DNA from: Bryoerythrophyllum caledonicum
Lineage: Eukaryota; Streptophyta; Bryopsida; Pottiales; Pottiaceae
DNA length: 64,000 nt
Assembly (NCBI GenBank): GCA_963971425.1
Contig: OZ020517.1
Span: 14,789,297-14,853,296 of the forward strand
Direction: 5' to 3'
Shown: positions 1-64,000 of the stretch, piece by piece
How positions within the stretch are numbered: the first letter of the stretch is position 1
Layout: each line of letters begins with the position of its first letter
The notes under the pieces: generated by a model
Database searches by the model: none
Told to the model about the DNA's origin: nothing
What the model saw: only the letters and a program-made list of their open reading frames with translations
Translations under genes and position numbers: made by a program

Positions 1-241
1 TGTAATGCCTACGTGATACATTTGTAATATCTATGTATCCAAACCATCGTAATTTGGAAAAATAAATAATTTGGCAGGGAGGTGCCGAAATGGATGGATG
101 CTTACAATAATGCTCATCAATATTCTTGAGTCCTTCCTAATGCAAGCTAAAGCTCCTCAATAGTACCCAAAGTTTGCAAGAATTTACCAATAGTTCCCCC
201 ACACTTTCCAAAACCAAGTCACCTTTTTCAAGTGGTCCCGA
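1..241. repeat. Dispersed AT-rich repeat, no gene
   Basis: No coding signal. Bases about 110-225 resemble 26570-26690 (shared phrases around 'ttcttgag', 'aatagtacc' and 'tagttcccccac'), and bases 655-760 resemble 27080-27180, so this is part of a dispersed repeat family split here by the SINE at 242-589. Confidence 0.45.
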
Positions 242-589
242 CAAAGAACTCCGGTCTCCGAAGGAGACCAACGTGAAAATAGTGTTTGTTCATTTTCTTC
301 ACTAAGCAAATGGCCACGGGACATAGGCTAGTGTAATAGAACTACTCCGCCCTCTCGAGGGTAAACACTTTTCTACACTAAGTGCTTCCCTACACTAGTT
401 GCCTTAGAGACAACCGACATGTCATCTCCCCCAAGGGCTTTGTGGGTCCCCATCCAACGAGGCCTTGGAACCCCATACCATAATTGGGTGGACTATAGTG
501 GTAGGCACCACGCCGGCAATAGGACTTGAACTCACAACCACCTCACCGGTGTGCCATGATCCAAACCACTACACCAAGGCTGTGGTGCC
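242..589 (-). mobile_element. tRNA-derived SINE with 15-bp target-site duplication
   Basis: Read on the minus strand the element begins GGCACCACAGCC and soon shows an RNA polymerase III A box (TGGTGTAGTGG) and a B box (GTTCAAGTCC) at tRNA-like spacing, followed by a body unrelated to tRNA. The same 15 bases, TTCAAGTGGTCCCGA, flank it at 227-241 and 590-604, as expected of a target-site duplication made by LINE-type reverse transcription. The length of about 348 bp suits a plant SINE. It is inserted in an older repeat. No poly-A tail is obvious at the 3' end. A decayed tRNA gene alone is less likely because of the long body and the flanking repeats. Confidence 0.75.
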
Positions 590-604
590 TTCAAGTGGTC
601 CCGA

Positions 605-1469
605 TTGCTAACATAAGGCCACAAATCACAGGATAATATACAAGGTCACCCCTTCTCACTTTTAAAAAAACTATGATGCGTAAAGAAATCTAAAAATTTA
701 GTACATTCTTTCAATGATTCAATGATGGTAACACAAACTGGAGAGAATTGTGCAACTTTTAATCGTGGATTACTTTTAGTGCTTTGATTACCTTATGCAG
801 TGGTCACGTTTTGTACATATTTAATTCAAAATGGAGAGTGTCTAATTTTTTTCGTAAATTCAAGAATTTTGTCTGCGTGATACCTATGTAATACCATGGT
901 GCTACCCATATAATGTCTAGGTGATATCCATAAAGTGTCTAGGTGATACCTAAGTGATACTAATTGTGTATGAACCGCTGCATCCAAGAAAAATAGTTCG
1001 TTTGGCAAGAAGGTGCAAAAAGTGGCCACTACGTACGGAACTTTCTATGGGCAACTATCCATGCCTTACAAGCCCAAATTTAGATTGTACAAGGCAAGTG
1101 AGGGCTCTCCACTCATAACTAGACCTGGATCTTTACAATTTTGAGCCACGAGCGTCTTCCGGGAGGTAGGCCCTTGTCTTGATGGCACCCTCTTATTCTT
1201 TGGCCCTCTCATTCAAGGAGGTCCAGAGGCTTTCGTTAGAATTTGTTGTGGAAAATTTAGGGCTTGTGGCTCCAAATTATCCTTGGAGGCCCTTTTTGCT
1301 TTAAATAGGTCCCCCATCCAAAAACATAATAGGGGCTAGGTTTTACCCCAACCCCCTCCTCCGAACACTTGTAGCCCCAAATTTGAGAAATCCGCTAGAC
1401 CTCAAGACACCTTTACAATGTGAGTGGACTCAAGAGTTTTGACCAAAAAGAAAAAGGGTGACCGCAAGG
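605..1469. other. Intergenic, no gene seen
   Basis: AT-rich sequence with short degenerate repeats of the type 'gtctaggtgatacc' around 875-955. No supported gene or RNA. Confidence 0.5.
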
Positions 1470-1823
1470 ACACTACACCGTTCACTGAATATAGTGTAGA
1501 CTAGACTATTTGAAATTTCCTACACTAATTTCATTAAACGCAAATTAAAGTGGTCCACTTCAATTTTCCATCCACATCAAATCATGTCCATTAGAAATAG
1601 TGTGGCTTGTTTCAAAATAAAACACACGGGAATTGATGTGGATAAGTTTTTACAAGTTGTACTCAAAACCAAAATTATAATACAATAACATAATAAAATA
1701 ATAACATAATCTCTTATTATAAAAGAATTCAGGATGAAGAACACGTCGGATGTAAAACACGTCGGATGGATGAACGCGCCGATGAAAAGTCGCAGTTAGG
1801 GTTTTATCAGTTATGAGTTTCGG

Positions 1824-1962
1824 TGCCTCCTGCTCAGGTGCGGGGATTGAAACGGTGACCACCTACGATCCTTCATCCGAGGAGTTCGTCATCAACACTC
1901 CGTGTGAATCAACACTCCGTATGAATCTGCTCAGAAGTATTGGATTGGAGGCGCTGCACAGG
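1824..1962 (+). pseudogene. Captured acyl-CoA oxidase exon fragment
   Basis: The translation contains GIETVTTYDPSSEEFVINTP followed, after an 18-bp local duplication that shifts the frame, by ESAQKYWIGGAAQ. This matches the conserved block of peroxisomal long-chain acyl-CoA oxidases (ACX2/ACX3 type), flavoenzymes that perform the first step of beta-oxidation. The exon begins after a CAG acceptor at 1816-1820 and stops at CAG|GTCTGTG, a preserved donor site, so it was taken from genomic DNA rather than from mRNA. A one-base deletion near GTGCGGGG also breaks the frame. It is a passenger in Helitron C and non-functional. Confidence 0.8.
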
Positions 1963-2174
1963 TCTGTGATGATGTTCCCTCAAAATTAGGGTTTGGAGCA
2001 AGTGCGTCAAATTATGGTCCTGATTCCGTTATCTCTCCATTGTAGCATGCTACCCATACGATCGTGTTCTCGCAACTCTCGATCAACGGGAAGAATGAAG
2101 GCGAAGCACAGGTGAAGAGCTCGGAGCAGCGCGGGACATTGCCACCGGCGCGTTTGGATATTGCGCCGGGTACC

Positions 2175-2472
2175 CGAATCAGAAGGTGCGGACCATCACC
2201 GCCCTGTCGCTGGCTGCTCTCGCGGAGGCAGCAGCTTCGTACGGTACCGAGAACTTCGATTCAGTGTTGAAGCCGCTGTGGAAGGGCATTCGGTCACACA
2301 GGGGCAAGGTGTTGGCCGCGTTCCGGAAGGCGATCGGGTTCATCATCCCGCTGATGGACGCGATGTATGTCAGCTACTACACGAAGGAGGTGATGGTGAT
2401 CCTGACCAGGGAGTTCCAGTCCCCGGACGAGGAGATGAAGAAGATCGTGCTGAAGGTGGTCGGTGTGGCCAT
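2175..2472 (+). pseudogene. Captured SF3B1 (splicing factor 3B subunit 1) HEAT-repeat fragment
   Basis: About 97 codons, from [19 protein letters not shown] through [16 protein letters not shown] and [16 protein letters not shown], match the HEAT-repeat region of SF3B1, the U2 snRNP core protein that recognises the intron branch site. The match ends abruptly at VLKVV and is followed by unrelated AT-rich sequence. There is no ATG start; the open frame only appears to begin at a GTG codon. A few conserved positions have drifted. It lies in sense within Helitron C. A separate, downstream part of the same gene occurs in Helitron A at 24041-24132. Confidence 0.88.
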
Positions 2473-2624
2473 CGGCATAAAATTTTTGTGCTTTTTGTTA
2501 TTTGGAAATAAAATCTTCAAGGAAATTATCCAAGAGCACATCACTAAAAGTTTTGGCATCGAAATGAGTTGTCAGCTAAATGAATGTGATGACAATTTTA
2601 TAATAGACAACAGAATGAACCAGA

Positions 2625-2755
2625 AAAATCACCTGGGAGCAGATGATATCTTTTGCGGTCACATCCTTGAAGTGCTCCAAGTGCTCCTTTGGAACAGCAT
2701 ATTCATTGCAAAACTGGCCTGCAATCAATGAAGCCAGGTTGATCTTTCGGTAGAG
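2625..2755 (-). pseudogene. Exon-like fragment of an unidentified gene
   Basis: The minus strand encodes [19 protein letters not shown], then [20 protein letters not shown] and IICSQ, ending at a good donor, CAG|GTGATTTT. Composition and splice signal look like a genuine captured exon in Helitron C, antisense to the other cargo. I do not recognise the family. Confidence 0.45.
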
Positions 2756-2832
2756 GGGGTGTGCATTCAGTAGGGAATATGCATGTAGATGTGTCTGTAT
2801 GGTGTGTGATGCTTGATCATGGATTGATTTAG

Positions 2833-3354
2833 TTCTCTGGATGAATCGGTGCAGTTGCTCAAGAAATCGGGGTGGAAGGAAGGCACAGGCCTTGGTGACA
2901 CAGAGCAGGGCAGGTTGGATCCAGTGGAGACCCACATGAAACAGGACAGGCGGGGCATAGGGGCAGATTTGAAGAAGAAGAAGGTGGTACTGAATTCTGA
3001 AGAGAGGCGAAGTCAGAGGAAGGCCCTTGAGGTAAGCATGCACCCACATATTCGAGAATGAAAGAAAGTTGTTTCTCTCCGTGGTGATAGGTTTCGGGTC
3101 AGAAATGATACTTTCAGTTGACAATATGTATTTTGATTCAGTGGAAATTATCAAAATACGGTAATGTTTTTGGGCTATTTGTGAGCTAAAAGGTGGTGTT
3201 TTTTTTGTGTGAGCAGGAGACGGAAGAGGGTGAAAAGGAAAAGGTGTTGAAAGCTCTTGCTAAAGCCGAACGTGAACGAGAGCACGCCCTCGCTGCTGCG
3301 TTCTACAGAGAATTTTGGCGATTATTGCGACCTGTAGCTGTACAGTACCTTTGA
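2833..3354 (+). pseudogene. Captured 3' end of a D111/G-patch domain gene (two exons)
   Basis: Exon 2833-3031 begins after an AG acceptor and encodes SLDESVQLLKKSGWKEGTGL then GDTEQGRLDPVETHMKQDRR, the glycine-rich G-patch, an RNA-processing module that activates DEAH helicases. The intron 3032-3216 (GTAAGC...GCAG) is retained. Exon 3217-3354 continues in frame with a Glu/Lys-rich helix (AKAEREREHALAAAFYREFW) and ends at TGA. All 66 plus 45 codons are open, so this part could still be spliced and translated if transcribed from elsewhere, but the N-terminal portion is missing. It is Helitron C cargo; the retained intron shows DNA-level capture. Confidence 0.8.
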
Positions 3355-3811
3355 GTATTGTACTATACACCAAATTCTTTCCAGAATTTACCAAGGTTGG
3401 GAGTCGCCCTGCCAATGTAGGGACCTCCACATTTAGGAAGACAACATATCACATTTTATTCTTCCGTTATAGTGCAGGACACTAAATGTCACACGATCAG
3501 AAAACTAAATAACGGTTCTGTTCACCTTGGCTTAATCAAGTGCTCAATCACGGCGTTGATTTAGAGGCATCAACGGTTCTGTTTTTCTGCAATTGGCTTT
3601 CGTAGAAACGAGCTTTTGGATGAAAACGGTCGCAATTCGGGTTTGCGACAAGATGATAATTTCTCATGATCTTCATACATTGGGGACAGGGACGGGGAGG
3701 GGGACGGGGGACGGGGGGACGTTGGATTGGAGGGAAAGGGCTAGGGACGGGGAGGTGGGGACTCAACACAAAAAAAAATGTTGTGTCCGGAGGACATGGG
3801 TATCCCACTAG

Positions 3812-4572
3812 TCTATATATATAAAAGAATACAAGATGAAGAACACGTCAAGTGGATGAACATGTCAGATGTAAAACACGTCGAGCTTGGATGAAAAAGT
3901 GGTGCGAAAGTTAAAAGTTATAAATTTTAACTCCCGGTCACGTGACTCTCTTTCTTGATTTTGACCTCTCCATGTGCACGGTGATGCACTCTTCTTGACT
4001 CTTGATATTAGGTAGTAACCTAATGACTCTTGATTTTGACCTCTTGATGTGAAGGGTTTTCTCCTCCTATATTAGGTAGTTACCTAATGACTCTTGATTT
4101 TGACCTCTTGATGTGAAGGGGTTTCTCCTCTTGTATTGGGCAAGTGGTACTTATGTGCACAAAGGGTTGATCAAAATGCAAATGTAAAGTAAAAGTACTT
4201 TATTTTTGAAGTGGATTCAAGCTAGGATAACGTTTACATGCACTCCAATAATATATGTACTTTTCCAATTAGATTTGATTTGAGCTTATAGGTATTAAAA
4301 TACAAAACATACAAACGTAAATTTAACACACCACACTCCGCTCTCCCAGTCGGGACAATGGGCACTAAAAGTTAGGGTTTTGGATAAAAGGACAGGGCGG
4401 GGACGGGTACGGGGGACGGGGGACGGGGGACAAGGGGACGGGGAACAAGGGGACGGGGACGGGGGACAAGGACGGAGGGGACGATGGATTGGAAGGAAAG
4501 GGCAAGGGGATGGGGAGGTGGGGACTCAACACAAAAAAATGTTGTGTCCAAAGGACACGAGTACCCCATTAG
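3812..4572 (+). mobile_element. Short non-autonomous Helitron D
   Basis: It starts TCTATATATATAAAAG directly after the CTAG of Helitron C and ends with a hairpin (GTGTCC/GGACAC) and TTAG|T at 4569-4573; TTAG is a one-base departure from the usual CTAG. The 5' 80 bases and 3' 60 bases are homologous to Helitrons A, B and C. There is no gene cargo; the interior has two tandem copies of a block containing 'gactcttgattttgacctc' (about 4020-4130). A GGGGAC-repeat tract fills 4390-4480. Length is 761 bp. Confidence 0.8.
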
Positions 4573-4880
4573 TAAAATAATAACATAATAAAATAATAAC
4601 ATAATAATATAATAACATAATAATATTATTTTATAACATAAGAATATAACATAAGAATATTAACATAATATTATAATATAATATAACATAATATAATATA
4701 ACATAATATAATATTAACATAATAATATAACATAATGATATAACATAATAATATAATAATAACATAATAATAACACAATAACATAATAATAACATATAAT
4801 AATAACATAATAACATATATTATAATATTAATACTATATATAATAATAACATATATAATAATAACATATTACTATTACTA
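4573..4880. repeat. AT-only microsatellite of ATAACATAAT type
   Basis: About 300 bp of imperfect ATAACATAAT/ATAATA units with essentially no G. The same repeat lies at 1670-1709 just left of Helitron C, so the two tracts were one before the Helitrons inserted. Confidence 0.85.
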
Positions 4881-5113
4881 CTATATTAATAACCAAAATT
4901 GATGTGGTCCACATCAATTTTCATCCAAAACTAGAATTGATGTAGTCCACCTCAATTTTCATCCACATTACCTATACCTCCACACTATATTCAGTGAACG
5001 GTGTACCATATACTCTCCGACAAGCCACCATGTGATTAAGCACGTGGCTGCCGTTGAATTGGAACATGGATGAATATTGAAGCCACTGACAAGCGGTCAA
5101 GCGTTGAAACGGA

Positions 5114-5422
5114 GCACAATATTCCGCTCCTATACTTGCCACGGGAGGGCGCCCGCGGGCAGCGAAGCAGTGCGGGCAGCTGCTTTCTGAACAATTGCCC
5201 GTGGGCAATACCCGTTTCTGCTGCGGCGTGGCTGAGCGAAAAGATGTGCGAGGAGGGCAGAGGCGATGACAACGACGACGAAATTTAGGGCTCGGCATAT
5301 ATGGGTGGGTCAGAATCGGAGGCGGGTATCGCCCAAGGGCAATTCTTAAGAAAGCAGCTGCCCGCACTGCTTCGCGGCCCGCGGCTCCCTCTCGTGGCAA
5401 GCGTAGCAGCGGAATATTGTGC
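5114..5422. repeat. GC-rich long inverted repeat (100-bp arms)
   Basis: Arm 1 (5114-5214) and arm 2 (5323-5422) are reverse complements at roughly 85-90 percent over their full length, from GCACAATATTCCGCT to GGGCAATACCCG, with a 108-base loop. The arms are much more GC-rich than the surroundings. A transcript of either strand would fold into a long, nearly perfect hairpin. It could be a foldback transposon, an inverted duplication of a captured exon, or a small-RNA precursor. No target duplication was recognised. Confidence 0.8.
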
Positions 5423-6180
5423 TTCCCGATGAAACCATCATGAACAGAGACAGGCTGGACAAGCTCGAAACCCGGCCCAATCGCCAGACCCACCGCATCG
5501 TCAGCCGATCCCGGAATCGCCAGATCCAGAAGCCGACACCCGAGCCTCAGATCCACGGCTGGAAAACAGGAACCCGGTCAAGGCCACGGCCCAGCATCCC
5601 GCGCCGGGGTCGATGCCGTGCTCCTCACAGAACTTGGCACTAGTGGTCTGGCTTCCGCACTAGCCGCCCTAGATGTGGATGATCTCACTCACCGCGTCTG
5701 GCTGGAAACATTCACTCGCTCGCTGCCGCAACTAACGCGAGAGGCAAGCGGGCAGGGGATAGTCAGAGGCCGCGAGAGAGGGAAGCTGTGGGTGAGCTTT
5801 GGCGATGGAGATCAAACACCGCGCTTCGTTTATACCGAGTGCAGAGGCCTGAAGGCAGCGGAAGGAAACAGGAAAGCTCTAGCGACGAATGCACACGGTA
5901 AGATCTCAAAACGCGCAGTAAGCTTCACGTTGTTGTTTCTGTGTCTTATTCTTCACTTCGTATCTTACAGTAGTCGCACTGTGGTCGGCAGAGGCAGAGA
6001 TCGCCTCCCATCTCTGACTAGGGGCTCTCTGTGCCCTTTCTGATTCCAGCGGCCTTGTGCGCGGCGCGGCGACGTTCCTGGCCTGGTCTGCGTAGACTAG
6101 TTCGGAGGCCGACTCATTGAAGATTGCAGACGGGATCAGGTGCTTCAGAACTGCGCGGCCACCGAGGTAAGTGGTCATTT
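5423..6180. other. GC-rich exon-like region, gene not identified
   Basis: This stretch is GC-rich and partly open on both strands. On the minus strand 6040-6165 reads LGGRAVLKHLIPSAIFNESA then SELVYADQARNVAAPRTR, and on the plus strand a good donor (GAG|GTAAGT) lies at about 6163-6170. It may contain first exons of a gene, possibly 5' untranslated exons of the ROCO gene, or captured fragments. I cannot assign it to a family. Confidence 0.3.
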
Positions 6181-6536
6181 CTCGGTTATCCTTAGAACCC
6201 TTGTTATGTAGAGGTTGCTTGGCTTTTATGTTAGGAAGGAGTCCCAAGTTAGTGGTCAGCCTACTATCAGATCGCAATACTAGATCTAGGAATAGTCGAT
6301 GTGGTCGAACTCAGAAGACGACTACTTCTGTTTTCAGTCGTTCTTCGAATGCTTGCACTGTAAGTTGCTAGATGTCTTCGGCGAAAAGAGGGAGTCAGAG
6401 AACAGTGTGTGCCAATTGGGTACACTAACCACCTTCTTCAAGTCTACCCCCCACTTTCCTTAGCTCCACATATGGCAGAGGTACCTGAGACAAAAGACTG
6501 TACCTTTAACCGCTGGTATGGACTATCGCCCTCTAT

Positions 6537-6775
6537 TTAAATCCTTAAACGTTAGTCGGGAGTCGTATATACAGGCACTTACTTCACCCTGCATAGCACA
6601 AAAAATGTAGTAAAGTTTAGCAAGACTAACACGTTTGGATTGAAGGTTTTTCAAGTAACATCTTTCATTTGGAGGTCATTTCAACATGTGAACCTTATCA
6701 TGTTCGAATATGACACCATGCATAAATGTAGAATACTGTGGCAACCAGTGGCACCATCTGACGTTTAAGGGTTAA
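6537..6775. mobile_element. MITE with TTAACCCTTAAACG-type ends
   Basis: About 239 bp bounded by TTAAATCCTTAAACGTTAG and CTGACGTTTAAGGGTTAA. The interior ('ggattgaaggtttttcaag', 'catttggaggtcatttcaac') recurs at 31560-31640 (inverted), 31790-31900 and 23035-23120. The conserved termini and dispersed copies mark a non-autonomous DNA transposon; superfamily undetermined. Confidence 0.6.
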
Positions 6776-9502
6776 AGAAGAATTGTAGTTCCGCGGTACA
6801 TGCGATAATTTCTGAGTTGAAGAAATAGGAGTAGTACTGTAGAGCTACGTTTCTTCCCTGAACTGAAGGGAGAGAGTGCATGTTGGCGGTGTAAGGTACG
6901 ATCTCGGTTTCAGGTACTTCAACACTGTAGCCGTTCACATGATACTGCCTCGTTGTGGAGAGTATTTGAGTTGCACTCACGAACATGATATGCTCACATC
7001 AGCTACTCATTAGCTTGAGTTCCCAACTTCCGATACTCACAACCTTCTGGCTCTATGTGCCGCAGCGCTCAAGCGGCTTACACTAGTTGGACGAGATTGT
7101 TTGGTTCTCAAGCTCAAGAGATTCTTCCTTCCTCTGTTAAGTGTTCTCTTTAGCGGCATGTTTTCGCGCTTCTCAAGTTACATCTGTTTGTTCTGTTTCC
7201 ATGTCTGGAGGCTTTGACGAAGTCGTGGTATCTAGTCTCTGTTACACAGATCTAGACTTCAGAAGGTGGCGGTTGCTTTGTCGTAATCAGTACCGTTGTG
7301 CCAGAAAACTTTGAGGTCGCTCTTAATATGAGCAGGTGAGATTAGTCAGAAAATAGACTGCAGTAGTATCGTAATATCTATCGATCTTAGTGTCTGCTTT
7401 ATTTTCTGTAAGAAAGATCAAAGTTCGTTCCGTTCTAGAGCTGACGACATCTGCAAGGACTAAAGAATGAGCATTTTCGTGTAGCAGACCGGGGTGACCA
7501 TGTGAGTGGCATCAATCCTTACTTCTAGATTGATTGCGTGCGAGGAAAGCATTGAAACTGGGTCCTCGTTACTGATCTGAGTAGAAGTCCAAAGAGTCTC
7601 CTGACGACATGTACTGACGATGCTTTTTGTTTTGAATGTGATTCGGTTCGTTGTCATTCTACTTGGGATGCTTGTTCTCATTGTTTTTATCCTGAATCGC
7701 AGGTTGACGAAGTCGATGTCGTGATTGATCCCAAGGACGTAGAGCTGTCCACAGCGAGATCTTGTGGTGCAGAAGGTGGGATAGTGCTTGCAGTAAGTTA
7801 TCTCATGCTTTTCAACATGCGAGGGTGGCAACACAGTCCAACAGTAATCCTGCATTCATCACGCTTCATATACACTTTTTATCCTTTAGACGCCAAGTTT
7901 CTGTAGTGATTTCTGGCTTAGAGATAAGATTTCTGCTTTCTGCCTTCACCGTTAACTCCTTTGAGGAACCTGTGTGTGCAGGTCAGAATGTGAATAAGGT
8001 GGAAACAACTAAAGAGAGTTTCCATAAACCCGCAGGTATTAAAATGTTTTACTCGAAGGAACGGTCCCGATTGAAAACCAAAGTCTAAGCGTTCCAGCTC
8101 CTACCGGGCTGAACTGTACGACATTCAACTCATCTAGAACAGCAAGACAGCATCAAAAGCGCTCGTCTGTCGAGGCATGATGAGTTCCAAAAAGGAAGAG
8201 ATAACTGAGACGATGGTGAGTTGATTTCATCTTGGTCCTTTTTGTGGTTCACAGGTTAGAACAGTAGCTCGGTCCGAGAAAATTCGTACCTATAACTGGA
8301 AGGTATGATTTCCGTTCTTGGCGTGGTCATATTCACGATTGATCTCATGAAAACACTCACAGATGGCTAGGACTACTTTGTGTTGTGGTTAGAGACCTCC
8401 AAGCTCTTCAATTGATCTCAGAACCAACGTTAACGTAATGTAACGTTGGGTGGCTTTTCAAGTAAATACGCCATACTCGAAATTTGCGTTTATTTTATTA
8501 TGTTTTGATTTTAGATTTCAAATTTGATTTCAAAATTTTGATTTTGATTTAATTTAAATTAGTTTATTAGTAGCTCTTTTATTATGGTTTGTTAAGGATT
8601 TATTGGGGTATATGATCATATACAGGATAGCCGAGTTTCTGATCACCGGACGAAAATCAACTTCGCTGGATGGTACTCAAGTGGTCCCGTAGACTTCCAA
8701 GTTTTCTCCTCTTTCTTCTCATGGATTTTGATTAGCATTTTCTGTGCTGTCATGTGTAGGGTTTGGAACAGAAAGAGACTCTGTAGGAGCTTGCTGCATC
8801 TATGAATCAAGCAACTGTTTGATTAGATATATTTCATCAATTTGTTCATCCCGAAGGCGTCCCGGAGTGCCAGCAATCGGATGAACAGTTGTTGGTAACA
8901 TTTACAAGCATGCGATAACCAGCTTTCCTCGTCATCTTGGTTTTCATGTAACCATGGCTTACTTTGAGGCAGCACTTTGAAGACGCCGGTGAGTACCTCA
9001 GCAACTTAACCTCTGATCCGTGCCACATCTGTCCACCAAGTGAACATCTAGTTTTCTTGTAATCTGCAAATTGAGTTGACTGTCTGAAAATTTTGCTTAT
9101 CCTATTCACAGTTGTCCATGAATCTGGGTAAGATTGTTCAGCGAGACATGCGAAATGTAGGTTGGATGCTAATAAACCCTCACCTAAAAGTTCTGGAAAG
9201 GGTGAAGTGTAATGAGTAATAAACAATAGTTGTCGCTCAATGGCTTATGTTACTGTACAGTTGATGTGCGAGGAAAAAGCGCATGTGTGTCCCAGTGATG
9301 AAAGAGGAGGATCAGAGTCGAAGTTCCGGAACATCTTGAGTTGCAAGCATACCATGTTTGATTCTGTTCTGAAGTTTGAGGTTGGGGTTGTTACAGTGAT
9401 TGCAGGTCATCGACAACATCATTCTTTTGCGCCATTTGGCTATGAGCACGTCCACGGAAGCTATGACCGCGTCTGAAAGCATTCCTTAGTAGACGACCAA
9501 GT
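6776..9502. other. Upstream region of the ROCO gene, no confident gene
   Basis: No open frame with recognisable homology. Several good splice-like motifs suggest 5' untranslated exons of the ROCO gene may lie here, but none can be fixed from sequence alone. About 8430-8600 is AT-rich. Confidence 0.35.
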
Positions 9503-12500
9503 ATGCCAGCAGCAGCCCCGGAGGAAGTTGAGGACTGTAAGGTCCTTGAGCCAATCTGCAGTCCTTTCCGGGTTGCAGGTTTTCATCGATTCTCACATAC
9601 CGAGTGTGTGTTTGATCTCCATATTCTTCACACACGAGCGACATTGAGCGCGCTTTGGACATTGAGCAAGGAGCTGAGAATGATGGTGCGGTGGCTTGCG
9701 TTCTTGTTGTGGTTATTCAGCTTTTCAACTTGGAAGGCGTTCTTTGTTGGCCTGTTTTGGAAGGCCCCCTCTCTTGGCGTCGCAGATCATGGTGTTGGGG
9801 AGCGGGTGTTGTCGGCCCATGATTGTGGGTTGCGATCGGATGTTGAAGTGGATGCATCGTCAGAACATCGAAGCAAACTTTCAGATAATCTTGCGAAAGT
9901 GCTCTCAAACATTTCATCAAATGAATCGGTGTCCATTAACTATGATGTTAGCGAATTTGGATATGGGCCATTGACATTCGAGGAGGATGCACAGGTGAAG
10001 GAGATCTTGGTAGCCATTGCCTCTTCCACTGTCGTTAGAAAGTTGGACTTATGGGACATTTGGCCAATGACATGGGAGGGAGTGTCAGAAGCCTTACTCT
10101 CCAACCGAAGTGTGAAAATATTATTAATTCGGGAATATGGGTTAATTGAATGGGTGTCAAGAGCGTTGTTGGAGAATACATATCTGGAGGATGTTTTTTT
10201 TGCTCTAATCGATAATGAGGGTGTGGTGTTGGTGAGCAATGTGTTGTGCCACAATCGGACTCTCAAGCGCCTTCATGTAGGTCTGTTCCAGATAGATGAA
10301 GAAGGATGGAAAGTGTTCCTTGATCCACTTTCAAGAGGTGATGACAATAATTCGGTCCTTCAGCACCTAGGTTTCTGCGTTCGACCAAGAGACGAGTCCC
10401 ATTGTGTTGGGCTCATTGGCAATATGGTTCGCAGAAATACCTCCCTCCTCTCTTTGTCCATTCGGAGTCATGTGGTTGATGGCACACGTTTATTTTCAAG
10501 TATTGGTGAAGCTCTTCATTTCAACAAGCAACTCTCATGTTTCAGTATTGGGTTGACCCGGACCGCATGTCATGGATGGAAGAGATTATTTACATCTCTG
10601 GTACCGGATGCACAGGGGCAACAGGCAAATATTAGTCTGAAACATCTCATTCTCTATGTTGATGGTGTACATAAGGTTGTGGAATATGATCACGATTCCT
10701 TGTATGACATGCTTCGGAGCAATAGATCCTTGATAAAATTTCATTGTTCTGGAGCGCCCTTCGACAAGAGAGTCCATATAGTTCAGCTCTTGGAAGCTTT
10801 GAAAGGCAATAAGTGTTTGGAGATATTGGACTTTTCTCATTGTAAAGGTGTGAAAGGTCGGAAAGTGTTGGGGGCAATTATGGATCTTCTTGATGAAAAT
10901 AACTACTTGAAGGAGATCATCTTATTTGAAACACCGTTGGGGAATGATGGAAGTGGTGAAGTTGTGAAGGCAGTTCTAGAGAAGAAGGCAAAGGATCGGT
11001 CATGGGAAGTGGTGCAAGGCATGGCAACATCTACACCCACGTCTGGAAGGGTTTTCTTGTGTGGCGAGCCATATGCAGGCAAGCTTGTTTTCTTCACATT
11101 TGTTTGGTTTGAAAGCCTATCTATATTGTTGCTAAAGTTTGTATTAAGATTGATAGACTTTGAAAGAATGTTGTATCTTTGATTGGCTATGAAATTTGAG
11201 TTGTAAGCATGTTAGAATTTTGAATGTGATTGCTGGAATTGTAGAGAATGACTTGTTTCCGTCTGATTAAACATCTAATGCATTTGTTCTAAGATTGAAT
11301 AAATTATTTACTTGGTGAAGTAGTTTTTGAACTTGGAATTGACTTGGTTTGATACACTGCTGAAATTCAGTAAAGAGTGGTAATTCAACTATATGTTTGA
11401 TCATTGTTACACTTTGTTAATTTAACCATGTACGAGAGCAATACATAACCATGAGGATGTTCAACTAATTTTGAACATGCCTCCATTAAAAATCATGTAG
11501 ACAATTATGTTTACATATTTATAATACTCTTCAATTTCTTCAATCTACCTACTTCCTATGGTTGTACATCGCCTTGTGTAAATTTCCCATACCAAACTAT
11601 TAAGTGTAACAATTGCTTACTTGACTAATCACCCATTGAGTACATGTTTTGATGTCACAATACACTAATCTAATCCTCTCATATGCAAGAGTGAATTGAA
11701 TTGGATATTTTCAATGACTTGAACATAGTATCTTACAGGTAAAACTACTCTTCGCAAGACAATCATGGAAAATTATTTGAGTGCAACTCTAAAACGATCA
11801 AGGACAACAAAAATGAAAGCGTTGTTTAAGAGAAGAAAGGGAGATGAGACACTTCCCAGTGGCAAAGGTATTGATGAAAAAAGAACTCGAGGAATTGAGG
11901 TTCACTACTTGGCATGCGATGATGTCGCCATGACTATATGGGACATGGCTGGACAAGAAGAATACCATGCTTTCCATGATTTGGTGGTTCCAAATCTTCC
12001 AATGAGTGGAAGTTGTTGTTCATTTGTGCTTGTATGCAACCTTGCATACCATGATGATAAACCACATCACTTGAAGAACATGGAAGAGATCATCTCGGAG
12101 CTCCAATATTGGTTGAAGTTCATCGTTTCCAACACAAGAATTTCAAATCTATATCAACCTCATGTGACAATAGTGTTCACTCACATTGACGAGATGTGCT
12201 CCTGGCATCCAAGTCGTTTGCTTCCCAGGATTAAGGAGTTGAAGCAGAAATTTGATGGGTTCGTTGAATTTGAAGATCGTGATTTTATGATTAATGCAAA
12301 GACGTACGAAGACTCGGTTGATGGCGTGTTCAATGCCATGGAAAACCACTTGCGAGGTCTATTGGCAAGGGTGCCCAAAACTATTGCAGCTTGTGACAAA
12401 CTACAAGGGGTCATTGCCAAGAGGATCAAAGACAATCCACGTGAGTTGGTTGTGGATTGGGAATTATTTTCCAAGATTTGTGACGAAGTACCAGAGTTAC

Positions 12501-14835
12501 AAATGATGGATGCATTTGATCCAAATTTGGTGAAGAGGAGGCAAGAATTTGCTGCTATGTCTCTACATGATAGGGGCCATGTGATGTTCCATGAAGACCT
12601 CAAGATTGTCATTATGAATCCCCACTTGTTTTGTCATGACATCATTGGTGAGCTCATGAACGGGGAGAAGATGTCAAGGTACAAGCCAAATGTGCAATAT
12701 GGCATTACAAAGGGCGATCTTGAAATGGTATTGGCAAGCACCCTTGTAGTTGTTGAACACAAGGTGGCCTTGGAGGATGTATTGCAAGTCATGCAAAAGA
12801 TGGAACTTTGCTATGAGCAAGAGGATGGAACTCTTATGATTCCATCGATACTATCGGATGGACATGGGAAGTTCGATTGGCCAATGAAGCAGAAGCTTAG
12901 ATCCATCTACAGGTTCAGTGGAAGGAGGTTGACAATTGATGATAAAGAGAAGACAATCCTAAGTCCTGGTTTTTTCCCTCGATTGCAAGTAAGTTGTCAT
13001 GTTCTCCCACATGCATACGTTACTTGCTTATCAGAATCTTGTCATGTCATAATTATTGAATTGGTGGGTTGATCTTAAATATTTGTGTGGGTTTCAATTA
13101 ATATTGTCATAAGAACTTAATTTCGTAAATGTTGATTACATATTGTAGTGCTTGATGACTTCTTGCAAACTTAGTTGTTTGAGGGGTTGTGTAATGTGTG
13201 TTTTATGTCTTATATTTCATCATGGATGGTGAAGTTTCAAACCATCAATATATGTTAGATATAATAAAATTGTAAAAGTTGATATACTTGTCTTTTGTAA
13301 TTAGACAACGTTAGTGGAGAAGTTTTTTGTTGCGTGTATCACAATTTAGTCTTTATTCTTTACTTTGAGTCTTCATTTCATCTCCATTCCTTGAACTTTG
13401 TTATGCATCAGTTCAGTGTTCAGATTTCAATTTGCTTGTGCAGGTTTTTCTACGGAAGGATTTTGGAAGGGCATGTGAAATTATGAAGAACATGATTAAG
13501 TTCGTTCACAATGGGATTGAGGTCATTATTGAGTACAATGGATCTCCTGCTTTTGATATTGATATAATGATGCGGTCAAATGGAAACGAAAAGTCCATGA
13601 ATGAGCTTGATTCTCTTCAAAGGCGCCTCATCAATATCATTGTTACATTCTGTGCAAATCGTACATTGGGGTGTCCAGGAGTGAAACTTGTGGAGCTTAT
13701 CATGCGGCCATCATGTGTAGAAGATCTTGTTGAGCACAAATACAGGTCCAAGCAAGTTGTTATGGTAGAGTTCTTGAGACAAATGGTGTTGCTCCATGGT
13801 GACCTTGCTTTGAAGTTTGATTGGCCTAGTGAGAAGCCGATACTACATATGGGTTGTGATGACGCTAAAACATTGCTAGGTGAGCAAATGTCTTATGACG
13901 TGTCGACTGAGCTTATGTCTAATCTGAAGACCATTGAATGTCAAATTTCGTCGAGCAAGGGATCAATGGATGCCATTGGGAATGCAAGGACAATGGGCAT
14001 TTCAAAGGTTTCAAAACCATCACATGTGACCAACGAAGACTTGTCAATCAAGTTGGAAAGGCTTGGAGTGACAATGATTCAAAGATTTGATAGAATCGAT
14101 GAGACATTGGATTGTAGATTCAACAGGCTTGAAGACACAATGCAAGAGATCAAGTTGCTTCAAGAGAAGTTGTTGCCAAGAGTATGTAGGAGAGTGGATG
14201 AGTTGATGACATTCACGATGGAGTTTCAACAACATAAATATCCTCGCCTTCCTCATTTCAGGAAGCGTGAAAATGGTCGTCTTGTAGTCAAAGTGATCCC
14301 TGGGATGCAAGAGTATGTTCTCCACTTGTTGTGTGAACACAAAGATGGATTCCACATTGTCGAAGATCAGGAAGGATGTGAATTATCAATTGGTACGGAG
14401 TCAACTCGAGCATTTCAAATTGCTCTTAGACGTGGACTAAAGATTTTGACAGTCTTGTTGAAGGTGGGGGCACATGTTGGAGCGGGCATGGGTTCAATGG
14501 TCCCAGACCTTGGAAAGGTACCCCTACTTGTTTTGGATACACCGGGGATCGGACTTGATGAGGTGAATGTGAGTACAACACGAATTCTAATGGATGAAGT
14601 GAAGCCACACGTTTTACATACAGAAGAGAAGGCTGCTGAGCAATGGTTGATAGATGTATTGAAAGACAAGTGCCCAACTAGCCTTGATATCAAAACCAAG
14701 TTCAAGCTTCAAAAGGTCAGGTACCTAGAGGAAGATGGTGGAGCTGGATGTGTGGCATGGATTTGTGACAAGCACTTTGTGGAAGGTATACAAAGCAAAA
14801 CCTTGGTATTGTTGCCTAGTGACTTGGCTAATTGA
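9503..14835 (+). CDS. LRR-Roc-COR (ROCO family) protein
   Basis: Three coding exons, 9503-11078, 11739-12988 and 13444-14835, join in frame to about 1,405 residues. The first in-frame ATG after a TGA is at 9503; a hydrophobic segment (about residues 60-85) may be an anchor. Residues 120-510 are ribonuclease-inhibitor-like leucine-rich repeats. The Roc GTPase follows: P-loop GEPYAGKTT (about 520-528), switch II DMAGQEE (about 594-600) and THID (about 673-676) in place of NKxD. The COR domain spans roughly 770-1050 (LSPGFFPRLQVFLRKDF), then a coiled-coil-prone stretch (RFDRIDETLDCRFNRLEDTM) and a C-terminal domain of unknown role. No kinase domain is present. ROCO proteins are dimeric GTPases acting in signalling; ligand and partner are unknown. 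Intron 1 begins with GC rather than GT and interrupts the P-loop codon for glycine. Confidence 0.9.
11079..11738 (+). other. GC-AG intron splitting the P-loop
   Basis: The donor is GCAG|GCAAGC and the acceptor TCTTACAG|GTAAAACT. Only this junction restores the Walker A lysine and two threonines (AGKTTLRK); reading on into the intron gives a hydrophobic frame ending at 11182. The GC donor with CAG before it and AAG after it is the usual form of this minor intron class. Confidence 0.85.
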
Positions 14836-17800
14836 ATTTTATTATGTAGTGTTAGGATTGGTAGTCAATATGTAATGAAATATTGTAGGAATGATAATGT
14901 AGATGGGATATGGTAGAATGAAGCTGTGAAGTTTGCCAAGTAGATGATGAATGAGAAAGTCAACCATGTGAAGAATCCATCATATAAAAGAATGGGTTTC
15001 CATGTGGAGACTCTGTATCGGACCTCTTTATTTTCCAATTGGTGTTAAAGTTAGAAGATGGTGATTGGTTTATGCTTCAAGTAATGGTTTGAGTTGTTTT
15101 ATTAGATTGTATCACAAGGTTCTCTTTCATCAATGATATTGGAAGCCATGAAGGATGGAATCATAGAAGTGTAATAGTTGTTTGTAATGAATGGTTCATT
15201 GTTATATTTTACTTTTGGTTGTTGCCTAATTTAGCATATATAGTTTGAGGTAGAGTCATTTCAATTCGACACTTGACTTTCTTTATTATTGTAATATAGG
15301 AAAGTCAATCTTACATAAAATAATCCAAGCAAATTTAAATGTACACGTTATAATCGGTTATGGATCTTTTCGTTTAATGTATTTGTAGCTTAAGGTCACA
15401 TGAAGAAAATAAATGTAATGTTTTTCCAAGTTTAACCTAGGGATTCTTCTTTAGAAAATTAGAGCAATTTGGTTTACTTTTAGTTAAATCAATTTGACAG
15501 TATCAATAGTAATTGCTTGTTATAATCAAATTGATTCCCATCCATGATGATCTCAACATGATCTCAACATCCAATCAAGATGTTCACTACATCCAATTGA
15601 ATTCCCTTGCGTATGCAGGATGCATTAATTACAAGTTACAGACTCCACTCGAGTCAATTTACAATCTCGATTTCGACTTACAGACAATACTAAATCCATC
15701 TACTTGATAAAGGTTGATCAAACCTTTACAATTACAATGTATTCAATTATGTCACTGCCACCACAATCATCTGATTGTTATATAAATCATCTATTTGAAA
15801 TAGCCGGCCAAACTTACATCAAATAGAATGTAACCTAATTAATCAACTACATTTCCTAATGGCAACTCTCTGTCTATCAACTCTCTGGATCTTCTCGTGT
15901 AGTGACACCTCCAGCCCACATACACACACATCTAGTTGATGATCAGTTATGCCATATCTACCATAGGGTCGTCACCTCTATGATTAACTTATCATAATCC
16001 AGTAGATTGTCACGGTTGTACTCCCACCAAACTCTGACTCTACATAAACTTCTTTACTTAATCAACTTGATGCGTCTCTCAAGACGATTTCCTCTTTATT
16101 GGACCTCTCTCAAGACTCAACAATTATCTATTTTACATCTCCAATTTACGGCCTCTCCGTAATCAGTTAGCATGTAAACAAATCAATTAGATAGAGCCAC
16201 ATGTCACAAAAACCATATCCAACATCGCAACGTGCATCCAATAGATCACAACATCGACTTGATACCATGTGTAATAGCAATACAATTGATAGAATCTACA
16301 CAACAACATTATTATAATATGAAAAGTCTACAATCGAAAGAGTGATCAAATTGGATTTGAAACAAAGTGGTGACTATCACTCGAAGATCTATCGCTAAAA
16401 TGCAAAGTGAATAGTGTTTTTCTCTTCCTCCTCATCTATCATATAGTACTTACATATCGCAACTCTTCATATTCTAACTTCTCCATGAAGCCCTTTCCTA
16501 CCTTAACCACCTAAACTACATCATTCATCTATCTGAATCACTTTATCATGGTAAAACAAACTTTTAGTTGATTTGGAGACCTTATTTACACTACAATTGT
16601 AAGAACTACATCAAATTGGAAAAGTCACTACTACAATTACATTGATTGGTAGACATGTACACGTTTAAGGAGAAGTTGAAAATGACATAAGTTCCATGAT
16701 TCCATTTGTTCAACTTTTGCCACAAATGTTCAACCTTAATGCGAATAAAATGTGACATGTATTTTTATCTTGGGCACCTTGATTTTTTTAACATGTATCT
16801 ACAAGTTTTGCAGAAACTTCTCTAGCTGAAAGACCTTGATATAACAACGTTGGATTGAAGAGTCAGGTTACTATGTGGCATTCAAAGTTCAACTTGATAC
16901 ACACTAGCTGGAGGTGTCAAGAGTTTGAGTGACCTCAAGTTGTCTTTACAATATTATTTTGTACAAGTTCAATTGACACCTTTGTTAGCGGTTTTTGTGT
17001 TAAAGTCATGTATAAAGTCACTCAAAGTTTTGATAAGACACCTCTATTGAAGTAAAATATGTTTACTCTAAGTAGTCATCAAATCAGAAGAAGAATCCAA
17101 CCTCAAGTTGTTCATCAAAATTTGCTAATTGACCATGAAATATTTGGCACAAGATCATCTTTATGTTGATTACATGTGTGCTGAGATTCAAGGCCAGAAG
17201 ATGAATACGTAAAACCATCTTCTAAATCCACCAACATATGTACCTATGAATAACAATTTTGAATATCTTGTTTTGTATTCATCATGTGGCCTTGGAATTT
17301 AGCACACTTGTTATAAACATAGAGAGCCAAACATCTCACGGTAAATTTTTAAAATTCAGCCCTAAGGAGGGTGTCAAAGTTGGTAGCTGTGAATGGTATA
17401 CAACTGCACATCTTGGTAGATTTTAAGTATCATTTTTTGTATTCATCTTCTGTACTCGAAATTTGGCACATATGTTTCCAACATGGAAATGATCGTGCTG
17501 AAATGTACCCACTGTGTAGATTATATTTTGCCTAATCTATTATGCTCGTAAATTCTCCCGGGTTGGGCGTTGAAAGTTTAATTATATACAAAAGTGACCA
17601 TTGTATTTATGATCCATGAACATAGGCTCAGGATTGGATGGAATACACACTTTATTCACACTAGCCAGTTCTTATCATTGTTTCCTCTTAAACATTTCAG
17701 TGGAAGAGCATATAAATGCACACTCCATGCACATGGTATTTCATATACAGAAGACCCAATCTGCCAGGACTTGCCCAATTTATCATGGTCCGCTGTCAAT

Positions 17801-18576
17801 GTGAGAAAGGTCAATTATGAAATGTGTGTGATAGGGCATATCAACCAACATTTTAACATTTGTGAGACACCTAAACTTATAATAATAACTCCAGCTCCTT
17901 GTCCAGCACAAGTTGTTCTTGTGGTTCACATTTTGGCTTAAGTTATTCAAATTTCACCACTTATGTAGTTGTACTTGATGTTGCCTTTGTCTCGTGTGCT
18001 CTGACTTGGTCCTTCTTGTGAATGAAGGAATTTGAAGTTTGACTCCGTCACTATGCAAAAAATGATAAATGGTGTCATGAATTCAAATTGTCTTGCTCGC
18101 CTCTAGTAAGTTAGAGTGACCCATAACCAATCTTTTATCCTCTAAAGGCCCATTGAGAGTCCCCTTGGGGGGCTTTTGGGCCTTTAGGGGTTAAGCCGAA
18201 ATGGGGTCCAAAATCACATTGTATGTCAAAAGAAACAATGATGAAAGATGAAGAATTAGGAATGATGCTCAAGAAGTAAATTTTCAAATTTTAGTCTCAA
18301 AAGTACCAAATTGATACAAAATTTTAAAGCCCTAAATCCACGAGCGGCCTAGATTGCATTGTAGAGTATGTGGTACATGTCATATATTGGATTGAAATTT
18401 TGTGCCCTCCATTTTTTAATGCTAGGAACTGATAGTAAAGTAAAAGAAAGAAGGCAGGTCATGCATGACCCAAAACCGCACTGGCCTCTTAAGACATTTG
18501 AGCAAGGCCACCAATGATGAGTTCGGGTAACGTGAAGCAACCCAAATCTGCACACCTTCATGACCCAATGCCACTA
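14836..18576. other. AT-rich intergenic region, no gene
   Basis: About 3.7 kb without supported coding sequence. The first 400 bases probably hold the 3' untranslated region of the ROCO gene. A local hairpin at about 18140-18196 pairs 'cctctaaaggccca' with 'tgggcctttagggg' and abuts GGGGTTAA, resembling the TTAACCCCTAAAGG transposon ends seen elsewhere in the window. Confidence 0.45.
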
Positions 18577-18792
18577 CACTAAATATCACTTTTAGTGTGT
18601 TGCCCAGTAAATGACTTGTAAATGCTATAAGTTTTTACGTTAAGTGAATATTTTTACCAACTATGTTTATAATGATCCTTTATTTGAATACTATAGAGAG
18701 TTGTGCTCTTGGTAAAAATTGGCATCAAGAGTAAAAACTTATTGCATTTACAAGTCATTTATTGGGCAACACACTAAAAGTGATATTTAGTG
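18577..18792. mobile_element. CACTA-type MITE, copy 1
   Basis: About 216 bp with long terminal inverted repeats: CACTAAATATCACTTTTAGT at the left and its reverse complement at the right, extending about 60 bases inwards on each side. The interior resembles the elements at 28762-28982 and 59723-59929 (shared 'gctataagtttttac' and 'agattttta' motifs). CACTA ends place it with CACTA-superfamily MITEs. Confidence 0.75.
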
Positions 18793-19347
18793 TACTAAAT
18801 ATTTCTACTTACAACTATTCATATATCGATTGAGTTGTCTTGAACTTCAAGATTTCATGCATAGTCTACCAAACATTTTTGGGTGGTCGTGCACTTATGG
18901 GTTGTTCTGAGGTGTTTTATGTAACATACTAGTGGGGTACCCGTGTCCTCTCGACACAACATTTTTTTGTATTGAGTCCTCACCTCCCCGTCTCCTAGCC
19001 CTTTCCCTCCAATCCATCGTCCCCTTGTCCCCCGTCCCCGTCCCTTTTTTTTTGGTGGTTTTTCTTATCATGCTGACTTGGCAATAGTTGTTTTTTCCAA
19101 CCTGACCCTAGTTAGGAATTACTGATCTCCAAGGTTTGAGATTAGGGTTTCAGGGGGTCGATGCTCTAGTTGGAGGTTTGGGGTTGAGTTTTTGGGGATT
19201 TCGGGTTACCATATTGTTGATGGGTGAGATGTGATTGCATTTACAATGCAACAGAAGGTGTTGGAGCTTTTGCAACTCACTGGCCTTGATATTTGAGAGG
19301 ACACCTTTCTGATTGTGAGTTCGTAGTAGATCTGGAATTCTTTTATT

Positions 19348-19584
19348 GTGTCCGTTTCTCAGTTTGTGTGGATTAGGTTTCGACATAGTATGATGATTTT
19401 GTGCCCTTTGTCACCAAAGATGATGGATACAAATGACTTTACAGTAGTCATTTGTCAAGTTTGTGCATTCATGCACCTATTATGCTATGCCGACTCTGGG
19501 AGCAAGAACTTTAGGTCAGTGTTACTAATCAATATGCATTCGGTAGTTACGAATCGGTATGCATTTTCAGTAGGGTTAAAGTAG
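19348..19584 (+). repeat. Shared Helitron 3' segment, copy in B
   Basis: The block 18960-19600 is duplicated at 21810-22500 in Helitron A with few differences. Both copies keep a 78-codon open frame (MSVSQFVWIRFRHSMMILC...) antisense to the element. Conservation here follows from recent common origin, so I do not call it a gene. Confidence 0.6.
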
Positions 19585-19689
19585 GCTGAATTTGGGTTAA
19601 AGTTCAGGTTAACGACCCGTCATCACCACTATTTTGCCACACTCCTGCAAGTGCGTCCTGTGGTCTTGATGAGAACTCAGCTTCGTCGT

Positions 19690-20115
19690 TATCATCAATG
19701 GAAATACCATTCTTCTCGCTGGGGTCTTGATTTACACTGCTCATCCTCATCATCTTCAGCTTTTAGATTATTGTCAGTCGCACTGCTACTTCTTGAAGGT
19801 CTGGGCATGGTCGGAATTTGTTGGCTAGGACCACCAATCAGGCCACGCTTCGCGCCATTCAAGGCCCAGTGACCTTCAGGCATCGTTAAAATCGCAGAGA
19901 GCCATGCTCATGGGAAGACAGCTCCTCTTCCACTTTGACGTGATTATTAAACAGAACAGGTACTTGCTTATTTCCGTTGGTAAAAACGGATCCAGCAGCG
20001 GCCGGTGATGGACGCCAAGGCTCTCCGATCCTGGCGTTCCCTTCCAGTTTAGGCCGCCAGGAACCGTCGCTTTCAGCTCTACTTCAGTGATATCTTCATC
20101 AAGACTTTTCACCTG
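19690..20115 (-). pseudogene. Exon-like cargo of unknown family
   Basis: On the minus strand one stretch reads VKSLDEDITEVELKATVPGG then LNWKGTPGSESLGVHHRPLL (after a CAG acceptor), and a second reads GAKRGLIGGPSQQIPTMPRP with an acidic run EDDEDEQ, ending REEWYFH and a stop. The second looks like a C-terminal exon. I do not recognise the gene. It lies downstream of the HMG-CoA reductase piece in Helitron B. Confidence 0.4.
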
Positions 20116-20389
20116 ATATTAACGCCAGAGGTTGTCAATTTGAGTGGACAGACTGACAACAAATAGCCGGCATCTTAACTTGAAATCACAGCATATCATA
20201 CAATAGCGAAATTTTATGCAGAGAGGCTGTTTCAAACTCAAATTTCATTGCAACAAAAGATCACGGCAATCAGAAAACCACACGAAAAAAATCCAGAACA
20301 TCAACATCACCCTGCCACTACAAATCAAAACCCCCCCTCCTTCCATACAAAACCAACACTTTTGTTCACACTGTGAACATTGTCATTAC

Positions 20390-20875
20390 ACGATCCGCAA
20401 ACGCACGAACCTGTTGAACATGAACATGTGCGAGATGGTGTCGAAGTTGTTCGGATCTTCCAGAAAGAACTTGAGCTCTGCACAGCGCTTGACAGTCGGG
20501 AAGCGAACGACGGGCGCTCGCGCCATACCATCTTGCAACAGGATGCTGCTGGCGCCACCGGACTGATAGATGGTCCGGTGTGAGCTCAACCGCGCGGCGG
20601 CGGATGGCCGCGGCGCGCATCGGATCTCCCAACTGCGTCTCCAACGTGGAGCTCGACACCTCCCCGCTGCTCACAGCGCGCGCAATGTCCTCGTACTCAT
20701 TGTCCTCCAGCCCGATCCCCATCAACTGCACGGGCATGGCCTTCGGACCCGCCGGAGCCATCTGCATCGCCTCACACCCCGGGCTGCGCGTCTCATCGTC
20801 TAACTCCCACCCCGACTTCCCGATGAACCCCTGCGCGTAGTCGATCCCAAAGAACCCTATCAGGTAGACCTTGAA
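20390..20875 (-). pseudogene. Captured HMG-CoA reductase fragment
   Basis: The minus strand encodes VYLIGFFGIDYAQGFIGKSG, the second membrane segment of plant HMG-CoA reductase, then a variable linker, then [18 protein letters not shown] and [20 protein letters not shown], the start of the lumen-distal catalytic part. After an internal deletion and frame change it resumes with [19 protein letters not shown] and [15 protein letters not shown]. The enzyme makes mevalonate for isoprenoids at the ER. Here the catalytic core is mostly missing and the frames do not join, so it is a passenger in Helitron B, lying directly downstream of the MenG piece. Confidence 0.88.
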
Positions 20876-20884
20876 ACCCGAGCA

Positions 20885-21265
20885 CCTCCTCAGTCTCACT
20901 CCTGTTGAAATCCAGAATCGCCGCCTTCTTCCCCGGCTTCAGCACTCTCCGAATCTGCTCCAGCGCAATCGCCACGCTCGCCACGTTCCGCAGCCCGTAC
21001 GCCATCGTCACGGCGTCGAAGCTGTCCTCCTCAGACGGCAGCGCGAGCGCGTCCCCGAGGCGCCAATCGACCTTGGACGCGAAATCCCGCCGGGCGGCGA
21101 CATCCAGCTGCTCCTGTGCGTAGTCCAGCCCGACGACGCTCCCCGAGGGGGGTTTCACTTTCTCCGCGAGGAGAAAACTCACGTCGCCGCTCCCGCAGCA
21201 GATGTCGAGCGCGTTATCTCCTCGCTTGGCGCCGCTACAGGACACCGCCATGCACTTCCACACGC
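20885..21265 (-). pseudogene. Captured MenG/UbiE-family methyltransferase fragment
   Basis: About 120 codons show the class I methyltransferase fold: AVSCSGAKRGDNALDICCGS with SAM-binding motif I (DICCGSGD), SVVGLDYAQEQLDVAA, DALALPSEEDSFDAVTMAYG, LRNVASVAIALEQIRRVLKP and AILDFNRSE. This matches demethylphylloquinone methyltransferase (MenG), the last step of vitamin K1 synthesis in plastids; a mitochondrial COQ5 origin is less likely but possible. The N-terminus and C-terminus are absent, and it runs into the HMG-CoA reductase piece at about 20875-20885. Helitron B cargo, sense orientation. Confidence 0.85.
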
Positions 21266-21384
21266 GCAGTGGAAACAATCGAGTTTCAATGTTCAATGTT
21301 TATGAATTCAATGTTTATGATTCAATGTTCAATGTTCAATGTTTATGACTGATGCAAAAACCCTAACTGCGATTTTTCAGTCGG

Positions 21385-21560
21385 GTATCCCAGCGCCTTG
21401 AGCAGGAGCGCGGCCTCGTGCGGCGTGAGTGGGCACCCGCCCCGCTTGCACTTCTCCTCCCCGTCGATCTCCTTCTCCTTCCAGTGCTTCATCCCGTACC
21501 GCATCTGCCTCAGCTCCTCGGACTCCGCGGCCGACAGCCCGTAATCACGTTATCTCGACG
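21385..21560 (-). pseudogene. Captured plant O-fucosyltransferase fragment
   Basis: The minus strand gives [20 protein letters not shown] and [13 protein letters not shown], then after a one-base slip in a G run [19 protein letters not shown]. The pattern HWKEKEI...CPLTPxE...LxALGY is a signature of the plant GT106/DUF246 O-fucosyltransferase family (Golgi, cell-wall glycosylation). It is frameshifted and truncated. First cargo segment of Helitron B. Confidence 0.75.
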
Positions 21561-22604
21561 CAGGGATGCTGTTTTGCAGGGATGCAGGGAAGCGCTTGGC
21601 CTGCTTGGAACAAATCAACGTCGGTGCCACCACGACCTGGAAGCAGAAGTAGGCGCTTTCTCGACGCGTTCTGTTTTCATCGACGCACCACTTTTTCATC
21701 CAATCTCGACGCGTTCATCCATCGACGCGTTCATCCACTGGACGTGTTGTTCATCCTGAATTCTTTTTTAGATATAGACTAGTTGGGTACCCGTGTCCTC
21801 TGGACACAACATTTTTTTGTGTTGAGTCCACACCTTCCCGTCCCCTAGCCTTTTCCCTCCAATCCATCGTCCCCCCGTCCCCCGTCCCCTGTCCCCCGTC
21901 CCCCGTCCCCCGTCCCCGTCCCCGTCCCCATCCCTGTCCCGTCCTTTTTTTTATGGTTTTTCTTGCCATGCTGACCTGACAATATTTGTTTTTTCCAACC
22001 TGACCCTGGTTAGGAATTACTGATCTCCAAGGTTTGAGATTAGGGTTTTAGGGGGTTGATGCTCTAGTTGGAGGTTTGGGGTTGAGTTTTTGGAGATTTC
22101 GGGTTACCATATTGTTGATGGGTGAGATGTGATTGCATTTATAAAGCAGCAGAAGGTGTTGGAGCTTTTAGAACTCGCTAGCCTTGATATTCAAGAAGAC
22201 ACCTTTCTGATTGTGAATTCGTAGTAGATCTGGAATTCTTTTGTTGTGTCCGTTTCTCAGTTTGTGTGGTTTAGGTTTCAACATTGTATGATGATTTTGT
22301 GCCTTTTGTCATCAAAGATGATGGATACGAATGACTTTACAGTAGTCATTTGTCAAGTTTGTGCATTCATGCGCCTATTATGCTATGCCGACTCTGGGAG
22401 CAAGAACTTTAGGTCAGGGTTACTAATCAATATGCATTCGGTAGTTACGAATCAGTATGCATTTTCAGTAGGGTTATCATGAGCAGCTCAATTTGGGTTA
22501 AAGTTCAGGTGAAGCGAGGGGCGTTCTTCGTTCGTATATGTTTCGGTGCCTGATTATTACTGTTTTTGACACAAGAGGAGTTGTGTCTTAGGGTTTCTAG
22601 GTTT

Positions 22605-22785
22605 TTTGGATTTTGGGCATCATGAAGTTGGACGTGAACGCGCTGCGATACCTATGCGCAAAATTGGATACAACGCTGGGATTCAGCAAGTTCTGCGCTT
22701 CTTTGATAAAGGTCTCTCTTTTGCTGGAGTAGAAAGCATCTACAACCACATTGATCCACTTGAGCAATTTCTCCGATTTCCTGCA
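22605..22785 (-). pseudogene. Exon-like fragment, unknown family
   Basis: After an acceptor (TTGCAG|GAAATC) the minus strand stays open and encodes KSEKLLKWINVVVDAFYSSK then RETFIKEAQNLLNPSVVSNF before running over the RIO2-like sequence. The composition resembles a real alpha-helical exon. Not identified; sense with Helitron A. Confidence 0.35.
22622..22711 (+). pseudogene. Possible captured first exon of RIO2 kinase
   Basis: The plus strand reads ATG then KLDVNALRYL, identical in pattern to the N-terminus of plant RIO2, an atypical kinase of 40S ribosome maturation, but only 11 residues match; what follows (CAKLDTTLGFSKFCASLIK) does not. It lies antisense within Helitron A. The short match makes this tentative. 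Confidence 0.35.
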
Positions 22786-24040
22786 ACCCAAATGAAGGAA
22801 GAGAAAGTTAATTTCAACAAAATTGATCTAAACTGTAGGTGTGTCTTACAACAACCTGTGATGATGAATTGGTTTCTTAACCTTAAGAAAGAGTTTACAT
22901 AAAATCAGTTGCCTATTCTCCTTTGAGCTGAATATTACCGATATCTGATAACTATTTAGAGATGATGATTTTAATCCTCCAATTCCGCTTTTAAGTTAGA
23001 ACAGCCCACTTGTGGCCACATAATTCGCATGTGTGATGTGATATTTGAACATGATAAGGTTGGTTGAGATATTGAAATGACCTCCAAATGAAAGATGTTG
23101 ATTGAAGAATCTTAAATGGCCACATAATTCGCAAGTTCTTAATTTTCTCAAGGTACAAAGTAAAGGTCCCCGAATTCAGATTCCTGCAACTGTTTCGCTC
23201 ATGCGTGGTACTGAAGCAGGTAAACTTCGATTCTCATAACCGAAGCATTATCAATGCAACCATTCAAACTCCTCTTTCTCAGCAAAAGATGACATGAAAA
23301 CTAAATTCATAAAAATTACAGTACAATATCCATCACAGCACAATCTCTGATGTTCTCATGCATTTAACCCTAGCTCTGATGCTCCAAAGAGACGACTTCA
23401 ATTGTAAAAGCTGACGATCATCAATGCTATCATACAAACTCCTGTTCCTCAACCGTAAAAACCTTCAAGACAATCACAATAGAATATGTCCGTCCTCTAA
23501 CCCTAGCTCCAATGCTTCAAAGTGAGACCATTGATTCGCAACACCACCTCGCAATACCATCCAGAGCTATTCAAAGTTGTAAGCGAAGGGCAAAAAGGCT
23601 GCGATACCAATCCTTGATAAACCCAGGAGTTTTAACACTAAATCCGACCTGTTCTCTCGATCCATCGCACTCGTTGGCCCATCCTCCATCCTCCGAAAAC
23701 AACAACCCAGCAGCAGCTCCTGCACTCACACGCTCTTCACCACCTCGGATTTGCACACAAACGCATTAAATTGAACCATAGCATGATCAATTCATACGAT
23801 TGAAGGGAAACTGAAACTGAACCTAGTAAATTCCTTCTCACCACCTGGTACAACTCTGTAAAACGTGAAGACTCCTCTTTTTCAAATTCTAAATCTAGCG
23901 CTACACCTTCACCTGAAAATCCACCACCGTGTTCATGTCAACCCTGCAAACATGATGATGCAGGAAAATCCAGATGTGGGACCGCGGCTACAACCAAAAC
24001 CGCATCTTCATCATCGAGGGCACAATGGTCCATCGCAGGC

Positions 24041-24132
24041 TCTAGCCGGGCTCCTCCAGCCGGGCATCGATGTCCGAAGCTCCCAGGTTCGCCACCACTT
24101 TCTCGACGGTCTCCATCACCATCCGAATACTT
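24041..24132 (-). pseudogene. Captured SF3B1 fragment, second locus
   Basis: The minus strand reads SIRMVMETVEKVVANLGASD then IDARLEE followed by a stop. This is the HEAT-repeat block of SF3B1 lying about 80 residues downstream of the part carried by Helitron C. It is in sense within Helitron A. The match ends at LEE, where SF3B1 would continue toward LIDGILYAF. Confidence 0.8.
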
Positions 24133-24364
24133 CTAGCGGTCGCATTTCCTGCCTGTCGCTCCAAAGTGTTCACAAAGACACGCAATTATAAGCAAAAAAG
24201 GCTCATGTGTGGTGTCTCTCGCTCTACCTTCTGCTCATACTTTGAAGTCTACGCTCTCGAGCAACTGTAGCATACTTGATATCAAAGATGAACTTCATTC
24301 TAAAACGCTGTAAAATGATCACTTTAAGCTTGTCGAAGATCACTCCGTGTCTGTGGTTTGACGG

Positions 24365-24710
24365 GAACGTGGAGGAAGCCGCCAACTTCTACGTGACGCT
24401 TGGATTCTGTCCATGAAGAAGACGCGCTCTCCGCACCACGCCATCGGGGAGCGGCTGAGGTGCACATTGCTGTGCAGAGGCGTCCCGAGGAGCTAGCGTT
24501 GCGAGGTGGGGTCGTAGAGCGTGACGGTCGTTGCGGGAGAGAAGTGCATGCCCAAGTGGTCCACGGTTTTCTCCGGATGCGGATGCAGGCGGCGGAAGTC
24601 GCACGTGATCGGGTTGCAGATGTCGAGATGCTCCGTGGACGTGAGCTCGCCCCAGCGGAAGCCGAAGCGGAGCAGGCCGTGCGAGGACATGAGCGTGACG
24701 TACCTGGACG
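24365..24710 (-). pseudogene. Captured F-box/kelch-like gene fragment
   Basis: The minus strand encodes SSHGLLRFGFRWGELTSTEH, LDICNPITCDFRRLHPHPEK and HLGMHFSPATTVTLYDPTSQ, then a second frame with SNVHLSRSPMAWCGERVFFM. The phrase 'LxICNPIT..FRRLP' is typical of F-box/kelch substrate adaptors of SCF ubiquitin ligases, where it opens a kelch blade. Family assignment rests on this motif only. Frameshifted and truncated; near the 5' end of Helitron A. Confidence 0.5.
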
Positions 24711-24803
24711 CACCACTTTTTCATCCAAGCTCGGCACGTTCATCCATCCGACGTGTTTTACATCCGACGTGTTCTTCATCCTGAATTCTTTTATAATAAG
24801 AGA

Positions 24804-25615
24804 TAGATATTTATGTTATCACTGATGTAGATGAAAAGCGTCATTTATTGTGACACTGAAATGCTACAAGGTACTTATTATCATTTTTAGTGTACTCGTG
24901 TGAAATATGTATTAGGTAACACAAATTAGAGGGATTGCAAAAAATAATCACTACTCAAATGTTATTGATAAAAATACTCAGATTGATTTCTTTTTCCGTA
25001 GAAGTCTTTCTAGAGGATGAATGAAGAGAAAGAGCGGCAAAGAAGTTTGATTTTGCTCCTATGAATGAAAGATACCTTTCAAATGCAAAGCAAATTATGA
25101 GGAGGTCAGAGGCCCTGTGCCGGTTTTCCTTTGGGGCTTCATGCCTTGTGTAATTTTTCAGACTCGGGTCTTATCAGCAAATTATGAGGGGGATCACCAA
25201 TAAAAAATCTATAAATTAAAATATGATTCAGTTGTTGTATGTTAAGAATTTCAATAAGGTAGCCCTATTTTGGACATTTTGTAAATTTGTACTACTCTTT
25301 TCCCACTCCAATGGTTATTTAATCGATAGAAGAGTTGTGTGGCCTTTCAATTAGTAATTATGAAAGAATTCACTACATTTTAGAACGCCACTCAAGACTT
25401 TGCTTGAAATACCTTAATACATATTAACATTCTTTCTCTCAATTGAGATATTTGAAAGCCATTTAGAAATGGATTAAATTGATTCAGAGCTTCGAAAGGG
25501 GGATATCTTATTGAGATATTTGGTGACTTTCAAAATAAGCTTTTTACATTAGCTACTCTAATTTACTCGTTTTTTTACTTTTTCTTTCAAAATGTTTCTC
25601 CTTTACTACCCTACA
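24804..25615. other. AT-rich intergenic, no gene
   Basis: No coding or RNA signal seen. Confidence 0.5.
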
Positions 25616-25626
25616 CCAGTCTCTCC

Positions 25627-25901
25627 CGATTTGACAGGACACCCCCCACGCTCAGACTTACCGGGTGGGGGACGAGGTGGTGGGGCCAAAACCTGGCCCC
25701 TATTTTGTTTTTGAATGACGCCCTAAATTTAGCCAAAGGAGGACCTACAGACTAAATTGGGGCCGTAGGCCCCAATTTTGTAAAAATAAAGCCAAAAAAG
25801 CCTTTGACCCCCCAAAATGGGAGGGCCAGAAAAATGAGCCCATGCAATTAAGACGGGGCCGAACTCGGGTAAGTCCGAGCTTGGGGGATGTCCTGTCCGC
25901 G
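25627..25901. mobile_element. Mutator-type MITE with 11-bp target duplication
   Basis: A 275-bp GC-rich element flanked on both sides by CCAGTCTCTCC (25616-25626 and 25902-25912). The ends are inverted repeats sharing GACAGGACA(C/T)CCCCC and GCTC(A/G)GACTTACC. A 9-11 bp target duplication with long inverted ends is typical of Mutator-like elements. It encodes nothing. Confidence 0.8.
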
Positions 25902-25912
25902 CCAGTCTCTCC

Positions 25913-28143
25913 TATTATTGATGTAATCACACTAAGGATTTACTCAAGTGCATAACTTTCTATAGAAAATAATTTGCCCTATTAAGAATGAAAACGTTGA
26001 CACTTTTCATGTTGAAAAAGTTATACTGTCATGGGTAACAATTATTTGTAAAGTCTAACAGAGACATCACAAGTTTTGACTTCTTTTCTCATTTCTAAAT
26101 ACCAAAATAAGCTTTAAATATCTCTAGATCTTTTTAATCAAGCCAAAGAAAAAAGATACAACTAATATTCATGGCACAACATGAATTCTCTTTCTTCCTT
26201 CTCAAAGGCCGCCAAAATTGCTTCTAAATTGAATTTTGTAATCACTAAGACCTCATTTTTAACAAGTCCTTATTCTTGTTGAGTCACCACCAAGCTCTTC
26301 CATGGATCAAATAGTTATTAAGAGTAAACAAATAGTAATATTATAAGCCATAAGACCAATATCCTACAAATAACTCTACAATGTATAAAAATGAATCATG
26401 AAAAATAAAAAGTTATCACATTTTTCATTTTGATAACATTAGATTTTTTAAAGAGGCATTCTAAAAAGAAAAGAGGGGAGGAGGCTATGATTTTATTTTA
26501 GAAAGAACATGGGAGATTTCATGTTGTCTTTTCCAACACCAATGAAACGCAGGAGTAGTAATGGCCATCAATGTTCTTGAGCCCTACCCAATGCAGGCCA
26601 ATAGTACCTGAAGTTCTCAAAGAGTTGACTAGTAGTTCCCCCCACCTTTCCAAAGCTCAGTCATCATCTCCAAGTCGTCCTAGTTACTAAAATAAGAACA
26701 ACCACACTGCTCATGGGAACAAGCACACCAACGACCTTATCCTCACGGCAATCTTTCCACCGCAAAGGAACATCTTCATGTCAAATGATGCCATGATGGC
26801 ATTAACATACTTTTCCATGGCAACCTCTCGTCAAGTTTGGTGGCACAACAAGAAGCGGTCAACAACAAGGAGCTATTGTAGCGAAGGGGACATACTATGA
26901 CATTTAAGTCAAGGCTTTTGGTGACCTGCTCGTTGGCTCCGCCATACAAGCTTCTTCGATAGTTGGTTGGCCGACTCCACATCCCACAGGGTGTCACATT
27001 CTCCACCATGGCCCGCACTTGGTAGAGTAGTGCGACTACTCTAAGACCAAAAAGAAGGGAGTTACATATACGGTCATCCCCTCTCACTTTTAGGAAAACT
27101 CTTATATATAGAGACATTCAAAAAGTTGGTATATTTTTTTAAAGATTGAATGTTGGTAACATTGTCCAACTTTTGACCCTTAAAAGACAAAGCCTATGAC
27201 CGTGGCTTCAATACCACATTCCATTCTACTGTGTGCTCTTATTTTTATTAAATACAAGTGGAAATTTTTATATTTCATTTTTCAGAGATGAGATCACATG
27301 TTTTGTTTATGTCACAATAAAACAGATTTTTTTAATCAAAATTTAAAATTATTGTGGTATTTTGAACAAAAATTTCTGAAAACTCATATCAAATACATAA
27401 TATGTTAAAAAAAATCTGAAAATTACTCCAAAGGCATACATTACAATGCCAAAACTTGTGGTGCGAATGAAACTTCCTTGTTGAGTTAAAATTAGACAAC
27501 TAGTCAACCATGGTTATAGGCCCACAATTCAAATCACAATAAATTGTTTAATTTTATGTATTTTTCAAATTTCCAAATTGGAATGGAAACTAGACTTCAT
27601 AAACTTCATTTCATTAGTTGGACTCAAACTTTTTAAAAATACCGTTTCAATGACTCGAATTCAGATTTAGAGCTACAGCTAGAAGTTTCTAAAATTCACT
27701 GCATTGAGATCCATATCACAAACATATTCTTCTTTAGATATAGCATGATTACCTCAATGAGGCAAGTTTCATCATTAACTAATACTTACACATTCAATGA
27801 ACTCTCTGCAAAAATAATTGGATGAAATGCGATCGTTTACATCAATTATCATCCCCAAATGTCATCTGAGAAGCTACTTTTCGGCTTATCAGGCCTTCTA
27901 GGGTTAATCCTCGATTACTTTCATTGCTTTTATTATTTTTGGAGGGCTAGCTTTCCAAAATTTTCAAGCACAATAGATCCTACAAGGCAAGTGAGGGCGT
28001 CTTCACCGATCGATAGACCTCAAAGACACCTTTACAATGTGAATGGATGGCTGCAATTGCCAAGAGAGAGACTCGGCCCAATCCGACCCCTAGCAATGCA
28101 TGTTCACACACATAGATCACGTCGTATTGGACTGGAACACTAA
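25913..28143. other. Intergenic with dispersed repeat, no gene
   Basis: Mostly AT-rich. Bases 26570-27180 are a diverged copy of the repeat that flanks the SINE at the window's left end. No gene found. Confidence 0.45.
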
Positions 28144-28297
28144 GCAAATGCACATGAGTGTGGTAGAGGTGACTTTTGACCCCCATCTGATCCTTGGAAT
28201 CTCGGATGTGAGGGTCCATGTCCACGCCCAGATAAGGGTCCACATCCATGCCCAAATGGGGGTCGTAAGCCACCCCACCGCACTCATGTGCGTTTGC
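28144..28297. mobile_element. Small foldback element
   Basis: Inverted arms GCAAATGCACATGAGTG...GACCCCCAT and ATGGGGGTC...CACTCATGTGCGTTTGC enclose a loop with a tandem 'gggtccacatccatgccca'-like pair. Length about 154 bp with TAA next to both ends, suggesting a Tourist-like MITE; not certain. Confidence 0.6.
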
Positions 28298-28761
28298 TTA
28301 ATGCAGTGAAATGGCATGACGAGGCGGGCCAATTCCCGTGGCCCGCTTGCCGCCAAATTTCCCATCCTGCCCTTTAATACAGTGTTCCCATGTTTGCCAT
28401 AGCTGGTGCCTCTAATTTCAGCCCCTAGGATCCCCATTCGCCTACCTGTGAAGAACTCAGCTCGTTCAGAGGTGATACTTGGGAGATACTGGTTTGATAC
28501 TCGTGTCTGTACATGCGTGATATTCGGTTAATGCCATGAATGATACTGTGGCAAGACTCGGGCGGGTATATGGAGGGATCGAGCTCGCTCATTTGGCAAG
28601 TCCGCACTCCGATTGATACTGATGTGTTGCTGACGTGCTCCAAGAGTGGATGATATGAAAGGGAACTGGGAACTGGGAACCGCAGATTCTACCACTGGGC
28701 TACAGTCCTCCTTCGAAATCAACTGAGGATGTAGATATTCTCACATCTGATTCTCTCTCAC

Positions 28762-28982
28762 CACACTGATTTTGGAATCTAGTGTTACCACACTAATTGA
28801 CTTGAAAATGCTATAAGTTTTTACTTTTGATGAAGATTTTTACTGAGAGCACAGCTATCTATACTATTCAAAGAAGGGAATAATTGTAGACGTAATTCAT
28901 GAATATATTCATCCAGAGCAATAACTTATAGCATTTATAATTCATTTACCTGTGCTTAACACTATATTCCAAAATTAGTGTA
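28762..28982. mobile_element. CACTA-type MITE, copy 2
   Basis: Ends CACACTGATTTTGGAATCT and its near reverse complement (CCAAAATTAGTGTAG); interior related to the elements at 18577 and 59723. About 220 bp. Confidence 0.65.
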
Positions 28983-29160
28983 GTTTGCTCATTTTGCGAG
29001 TGTGACCACTTGATACTGTACTTGTATGATGCTTACCTGCTAGTTGGGTAATACTATGGTGATATAAGGGTGGATGTTTACAGAATGGGGAGGCGATTTT
29101 TGTAGCACTGATCCGATAAGTGAGTAGCTAAGGTAGGACAACCGAGAACCAACCGGCGAT

Positions 29161-30340
29161 TTAACCCCTAAAGTTCCTTGACAATTTTTGTCAAAAACTA
29201 GTCCAAAACTGCCATTGTCAAACATGGCCGCAATAATCACATTTTTTAGAAGAATTATCAACTTTTAACCGTGAGATCTAAAACTAGACTCATGTATAAT
29301 AATCCTGTAAAAGTTTAGATGCAATCCACCGCACGGATGTGAAGATTAGAGTGTTTGCAGTGCAAGAAGTAGTTTTTTTTCCCTCTTGCCCGACAAAGTG
29401 AGCTCACTTTGACTAAGCATATCTTCTAGTTTTACAGTACATTGTGTTGGAAACCATTACCAATGCAAAGAATATGATGTTAGCTAGGTGTGTGCAAAAT
29501 TTGAGGTCATTTCGAGGGATACATCATGCTCAAATAAATACTTTAGTGAAAGGGGGTATAAAACAATATAAATGACTACAAATGAAGTGAGAAATTATAT
29601 GCTACCTACAAATTTACAAATTTGAAAATCCATACGGTTGAAATGTGGAATTAAATTTTTTTCTTATTTTAGAGATTTTCTTCTTCTAAAACGGGTAAAA
29701 TCTATAATTTTAATGAATTTATTGAATTATTCACATATTATAGGTGAGGGCAGGGCTTCAAAATGGGGACCCTTCAAGAAATGAAGGGCCACGTCATTCA
29801 TTCACTCCCTTGTGCGGGACCCGCGTAGCTCCTCGGGGGTGGCCCGCCATTGTAGGGCGGCGTTGTTTTTTTAATACATGTGCCATCTCTTTCTTTACCC
29901 GGGCCCCGCCATAGCCCCTGCCATGTGCCACTTGCCATGAGCTGCCGGGCCCGCCGCAAGGCACTATGCTATTTTTTAAAATTTCTATTTATCCCTTTTT
30001 TTGGAATTCGTGGGGTCTTCCCTTTCACCATTATTTTCCTTGATTTGGGCTGCCCCATCCTCCCTCCACCCTTTGTGCCCCTATTTACTGCCCCTCTTTC
30101 ACGCATGTGTTTCATTGGTTCCCAGGGGTGCCCAGGCTGCCCAGCTCCCCATTTTGGAGAATATGTGGTACTAACTTTCAAACCGTAAATCCAAAAAAAA
30201 ATTTAAAAATACCTCCACGAAGCTCTTATCAAGGGCGATCTAGAATAAAAATTTCAAAAAAAGGATTTTTTTTCTAATTTTAGGAACCTGCCCAAAATCT
30301 GAAATCCCCCTGAAGGAGACTCTGGTCCTTTAGGGGTTAA
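29161..30340. mobile_element. Element with TTAACCCCTAAAG ends
   Basis: It begins TTAACCCCTAAAG and ends CTTTAGGGGTTAA, a perfect 13-bp inverted repeat 1,180 bp apart. The left 430 bases match 63238-63640 near the window's right end. No transposase is visible. It belongs to a loose family with the elements at 31715, 43137, 44454, 57740 and 59079. Confidence 0.6.
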
Positions 30341-30705
30341 TACAACTCCCTTCTACCCCCTTCCTAGATTCCAGGGAGGAAGTAGCCGGTCATCACAACA
30401 CTTATGAATTCTTTGGTCAATGCATAAGCCATGTAAAGACATGCTACATTCTCCTCTGAAATCTAGAAACTGTAGAGATGGGAGCAATATTGGGTCGCCA
30501 ATTGGTTTTGGGTTGTCCTACCTTACCACCAACAAATGAAGGAAGGCACTCTTGTACATGTGTGTCTCCATGTGGTAGATATTGCGGGGAATTACAAGAA
30601 ATTGGTGAGCAGGTCATTGTTTTCCACGGTCTTTTTGCTTGCAAGGTGAAGAATGATCATGGAAGATGTGTGGAGATCGAAAAACATGGCAGGTAAGGTA
30701 AGCTT

Positions 30706-30848
30706 CCCCATAACCAACAAAAACCCATAGCCAACGCCTATAAAATTGGGGCATATCCAACCCTCTTCCATCCCATTACCACCAACTCACCTCCAAATGG
30801 AGGTTTGCTATTAGTCAAGACCCTTACTTTTGGTCGTTGGTTATGGGG
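30706..30848. mobile_element. Small foldback element with CCCCATAACCAAC ends
   Basis: About 143 bp bounded by CCCCATAACCAAC and GTTGGTTATGGGG, a perfect 13-bp inverted repeat. A short MITE by structure. Confidence 0.6.
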
Positions 30849-31501
30849 GTACCTACTCCTGGCCACCCACTAAACATGGTTGCACAATTTGAAAATTCAT
30901 AACTAATTCAGTTTTCATCGAAAAAATATGAAATCACTTGGGTTGGAATTGTAATTCTACTGGCTATCACTGAAAAACAGTAGTATAATTATCTCCTCTG
31001 TCCATATATGCACATTCCTTAACTTGTCGGTTTTAGGGGGGCTTACCGTAGTAGGCAGAGAGAGACAGAGTTAAAGGGAGGCACGAGTGTGGGCTGTCCT
31101 GCGTACGTCGAATTAATCATCAACAGCGACGTAATAATCGCGTTTCCTTTTCAAAAAAGGAGGAAAAAGGAACCGCACAATCATGTGAAAGATTCACATC
31201 GAACCACCGCGAGGCTGAGCATGCTAGAGGCGCCTTCTTCATATTATTATCATGTACCGCATTCCTCCAGATCATTTCGGAACATTCAAAGTATTCCATC
31301 TCCACTCTCGAGGCAACCTGCTAAACATATTGTGAATTCAGCAACAAATAGGATTCACAGCCACACGTTAACAATCCGATGACGGTGTTCACACCGGCGA
31401 CAACGGTCCCGAATTTGAACGCTTCAAGGCTTTGATAGTCAAAGCAAACAATGGGACGACACCTACGAGCTGTCACTTCTGCTTCAACCCCGAAGATACA
31501 T
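30849..31501. other. Intergenic, no gene
   Basis: Nothing recognisable; a plus-strand open frame at 31089-31382 has no homology I can see. Confidence 0.4.
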
Positions 31502-32469
31502 TTAACCCTTAAACGTCAGAAGGTGCCACAGTATTGTACATGTATGGTGCCGTATTTAAACACGGTGTTGTTCACATATTAAAATGACCTCCAAATGAAA
31601 GATGTTAGTTGAAGAATCTTCAATCCATAGGTGTAACTCTTGCTAATCTTTTTTTATATATTTTTATTCTGTAGTTGAAAGTGCGTGATTGTATATATGA
31701 TTCCCAGCAAACGATTAACCCATAAACGTCAGTGGAGAACCGTATATGCAAGCATGTAGTTCACACTCTAGAGTATAAAAAATATTAAAGTATAGCAAGA
31801 GTTACACCTTTGGATTGAAGATTCTTCAACTAACATTTTTCATTTGGAGGTTGTTTCATTATGTGAACCTTATCATGTACAAACACGACACCATACATGT
31901 AGAATAGTATGGCCACTACACTAAAAATGATGTTTAGTGTAGTATACACTAAATGCAAACCCATACACCAATTGTGAATGAGGCATTTAGTGTAGTGACA
32001 TAACCGTAAACTAAATGCCAACTACTACACTGTTTGTCAATTCTAGTAAAGATTGCAATATATATTTTTTCACTTGTACACATTTAGTATATCGATGGTA
32101 GAAGTAAAAAAGAAGTCAAGAGCTATCATAGTATCTTATCAACAATCTTCAGAAGCACATAACTTACTCAGAAATTTACCCTAATTGGGCACGTGAGGTG
32201 TTTTTTTGGCATCTACAGGTTCTACATATGTCAAAAAAACACCTCATATGCCAAATTTGGACAAAATTCGAATGAGTTATGGCCATTTGAAAGTTGCCAA
32301 TGAGGAGAAGCATGGGCTGGCCACCGATATGAAATAAGAGTTTCTTATTGTAAACTAACACTAATTGTCAAATTATTCACAAACAGTGTACTAGGGTAAG
32401 TACTCTATTCGTACCACTACACTAAACAACATTTTTAATGTAGTGGCACCTTCTGACACTTAAGGGTTA
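31502..32469. mobile_element. Pair of TTAACCCTTAAACG MITEs in opposite orientation
   Basis: A first, partial copy starts TTAACCCTTAAACGTCAG at 31502. A second spans 31715-32469, starting TTAACCCATAAACGTCAG and ending CTGACACTTAAGGGTTA. Bases 31560-31640 are the inverse of 31790-31870. The second copy is split by the CACTA MITE at 31914-32445, placing that insertion later. Confidence 0.65.
31914..32445. mobile_element. Long CACTA MITE nested in another MITE
   Basis: 532 bp with ends CACTACACTAAAAATGATGT and a right end containing ACATTTTTAATGTAGTG. It is homologous throughout to 57133-57664 and 42410-43069. No coding capacity. Confidence 0.75.
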
Positions 32470-33710
32470 TTGTATGAACAGGGCTATCGTGATTGGTTTA
32501 GGTGAAGTAACGGTTTTCGATGCAGATGCACAGTTAATGTTTAATTCGCTTCGTCTCCCTGAAATCAAGAGTCACAACGCAACTTGTGTCGCTAGATTTA
32601 GAGGGGAGCACTCGTAAAAATGTTCACATGTGGTACATGAGCGGCGGTCTAGTGTGATCCAGGTGCGCCGCATCTACGTCCTTGAAAAGGAAGATCTACA
32701 CATTTGTTGGATAATTTCCTAAACATGTGCCGTAAGAATAGATCAATCAGATGGTGGAGCGGGTAAGCGGGATTAGGGAGTATTTGAAAGGTAAAGAACG
32801 CCACTTCCGTGGGCGGGACGGTAAACCGTCACCGGGCGATAGGACCGTCATGACTTCATTCGTTGATTTGCGTTTGGAAGATGTACATATTTTGATGATT
32901 GTGTTGGGTTAGAGTGTATGCCGGTTTTGAGTATTCGTCACCGAGGGGGAGAGAGGAAGAGAGTAGATGAGTTGTTGACAGAATTGGAGCTTCCTTCCTG
33001 TCTTCCCGCTCGGCAGTCTCTCCTTTCCTCATTCTCGCCCTCGCAGCCTCGTTCTCGAGCTCGGTATCCCGATTCTCCTCCAGGCTGTTTTCTCTCTCAA
33101 TTGCTTGTGTTTAGGCGCCATCTCGCGCCGGGAGCAAGGAGCCGCGCGGTGTGCAGGATTCTGTTTCGAATTTCGTCGCAGAGCCCGAGTGTGGCGTTGA
33201 TAGAGCGTTTGGATTGAATGCCTGAATCGTTTTGGATTGGATTGTCTTGAAGGAGCAAGAAGTTTATAGATGTCGCTTGTTTGCTACTGTGATTCGGCTG
33301 GTGGCGCTTAGGTGTGGTCCTGGTTGAAGACGAGAGCTTTGAACGAGTCGTCGTAGCGCTGTGTTTTTCCGCGGTGGAGAATTGGTTTGCTGGTGGAGAA
33401 GATTTCGTGTTTTGATGAGGAGGCAATTTTCTTCGGTTTCAGGGGAATCGAGTGGCTTGCGCTTCGTTCTTGAACTCTTAAGTTTTCGTGCTGTGTATAC
33501 ATCCTCCCGCGAGCTGCATTGGTTTGGATTGCGGGATTCGCGACGTGACTAGGATCGATTGTGTGGAGGAGCAGTAGGAGCGCGCTGTTCTTTCTTCTGT
33601 ACTCATAGTAGGGAGTAGGAATTGCTGCGTTCTGGGCGCCTACGGTGCTTCCAGGTGATACTTTGGAGACGCTCTTATTCGTTATTAACCCCGGGGGCCT
33701 GCTCTTTGAG
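32470..33710. other. Upstream region of the kinesin-5 gene
   Basis: No separate gene. The part from about 32930 becomes more GC- and pyrimidine-rich and probably holds the promoter and 5' untranslated exon(s) of the downstream motor gene; a donor-like CCAG|GTGATA lies at about 33650. No TATA box could be fixed. Confidence 0.4.
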
Positions 33711-36700
33711 CTTTAGAAACGCTGGCGCGTGATCCGGTCTCGTTTTCGCCACGAGCCGCTCGGCCCGTGTCGAAGTATCCGGTCGATGCCAATGGAGCTA
33801 AAGCTGAGAAAGACAAAGGCGTGGCCGTTCAAGTCCTCGTTCGGTGCAGGTATTTTTGAATCTGAATTTTCTTGCTCGGTTGCTACTCCTTTGAATTGTC
33901 GACCTAGTGCTAAGATTCTGCTGCTGTTTTTCATTGTGTAGGCCATACAGTGACGATGAGAAGAGATCTAAAGCGCCTCACATTATTTCTTGCAACGAGT
34001 CTCGTCGAGAGGTCACAATTCTCCAGAATATTGCCCGCAATCAAATTGACCGAACATTCACCTTCGACAAGGTCAGTTGACTGTGAGGAACAGTTGATCT
34101 TGTTTTTGAATCTAGCGGAATTTCATCAAAATTCCCTGAGATTTCTGAGAGCCTTTGATATGTTTGACTCCTCAGCTGAATCCAAAGGAAATGACATTAC
34201 TTGTAGCATAGGAAGGCGCCTCACAGTCCAAACAATTGGTCGGCACTGGGAGAAATTACTGTCTACCCCCGACTATGTTCACTCTTGTAAATATAAGTTC
34301 ACAATTGTCTTAATCAGAAAGATTTTTTCGTGTTGTGTATTTAGCTTCGCTCACTGCTATTCGTTGCATTATTCAATTTCACTCATTTTTACATCCAAGG
34401 CCTCTGGCAAGTTTTGTTCACCGCTTCTTTTTTCATTCTTTTCGAACTTTCAGGTGTTTAGCCAGCAATCTAGTCAAGTAGACCTCTACAATCAAGCTGT
34501 TGTTCCGATTGTCAACGAGGTCTTGGAGGGTTTCAACTGCACCATTTTTGCCTATGGACAAACGGGTACAGGAAAAACCTACACCATGGAAGGTGCAGGA
34601 CGAAAACCCAAGGTATGCAACCAATTTTCTTGATTAATGCGTTCAAATGCGCAGCCATTGATCAGCTCGTTGTTGTTAATTTCTGCCCATTAACAGGGGA
34701 TTATGTGGACTTGGTTAACGCCCTTGACGTGCTGAACGTAATGGTGCAGAATGGAGAATTTCCTGCGGAAGCTGGAGTTATTCCTCGTGCAATTCAGCAA
34801 ATTTTTGAGACACTCGACAAGGACGATCAAGAATACAGTGTCAAGGTCACGTATCTGGAGCTCTACAATGAAGAGCTCACCGACTTATTGGCACCCGAAG
34901 AATACTCAAAGGTGGTGATTGATGAGAAGATCAAGAAACCTCTGGCCCTGATGGAAGATGGCAAAGGTGGAGTTCTTGTCAGGGGTCTTGAAGAGGAAAT
35001 TGTGACGAGTGCCAGTGAGATTTACACACTGCTCGATAGGGGTTCGGCGAAACGGCAGACTGCTGATACATTGCTGAACAAACAGTCGAGGTACGTATTT
35101 CTCTTGTATAATCACGGTTAACGGTGTTGTTGGTTGAATCGTTCTCAGTTTTGGTGGACTCGAAGTTGGGTGAAGGGAGTTAAAACTCTGTCGAAATGAA
35201 GCTCTCATGTCCTAATTAATTGCCTGTGTTTAAATTGCAGCCGATCTCACTGCATTTTCTCGATCACTATCCACATGAAAGAAACTACACCTGAAGGCGA
35301 AGAGTTGATGAAGTGTGGAAAGTTGAATCTAGTGGATTTGGCAGGATCTGAAAATATCTCTCGGTCTGGCGCGAAGGACGTATGTTTCTAACCATACTTA
35401 ACTTGGCTGTCAGCATCAGATTTGTAGTTTAATATTATTGAGGAAACGGGTTAGACTGTATTCACTGCTAAGTATCTCGTGATCTTTCAGACTCGTGCAC
35501 GTGAAGCTGGAGAAATCAACAAAAGTCTCCTTACTCTCGGACGTGTCATTACAGCTCTAGTCGAACACTTGGGTCATATACCTTACAGGTATCGCACCAT
35601 TTGGCTCTCAGAAATTTGCTCAACTCTCAGCATAGTGGAAAACTACCTTTCCTTGTTCGATGGTTTTTCTGACTCTGCCTCGCCAATCTCTGTCTCTTCG
35701 ATGTTGCAGGGATAGCAAGCTGACTAGACTGCTGAGAGACTCTCTGGGAGGAAAGACGAAGACCTGTATCATTGCCACTATCTCGCCCTCCATCATGTGT
35801 CTTGATGAGACTCTCAGCACTTTGGACTACGCATACCGCGCCAAAAGTATCAAGAATAGGCCAGAGGTATTGCCTCGTTTTTTGGAACTCTCATGTCAGC
35901 GCTCTTGGTCTTTCTATGCTGAAGGTTGGTCTAACTATCTGGATTGCGTGTGCAGGTAAATCAAAAAACGATGAAATCCGCTTTCATTAAAGACCTGTAC
36001 AACGAGATTGCTAAACTCAAATCAGGTGCTCATCTATCCCACGATCGTATGGTATACATAAATACCCGGTGCTACTTCAATAGCAGGGTGTTAGTTTCTA
36101 ACGTACATGCATTGTACCTCCCTGTTACAGAGGTTTATTCTGCTCGCGAAAGAAATGGCATTTACATTCCACGCGAACGTCACTTTGAAGAGGAAGCTGA
36201 GAAGAAGGTTTGTTATTCTTCTCGCTCTCTATACCTCAAATTATTGCCAATTTGTGCGTATCACGTATCGGTCCATCTTTTTCTGATGCACTGAACGAAG
36301 TCTTGTGTTTTTTTTTCCCTCCATTGTATCACAGGCTATGGCGGACAAGATAGAACGACTGGAATCTGATGTGGATGTCAGGGACAAGGTATTATTTTTA
36401 CTACTTCAGGCTTGAGATATGATCATTCCAGTTCGTCTGTGTTGTATTCTATTTTTGGTTCTGTATTGTAGCGAAGATGGTTCTATGCAGTGCCTCATGA
36501 GCGTGGCATTTTCTTTCTGCAGCAAATTGAGGACTTACGAATGATGAACGAGACCCAGAAACTAGAGTATGCAGAACTTCTCGCAAAGCTGAATCATACA
36601 CAGGTACGAGATTCTTTAATCTCCTGAGCATCATTTTATGACCAATGATCTCGCTCCGATTCAGGTGATTCCTTTGCAGGTCAGCTTTGAAGTTTTTTAA

Positions 36701-39700
36701 ACCCTGTGTGCAGAATACTCTGGAGTGCACTCAGGAGTCCTTGGACGAAACAACAGAGAACCTGAAGCAAGCTAATTTTGCTCTAAGGGAACGGGACTTC
36801 GTCATCGCGAACCAGAGAGAAGCAGGTCACTGCCAACATCAATACCTTGGCTAGCATTTATCACTTCGGAGTAGCCTAGATAGAAGAAATGAGAATTATA
36901 CTAATACATTATTCCTGTAACTGCAGAGAAGTCCCTTGTTGGACGAGCAGCAGAGCTGAGGCAGGAGCTGGAGGCAACCGTGCAGGATGTTGCTGGGTTG
37001 TTTGCTAAGATTGGTATATGCTCTTCTCTACTTTTGAGATTAATCTGGAACGCATGGCGATGTCCCTGTATTTCACTTGGGATAGCGTAACTGTCTCGCT
37101 CATGTTTGTGTCGTTGCTTGCTTGCGGCGGAAATTTAATGTAATCATAATCCAGTAACTCGTGTGTTTTGTCACTCTTGAGCAGAACGGAAGCAGGAGCT
37201 GGAGATGAAGAATCAGAAACTGGTAGACGCTTTTCAAAGTGGACTTACAGAACAGATTGAAGAACTCCGCACGCTTGTGATAGGAGGGGTAGGTGTCCAG
37301 CAGCAGCAGCTTCAGACCCTGAAAGACCAACTTCAGGCCTTCCTGAGTTTCAAGGACCAGGTATTTGCTTTCCTTTGATCTAAGACTGACCAGGTGTTCT
37401 CTCTTCGAGAATCCTGTATAACGTTCCAGGACCGACGTATCATGCTTACGACATGTGCTGTATTTCTACGAACTGCAGGCCGTAGAGGAGTTGAAGAAGA
37501 AGCTTCAGGGGTTCAAGGACCTGTATTTATCTCAGGTGCAGTCGTTTCACACAGCTGTTCATGCGCATGAGGCTGCGTCCACCTCCACTCTCAAGGCCCT
37601 CAACTCCACAGTCGCTGCCCACCCGGCAGCCCTCGAAGAGGTAAGTCACCGACTCGAATCTGAGAGCTATCATGATTGTTCATTCGACGAATTTGGGGCA
37701 TTCAGTAGCCAATCTAACAAATGGTCTCTGTTCTTACTTGGACAGCTGTTGGTTAGCGCCGTAGCGGATGCACAGAGCGTTCTGAACGACCTACAAGAGA
37801 ACCTCTCCACCCAAGGTCAAGAAGTCGCCGCCTTCGCTCAGCAACAGCGTGAGGTAACGAGCCTGCCGTTAAGATAGGTGCAAGTCACTTATGCTTGTGA
37901 AGTAGAGGAATGTGCATCTGCACCTACAGTTGCATGGCTCTGCAACTTTCTGAATCCCGTATGATTTTTTTCAGGCGGCCCAGAAGAACCTGGAAGCGGC
38001 ACGTGACATAACACGAATAGTCATGACCTCATTGTCAACGATGGAGACCGATGCTGCTAACTTCCGAGAGTGCGTTCATTCAAGTAGTGCGAGCCACGAC
38101 CAAGGACTCGTTCAGCTTGCAGAGGCCTACGAGGTTCGTGTTCTTTGACATTTTCGTTTTGGCGTATAGACATGTGATTGGTGGTCAAATAAGAGCTTCT
38201 CATAACACTTTTCCACACCAGTAGAGATAATTGCAGCCACTTAAACGTCATGAATTGTGTCCATGGGTCTGCTCGAGTACATTAGGGAATCGTATCCGAA
38301 GGATTCCGTGCGATATCATGACGTTGCGTGATTTTTTGTTTTGCTTTCCTTATGCACTCAACTGACGTTTCCTTTACACAGCAACATGCAAGAAAAGATC
38401 ATGCTGAACTCCTGGAGAGCATTACAGCAATGTTAGCGGCTTCCTTGTCGAATCGGACCAGCCTTGTAAGTAACGAAGCTTTCTAAACATATTTTACCAA
38501 TTATTCACAACATTCGCGACTAGTCAGGCCCATCAATCTTCATCCCTGCCTGTAACCTTAACCATGGCGCAATTGGACAGTTTCTAACATGTGAAGGGCA
38601 TTTGGAACCAGGTTCAAGCTCGTGTCAAGAAGCTCAGGGAGAGTGCAAGCCAGGACTCTACTGTGGTGCAACAAGGACTGGTGAAGATCCAGCAGGAAGC
38701 CGCCACCGCCAATGGCCGGCTGCATGCTTTCATCGCCACAGCAGACGCATCCTCTGTTGAAGACTCGGCCAAGTTAGCCACCAAGATTTCTCGGATTGGG
38801 GAGATTCTCCAGACTTGGTATGCGAACCTCCGATGAATACTCATCTTGAAGCTGACAAGGTTGCTTTTTTCCGATGAAGATGTTTTTTGCTTACCTGAGC
38901 TTAATATTCTGACATACATGTTTTTTTAATTTCAGCACGGATCACAAAACGACATCCGGCAGGAAATGGGAGTCTACTTTCGAGGACATCAAACAATTAG
39001 AATCCTCGCACACGGCTGTCGTTTCCTCAATGCTTGGGTGAGTATTCTTCACCTGCCCTCTTGCATTTTGGAACGGAGGTGTTCCATTTTGCTGTTGGGT
39101 GCCGAATCTCACAAATCATGTGGATATTCTTCTTGCAGGGAGGGCCTGAATGCAAATGCGAATCTCCTAGTGAATCTTCAAGGCCTCGAGGATGCTGCGC
39201 AACTGAAGATCGAAACAGAAAGCAGCATCACAGTGGCTTTCATAGATGGTACGTTTTTCAAATTGTACTTCTTTTTCGTATTTTTTTTAGCGATCCACTG
39301 CCCTCAATATAAATCACTTGGTACCAATTCGCTCAGCCTGTTTTACAACATGTGTAGCCGCTGGATCCAGAGAACCAAACTTGACTAACTGGCACTCAAT
39401 GTTTCCGCAGAAACCTGCACTGGAGAGCACGAAGCTGCATCGCGGATGCAATCGACCATGGAATCACAGGTCGCAGCAGCGGCCGAACTCGAGAGCAGTC
39501 ATAACTCGCATCTGGTTGCTGTTCAGACACACACCGAACATTATCTGAAGGACGAGTACTCGGTATGCTTCCACCCTGTGCCGTCTTTCAGGGCAACTCC
39601 CTCTCACACACTCACGACTGACAAGTGGTTTTCTCTGTGCTGCAGGAGGACGAACCAACCTGTTCCACTCCCCGGAAGCGACCCATCAAAGTGCCAACGC

Positions 39701-39882
39701 AATCTTCAATCAGCGCCCTGTGCACTCCACCCCTGGACGTACTGCTCAACGACTTCCGAGCCAAGAACGCTGCTGGTGGCCCTGACAGGCTCAGCAAAGT
39801 GTATCCACTGATCGAGGCCTCCTTTCGTGACTCCCGAAGGACGTCACTCGCGGCCAACAAATCGCGAACTAGTCTTGGCTGA
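33711..39882 (+). CDS. Kinesin-5 (BimC/Eg5-type) mitotic motor
   Basis: About 23 exons give over 1,040 residues of a plus-end-directed tetrameric kinesin that slides antiparallel spindle and phragmoplast microtubules. The first visible exon ends at 33849 with no in-frame ATG, so the start lies upstream. Further exons: 33942-34071, 34454-34612, 34750-35090, 35241-35379, 35491-35588, 35710-35866, 35956-36025, 36131-36207, 36335-36388, 36523-36603, 36714-36825, 36927-37013, 37185-37360, 37479-37640, 37746-37853, 37975-38133, 38382-38465, 38597-38817, 38936-39037, 39139-39248, 39411-39562, 39646-39882. Phases match at every junction. The motor shows GQTGTGKT, switch I SSRSH and switch [11 protein letters not shown], then a neck and long coiled coil. 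The tail carries STPRKRP, a Cdk-type site where BimC motors have their BimC box. The acceptor at 38596 is less certain (38612 is possible). Confidence 0.93.
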
Positions 39883-40394
39883 TATTCCGTGGCCACGTTG
39901 CCTCTGAATGAATCCTATCGTTTTCAACCGTGTTGCAACCTCGGCAACTTCGAAGCCCGAACCCAACCATCAGAGACGGTGTCTTGTAGACACCAGACCT
40001 ATTGGGTGGGGCCCTGTATTTTATAAAACAGCACGCGCTTTTATTATCATCATCACAACGTACAGCTGATGGTCCGGCTGTAATAGCCATATACACAGGT
40101 ATTCTACTTCGCCAAGGGGATCGCCAGTGCCCCACATGGTACGCAGCGTGCGAATTTGACTTCAATGAAAAGGTCTACATTATCTCTGACGAACTCTTTC
40201 TGTGGAAATTGTAACCTAGTATTACCAGGCTGTCGTATGTCTCGTATCATTCGTGCACCATGTATGCACGCAACAGTGGTGTCAGTCCTGTCGCTGATAG
40301 AGGACCAACTAGTTCTGTCCTAAACCTTTTTATTAACACACATTTCTTTACACACAAGCAAGTCCTCTACGAGAAGGGAGAACAATCTGAGTCT
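39883..40394. other. Convergent intergenic region
   Basis: 512 bp between the stop codons of kinesin-5 and lipocalin 1. It should hold both 3' untranslated regions; no clear polyadenylation signal was fixed. Confidence 0.5.
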
Positions 40395-41724
40395 CTAATC
40401 GGCATAGCGGCCGCAAGTGAAGGCGGTATTGTCCACGACCACGAGCTGGTTGTTGGCCTCGAGCGTGATGCCCTGCAGGCGCGCGCGGTTGACGAGTCCC
40501 GGTATGCTCTCGTCGCTGTCCAGATACGGCCTCCGCGAGTAGATGAAGAGCGACTGGAAGCCGTTGCTTTGGCCCACGTCGCAGCCGTACACCACGGCGG
40601 TCTTGTACCGGTCCTTGGCGTCGCCCCCGAGGTAGATGATGCGGTAGTCGAATTCGGGGCGGTTCGGGAAGGCGACGCGGAGGGTGCGGCCCGTCACGTT
40701 CGCCGTGCCGACGAGCGAGGTGTACTCGCCCGAGGACAGGTTGTAGCCCTCGTTGCGGACGCGGATGGTCTTGCCGTCGGGCATGAGCGAGTAGCGGGCG
40801 GAGATGCACTCGACGGTGCTCGAGGCGATTGACTTGGCGCGCGACGTGATGGCGATCGAGTACCACACGCCGAGGTACTGCGGCAGGTTCACGTCGGGGA
40901 GAGTGGGGTTCGCGCAGGTCTGGTGAAGAAACAGAAAAACGTGAGGAAACAGAAAACGATTGAGCGACAGACACTCTTCAGGTTGCGAGATTCTCCTTTG
41001 CTTCTCTACAGACACGTTAAACGACAGGTATGCGAAAAGAGACAGTCCCGATAGGTTGCCAAGGGTGTGTCTGTAGAGGAAACTGTCAGTTTTACTCCAT
41101 CGTTCATTAGAGCTTGGCTCAGCTGTGGATTCAGCTTCTCGCCATACACTCTCGCTAGGTTTCGCTTGTGTAGCTAAGTAAGGCGCTGTGAGGTTAGAAT
41201 GGTTACAGGAAACATCTCCTGAGCTAGTAGATGTTCTTCAAGTCACACGTCCACTTTCCAAAACAACCTTACATAGCAAGCCTAACACAGCAAACTCAAG
41301 GTTGTATCGGAACAGATAGTACCCTTCCCACATAACAACATCCTCAGCACCTCATATAGAACAGGCTCCCAGACTACTCGTTCACTTACTACCTCCCACA
41401 TACTGGTAGTAAGTGAACTTACTACCACATACTACCTCCCTAGAAAGTGAACTTACTACCACATCTAGAACTTACAAGCAGATTAGAACCAGCAGAGAAA
41501 TCAGTGGAGGTGGGTAGTACTTCATGCTTCAAGGATCATAGCAAATCTGGTCATGAAAGTACTATCTCTCCCACATACTACCTCCCTAGAAACCAGTTCT
41601 TACAGGACTAGAACTGAGATGAAATGCTCACCGTTTGGAGAAGAGACCGTCCTGCTGCATCAGCTCCTCTTGCAAAGCAGACCACCGCAACAGCCACCAT
41701 CACACGCATCCACGATGTCGCCAT
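40395..41724 (-). CDS. Secreted lipocalin (apolipoprotein D-like), paralogue 1
   Basis: Two exons, 41724-41632 and 40919-40395, joined in phase 0, give 205 residues. Exon 1 encodes a signal peptide (MRVMVAVAVVCFARGADA, likely cut before AGRSLLQ). Exon 2 begins TCANPTLPDVNLPQYLGVWY with the lipocalin GxWY motif and contains further blocks (YSLMPDGKTIRVRNEGYN, DYRIIYLGGD, YSRRPYLDSDESIPGLVNRA) placed as in the ApoD/Blc family. Four cysteines in exon 2 could make two disulphides, consistent with export. Lipocalins bind small hydrophobic ligands; plant TIL relatives act against membrane oxidation, but those lack a signal peptide. The coding exons are strikingly GC-rich within AT-rich DNA. ATG at 41722-41724 is chosen because signal peptide and donor (ACG|GTGAGC) are conserved in paralogue 2. 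Confidence 0.88.
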
Positions 41725-42409
41725 CTTCACTGTCCTCGCCTTGAATCACCTCAAGTGTGGTTTTCCAGCTGCAGCTCAAGTGATGTCATGTCTGCTTGCA
41801 CTGGTGGGAGTTATAACAAGAGTTGGGTTCGGAGTTCGGCATTTTTCTATGTGTTTCTATGGTTTTCCCAAGTGGACTCTCGATGTGGCATTCTGGGAGG
41901 GTTACCAGCGTTTTAACGACTTTGTGTGTGGATTTGACCGAGCATGAAATCCTTGTACCCAAGTAGACACGTCAGCAAGTTTGTGAACTTTTCACTTCAA
42001 GGAGGAGTTTGATGCATCAACCTTGTCGTCTGAAACGATAGCATATTTGAGTTGTTCCCGTGATTAACTTTCTACCATATATCGTCATTAACCTTTAGCC
42101 TCTTAAGTGTCCATTTTGGGTGACAAATTTTTTCACTTTGATTGGATTTATCTTCAATGTAGGCGCCCAAATTTCACATCAACTCACACAAGTTTAGAAG
42201 AAGATTTTATGGTTACATTCTGAAAAAGTTGTCTTGGTGGTTTTCAATTCATAGAGTAGAGATTCCTCTAAAATGTCTTGGTGCAATAGGGTTAGCTATA
42301 GTTGAGCACAAGAAGACATAATAGTAACTACCAAATGTACTTAGGTCTAGAACGCAATTGTAGGGGACCAATTTTGAAAACGGGAGAAAAAAGACAATAC
42401 AGAACATTG

Positions 42410-43069
42410 CACTTGGTGTATTATACACTAAAAGCAAACTCGTACACTTATTGCAAATTACGTAATTAGTGTAGTCACGGAACAATGCACTAAATGCCAT
42501 CTACTACAATATTTGTCAATTTTAGTAAAGATTACACGATATACTTTTTCACTTGAGGACGTTTAGTGTATCAATAGTAGAAGAAGTTAAAAGTAAAGTC
42601 CATAAATAATGGTGGGTGGTCCGCCGAGAGCTGTTAGAGTATCTTATCAGCAATCTTCATAAGAGCAATACTCACCCATATACTATCCGAATTGGGCATG
42701 TGAGATGTTTTTCGATATTTACAAAAGATGTAAATGTCAAAAACACCTCATATGTTTGATTTGGACAAAATTTGAGTAAGTTATGGCCATTTGAAAGTTG
42801 CAAATGAAGAGAAGCATCGGCTAGCGGCCATTATTGACATTGGCGGCTAACACTTATTGTCAACTTGTTCACAAATAGTGTAACACTTATTGTCAACTTA
42901 TTCACAAATAGTTTAACACTTATTGTCAACGTATTCACAAATAGTGTAACACTTATTGTCAACGTATTCACAAATAGTGTAACACTTATTGTCAACGTAT
43001 TCACAAATAGTGTACCAGGATAAGTACACTATTTGTACCACTATACTATATGCAATCTTTAGTGTAGTG
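42410..43069. mobile_element. Long CACTA MITE in duplication copy 1
   Basis: 660 bp, ends CACTTGGTGTATTATACACT and CTTTAGTGTAGTG. Present at the same place in copy 2 (57133-57664), so it inserted before the duplication. Longer than its partner because of the tandem array at 42848-43012. Confidence 0.75.
42848..43012 (+). repeat. Five tandem 33-bp units inside the MITE
   Basis: Five copies of a 33-bp unit beginning TAACACTTATTGTCAAC and ending TTCACAAATAGTG, at 42848, 42881, 42914, 42947 and 42980, with one to three substitutions each. Copy 2 and the element at 31914 have a single unit, so expansion followed the duplication. Confidence 0.92.
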
Positions 43070-43136
43070 CCCTATCAAAAAAGAGTAACTTTAGAAATTC
43101 ATCAAATCATTGTTTCTTGTTGTGTTCAACCCAATC

Positions 43137-43952
43137 TTAACCCCAAAGGACCATGATACTTTAGCACCCAAACTCACCAAAAATTGCTAGCTTGATTGCA
43201 TTCAACACAAAATGAAAGTAAACATTTTTTTTACATATCTGGTAACAATAGGATCTTGTATTGGAATTGTACAAGTGTGTGTCGTAAAATTTATGTTTAA
43301 TTTGACCGCACGAATTGAAAGATAGTAGCTTTTGAAGTGAGACATAAACTCTTCTTAAGGTCTTACTAAACACCTTCAATAAACTTTGACCACCTTCTAT
43401 GGTAAATTTTTGCGCTACGGGTGGTGGTTTTCAAACTTTAATTGATGAAGGATCATGTTAGGTACATGTGCATCAAATTTTAGAAGTAGAAGAGGGGTAG
43501 AAGATGTCTTTTAAAATCCTCCAATGCATCTTTGTGCTAAGAATGAATAATACAACAACAAGTTTTGCATATATCAAATCCTTCTCATAGCTTTGGAGTT
43601 CTAAAACCCGTACGGCAAATGCAAAGATTCCATTTTCTTTTCGAGAGGATTTTTCTTTTTATTTAAATTAGACAAAAACTCCGTTTTTATTGGATTAAGA
43701 AATAAGTAAAGTTTTGCTACACTGTTTGTTATATGTCACACTAAAGTGCGCACTATTTGTTTATGTTACTAAAACATGTTTGTAACCTTTGAACCGTTAG
43801 TCAAATTCTACAAAATTTTGTCACCGGAGAGCTATTAAATAGTTGCCCATTCATTGATAAAACCTCAAAAAATCATGCCAAATTTGAGTTTGAGAGACCC
43901 AATTGAAACTTAAAGTGTCGCCCATGACTACTCTTGTCCTTTTAAGGGATAA
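43137..43952. mobile_element. TTAACCCC-ended element, copy 1
   Basis: Starts TTAACCCCAAAGGACC and ends GTCCTTTTAAGGGATAA, about 816 bp; the partner is at 57740-58565. No coding sequence. Confidence 0.55.
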
Positions 43953-44178
43953 AATCAACAATTGAAGAATATAATTCATTAAACAAATCAAATATGCTCC
44001 AAATTTTCCACGAGCTCAAAGGTGAAGGTTTCTTGATCTGATGAATGTTATCAAGGGGTGATTTGATGGAGTTTATAGTTATTTTGTTTCTAGTAAGGAT
44101 CTAGTCATTTTTCTCCCTTTACTATTTTTCTTCCTCATTATTACATTTTGAACCTATTTTACCTACTTATTTATGTTA

Positions 44179-44345
44179 CTAGTATATTGACCCATTGTCG
44201 CCAATTGGATAACATATAATTTTTTTCCCCCGTCCTCGTCCCATATCTTCCATCACCATTTCCTTCCCCAACCCCTCGTCCCCATCCCAAACCACATCCC
44301 GCGTCCCTATCCTGAACTCCCTTGCCTTAATCCGTCCCTAAAACC
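44179..44345 (-). mobile_element. Possible degenerate Helitron-type 3' end with C-rich tract
   Basis: On the minus strand a small palindrome (ATTGG-CGA-CAAT) is followed by GGGTCAATATA and CTAG|T at 44179, and a C-rich (plus strand) 'cccgtcc' tract lies at 44225-44335, the same layout as the four certain Helitrons. Copy 2 has it at 58797-58960 with a damaged terminus. The 5' end was not found. Confidence 0.35.
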
Positions 44346-44453
44346 GTGACTTAAGTTAACATACTATCAACATGATAGTAGTGAACTTGAAGATCCGAAT
44401 TTTTACTCATAATTGTAAAAAAATTGATTCACTTGGTCTTGCGACATCTCATC

Positions 44454-44807
44454 TTAACCCTTTGGAGCCGGAAAGGCCCAAATGTGGTCTCTAGGGGGGT
44501 GAAAACACATTGTTGCAGTCTACAAAGGACACTTGGGCCAAAACATTCTTCACAATAAACGTAGTCTAGGTTACAATGATTCTAATGAGACCATTGCCGT
44601 AAAAATTGATGCGGGCTTTAGCAAACTACAGTGATTTCCATGAATTAGTATCGCGGTGATATGTATCCGATGTGCACATGATGTTCTGCATGATCTATCA
44701 CGCTTATAGAATCTCCTAGGTCTTGCCAGTCATGCTCCGCACTAATGGATTAAAGACAATTTTAGGGTGGTTCTAATGAAACGTAATCTCAGTCCTTTAG
44801 GAGTTAA
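44454..44807. mobile_element. TTAACCC-ended MITE, copy 1
   Basis: Starts TTAACCCTTTGGAGCC and ends GTCCTTTAGGAGTTAA, 354 bp; the same element is at 59079-59432 in copy 2. A (TA)n microsatellite follows at 44816-44838 in copy 1 only. Confidence 0.6.
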
Positions 44808-46569
44808 ATAATTAATTATATATATATATATATATATAAAAATAATTTTATATATAAAATTTCACAACCTCTATAGATAACAATAACTCAATAGTGATTA
44901 TTTGTGGGAGAAGGAAATTCTAAATATTGTTTAGACTAAATTACCTTAGAAACAACCAGCCCCTACCATACTTGGCATGATAAGCTGGTTGTATAGCCAT
45001 TATAAACAAACACTCAAAGCATTTCAATGAACAAGGTTTTCTAATGCCAAAATGAACAACAAATCATGTAGTGCAAAGTCAACAATATTATTGAATTATA
45101 ACGCCTGCCGAAGTCAAATGTGGCCTTATTTTGAAGCTTATGCCCCGACATTGGTAAATTGCAAGAGTGGAAATTCGTGAACCGAGGATCATGTTTAGTC
45201 AGTTGGAGAAATTGAATTATTGGCCAAAAACAGACGGGATGTAAATACATCAATCTCATTACTCGGGTGTTGTTTGTTGATCAATTCACTTTCTCACACA
45301 GTCACTGGTGCACTCAATTTATTCCTCCCCATTCCCATATGTTCCGCAATCTAACATGCCCCACCTCCTCACTCCCCGAGGCTGACATGGCCTCAGGCCA
45401 CAGCTTTGGGACCCACCTCCACTCAATACTTGGAGGGATGAATGAGGTTGTCACCATGCATGCCATGCTTCGGGATGGGCACAGCCACACAAGGTTGACA
45501 TTTGGCAATGAATTCTCCCTGCCTTTGAATTTTGGAGTTATCTTGGTGCATGGATAGAAGCAGACCGACAAAATGTGGATCATGCTGATTCCTGATGGGA
45601 TCCATATGTGTGCACAGTCATGCTTTTTGAACAATCCAAGCACTTGTACTGATAATTGTGCAGTTGTAGATGACCATTCTTTGAAAATTTCAGTCTTACC
45701 CATGTGCAAGAAATATGTGTGCATCATTAAAAAAGAACACTTCAGGTTTACTTTCTGCCATGACAGTTGATTTTCTCATATTCCTTTGAAACTTTGTCGC
45801 CAGTGTCAATTTCGTGGGATCTTCTTATTTAGCCTGGTCCAGCGTTGGTCCAGACCCAAGGCTTGGTGAGTTCATTGGTTTGACGCCCTAGCCCGCAACC
45901 CTTAATTGGTTCCCGGCCCGCCACGTAACCTCCCCGCCACGTTGGCCGGGCGCGGCCACCCGCCTGCCCGACACCCCTCGCCCAGTTTCATCCTCCTCTA
46001 GTTCTCGTCCGCCTCCCTAACCGTCGGTTGAGGGTTGAATCTGCCACTTCTTGGAAATTGCTCAACTACCTCAGTAATAAATTCAGGTGGTTTCAAAATG
46101 GCCGCCACAAAATTAATTCATAGTTTGAGTGTTTCGGGGGATGTTCTTGGTGGTGCGCTTTCTTGTTCTTGTGGTCTTCGTGCATTTGGTTCTTGTTGTG
46201 CTTTGGATATGTTATTGGCATGAAGTTGGATATTGTCCTCTATTTTGATCGGTTGTCGCACCACATTATTGGTATGCTTCATTTACTCTCTCTCGCAAGT
46301 ATGCAAGTTCTGCCTTTGCTTTTATGGTTTGGAATTTTTGGTATAGAGCTTGTCCACAGTTCTTGAATTGATTTCAGTTCCTCCATGGGGGTTCAAATTT
46401 CTTAAGCTCTTTCTTGCATTATGGACATGGCGTCGTAGTTTAGGGATTCATGGTGTGCACATAACCTAGGGTAGTAGGGTGTCCGTTCACGGGTAGCTGG
46501 AGACGGTTCAGAATTTAAGGATTTAGTTTTGGACAAGGTTTGCGTTGAGAAGCCTGTTTTGGACAAGGT

Positions 46570-47378
46570 TTAGGGTTTCTGGGCATAGACCCCATTATGG
46601 ACAATATGGAGTGTGCCGTAGACCTTGGTGGTGGTGACGAGGTCGACCGATGGACATACAACGATTAGAGCCCCACCAATACTGAGGAGGATCTCGTACG
46701 CCACCCTAAAGCGGATGTTCTGTGCCGTGGTAGGATTGCTTCCCCTGTCCGGCGGTCGAATGTTGTAAACACCCTCCTTTCCATTTATAGCGTGAACCCC
46801 TGCAGTCTCTCCCGGCCCCCAAACCTGCCGTACTATGAATATGTCTCCATTCCAATCTTCCCTTGCCCTGGCGGCGTTTTCAACCAAACAAACGTCCCTT
46901 ACCGAAATATCGTTTGCATTGTAGCAAACCCTCCATGCCCAACAAAAGTGGCTTGTCTGGGAACTGCCGGATGCGTGCTAAATAGGCCTTGTCCGGGAAC
47001 TGCCCCTTGCACAACAAATGTGGATTGTCCCATAAATAACCCCTTCGATGAAAATGGCACGTGCCATAAAAACAAGGAATGCGCAGGGCTATCCTGTCCA
47101 ACACTTCCCAAGATGTACAACCCGCCATCTTGGAGGAAAGTACTGGAAAAAATGCGTGCATCTGTCCAGCTCTCGTAGTAGGTGCCTATGACCAAACCGG
47201 CCTGAAATGGGAGGAATAGGTTAATCAAGTTGGAGGAAGAACAAAAACCGTCAAAAAAGCCTCCATTTTGTGGAGCCGCATGAACGACTTCTTTGATGGA
47301 GAAAGTTGACCAGACAATTTTCCTGCACATATGTTGAAGAAAGCACCCTTCGTTTCCGTGCCAAGGAAAACAGGACAC
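46570..47378 (-). pseudogene. Unidentified coding-like sequence inside the MULE
   Basis: Two long minus-strand frames: 46899-47378 (AGLVIGTYYESWTDARIFSS and GLYILGSVGQ) and 46570-46887 (EDWNGDIFIVRQVWGPGETA and SVDLVTTTKVYGTLHIVHNG). They adjoin with a frame change and both look protein-like. They may be a captured gene or an accessory MULE frame. I cannot assign a family. Confidence 0.35.
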
Positions 47379-47849
47379 AAGTCCAAGCTGAATGAGCCAT
47401 ACAAGAGATCAAATAAGCCACAGACATTGCCAACTTAGGTGAATTCTATATTCTTTCATCATTTACATCAATTGTCTTATCTATACTGAAGTTGTTGTCC
47501 TAAATATGTACTCCTGTGAATATGGGCCTAAGGACTACACTAATGAATACAAGGTAGAGGTTCAAAAGGTGTATGCACACACATTGAAGAACCGTTAAAA
47601 GTCTACCAACCACAAGAAGGTTGTGCGAAGAGCAAAAAAGATTGTCCACCAAGCGGAAAAGCTGCAGCCGTGTCTGTACGGGCATCTAAGAAGGGCTAAA
47701 CACATCCAATAATTGATGTGAACATCAACTTAGAAGAGGAGGATCCCGACAAAACGGCTATGGTGCAGGCGGCCCAAGAGCGGCTTTGGCAGTTCCAACA
47801 AACAATTCACGGGGCGAAGACCGTGAGGTGCGGGACCAACGTTGGCAAA

Positions 47850-49990
47850 AAATAAGCTGGTATGTTTATCAAGCGGAAATGCCAATGTTACTTTGTTGCT
47901 AAGCAATTGCTAATTAATGAAACACTTTGTACAATTCACTTCCACTCCATGGACCATGTAAATAGGAAGGGCAAAACGTGTCATGGTTTACAATTTGGTG
48001 GTCAAAGGGCAGGGTTGACATCAAGGCTAGCACATGCCATGAAGGATTGGATCGCGGTGTCCTTGCGGAGTGGAAAGTCCCAGCACAGGTTATGGTGGGC
48101 CATAAACAAGAGGTCTTGAGATGTGCTAAGTTAAACTTACCATCCACTAGGGACACGTTCGTCCTCTCTCATGGAGTTCATAACATTGCGAACATGATGG
48201 GTAAAGAGTTGTGGGAGTTGCATCCACGTGATTCAATGAGTGTGCGAATGTGGACTGTTATGAACCCCAACGCGCACTTTCACTACTACAAGTACGGGAT
48301 CATTGACCTAAACCAAGCCCCCACCAACAACGATTCTTTTTGCCTCGCAATTCAGACAAATTGGCAATTAGACATGATGGTGCGACATGGCCAGAACAAG
48401 GCATTGGCCATGGACGCCACGTTCGGGACCAATTTGCAAAATGTATGTTGTTTTCAAGACTTCGTACTTTAGTTCAACTTCTTCGTTGATAAATTCTGCT
48501 TTCCAAAGATACTTCTCCTACAGTATCCGCTGTATATTGTGATGGTCTTTGATGATGGAAGCAAGGCATTTTAGCATACAAGGAAAGTCTCCAGAGGAAG
48601 ACATTGTTGTGTGGCTAAAGAAGCTTAGAGACCGTTGTGTTCAATTTAACCGGATTGGGAGCCGAATGTTGTTGTAACAGATAACGACAACGCTGAGATC
48701 AATGAAATAAGGTGATTCCTTGTCCTGATTGTGTCTTACTACTACGACTACTTGGATTTTACGACTTGTACAATTGAGTGAGGCCGTGTACTACTGAGGT
48801 TTCTTTACAATTGAGTTTCTTGTTAAACAGGAAGGTGTGGCCTGACGAGGCGACGTCAAAGTCCTACTTATCTATGGCATGTTTGTAACGCTTGGCTGGA
48901 GAATGCGACTCAAAAAATCAAGGCCATCTACATAAGAACCCTTGTTTTGCAAGAGTGCGCCGATTTAATGTACGGAAGTGGCACTCGTGACTCAACAAGG
49001 CGAAGCTGCGGTGCGCATATCCTTGGATAAGTTTGGTCACTTGCGGGCAAAGTATCCTGTAGCTAAAACTTTCTTTAACTACTTCCAGACGCATTGGATA
49101 CCTAAGTTGAAAATGTAGGTCACTGGTTATCGGTGCATCCCCCATGCAAATGAGGACATACACGCAATAGTTGAGAGCTACCATAGGAACTTGAAGTCTA
49201 TCTTGTCGAGCACAAGACAAAGTTCGACGCCTGCCGCGTAGATTGGCTCATTTACCACCTCACAGATGATGTACTTACGCACTATAGGTACGCCGTGCAA
49301 TGTAAGTCATATGGCTTCATCAAGAATAGGAAGGCAGAAGGGATCGTGGCTAGCGCGGTCAAACGGGCAACAGAGATTCCAGACGAGCATGTATGCATCG
49401 ATCGCGCCTAAGACATCACCTACGCGGCAAGCCAGACAAGTTTCTCCACAATTTGGGTCATTACGAGTCCCGCCACGGATTGGGCTCACTGCTCATGCCC
49501 TCTTGGTTTTAGAGGAAAAATCTGCAAACATAAGATGAAGGTCTTCAAGATGCTGAACAAAGATGTAGAAGACGCAACTGTCATACGTTTTCAAGGGTTA
49601 CTTTGTGGTACCGTTGCAAGAAGAGTGGGTCCTGGTACTCTAGACATTGTGCACGACACAGTTCACCGCCCGGATGCTTCCTTGCAGGGCGTTTCTAAAA
49701 GAGAAGGGATAATGGAGAATCCACAGAAGTAGCTCACCAATCTGGGGTCCTTGTTCACAAGTATGCAGAAGATGGTAACGGACAACCCAAGTTTGTTCAA
49801 TCATGCACTGTGCAGGCGCGTCCAAAATGAACGGGAAGCTTTTAAACATTAAGGTAAAGGCTGACGCAGGCGTCCTACACCCCACGTTGCAACAAATGTT
49901 TGAATTGAATAAGGGAGATAGAAGTAAGAGGCGGAGAAAGGCTTGCAGTGAATTCACGGGCCATAGGACAAGGTACTTTAGTTGTTGAGG
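47850..49990 (+). pseudogene. Decayed MULE transposase with SWIM zinc finger
   Basis: Reading frames in order: an N-terminal zinc-binding block (KRKCQCYFVAKQL ... MDHVNRKGKTCHG); 47978-48442, ending in NKALAMDATFGTNLQN with the first catalytic Asp region; an intron 48443-48523 (GTATGT...CTACAG); then PLYIVMVFDDGSKAF and a stop; VVVTDNDNAEINEIR with the second Asp; and at about 49485-49535 AHCSCPLGFRGKICKHKMK, a CxCx9CxH SWIM finger that binds DNA. The order zinc finger, DDE domain, SWIM is that of plant Mutator transposases. Several stops and frameshifts (stops after KAF and after CIDRA) make it non-functional. It would have cut and moved the surrounding element. Confidence 0.85.
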
Positions 49991-51142
49991 TTCTCGTCCT
50001 AGCGGTACAACTTAAAAGGTTTACAGTCTTTTTGATGTGGGGGATACCTTAAATGTGTTTGGCTTAGACATGATTTGGATCCATATTTAGACATTCCATA
50101 TTTTTTTTTAAAACAACATTTTCAATGTATTATTTTCAACGCATGGTCTACATTGAAATTCAATGAAATATGAATTGGACAAGTTAAACAAAAAAAACAT
50201 ATTGAACAAGTGAATGACACTCGGCACCTTTGCATGAAAGACTAAAGTTTGAAATTTTATTTGTATTTTTGTCCTTATTTTTTCAATTCTGCATGTTTAT
50301 CACCAATACAACATATTTACAACCCTTACAAAAGCATGTTCAGGGGTCTATAAGCCATCATTTTTCATAGCAACCTATTTTAAAGTCATAAAAATTCCAA
50401 TCCTATACCTCCAAAAACCTGAGTACAACTCATCTTTGCAATCGGTTTAACCATTATCGTGACTTGAACTTGACTAAAACCATAAATCCGTCACACATCT
50501 CGAATGTAAACTACCAAACCATGAAACTAGTCAACAAGCAAATCCTGCAAATACTCGACGCTCGTGCGTAGCACTATCCTCTGGCACTCTAATATCTTCA
50601 CTGTCCTGAACCTCGTCGCTCTCTGTAAGAGCTTTGCCACTCCCACTATCTTTAGATGTCCTATTCTCAGCCGCATCCCTACTACCTCACAGTGCCTGTC
50701 CAGCCCCACCACGAGAACACATGACCTCAATAACTGGATCAATCACATGACCTGAGCCAAGGAAAGCGTTTCATACCTCCACTGAATCAACAATTGTAGG
50801 GCCTTCAATGTCCCCGACGACCTGCCCGTGGCCACCTCGACATGCCCAAGAACCTCGTCGGGCTGGCGAGCAACATTGCCAGCATTGGCAACCTAATCTC
50901 TAGCAACACATTCGACAACAGGCTCAGTGGACAGGGTCCTCAGCAATGGCAACGGTAGACGTCGTTCCAAGAAATCCGTGGAGAGGCGGGAGTGGCAAAG
51001 GCCACTAAAATGAGCCGCCAGACCATCGACCATGATAACATCCAGTTTGGCCTGACAAGATGCCAACCCCTCTTGCTGCCACGCCAAGGCTGCATGGTGA
51101 AGGATCTGTCTAGACGGAGACCACTCACATGCAAGGTGGGCC

Positions 51143-51747
51143 ATGGTTTTTACTAATGTTCACTACGCCGGGGCCCTTTTGAATCCGTACCTCAAGGATA
51201 ATGTGGCACTCAGGGCAGATGGAATTGCCCTTGGTGCATTGTATCGAGTCATCCACAAAATGGAGTATGTAGTGGGTGTACGTTTTTACGAAGTCTTGGC
51301 AGAATTAACACAATATGAGGAGGGCACTGGACCATATAGCCCAGATGAGACACCCAACCTCCGTCAAACATAGATGTTTCTCCACCAATGGTGGCACAAG
51401 GTTGCGGACTAAGCTCTTTCTAAAATGTTGTGCATATTCTAGCCCTTACTTGTTCGGCGAGCTCTTGTGAACAGAATTGGAGCATGTATTCTTTTGTAGA
51501 CAATAAGAGCCAAAATCGGTTAGCCCCGCAAAAGGCAGAGTCATTGGTGTATATTTATACCAATAGCCGTGTGCTTCGTGAACGACTAGGGGCGGATCTG
51601 ATTCGTTGGTATGATGTGAATATCTTTTCGGAGGATTCCGACCCAGTTGCCTTTGGTCCCGTCCCCGCTGGTGAATGCAATTGTGAATTTGACGAGATGC
51701 GAGCACATAATGAGGAGGAAGATATGGTAGCAAACCGAGCACTTTGA
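51143..51747 (+). pseudogene. hAT transposase C-terminal fragment
   Basis: Across a frameshift at about 51370-51430 the plus strand gives HYAGALLNPYLKDNVALRAD, GPYSPDETP, HQWWHKV, then ILALTCSASSCEQNWSMYSF and SQNRLAPQKAESLVYIYTNS. This is the hAT C-terminal dimerisation domain, normally part of an Ac/Tam3-type transposase. The catalytic middle part is not visible upstream. It sits inside the MULE, either as a nested hAT remnant or as captured sequence. Confidence 0.75.
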
Positions 51748-53122
51748 GAGTATCGACGGAATCTAGATCTCTGGAGGAAGGGTGTTGATCACCTTGAGGA
51801 GGCAAGAAATTTCTACAGGGATGACAACGGTGTAGAAGAAGACATCCCTCATGGCCATTGGGGCCCTTGGACACCCATTCCTCGTTGGAGTCCTTTGCCT
51901 CTTCATTCACAAAAGGAAGACATTGCCGTAGTGCATGCTTTGTCTTCTTCTTCAAAGAGCGGCCATCAGAATGCAACTAACCCTGATGATCATGGAACCC
52001 TCCAATACGACCACAACAACAACAGAAATGGCAGTGGAAATGGTGATGACCACAACAATAGAGGTGGAGGTAACGTTGGAAACATTGCAACTAGAAATTG
52101 TGATGGACCAGTTGATGACAACAATGGAAATACAAGTCCTAGAGAAGTAGGTGCATCACTTTGTAGCGGTAGAATGGTTCAAGGACAATACGGCACAAAC
52201 ATTGAATGTACAATAATGGCAGAGCCGGTTGCAAGATTTAAAACGGTTGTTAAAGAAGCAAGGTATTTTGACCCCGACTGTGTAGATCCCCACGATGTTT
52301 TTGCATTCACTAAGGACCTTGTCCATGGACCTGCTTCGGTTGTGGTGGGAGGTGTTGTTTTTGACCGGAATACACCGAATCCATGTTCCAAAAATCCATC
52401 TTCTCCTCCAACTTCAAATGTCAACAACAGATCTTTCCAAGAAGGGTTTGGCTCCGTGGAAAATGTTGAAGTGACATGTCCAAACTTTCTCAATGCTACT
52501 ATTGGTGCTAGACCCCCTACGGCCCCTAGCCCCCTTGTTCATCACCCGATGGGTCAATATCAACAAGGCCGTGGAATGATTGGAGGTCGTGGAGGGACTG
52601 AAGGACATAGAGAGAGTGAAGGCCATAGGGAGATTAGAGGCCATGGTGGAAGAAACAACGGCAAAGCGTCATCTTCAAGGCATCCTAAACGTCCTCTCAT
52701 GGGAATAGGGGTAAGAGATCCAATCGTGGTGATAGAACCGTTTGTGGACACATACGTTCCAGGACAGACTTCGTCAACGTTGGCGTTTGTTGTTCCTCAA
52801 GTTTTTTGTCCTACCACAAGCCCTAATATAAATTCTGACAAAGAGGACCCTACAACACATCAATAGAAGAGGTTTAAATGCTCACGTTGCGATGGTGAAA
52901 CAATTGTGGAGCTTCGAAATGAAAACTTGGAAGTCGAGGGCTATTTGGAGCACAAATTTTAGCGATGAAGAAAATGAACAAGGCACCAGTGGAGGTGCTA
53001 ATGATGGCGACGTTCTCAAATGTGATGAGGCACCATCAGATGATGATGTTGTCATTCGAGATGCTAATGTAGTTGGCCCAGCTACCCAAGAAGCGCATAG
53101 ATCAAGTCGTTTGAATAATTGA
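51748..53122 (+). pseudogene. Continuation of the hAT-type reading frame
   Basis: In the same frame as 51430-51747, after one stop, sequence stays open as EYRRNLDLWRKGVDHLEEAR and then 323 codons (51895-52866) rich in Asn, Asp and Gly, ending near RFKCSRCDGETIVELRN after another stop. A last open piece at 52892-53122 ends HRSSRLNN. The low-complexity tail is unlike typical hAT proteins; it may be a lineage-specific extension. Function unknown. Confidence 0.4.
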
Positions 53123-54640
53123 GAATCAAGAAAAGTAGCCGAGATGGTCTTCAATAATTCAAGAGTGAAGTGTCAGTTCAAAGAGAAATCTACAACGATA
53201 AGGAAGGAGTTTCTTAGCTAACCAGTGAAGATAGGAGATGTTTTAGAAGTATAAAGTCATTGTGTTGTTGTAACTTGTTCCGTGCAATGCATGAAATTTA
53301 TCAATACTCATGGTTATGAACTTATGATAAACATTATAGCCCCTAGGTCTGTAGTATTATTATATTTCTCATGGACGTCAAAGACAGAGGTAAGTGCAAT
53401 CAAACAGCTAACTGTTGCGCTTAAATTCTGAACTTCTAGTAGGCGTCCCCGCCTGGGCAGTGATGTCAGCCACCACCGTGGAATCACGTCCAACGTGGAA
53501 TGGCACGTCACAAACTGACGTGTCATTTACAGCCAAATATCCTACCCGTCAACAAATTACTGGGCCTACTTGAGCAAAGCCGCTTGGACCGCCCGTCTGC
53601 GCGTCCCGTCCGATGACCCTGATTTGTCTATTATGACAACCCTACCTGGCAGGCTTGGCCACTGTGGCAGGGGCGTCGTAGCGGGGCGACATTGTGGCGG
53701 GCCGAGAATGGTCGCGGGCTAGAAGGCCAGGGTCAGGCATCAAACCAACCAACTCACCAAGCCTTAGGTCTGGACCAACGCTCGATGAGGCTAAATAAGG
53801 AGATCCAATTTCGTCGGCTGTGCATCATAATGATTCACAATTGAACAGATAGATACGCTTGGAGTAAATTATAGTTTTGATACTTTAGAATACTTGAGCT
53901 GTGTAAGTGGTGACCATCTTAGTCTGTCAATGACAGTGGAGTGGCTATGTTTCACCAAAATCACCCCAAATTTTTTTCTTTCAGATGAGATGTTTTCAAA
54001 CTAATCTAAACAACATTTTACTATTTTTGACAGAATGATCAAGGGTGCACCGTGCAATAGAGTTTCTTTTCTTCCATGTGCAAATAGGATTAGTGTACTT
54101 TGACTCAGAATAAAATTTTCCACTTCAAGTTGTATGATTGTCATAGAACTATGTTCTATCTTACATTAGTTCATTACAGGCCAAAAACCATAATTGATGG
54201 AGGGATTTAGGACAATGAAAAAGGACTTGCAGTGACTAGGGGTATAGAAGGCGGCCATTTCCTAAGCAAACAATTTAGTTTTTAATTAAATCAATAATTT
54301 TCTATATATAATTTAAATGGTAAATGACATTGTCATGCCTTTTCTACTAGAGGGAAATGAAATTTGAGAAAGAACAAAATTCTAGATTTCTATGCATTCT
54401 TATGTGAAATCAATTTTCTATAAAATGGAAAATAATATCCATGCAAATAATAATACTTCTATATAATAAAACCCTTCGCAATAAAATCTTCAAAAATTAA
54501 TCTTCAAAACTAGTTTCTTAGAAACCTATCCCAATTCAATTTGTACCCCATATGTACCAAAGGTCCTTTAGGGGTTAAATCATGGGTGCATTGGGTTTAG
54601 TAATGTATTCCTGCAATCAATTACTCGAATGTCGCAATGA

Positions 54641-55095
54641 ACTTTTATTTTCATTTTTGGGTGGTTTTGGCATGATAATCTTGATAGCAAACCCTACTAG
54701 CCACCTCCATGAAAGATTGAAATGAGGACATAGAGGTGGAGGAAGATGGGCATCTACTGAGACCATCGCCACGAAAATCGATGCAAGCATCCGCAAGCTA
54801 TAGTGATTCTTATGAAGGGCCGCGGTCGTAAAGAAATGTACCCTATGCATAAATGTTGTCCTGCATAATCTAGAACACTCCCAAATTCTTGCAATAAAAA
54901 AAAATCTCATCGCCCTTAAATAGTCAAGGACGATGACTTTTAGATGAACCAAAAGGACGCGGCGTATACAACATTCCCTAAATGAATAAAGTCCCAAGGT
55001 GGGCTTTTGCAAATCTTAGGCACGCACCCAGAGTTGCAATTTATTTTCGCAATCCTTGAAATTTAGTAGGGAGATGCAAGAAGATAAGAGGTAAA
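54641..55095. other. Junction sequence between the two duplication copies
   Basis: About 455 bp found once in the window, between the end of copy 1 and the start of copy 2. No gene. Confidence 0.6.
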
Positions 55096-55104
55096 TGAGA
55101 GTCT

Positions 55105-56730
55105 CTAATCGGAATAGCGGCCGCAAGTGAAGGCGGTATTGTCCACGGCCACGGGCTGGTTGTTGGCCTCGAGCGTGATGCCCTTCCGGCGCGCGATCTT
55201 GACGAGTCCCGCTATGCTCTCGTCGCTGTCCAGGTACGGCTTCCGCGAGTAGATGAAGAGCGTGTGGGAGCCGCCGCTTGGGCCCTCGTCGCAGCTGTAC
55301 ACCACGGCGGTCTCGTACCGGTCCTTGGCTTTGCCCCCGAGGTAGATGATGTGGTAGTCGCCTTCGGGGCGGGACTGGAAGGCGATGCGGAGGGAGCGGC
55401 CCGTCACGTTCAGCGTGCCGATGATCGAGGTGTACTCGCCCGAGGCCAGGTTGTAGCCCTCGTTGCGGACGCGGATGGTCTTGCCGTCGGGCATGAGCGA
55501 GTAGCGGGCAGTGGCGCACACAACGTTGTCATCGCCGCGCGACTTGGTGATCGCCGTGATGGCGATCGCGTACCACACGCCGAGGTACTGCGTCAGGTTT
55601 ACGTTGGGGAGAGCGGGGTTCGCGCAGGTCTGATGAAGAAACAGAAAATTGTGAGGAAACAGAAAACGATTGAGCGACAGACACTCTTCAGGTGCGAGAT
55701 TCTCCTTTGCTTCTCTACAGAGACGTTAGGGGAGAGGTATTCGATATGAGACAGTCTAGATAGGTTTCCAAGGGTGTGTCTGAAGCCTGTTTTTCTCCAT
55801 CGTTCATTAGAGCTTGGCATGGTCTCTCAGCTGTGATGTTCGCTTCTTCTCTCCTTGCACTCTCGCCAGGTTTCGCTTGTGTAGCTAAGTAAGGCGCTGT
55901 GAGGTTAGAATGATTACAGGAAACGGCGTAGAGTGTCGACATCTCCTGAGTGAGTAGATGTTCATCAAGGACTACGTCCACTGTTGCCGGAGATGCAATA
56001 TACGTGGAAACCCACGTTGAAGTTGAGTACAAGTGATGCAGAAAATCGCCATATAACGTTAGGAATGATGAACTGTTGGTTACCTAGAATGATCACGTTG
56101 TTAGTGGTTACGATTCTCCCTGAGCACTACAAAGGGAAACGTAGGGAGCTTGTAGTGGGTGAACAGTTTGCCACTGTAGCATGCACGTCTGACACACGAC
56201 GTGATATACTCCATATGTCACCTTTGTAGTTTTGTGTACTGTGAGCTTATGAACGAAAGCAACGTTATGTGGCAAGTGTATGTATATGAGAGAGAAGTTG
56301 ATACAGCACCTTTGTTGATCAGTGTACACTTTTAACATCCACTTTCCAAAACAACCTAACACAGCAAAATCAAGGTTGTATCGGAACAGATAGTACCCTT
56401 CCCACATAACAAAATCCTCAGCACCACATATGGAACAGGCTCCTAGACTACTCGTTCACTTATCTAGAACTTACAAGCAGATTAGAACCACCAGAGAGAT
56501 CAGTGAAGGTGGGATGTATGTAGTACTTCATGCTTCAAGGATCACAACAAATCTGGTCATGAAAGTACTACCTCTCCCACATACTACCTCCCTAGAAACC
56601 AGTTCTTACAGGACTAGAATTGAGATGACATGCTCACCGTTTGGAGAAGAGACCGTCCTGCTGCATCAGCTCCTCCTGCAAAGCAGACCACCGCAACAGC
56701 CACCATCACACGCATCCACGATGCCGCCAT
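55105..56730 (-). CDS. Secreted lipocalin, paralogue 2
   Basis: Exons 56730-56638 and 55629-55105 join in phase 0 to 205 residues, the same exon lengths as paralogue 1. The signal peptide differs at two positions (MAASWMRVMVAVAVVCFAGG). Exon 2 starts TCANPALPNVNLTQYLGVWY and keeps the GxWY motif, YSLMPDGKTIRVRNEGYN, YSRKPYLDSDESIAGLVK and the C-terminal TAFTCGRYSD. Differences from paralogue 1 cluster in the loop after GVWY (ITAITKSRGDDNVVCATARY) and around SCDEGPSGGSHTLF, which line the open end of a lipocalin barrel, so ligand choice may have diverged. No frame is broken. The intron is longer (1,008 against 712 bp) because of the TG...CA insertion. Confidence 0.87.
55982..56337. mobile_element. 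Probable solo LTR in the lipocalin 2 intron
   Basis: 356 bp starting TGTTGCCGGAGATG and ending TTTTAACA, flanked by the 5-bp duplication TCCAC (55977-55981 and 56338-56342). TG...CA ends with a 5-bp duplication are retroviral-type LTR hallmarks; no internal region remains. Paralogue 1 has a single uninterrupted TCCAC at 41250-41254. Confidence 0.8.
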
Positions 56731-57132
56731 CTTCACTGTCCTCGCCTTGAATCACCTCAAGTGTGGTTTTCCAGCTGCAGCTCAAGCGATGTCATGTCTG
56801 CTTGCACTGGTGGGAGTTATAACAAGAGCTGGGTTTGGAGTACGTGCATTTTTTTATGTGTTTCTATGGTTTTCCCAAGTGGACTCTCGATGTGGCGTTC
56901 TTGGAGGGTTACCTGCGTTTTAACGACTTTGTGTGTGTGTTAGACCGAACATGAAAGCCCTGTCCCCAAGTACACACGTCAGCAAGTTTGTGCACTTTCC
57001 ACTTCAAGGAGGAGTTTGGTGCATTCACCTTCTCGTTTGTGACGACAGCATATTTGAGTTGTTCCCATGATTCTCTTTCTACTCCATATCGTCTTTTGTC
57101 TCTAATGTGTCCATTTGGGGGACAAATATTTT

Positions 57133-57664
57133 CACTAGGTGTATTGTACACTAAATACAAACCCCTAGACTAATTGCAAATTAAGAAGTGTTGTAGTAAG
57201 AGAACAATGCACTAAATGCCAAGTACTACACTATTTGTCAATTTTAGTAAAGATTGCAAAACATATTTTTTCACTTTGTGCACATTTAGTGTATCAATAG
57301 TAGAAGTGAAAAGTAAAGTCTAGAAATGATGGTCGGTGGGCCGCCGAGTTCTGCCAGAGAACCTTATCAGCAGTCTTTAGAGGAGCATAACTAACTCATA
57401 GACTATTTGAATTGGCCCTTGGGCATATGCGGTGTTTTTTGACATCTACAAAAGATTTAGATGTCAAAAAGCACTCATATATTTTATTTGTACAAAAAAT
57501 TTGTGAGTTATGGCCATTTGGAAGTTGCAAATGAGGAGAAGCATAGGTTGGCCGCCGTCGTTGACATTGGCGGCTAACACTAATTGTCAACTTATTCACA
57601 AATAGTGTACTAGGATAAGTACACTATTTGTAGCACTACACTAAATGCAATGTTCAGTGTAGTG
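57133..57664. mobile_element. Long CACTA MITE in duplication copy 2
   Basis: 532 bp, starts CACTAGGTGTATTGTACACT and ends GTTCAGTGTAGTG; orthologous to 42410-43069 with one 33-bp unit instead of five. Confidence 0.75.
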
Positions 57665-57739
57665 CCCTACCAAAACTGAGTAAGCTTAAAAATCCATCAA
57701 ACCATTGTTTCTTGTTGTGTTCAACAGCTCAACTCAAGC

Positions 57740-58565
57740 TTAACCTCTAAAAGGCCGTGATATTTTAGCACCCAAACTCACTAAGAAGTACCAGTTTCAG
57801 TGCATTCCACACAAAATGCAAATAAACATTGTTTATACATATCTAACCAAAGGATCTTGTACTAGGACTGTACAAGTGTGTGTCGTAAAATTTATGTTCA
57901 ATTTTATAGCACGGATTGAAAGATGTTAGCCTTTGATGTGAGATGTACTCTTCTTAAGGTCATACTAAACACCTTCAACAAACTTTGACTACCTTTTATG
58001 GTAAATTTATACACTACGGGCCCTGATTTTTTTATTTGATTTGATAAAGGATCATGTTAGGTACATGTGCACCAAATTTTAGAAGTAGAAGAGGGGCAGA
58101 ACTTAGAAGATGCCTTTAAAAGTCTTGCAATGCAACTATGTGAGGAGAATTAACAATTCAACAACAAGTTTTGCATATATCATATCCTTCACATATTTTT
58201 GGAATTCTAAAATCCATACTGTAGATGCAAAGATTTCCATTTTCTTTCCAAGAGATTCTTCTTTTTTTTTGGACGAAAAGTGGACTTTCCATTGAATTTA
58301 GAAATAATAAGGTTTTGCTACACTATTTGTTTTATGTGACACTATCTTGCTGCACTATTTGTACATGATACTAAAAAATGTTTGTAACTTTTGAACCGTT
58401 AATCAAATTCTACAAAAAATTTACCAATGCTTGCTATGAAAAAATTGCCCATTCATTAAGAAAATCTCAAAAAATCATGTCTCAATCTCAAGAAATTTGA
58501 GATTGAGGGACTCAATCAAAACTCAAAGTGTCGACCGAGGAGATTGTGGTCCTTTCAGAGGTTAA
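57740..58565. mobile_element. TTAACC-ended element, copy 2
   Basis: Starts TTAACCTCTAAAAGGCC and ends GGTCCTTTCAGAGGTTAA; partner of 43137-43952. Confidence 0.55.
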
Positions 58566-59078
58566 AATCAAAGTCTATTAAAGAATATAATTCATCGGAA
58601 AAATCAACTCTTCTCCAAATTTCCCACCATCACAAAGGTGAAGGTTTCTTGAGGTGATGAATGCTATGAAGGGGTGATTTGATGGAGTCTATAGTTATTT
58701 TGATTCTAATAAGGGTCTTGCATTTTTTCTTCCTCTCTATTTTCTTCCTCATTATTGCCTTTTGGACCTATTTTAGTATTTGACCAACTTATTTATGTTA
58801 CCAGTATATTGACTCATTGTCACCAATGGGGTAACATGACAAATTTCTATTTTTTCCCGTTCCCGTCCAAGATCCTTCATCCATGTTTTTGTCTCCAACC
58901 CCTTGTCCCCATTCCAGACTCCATCCCTCGTCCCTACCCCAACCCTTATTGCCCTTTTCCGTCCTTAAAACCGCAACTTAAGTTAACATACTATCAACAG
59001 GATAGTAGTGAACTTGAAGATCCGAACTTTTACTTATAACAGTAAAAATTGATTTAGTTGGTCTTGCGACATCTCATC

Positions 59079-59432
59079 TTAACCCTTCAGAGCTGGAAAT
59101 GCCCAAATGTGGTCTCTAGGAGGGTTAAAACACATTGTCCAAGTCTATAGAGGAAACTAAGGCCAAAACATTCTTCACGATGGACATAGTCCAGATTACA
59201 ATGATTCTAATGAGACCATTGCCACAAAAATTGATGCAGGCTTTAGCAAACTACAGTGATTTCCATGAATTAGTTTCACAGTGATATGTATCCGATGTGC
59301 ACATGATGTTCTGCATGATCTATCACGCTTATAGAATCTCCTAGGTCTTGCCGGTCATGCTCGGCACTAAAGGATTAAAGACTAATTTAGGGTGGTTTTG
59401 GTGAAACATAATCTCTGCCCTTTAGGAGTTAA
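59079..59432. mobile_element. TTAACCC-ended MITE, copy 2
   Basis: Starts TTAACCCTTCAGAGC and ends GCCCTTTAGGAGTTAA; partner of 44454-44807. Confidence 0.6.
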
Positions 59433-59722
59433 ATATTGATATATATCCATTAGCAATTTTAAAATTTTCACAACCTCTTTAGATAACAAATACTCAATTG
59501 GGATTCTTTGTTGGAGAAGGAATTTCTAAATATTGTAATTTTAGACTAGATTACCTTAGAAACAACTAGCCCCTACCATACTTGGCATGATAAGCTGGTT
59601 GTACACCCATTATAAACAAACACTCAAAGCATTTCAATGAACAAGATTTTCTATGTCGAAGTGAACAACAAATTATGTAGTGATCTCAACAATATTACTG
59701 AGTTATAACAACAAATTATGTA

Positions 59723-59929
59723 CACTAAAGATGTGTAACCACACTAATGTTTTTGGTAATGCAATAACTTTTTACTTTCGAAGAAGATTTTTACAGAGGG
59801 CGCAACTATCAATACTTCTAAAGGGAGTGATCATTGTTAACATAGTTGGTAAAAATATTCATCAAGAGTAAAAACTTATAGCAATTTTAAACAAATTAGT
59901 GTGGTTAACACTAAATATCATCTTTAGTG
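59723..59929. mobile_element. CACTA-type MITE, copy 3
   Basis: 207 bp with ends CACTAAAGATG and CATCTTTAGTG, interior related to 18577 and 28762. Absent from copy 1 (compare 45070-45110). The sequence 'gtgatctcaacaatatta.tgagttataaca' appears on both sides, a duplication far longer than a normal CACTA target site. Confidence 0.75.
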
Positions 59930-60364
59930 TAGTGATCTCAACAATATTATTGAGTTATAACACCTGCCAAAGTCCAGTGCGGCCAGATTTTGACACTTAT
60001 GCCCCGACATTAGTAAATTGCAAGAGTGGAAGTTTGTGAGTAGAGGATCATGTTTAGTCAGTCAGGTGGTACCCTCGGGAGAAACTGATCATTGGCCAAC
60101 AAATATCCTCGGTAGTATTCATGGCCAACAAACAGACTAGATGTAAAGCCAGTGGCTAGGATCATCAATGTCCCACCAGAGACCATGACTGAGATTGCGC
60201 TAGGGTTCCCACTAGGGTGTTGTTTGTAGATCAATTTAGTCACTTGGGCACTTGAGGCACAGTCACTGGTGCACTTACTTTTTTTTCCTACCCATTCCCG
60301 TACATTCCCCAATCTGATATGCCTCCTCACTCCCCAAGGCTTACTTTGGGACACATATCCACTT

Positions 60365-60795
60365 AGTAGGCTCACACATATGTGTGCGGATGAGCCTACA
60401 TTGGGGCCCCAACGATTGGTGGTGGGCCCCACTAAACTAAAGGTAAATTTGGATGAAATTTTAAAAGTATAAATTGGTTCCCAATATAAACACGTTGGGA
60501 ACTACTCGGGAATGGAGGGAACGTGTTGAGATTGATGGGGAATGTTGGGAACATACTTGAGAACATGGCGGGGAACTCTAGGAAACAACATGGGAACTTG
60601 TCGGGAATGCAATGGGAATGTTGTGGTAATTATATGGTTAAAAAGGTAAATAAGAAAAGGGTAACTAAATGGTTTGGTTAGGAACCATATTAGATTTTAC
60701 CATGAAACTGGTGTGGGCATGAGGAGCCCAAACTGGACTTCTAGGGACCATATCTATTATCTGGGAGATGAAGCCCCATATGGTCATAAATAGAG
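60365..60795. repeat. Copy 2-specific insertion with GGGAA-rich repeats
   Basis: About 430 bp not found in copy 1, containing degenerate repeats of the form 'ttgggaac...tcgggaatg' (60500-60620). No termini recognised. Confidence 0.4.
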
Positions 60796-62190
60796 TGATG
60801 AATGAGGTTGTAAAGACGCATGACATGTTGGCCATGGCCACAGCTGCACAAGGTTGACATTTGCCACTGAATTCTCTCCTGTCTTTGAATTTTGGAGTTT
60901 TCCGTGGTGCTTGGATTGAATCAGACCAACAAAATGTGGATCATGCTGATTTCTGACGGGAGCCAAACGTGTGCACAGTCATGCTTTTTGAACAATCCAA
61001 GCACTTGTACATCCAATCGTGCAGTTGTAGATGACCATTTTTTTGAAGATTCCAATCGTACCCATGTGCAAAGAACACGTGTGTGTTGTAAAAAAGAACA
61101 CTTCACGTTTACTTCCTGCCATGACAGTAGATTTTCTCATATTTCTTTGAAACTATGTGGCCAGTGTCAATTTCGTGGGCTGTGCGTCATGATTCAATGT
61201 TGAACAGATAGATGAACTTGGAGTGAATTATACTTTTGATACTTTGTAATACTTGAGCTGTGCAAGTGGTGACCATGATTGCCTGTCAATGACAGTGGAG
61301 TGGCTATGTTTCACCAAAATCACCCCAAATTGTTTTCTTTCATGTGGGATTTTTTTTAGACTAATCCAAACAACATTTTACTATTTTTGACCGCATGATC
61401 AAAGCTTAGTGCTATAAGAAAGACACTCAAAACATTTCATACACTTTGACTAGGCGGATTGTAAGATATGTGCATTTGAAGGGTGCAGTAGAGTTTCTTT
61501 TCTTCCCTGTGCGGATAGGGTTAGCGTACTTTGACTCTAATAAGTAGCATATTTTCACACTCCAAATTGTATGATTTTTATAGAACTATGTTCTATCTAA
61601 TGTTAGCTCATTGCACTCCAAAAACCATAATTGATGGAGGGATTTAGGACAAGGAAAAAGGTCTTGCAATGACTCGGGGTACCGCGTGCGGCCATTTCTT
61701 AAGTAAAAATTTAGTTTTTAATTTGATTAATAAGTTTGTACATAAAATTTAAATGGTGAATGACATTTCATGCCTTTTCTATTAAGGGGAAATGAAATTT
61801 GAGAAAGAACAAAATTCTAGGTTTCTATGCATTCTTATGTGAATCAATGAGGGTTTCCAAGGACTTTATCATAGAGCTCTATAGTACTACTATTCAACCC
61901 AACAACATACTACTCAATTGCCTCAAACTTGAGCATTTGATGTTTGAAGCACCATGAATTCTTCTCTATGAAATGGAAATATCAATATTTACGCAATGAT
62001 GACCTATATTCCTATACTCTGGAAAAAGTCCAAAACTAATCTTCAAAATTATTTTTTAGGAACCTACCCAAACTCAAGTTGTACCCCATATGTACAAAAG
62101 GTCATTTACGGGTTAAATCATGGGTGCATTGGTCTTAGTGATGTGTTCCTACAATCTATTACTCTGATGTGGCAATGACACTTTTTCATG

Positions 62191-64000
62191 TGCTAACCTC
62201 CAAGACAATACGACAATTTTTCACCAATAAACACTTCAAATATACCCATACTAATACAAAGAGCATATAGAGAAAAAATCTTTTTTATTTCAATTTTAAA
62301 CTACATGATCATGATCTAGACCAGTAAGAACACGTTCTTCAGGTATTCAAGAAATTTCGACCATGTGAATCGGAAGATTACAATGTTTGAAGAAGAAGGA
62401 AAAAAACTGATTTTTTTTTCATCCTCACTTAACCCGTAAACGACCAAGTGTCAAAAATGGGCTTTTTGAAACTTTATCAAGCTCCTATGGTGTCAATTCA
62501 TAACATTCTTCTTTTAATATTTTATTTTAGACGGGCAATACCAAAACCTCAGTGGGAGAACAATTTTTTCCCTAAATTTGACATTTAATGAAAAATTATA
62601 GGATTTTGAATTTCAAACGAGACAGCGGACACGTCAGTGGGCACCTCCAATTTCTTTTGTTAAGACATTGTATTGAATGTGAGATTTCAATTCTAACAAG
62701 CAATATTATTTCCTTTCATATAGTCCAAAAAATGTTCTTGTCTTTAGTGAAAAATAGCATATAAACCCAAGTCAAACATTTTCACACATTGTCGGTCAAG
62801 GTTCAAACAAAAACTTCTTCCTTTCCCTATAAAACTTAGAGTTCTTCATGTTTCCTACTTTTTAATTTTTCCACAACAAAAAGTGGTGTAAAACAACATA
62901 TTGAACATTCAAACAATCAATCTAAAATATATTAAGCTCACAAAAAATTAAAACGTGAATTAGCAATCTTTGAACCTCTACTCCTTACACAATTGTTTTG
63001 AATATGCTACAACCGTCCTCTACCACTAAAAATTGGTGTATAAGGAACTAACATCATGCTCAACACAATGGTGATGGGTTTAGACCTTGTGTAGTGCAAA
63101 GATTTGACGTCAAAGTGTGTTGATCTACTCAATGCAAGGAAGAAAATGAACCATTTTCTTGACTCCAAACACGGTAATCTTTCAATTGGAGTGGTCAAAT
63201 TTTATGAAATTTTGAGAGTATGTCACTTAATAAATCTTAACCCCAAAAGTTCCTTGACAATTTTCCTCAAAAACTCGTCCAAAACTGCCACTGTTAAAAA
63301 GAGGCACGAAAATCACATTTTCAAGTAACATATCGGACTTTTAACCGTAAGATCTTTAAAAAGATTCATATACAATTAGTCCTTATTTTTTTGGTAGCAA
63401 TTCACCGCATGGATATGAAGAATATAGCATTTGAAGTGCAAGGAATAGATTTTTCTCTCCTTTGCCCTGCAAGGTCAGCCCACTTTGACTTAGCATAACT
63501 TGTAAGCTTTACACTAAAGTGTGTTTGAAACCATTATCAATATGACCCATATGGTGTTAGCTAATTGTGTGCAAAATTTGGGGTGAAATCAAAGGATACA
63601 ACATGTGGAAATAAATATTTTAGTGAAAGGGGATATAAAATCATGAGAATGAGTACAAAAGCGGTAAAACACGCAATTAAGCAATTATGCACTTAGCCAA
63701 GTGCACTGGTTGCTGGTAGAAAGTCGCAAGTTATTTGCTCATAACTTTAAAAAAAATCAAAATTTGGCAAAAGTTTAGTATGTTTTTTGTCACAAAATTT
63801 TGGTGTTTGTCATGTCAAACATTGGCATCTTCATGTTCATATCAGTAATATATTTTTTACATTCGCTACTTTTTTTAAGAAATATATGATTTCTAATCTA
63901 GTTACAAAATGATATATGCTACAAAATCTTGCTACAAAATTATAATCATGTGCCCAAAGAGATTATAAATGTGTTTTGAGTTATTATAGGATTTTAGAGT
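62191..64000. other. AT-rich right flank, no gene
   Basis: No coding signal. 63238-63640 is a second copy of the left part of the 29161-30340 element, starting TTAACCCCAAAAGTTCCTTG; it runs out before a matching right end is reached in this window. Confidence 0.5.

Follow-up and report, generated by a model that had tools for sequence, protein, structure and literature searches.

Oriented, End-to-End Placement of Gene-Carrying, Non-autonomous Helitrons in Bryoerythrophyllum caledonicum

Introduction

The choice of target by Helitrons and the assembly of several gene scraps within one element are open questions. Both are raised by a 64,000-nucleotide stretch of the Bryoerythrophyllum caledonicum genome (437 Mb), referred to here as the window, in which an earlier note made from the letters alone had described four related elements (A–D), three of them carrying pieces of host genes. 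Are these elements Helitrons, from where were their interiors obtained, and how did they come to lie in abutting pairs? Both questions become testable in this one genome, which offers 114 oriented joints among hundreds of ends and a RepHel relative with matching ends: in which direction insertion proceeds, what part resident ends play, and whether capture is fed by arrays.

Four Elements and Their Termini

Element A (21779..24803, minus strand) is a non-autonomous Helitron of 3025 bp that runs from TC at its 5′ end (24803), preceded by a host A, to a 3′ CTAG that abuts element B. Element B (18929..21778, minus strand; 2850 bp; 5′ end at 21778), also a non-autonomous Helitron with TC...CTAG, lies directly downstream of A and is followed by a host T. 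On the plus strand, the non-autonomous Helitron C (1710..3811; 2102 bp; TC...CTAG; host A on its 5′ side) is continued directly downstream by D (3812..4572; 761 bp; TC...TTAG; host T on its 3′ side), a deletion-type derivative of an autonomous-type element. The base-exact borders given in the earlier note were confirmed, as were the termini, with TC at the 5′ end of all four, CTAG at the 3′ end of A, B, and C, and TTAG in D. The TTAG of D is a one-base departure from the Helitron 3′ CTRR, and A–D otherwise agree with the TC/CTRR definition. A search for these ends with up to two errors returned A–D and no further elements within the 64-kb window. A–D are non-autonomous Helitrons, very probably of one canonical family of this genome.

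Some finer features had been described too uniformly. In C, the hairpin with its spacer and the terminal CTAG occupies 3784..3811 (plus strand; DNA fold), and the corresponding 3′ ends of D, A, and B lie at 4544-4572, 21779-21807, and 18929-18957. The 6-bp stem reported for the whole family holds for D and, in the centroid structure only, for A, whereas the stems of B and C have 5 bp. Stems of 5-6 bp are found in A, B, C, D, and the autonomous-type element L061 (see below), with the hairpin in the canonical position ~10-12 nt before the 3′ end, and the fold z values against shuffled sequence are modest (A -0.9, B -0.9, C -2.6, D -3.3). The spacer, for which one approximate form had been given, reads GGGTACCC in A and B, GGGTATCCC in C, and GAGTACCCC in D. 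The flanking A and T ascribed to every element are present at the outer borders of both pairs, but where the partners meet, at C|D and at A|B, the bases are G|T. Around C-D, an AT-rich repeat continues across the insertion, as judged from the pair's own flanks. A G-rich array with a G-quadruplex-type motif on the element (plus) strand precedes the 3′ end of C (3682..3753), and like arrays are present in D, A, and B. Such a strand-specific array inside the 3′ end, a feature absent from the earlier note, was seen in 26/30 surveyed copies as well as in A–D and was not found in the one autonomous-type element examined.

Recurrence of the Ends Across the Genome

In the 437-Mb genome, a 33-bp pattern of the 3′ end (up to two mismatches) has 271 + 292 = 563 matches, and a 29-bp pattern of the 5′ end (up to one mismatch) has 201 + 243 = 444, the latter count including ends of the B/D sub-type (TCTATAT...) and not those of the A/C sub-type (TCTCTTATT...). 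Reversed-pattern controls for both the 5′ and the 3′ end gave no genome matches, and the frequencies of the ends are far above chance. Termini that do not recur elsewhere had been named beforehand as grounds for rejecting the family; these ends occur at hundreds of places.

Gene Cargo and Its Capture

Elements C, B, and A are mosaics whose pieces have their matches (89-98% identity) on different chromosomes. Element C holds an acyl-CoA oxidase piece (1802..2103, plus strand, sense; 91.9% to L071, C12:3172454-3172744), an SF3B1 exon piece (2176..2460, plus strand, sense; 96.1% to L069 on C2 and 95.8% to L070; SF3B1 in PDB, E 5e-44), an antisense piece of a gene-like stretch (2488..2723, minus strand; C3:20633322-20633557; 97.9% to L067), and a G-patch gene piece with an intron (2720..3533, plus strand, sense; 88.9% to L074 and 95.3/93.3% to L068; PF01585, 9.5e-16). 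The antisense piece, as read by eye, consists of an exon and an apparent intron, and a Pfam search with the exon of its source was without a match. The chromosomes behind this cargo are C12 (acyl-CoA oxidase), C2 (SF3B1), C3, and C7/C4 (G-patch).

The pieces in element B all lie on the minus strand and trace to chromosomes C4 (O-fucosyltransferase), C8 (MenG), C15 (HMG-CoA reductase), and C2. They comprise an O-fucosyltransferase piece (21382..21546; 97.6% to L079; source gene PF10250, 4.1e-38), a MenG/UbiE-type methyltransferase piece (20869..21266; 96.7% to L078; source gene PF01209, 5.6e-48), an HMG-CoA reductase piece (20247..20868; 94.9/90.4% to L075; HMGR in PDB, 7.9e-10; PF00368, 1.5e-6), and a piece of a gene-like stretch (19619..20248; C2:35832393-35833026; 97.6% to L077), the source of which has a long reading frame without a match in a Pfam search. 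The HMG-CoA reductase piece contains an exon, without 195 bp of it, and most of the next intron, into which it crosses at the exon end (GT donor, read by eye). Capture of this piece from spliced mRNA was rejected, since a gap of 195 bp within the exon together with a retained intron indicates deletion and not splicing.

Element A draws on chromosomes C15, C2, C10, and C3. Its pieces are a beta-propeller (F-box-type) gene piece from C3 (24401..24695, minus strand; 95.6/96.4% to L122), a piece matching C10:3642113-3642305 (24141..24333, unstranded; 97.4% to L120) for which a Pfam search was without a match, a second SF3B1 piece (24050..24125, minus strand; 97.4% to L069 on C2 over 76 bp), and a stretch closest to C15:6017395-6018293 (22995..23818, unstranded; 98% to L121) that is common to at least eight further places. 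The presence of SF3B1 cargo in A as well goes beyond the earlier list. Among the host genes on that list, acyl-CoA oxidase, SF3B1, G-patch, O-fucosyltransferase, MenG, and HMG-CoA reductase stood, and the F-box-like label is the weakest, the match of the source gene to the beta-propeller family PF03478 (8.4e-6) falling just under the Pfam cut-off. RIOK2 and SIZ1 may be further captured genes but are not counted here.

Cargo proving to be contiguous single genes had likewise been named as grounds for rejection; the pieces of each element trace instead to several chromosomes. Capture from DNA, which had also been proposed, is supported because several host-gene pieces retain intron sequence, the exon-to-intron piece of HMG-CoA reductase being the clearest evidence. 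At the piece joints where both sources could be aligned (C 2100-2103, C 2720-2723, B 20247/20248, and B 20868/20869), the source alignments overlap by 0-4 bp. The pieces may have been acquired from DNA one step at a time, their joining requiring little or no homology.

An Autonomous-Type Relative

A Rep/helicase partner had been predicted to exist elsewhere and was found in L061 (L061:571-5492), an autonomous-type element of 4.92 kb with Rep and PIF1 helicase domains (Helitron_like_N, 2e-62; PIF1, 1e-30 and 2e-34; three Rep/helicase reading frames scanned). Its ends match those of A–D at 25-29/30 positions on the left and 24-26/30 on the right. In the copy read, two in-frame stops interrupt the RepHel frame, and one of them could be intronic. 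The L061-type 3′ end occurs at 66 places (up to two mismatches; control 0), including all three group-2 RepHel loci fetched, and is also found outside RepHel elements, beside gene cargo, in L068 and L076. Helitron_like_N has at least 152 matches in the genome (150/492 candidates scored). RepHel groups 1 and 3 were rejected as partners, as L064, L065, and L066 lacked these ends in a pattern search of 8.5 kb each. D-like stretches occur near RepHel group 1.

Positions 1-578 of D correspond to the first 588 bp of L061 (571-1158) at 94.7% identity, and D may have formed when the first ~580 bp of an autonomous-type element were fused to a G-rich 3′ module at a common 24-bp stretch. A–D would be mobilized in trans, in single-stranded form, by a RepHel like that of L061 that begins at TC and terminates at the hairpin and CTAG.

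Flanks and Tandem Joints

Both pairs in the window abut exactly, with no base between the CTAG of the first element and the TC of the second, in the head-to-tail joints C|D (3808..3815, plus strand; CTAG|TCTA; G000:C4:14793104) and A|B (21775..21782, minus strand; CTAG|TCTA; G000:C4:14811046). Genome-wide, CTAG stands directly before the 5′ end in 114/444 matches (up to one mismatch). In the first 100 exact 5′ ends listed, 34 follow CTAG, for which the chance is 6e-56 at 1/256, and 59 follow the canonical A. No head-to-head joint was found genome-wide, against 114 head-to-tail, a comparison that overstates the orientation bias somewhat, because head-to-head joints would be long palindromes, which could disappear in the cell or during assembly, and because the head-to-head pattern requires two ends of one sub-type. 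The abutting pairs as a genome-wide, oriented pattern lie beyond what the earlier note reported.

The flanks were also surveyed by eye. Of 37 evaluable 5′ ends (L082 and L083, which are the same duplicated locus as L081, and the masked L101 being left out), 24 have an A flank, 12 abut the 3′ end of another element (9 exactly, 3 altered; CTAG kept in 11/12), and one is uncertain, L092, the 5′ end of which abuts Helitron-like sequence that ends in CTAG with an unclear hairpin. The non-tandem 5′ ends are thus A-flanked in 24/24 cases. Among 30 surveyed 3′ ends, also counted by eye, 12 run directly into a 5′ end (in L018, one without TC), and the next base at the 18 non-tandem ends is T in 17, with G in L015. 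The canonical A/T insertion rule without target duplication is followed, and the tandem joints read G|T. One of the 30 (L008) lies ~22 bp inside the 5′ end of another element in the opposite orientation, which shows that a single orientation is not invariable for insertions close to a resident end.

The partners at the joints differ. Across 12 tandem loci, the best two matches per locus between the upstream and the downstream partner (~1.5 kb per side) never reached 95% over 200 bp. None of the 66 pairs of these loci has at least 400 bp common to both sides of the joint, and transposition of the pairs as composite units was rejected on this count. In four of the 66, at least 400 bp are common upstream and less than 150 bp downstream, and three have 150-335 bp in common both upstream and downstream (80-84% identity). 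Some joints may be common to several loci through segmental duplication; on C4, three D-type copies are spaced 26,062 bp apart.

How the Pairs May Have Arisen

The ends recur in hundreds of copies, the interiors are chimeric and derived from genes, and a relative with RepHel domains has matching 30-bp ends. It is hardly credible that A–D are not transposons but decayed clusters of pseudogenes, segmental duplicates, or chimeras of the assembly; their interiors do consist of gene scraps and some copies sit in segmental duplications, but the hundreds of copies have common ends, the fetched loci differ in interiors and flanks, and the flanks obey the A/T rule. Very probably, these are canonical Helitrons with insertion directed at the ends of resident Helitrons in one orientation. 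The frequency of one-orientation, end-to-end placement suggests that the elements use each other's ends as landing sites. A RepHel carrying one element would act where a resident is itself nicked (at A|TC or, alternatively, at CTAG|T), and the pairs most likely result from insertion of the newcomer at this site in a single fixed orientation.

Rolling-circle multimers formed when RepHel misses the 3′ stop, or dimer circles, inserted as a unit, would also give abutting pairs. Helraiser circles carry a precise CTAG|TC joint (PMC4778049), and the support cited for rolling-circle transposition includes tandem arrays and head-to-tail junctions from plants and bats (PMC5876387). This origin is improbable here, as C differs from D and A from B, the unlike partners within the 12 tandem loci argue against concatemers, and no joint recurs with at least 400 bp on either side of it in the 66 pairs. 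Independent, untargeted insertion into the AT of each resident A|TC end, one of two models for a maize pair (PMC2267711), would preserve the A...T outer flanks seen here. The AT target, however, reads identically on both strands, so head-to-head joints should be about as common as head-to-tail, and untargeted insertion in 437 Mb would not yield 34 tandem ends in 100, which makes this model very improbable. The other model for the maize pair (PMC2267711), insertion targeted to the resident 3′ border CTAG|T and not to the 5′ border, predicts an identical joint and an identical single orientation; it is rather unlikely, since all non-tandem 5′ ends surveyed have an A flank, with which a non-canonical G|T target would not agree.

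Returning to insertion directed at resident ends, we tentatively extend it to a homing of Helitrons to each other, in which the resident nick site would be an oriented RepHel target and head-to-tail arrays of unlike gene-carrying units would build up. Such arrays could supply material for further chimeras whenever a 3′ end is passed over, and the G-quadruplex-type array could help the strand to stop.

Comparison With Known Helitrons

Tandem Helitrons and clustering are already published, with tandem insertions in bat, Drosophila, and maize (PMC5148889) and clustering in Yang and Bennetzen (2009; via PMC12477314); the A–D family itself is new. The parts available to us of the open-licence literature on tandem or clustered Helitrons yielded no count of joint orientation. 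The maize r1 locus has an adjacent head-to-tail pair with the same CTAG|TC (G|T) joint and differing gene cargo, but as a single pair, called the first back-to-back case of maize (PMC2267711), against the 114 joints (up to one mismatch) found here. Rice CentHel is reported to comprise hundreds of elements in tandem arrays (PMC10095026), described as truncated and, in PMC5148889, as centromeric, whereas unlike elements are joined here and spread over contigs.

Maize HelA, of other sequence and host, likewise has TC...CTAG, a 3′ palindrome, several gene pieces per element, and stepwise capture, and gene pieces are present in >90% of 1,649 maize Helitrons (PMC3288121). Intact CTAG was absent in 99/100 sampled internal 3′ ends of maize (PMC3288121) but is kept in 11/12 joints here. 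Helraiser/Helibat, an animal family, resembles A–D in its TC/CTAG ends, 3′ hairpin terminator, read-through capture, and precise TC-CTAG joints (PMC4778049), although these are junctions of one element's circle and not of unlike elements. In wheat Xuan-Feng, non-autonomous elements and RepHel drivers are similarly grouped by 30-bp ends, with a 6-nt stem and an AT preference, but inverse PCR of wheat genomic DNA detected no tandem repeats of Xuan1, and activity was demonstrated experimentally (PMC13286980), whereas the A–D family is known from sequence.

Ends of the Family and Their Genomic Copies

The four Helitrons of the window, C (1710-3811) and D (3812-4572) on the plus strand and B (18929-21778) and A (21779-24803) on the minus strand, agree in number and borders with the description in the earlier note when the window sequence is re-read, and an end search with up to two errors found no further copies within the window. 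The genome search with these termini that the earlier note had proposed, run on 437 Mb in 894 contigs (the window being G000:C4:14789297-14853296), shows that they recur. A 33-bp 3'-end pattern matched 563 places with at most two mismatches, and a 29-bp 5'-end pattern, which detects the TCTATAT sub-type only, matched 444 with at most one; the reversed patterns, as control, had no genome match.

Of 40 scored 5'-end places, 37 are evaluable after removal of two duplicates and a masked one. At 24 of these the base before the element is A, and 12 directly follow another element's 3' end, nine as exact CTAG|TC and three in altered form (L103, L109, and L117). At one more, L092, the upstream sequence is Helitron-like with a terminal CTAG but lacks a clear hairpin. 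Conversely, 12 of the 30 surveyed 3' ends, taken from 40 scored, continue directly into a 5' end. Several D-type copies (L087, L089, L093, and L095) and C-D itself (window 1665-1709 and 4573-4870) lie in an AT-rich repeat of the AACATAAT type, which may be a preferred target.

A motif of four G runs occurs on the element strand 82-300 bp before the 3' end in 26 of 30 copies, a non-random set selected for similarity to the final 82 bp of A. The motif is on the opposite strand in none of the 30, and in the control region, 482-700 bp from the end, two of the 30 have it. The G-rich array is absent from the L061 element, and where present it may help the strand to stop. According to excerpts of PMC4778049, Helraiser cannot do without its left end, and its transfer is terminated by a hairpin close to CTAG.

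An Autonomous-Type Partner

An autonomous partner carrying Rep and helicase was expected elsewhere in the genome, and an autonomous-type candidate was found by domains and matching ends. The Helitron_like_N profile has at least 152 genome matches, and 30 loci compared fall into three sequence groups. The left end of D opens the group-2 locus L061, which D 1-578 matches at 94.7%. The element there (L061:571-5492), flanked by A and T, contains Rep (2e-62) and PIF1 helicase (1e-30 and 2e-34) reading frames, and its ends are identical to those of A-D at 25-29 of 30 positions on the left and 24-26 of 30 on the right. Since its reading frame is broken in frame, it is labelled autonomous-type and not active. 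All three group-2 loci fetched (L061-L063) have a common 3' end, which is found at 66 genome places with at most two mismatches (control, 0) and also terminates some gene-cargo copies (L068 and L076). Stretches approximately 89-92% alike to the internal region of D (D 120-546) lie near group-1 RepHel genes at L064:7854-8223 and L066rc:7346-8501; by pattern, the family ends are absent from these two loci.

Sources of the Gene Cargo

The gene pieces reported earlier in three elements have source matches on several contigs. C carries pieces of acyl-CoA oxidase (source contig C12), SF3B1 (C2), and a G-patch gene (C7/C4), together with part of a gene-like stretch from C3 in antisense. B carries a gene-like stretch (C2), HMG-CoA reductase (C15), MenG (C8), and O-fucosyltransferase (C4). 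A carries a multi-copy stretch (closest on C15), SF3B1 (C2), a further piece (C10), and a beta-propeller gene (C3) scoring slightly below the Pfam cut-off; a PF06983 match in A (24246-24413, 4.7e-6) spans just 22 residues. Judged from reading-frame strand, all four B pieces are sense to the element and one of the four C pieces is antisense. Where both sources are alignable, they overlap by 0-4 bp at the cargo joints, and C 2461-2487 is filler without a match. Several cargo-matching places are themselves Helitrons (L072, L073, L076, L080, and L119) and one borders L068; therefore, part of the cargo passed between elements, an inheritance that would fit stepwise capture. At L068:769-1039, approximately 271 bp missing from C carry reading frames that nearly mirror each other on the two strands, with an overlap of about 10 bp at the edges; this looks like a foldback element inserted in this locus's copy of the G-patch piece.

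Among the 120 matches listed of 2531, the named matches to the MenG protein include Ceratodon purpureus (82% identity), Sphagnum magellanicum (68%), and Marchantia paleacea (64%), and none is near 100%; by this protein, the host looks like a moss.

Tandem Joints and a Proposed Insertion Mechanism

CTAG stands directly 5' of an element 5' end at 114 genome places (at most one mismatch), out of 444 ends, a low estimate because the single mismatch of the longer pattern covers four extra bases. The first 100 exact 5' ends listed are preceded by A in 59 cases, CTAG in 34, and other bases in seven, two of which are GTAG and CCAG. At least three kinds of upstream end occur at the joints (GGGTACCCCACTAG, GGGTAACACTCTAG, and the autonomous type), tandem partners are dissimilar to each other, and comparison of tandem loci did not find the joints recurring as long units.

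RepHel nicks before TC, as is established for the Helitron family, and a resident left end is thus a nick site on one strand only. If a loaded RepHel took this end as its target, it would place the newcomer upstream in the same orientation and produce a CTAG|TC joint with outer A and outer T, as the tandem pairs show. The target may instead be the CTAG|T of the resident right end, which gives the same orientation, joint, and outer flanks. Symmetric AT targets could also produce the joints without any targeting, but head-to-head joints should then be about as frequent, and none was matched genome-wide with up to two mismatches. The one-orientation rule is not perfect: at L008 (G000:C7:9577225-9577306), an oppositely oriented Helitron 3' end is nested about 22 bp within the 5' end of another element, contrary to the pattern.

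At L018, L103, L109, L117, and perhaps L092, the position at which the two ends join is kept although TC or CTAG is altered; these are decayed or imprecise joints. Three same-orientation CTAG|5'-end joints within 1.5 kb (G000:C1:32374631, 32375556, and 32376059) would fit four elements in an array. The D-type 5' ends L081-L083 (G000:C4:8638828, 8664890, and 8690952), which have identical flanks and a spacing of exactly 26,062 bp, represent a tandem segmental duplication with a Helitron inside, and a similar triplet of 5' ends lies on C1 (6658564, 6668306, and 6678048; spacing 9,742 bp).

Published work on Helitrons already describes the capture of genes, growth in steps, clustering, arrays in tandem, and the CTAG|TC joint (excerpts of PMC3288121, PMC2267711, PMC12477314, PMC5148889, and PMC10095026). 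Relative to the open-licence literature, the family, its likely partner, the cargo sources, and the count of oriented joints are new here.

Other Features of the Window

An LRR-ROC-COR gene of the TORNADO1 type (window 9467-14835; COR-A 1.5e-4, under its cut-off) has 28 relatives at 29-42% identity, some of them named TORNADO 1. Two similar reading frames (window 40398-41237, lipocalin-like with Lipocalin_2 at 2.9e-14, and 55105-55725) belong to a duplicated block of approximately 15 kb with a repeat spacing of about 14.6-15.4 kb.
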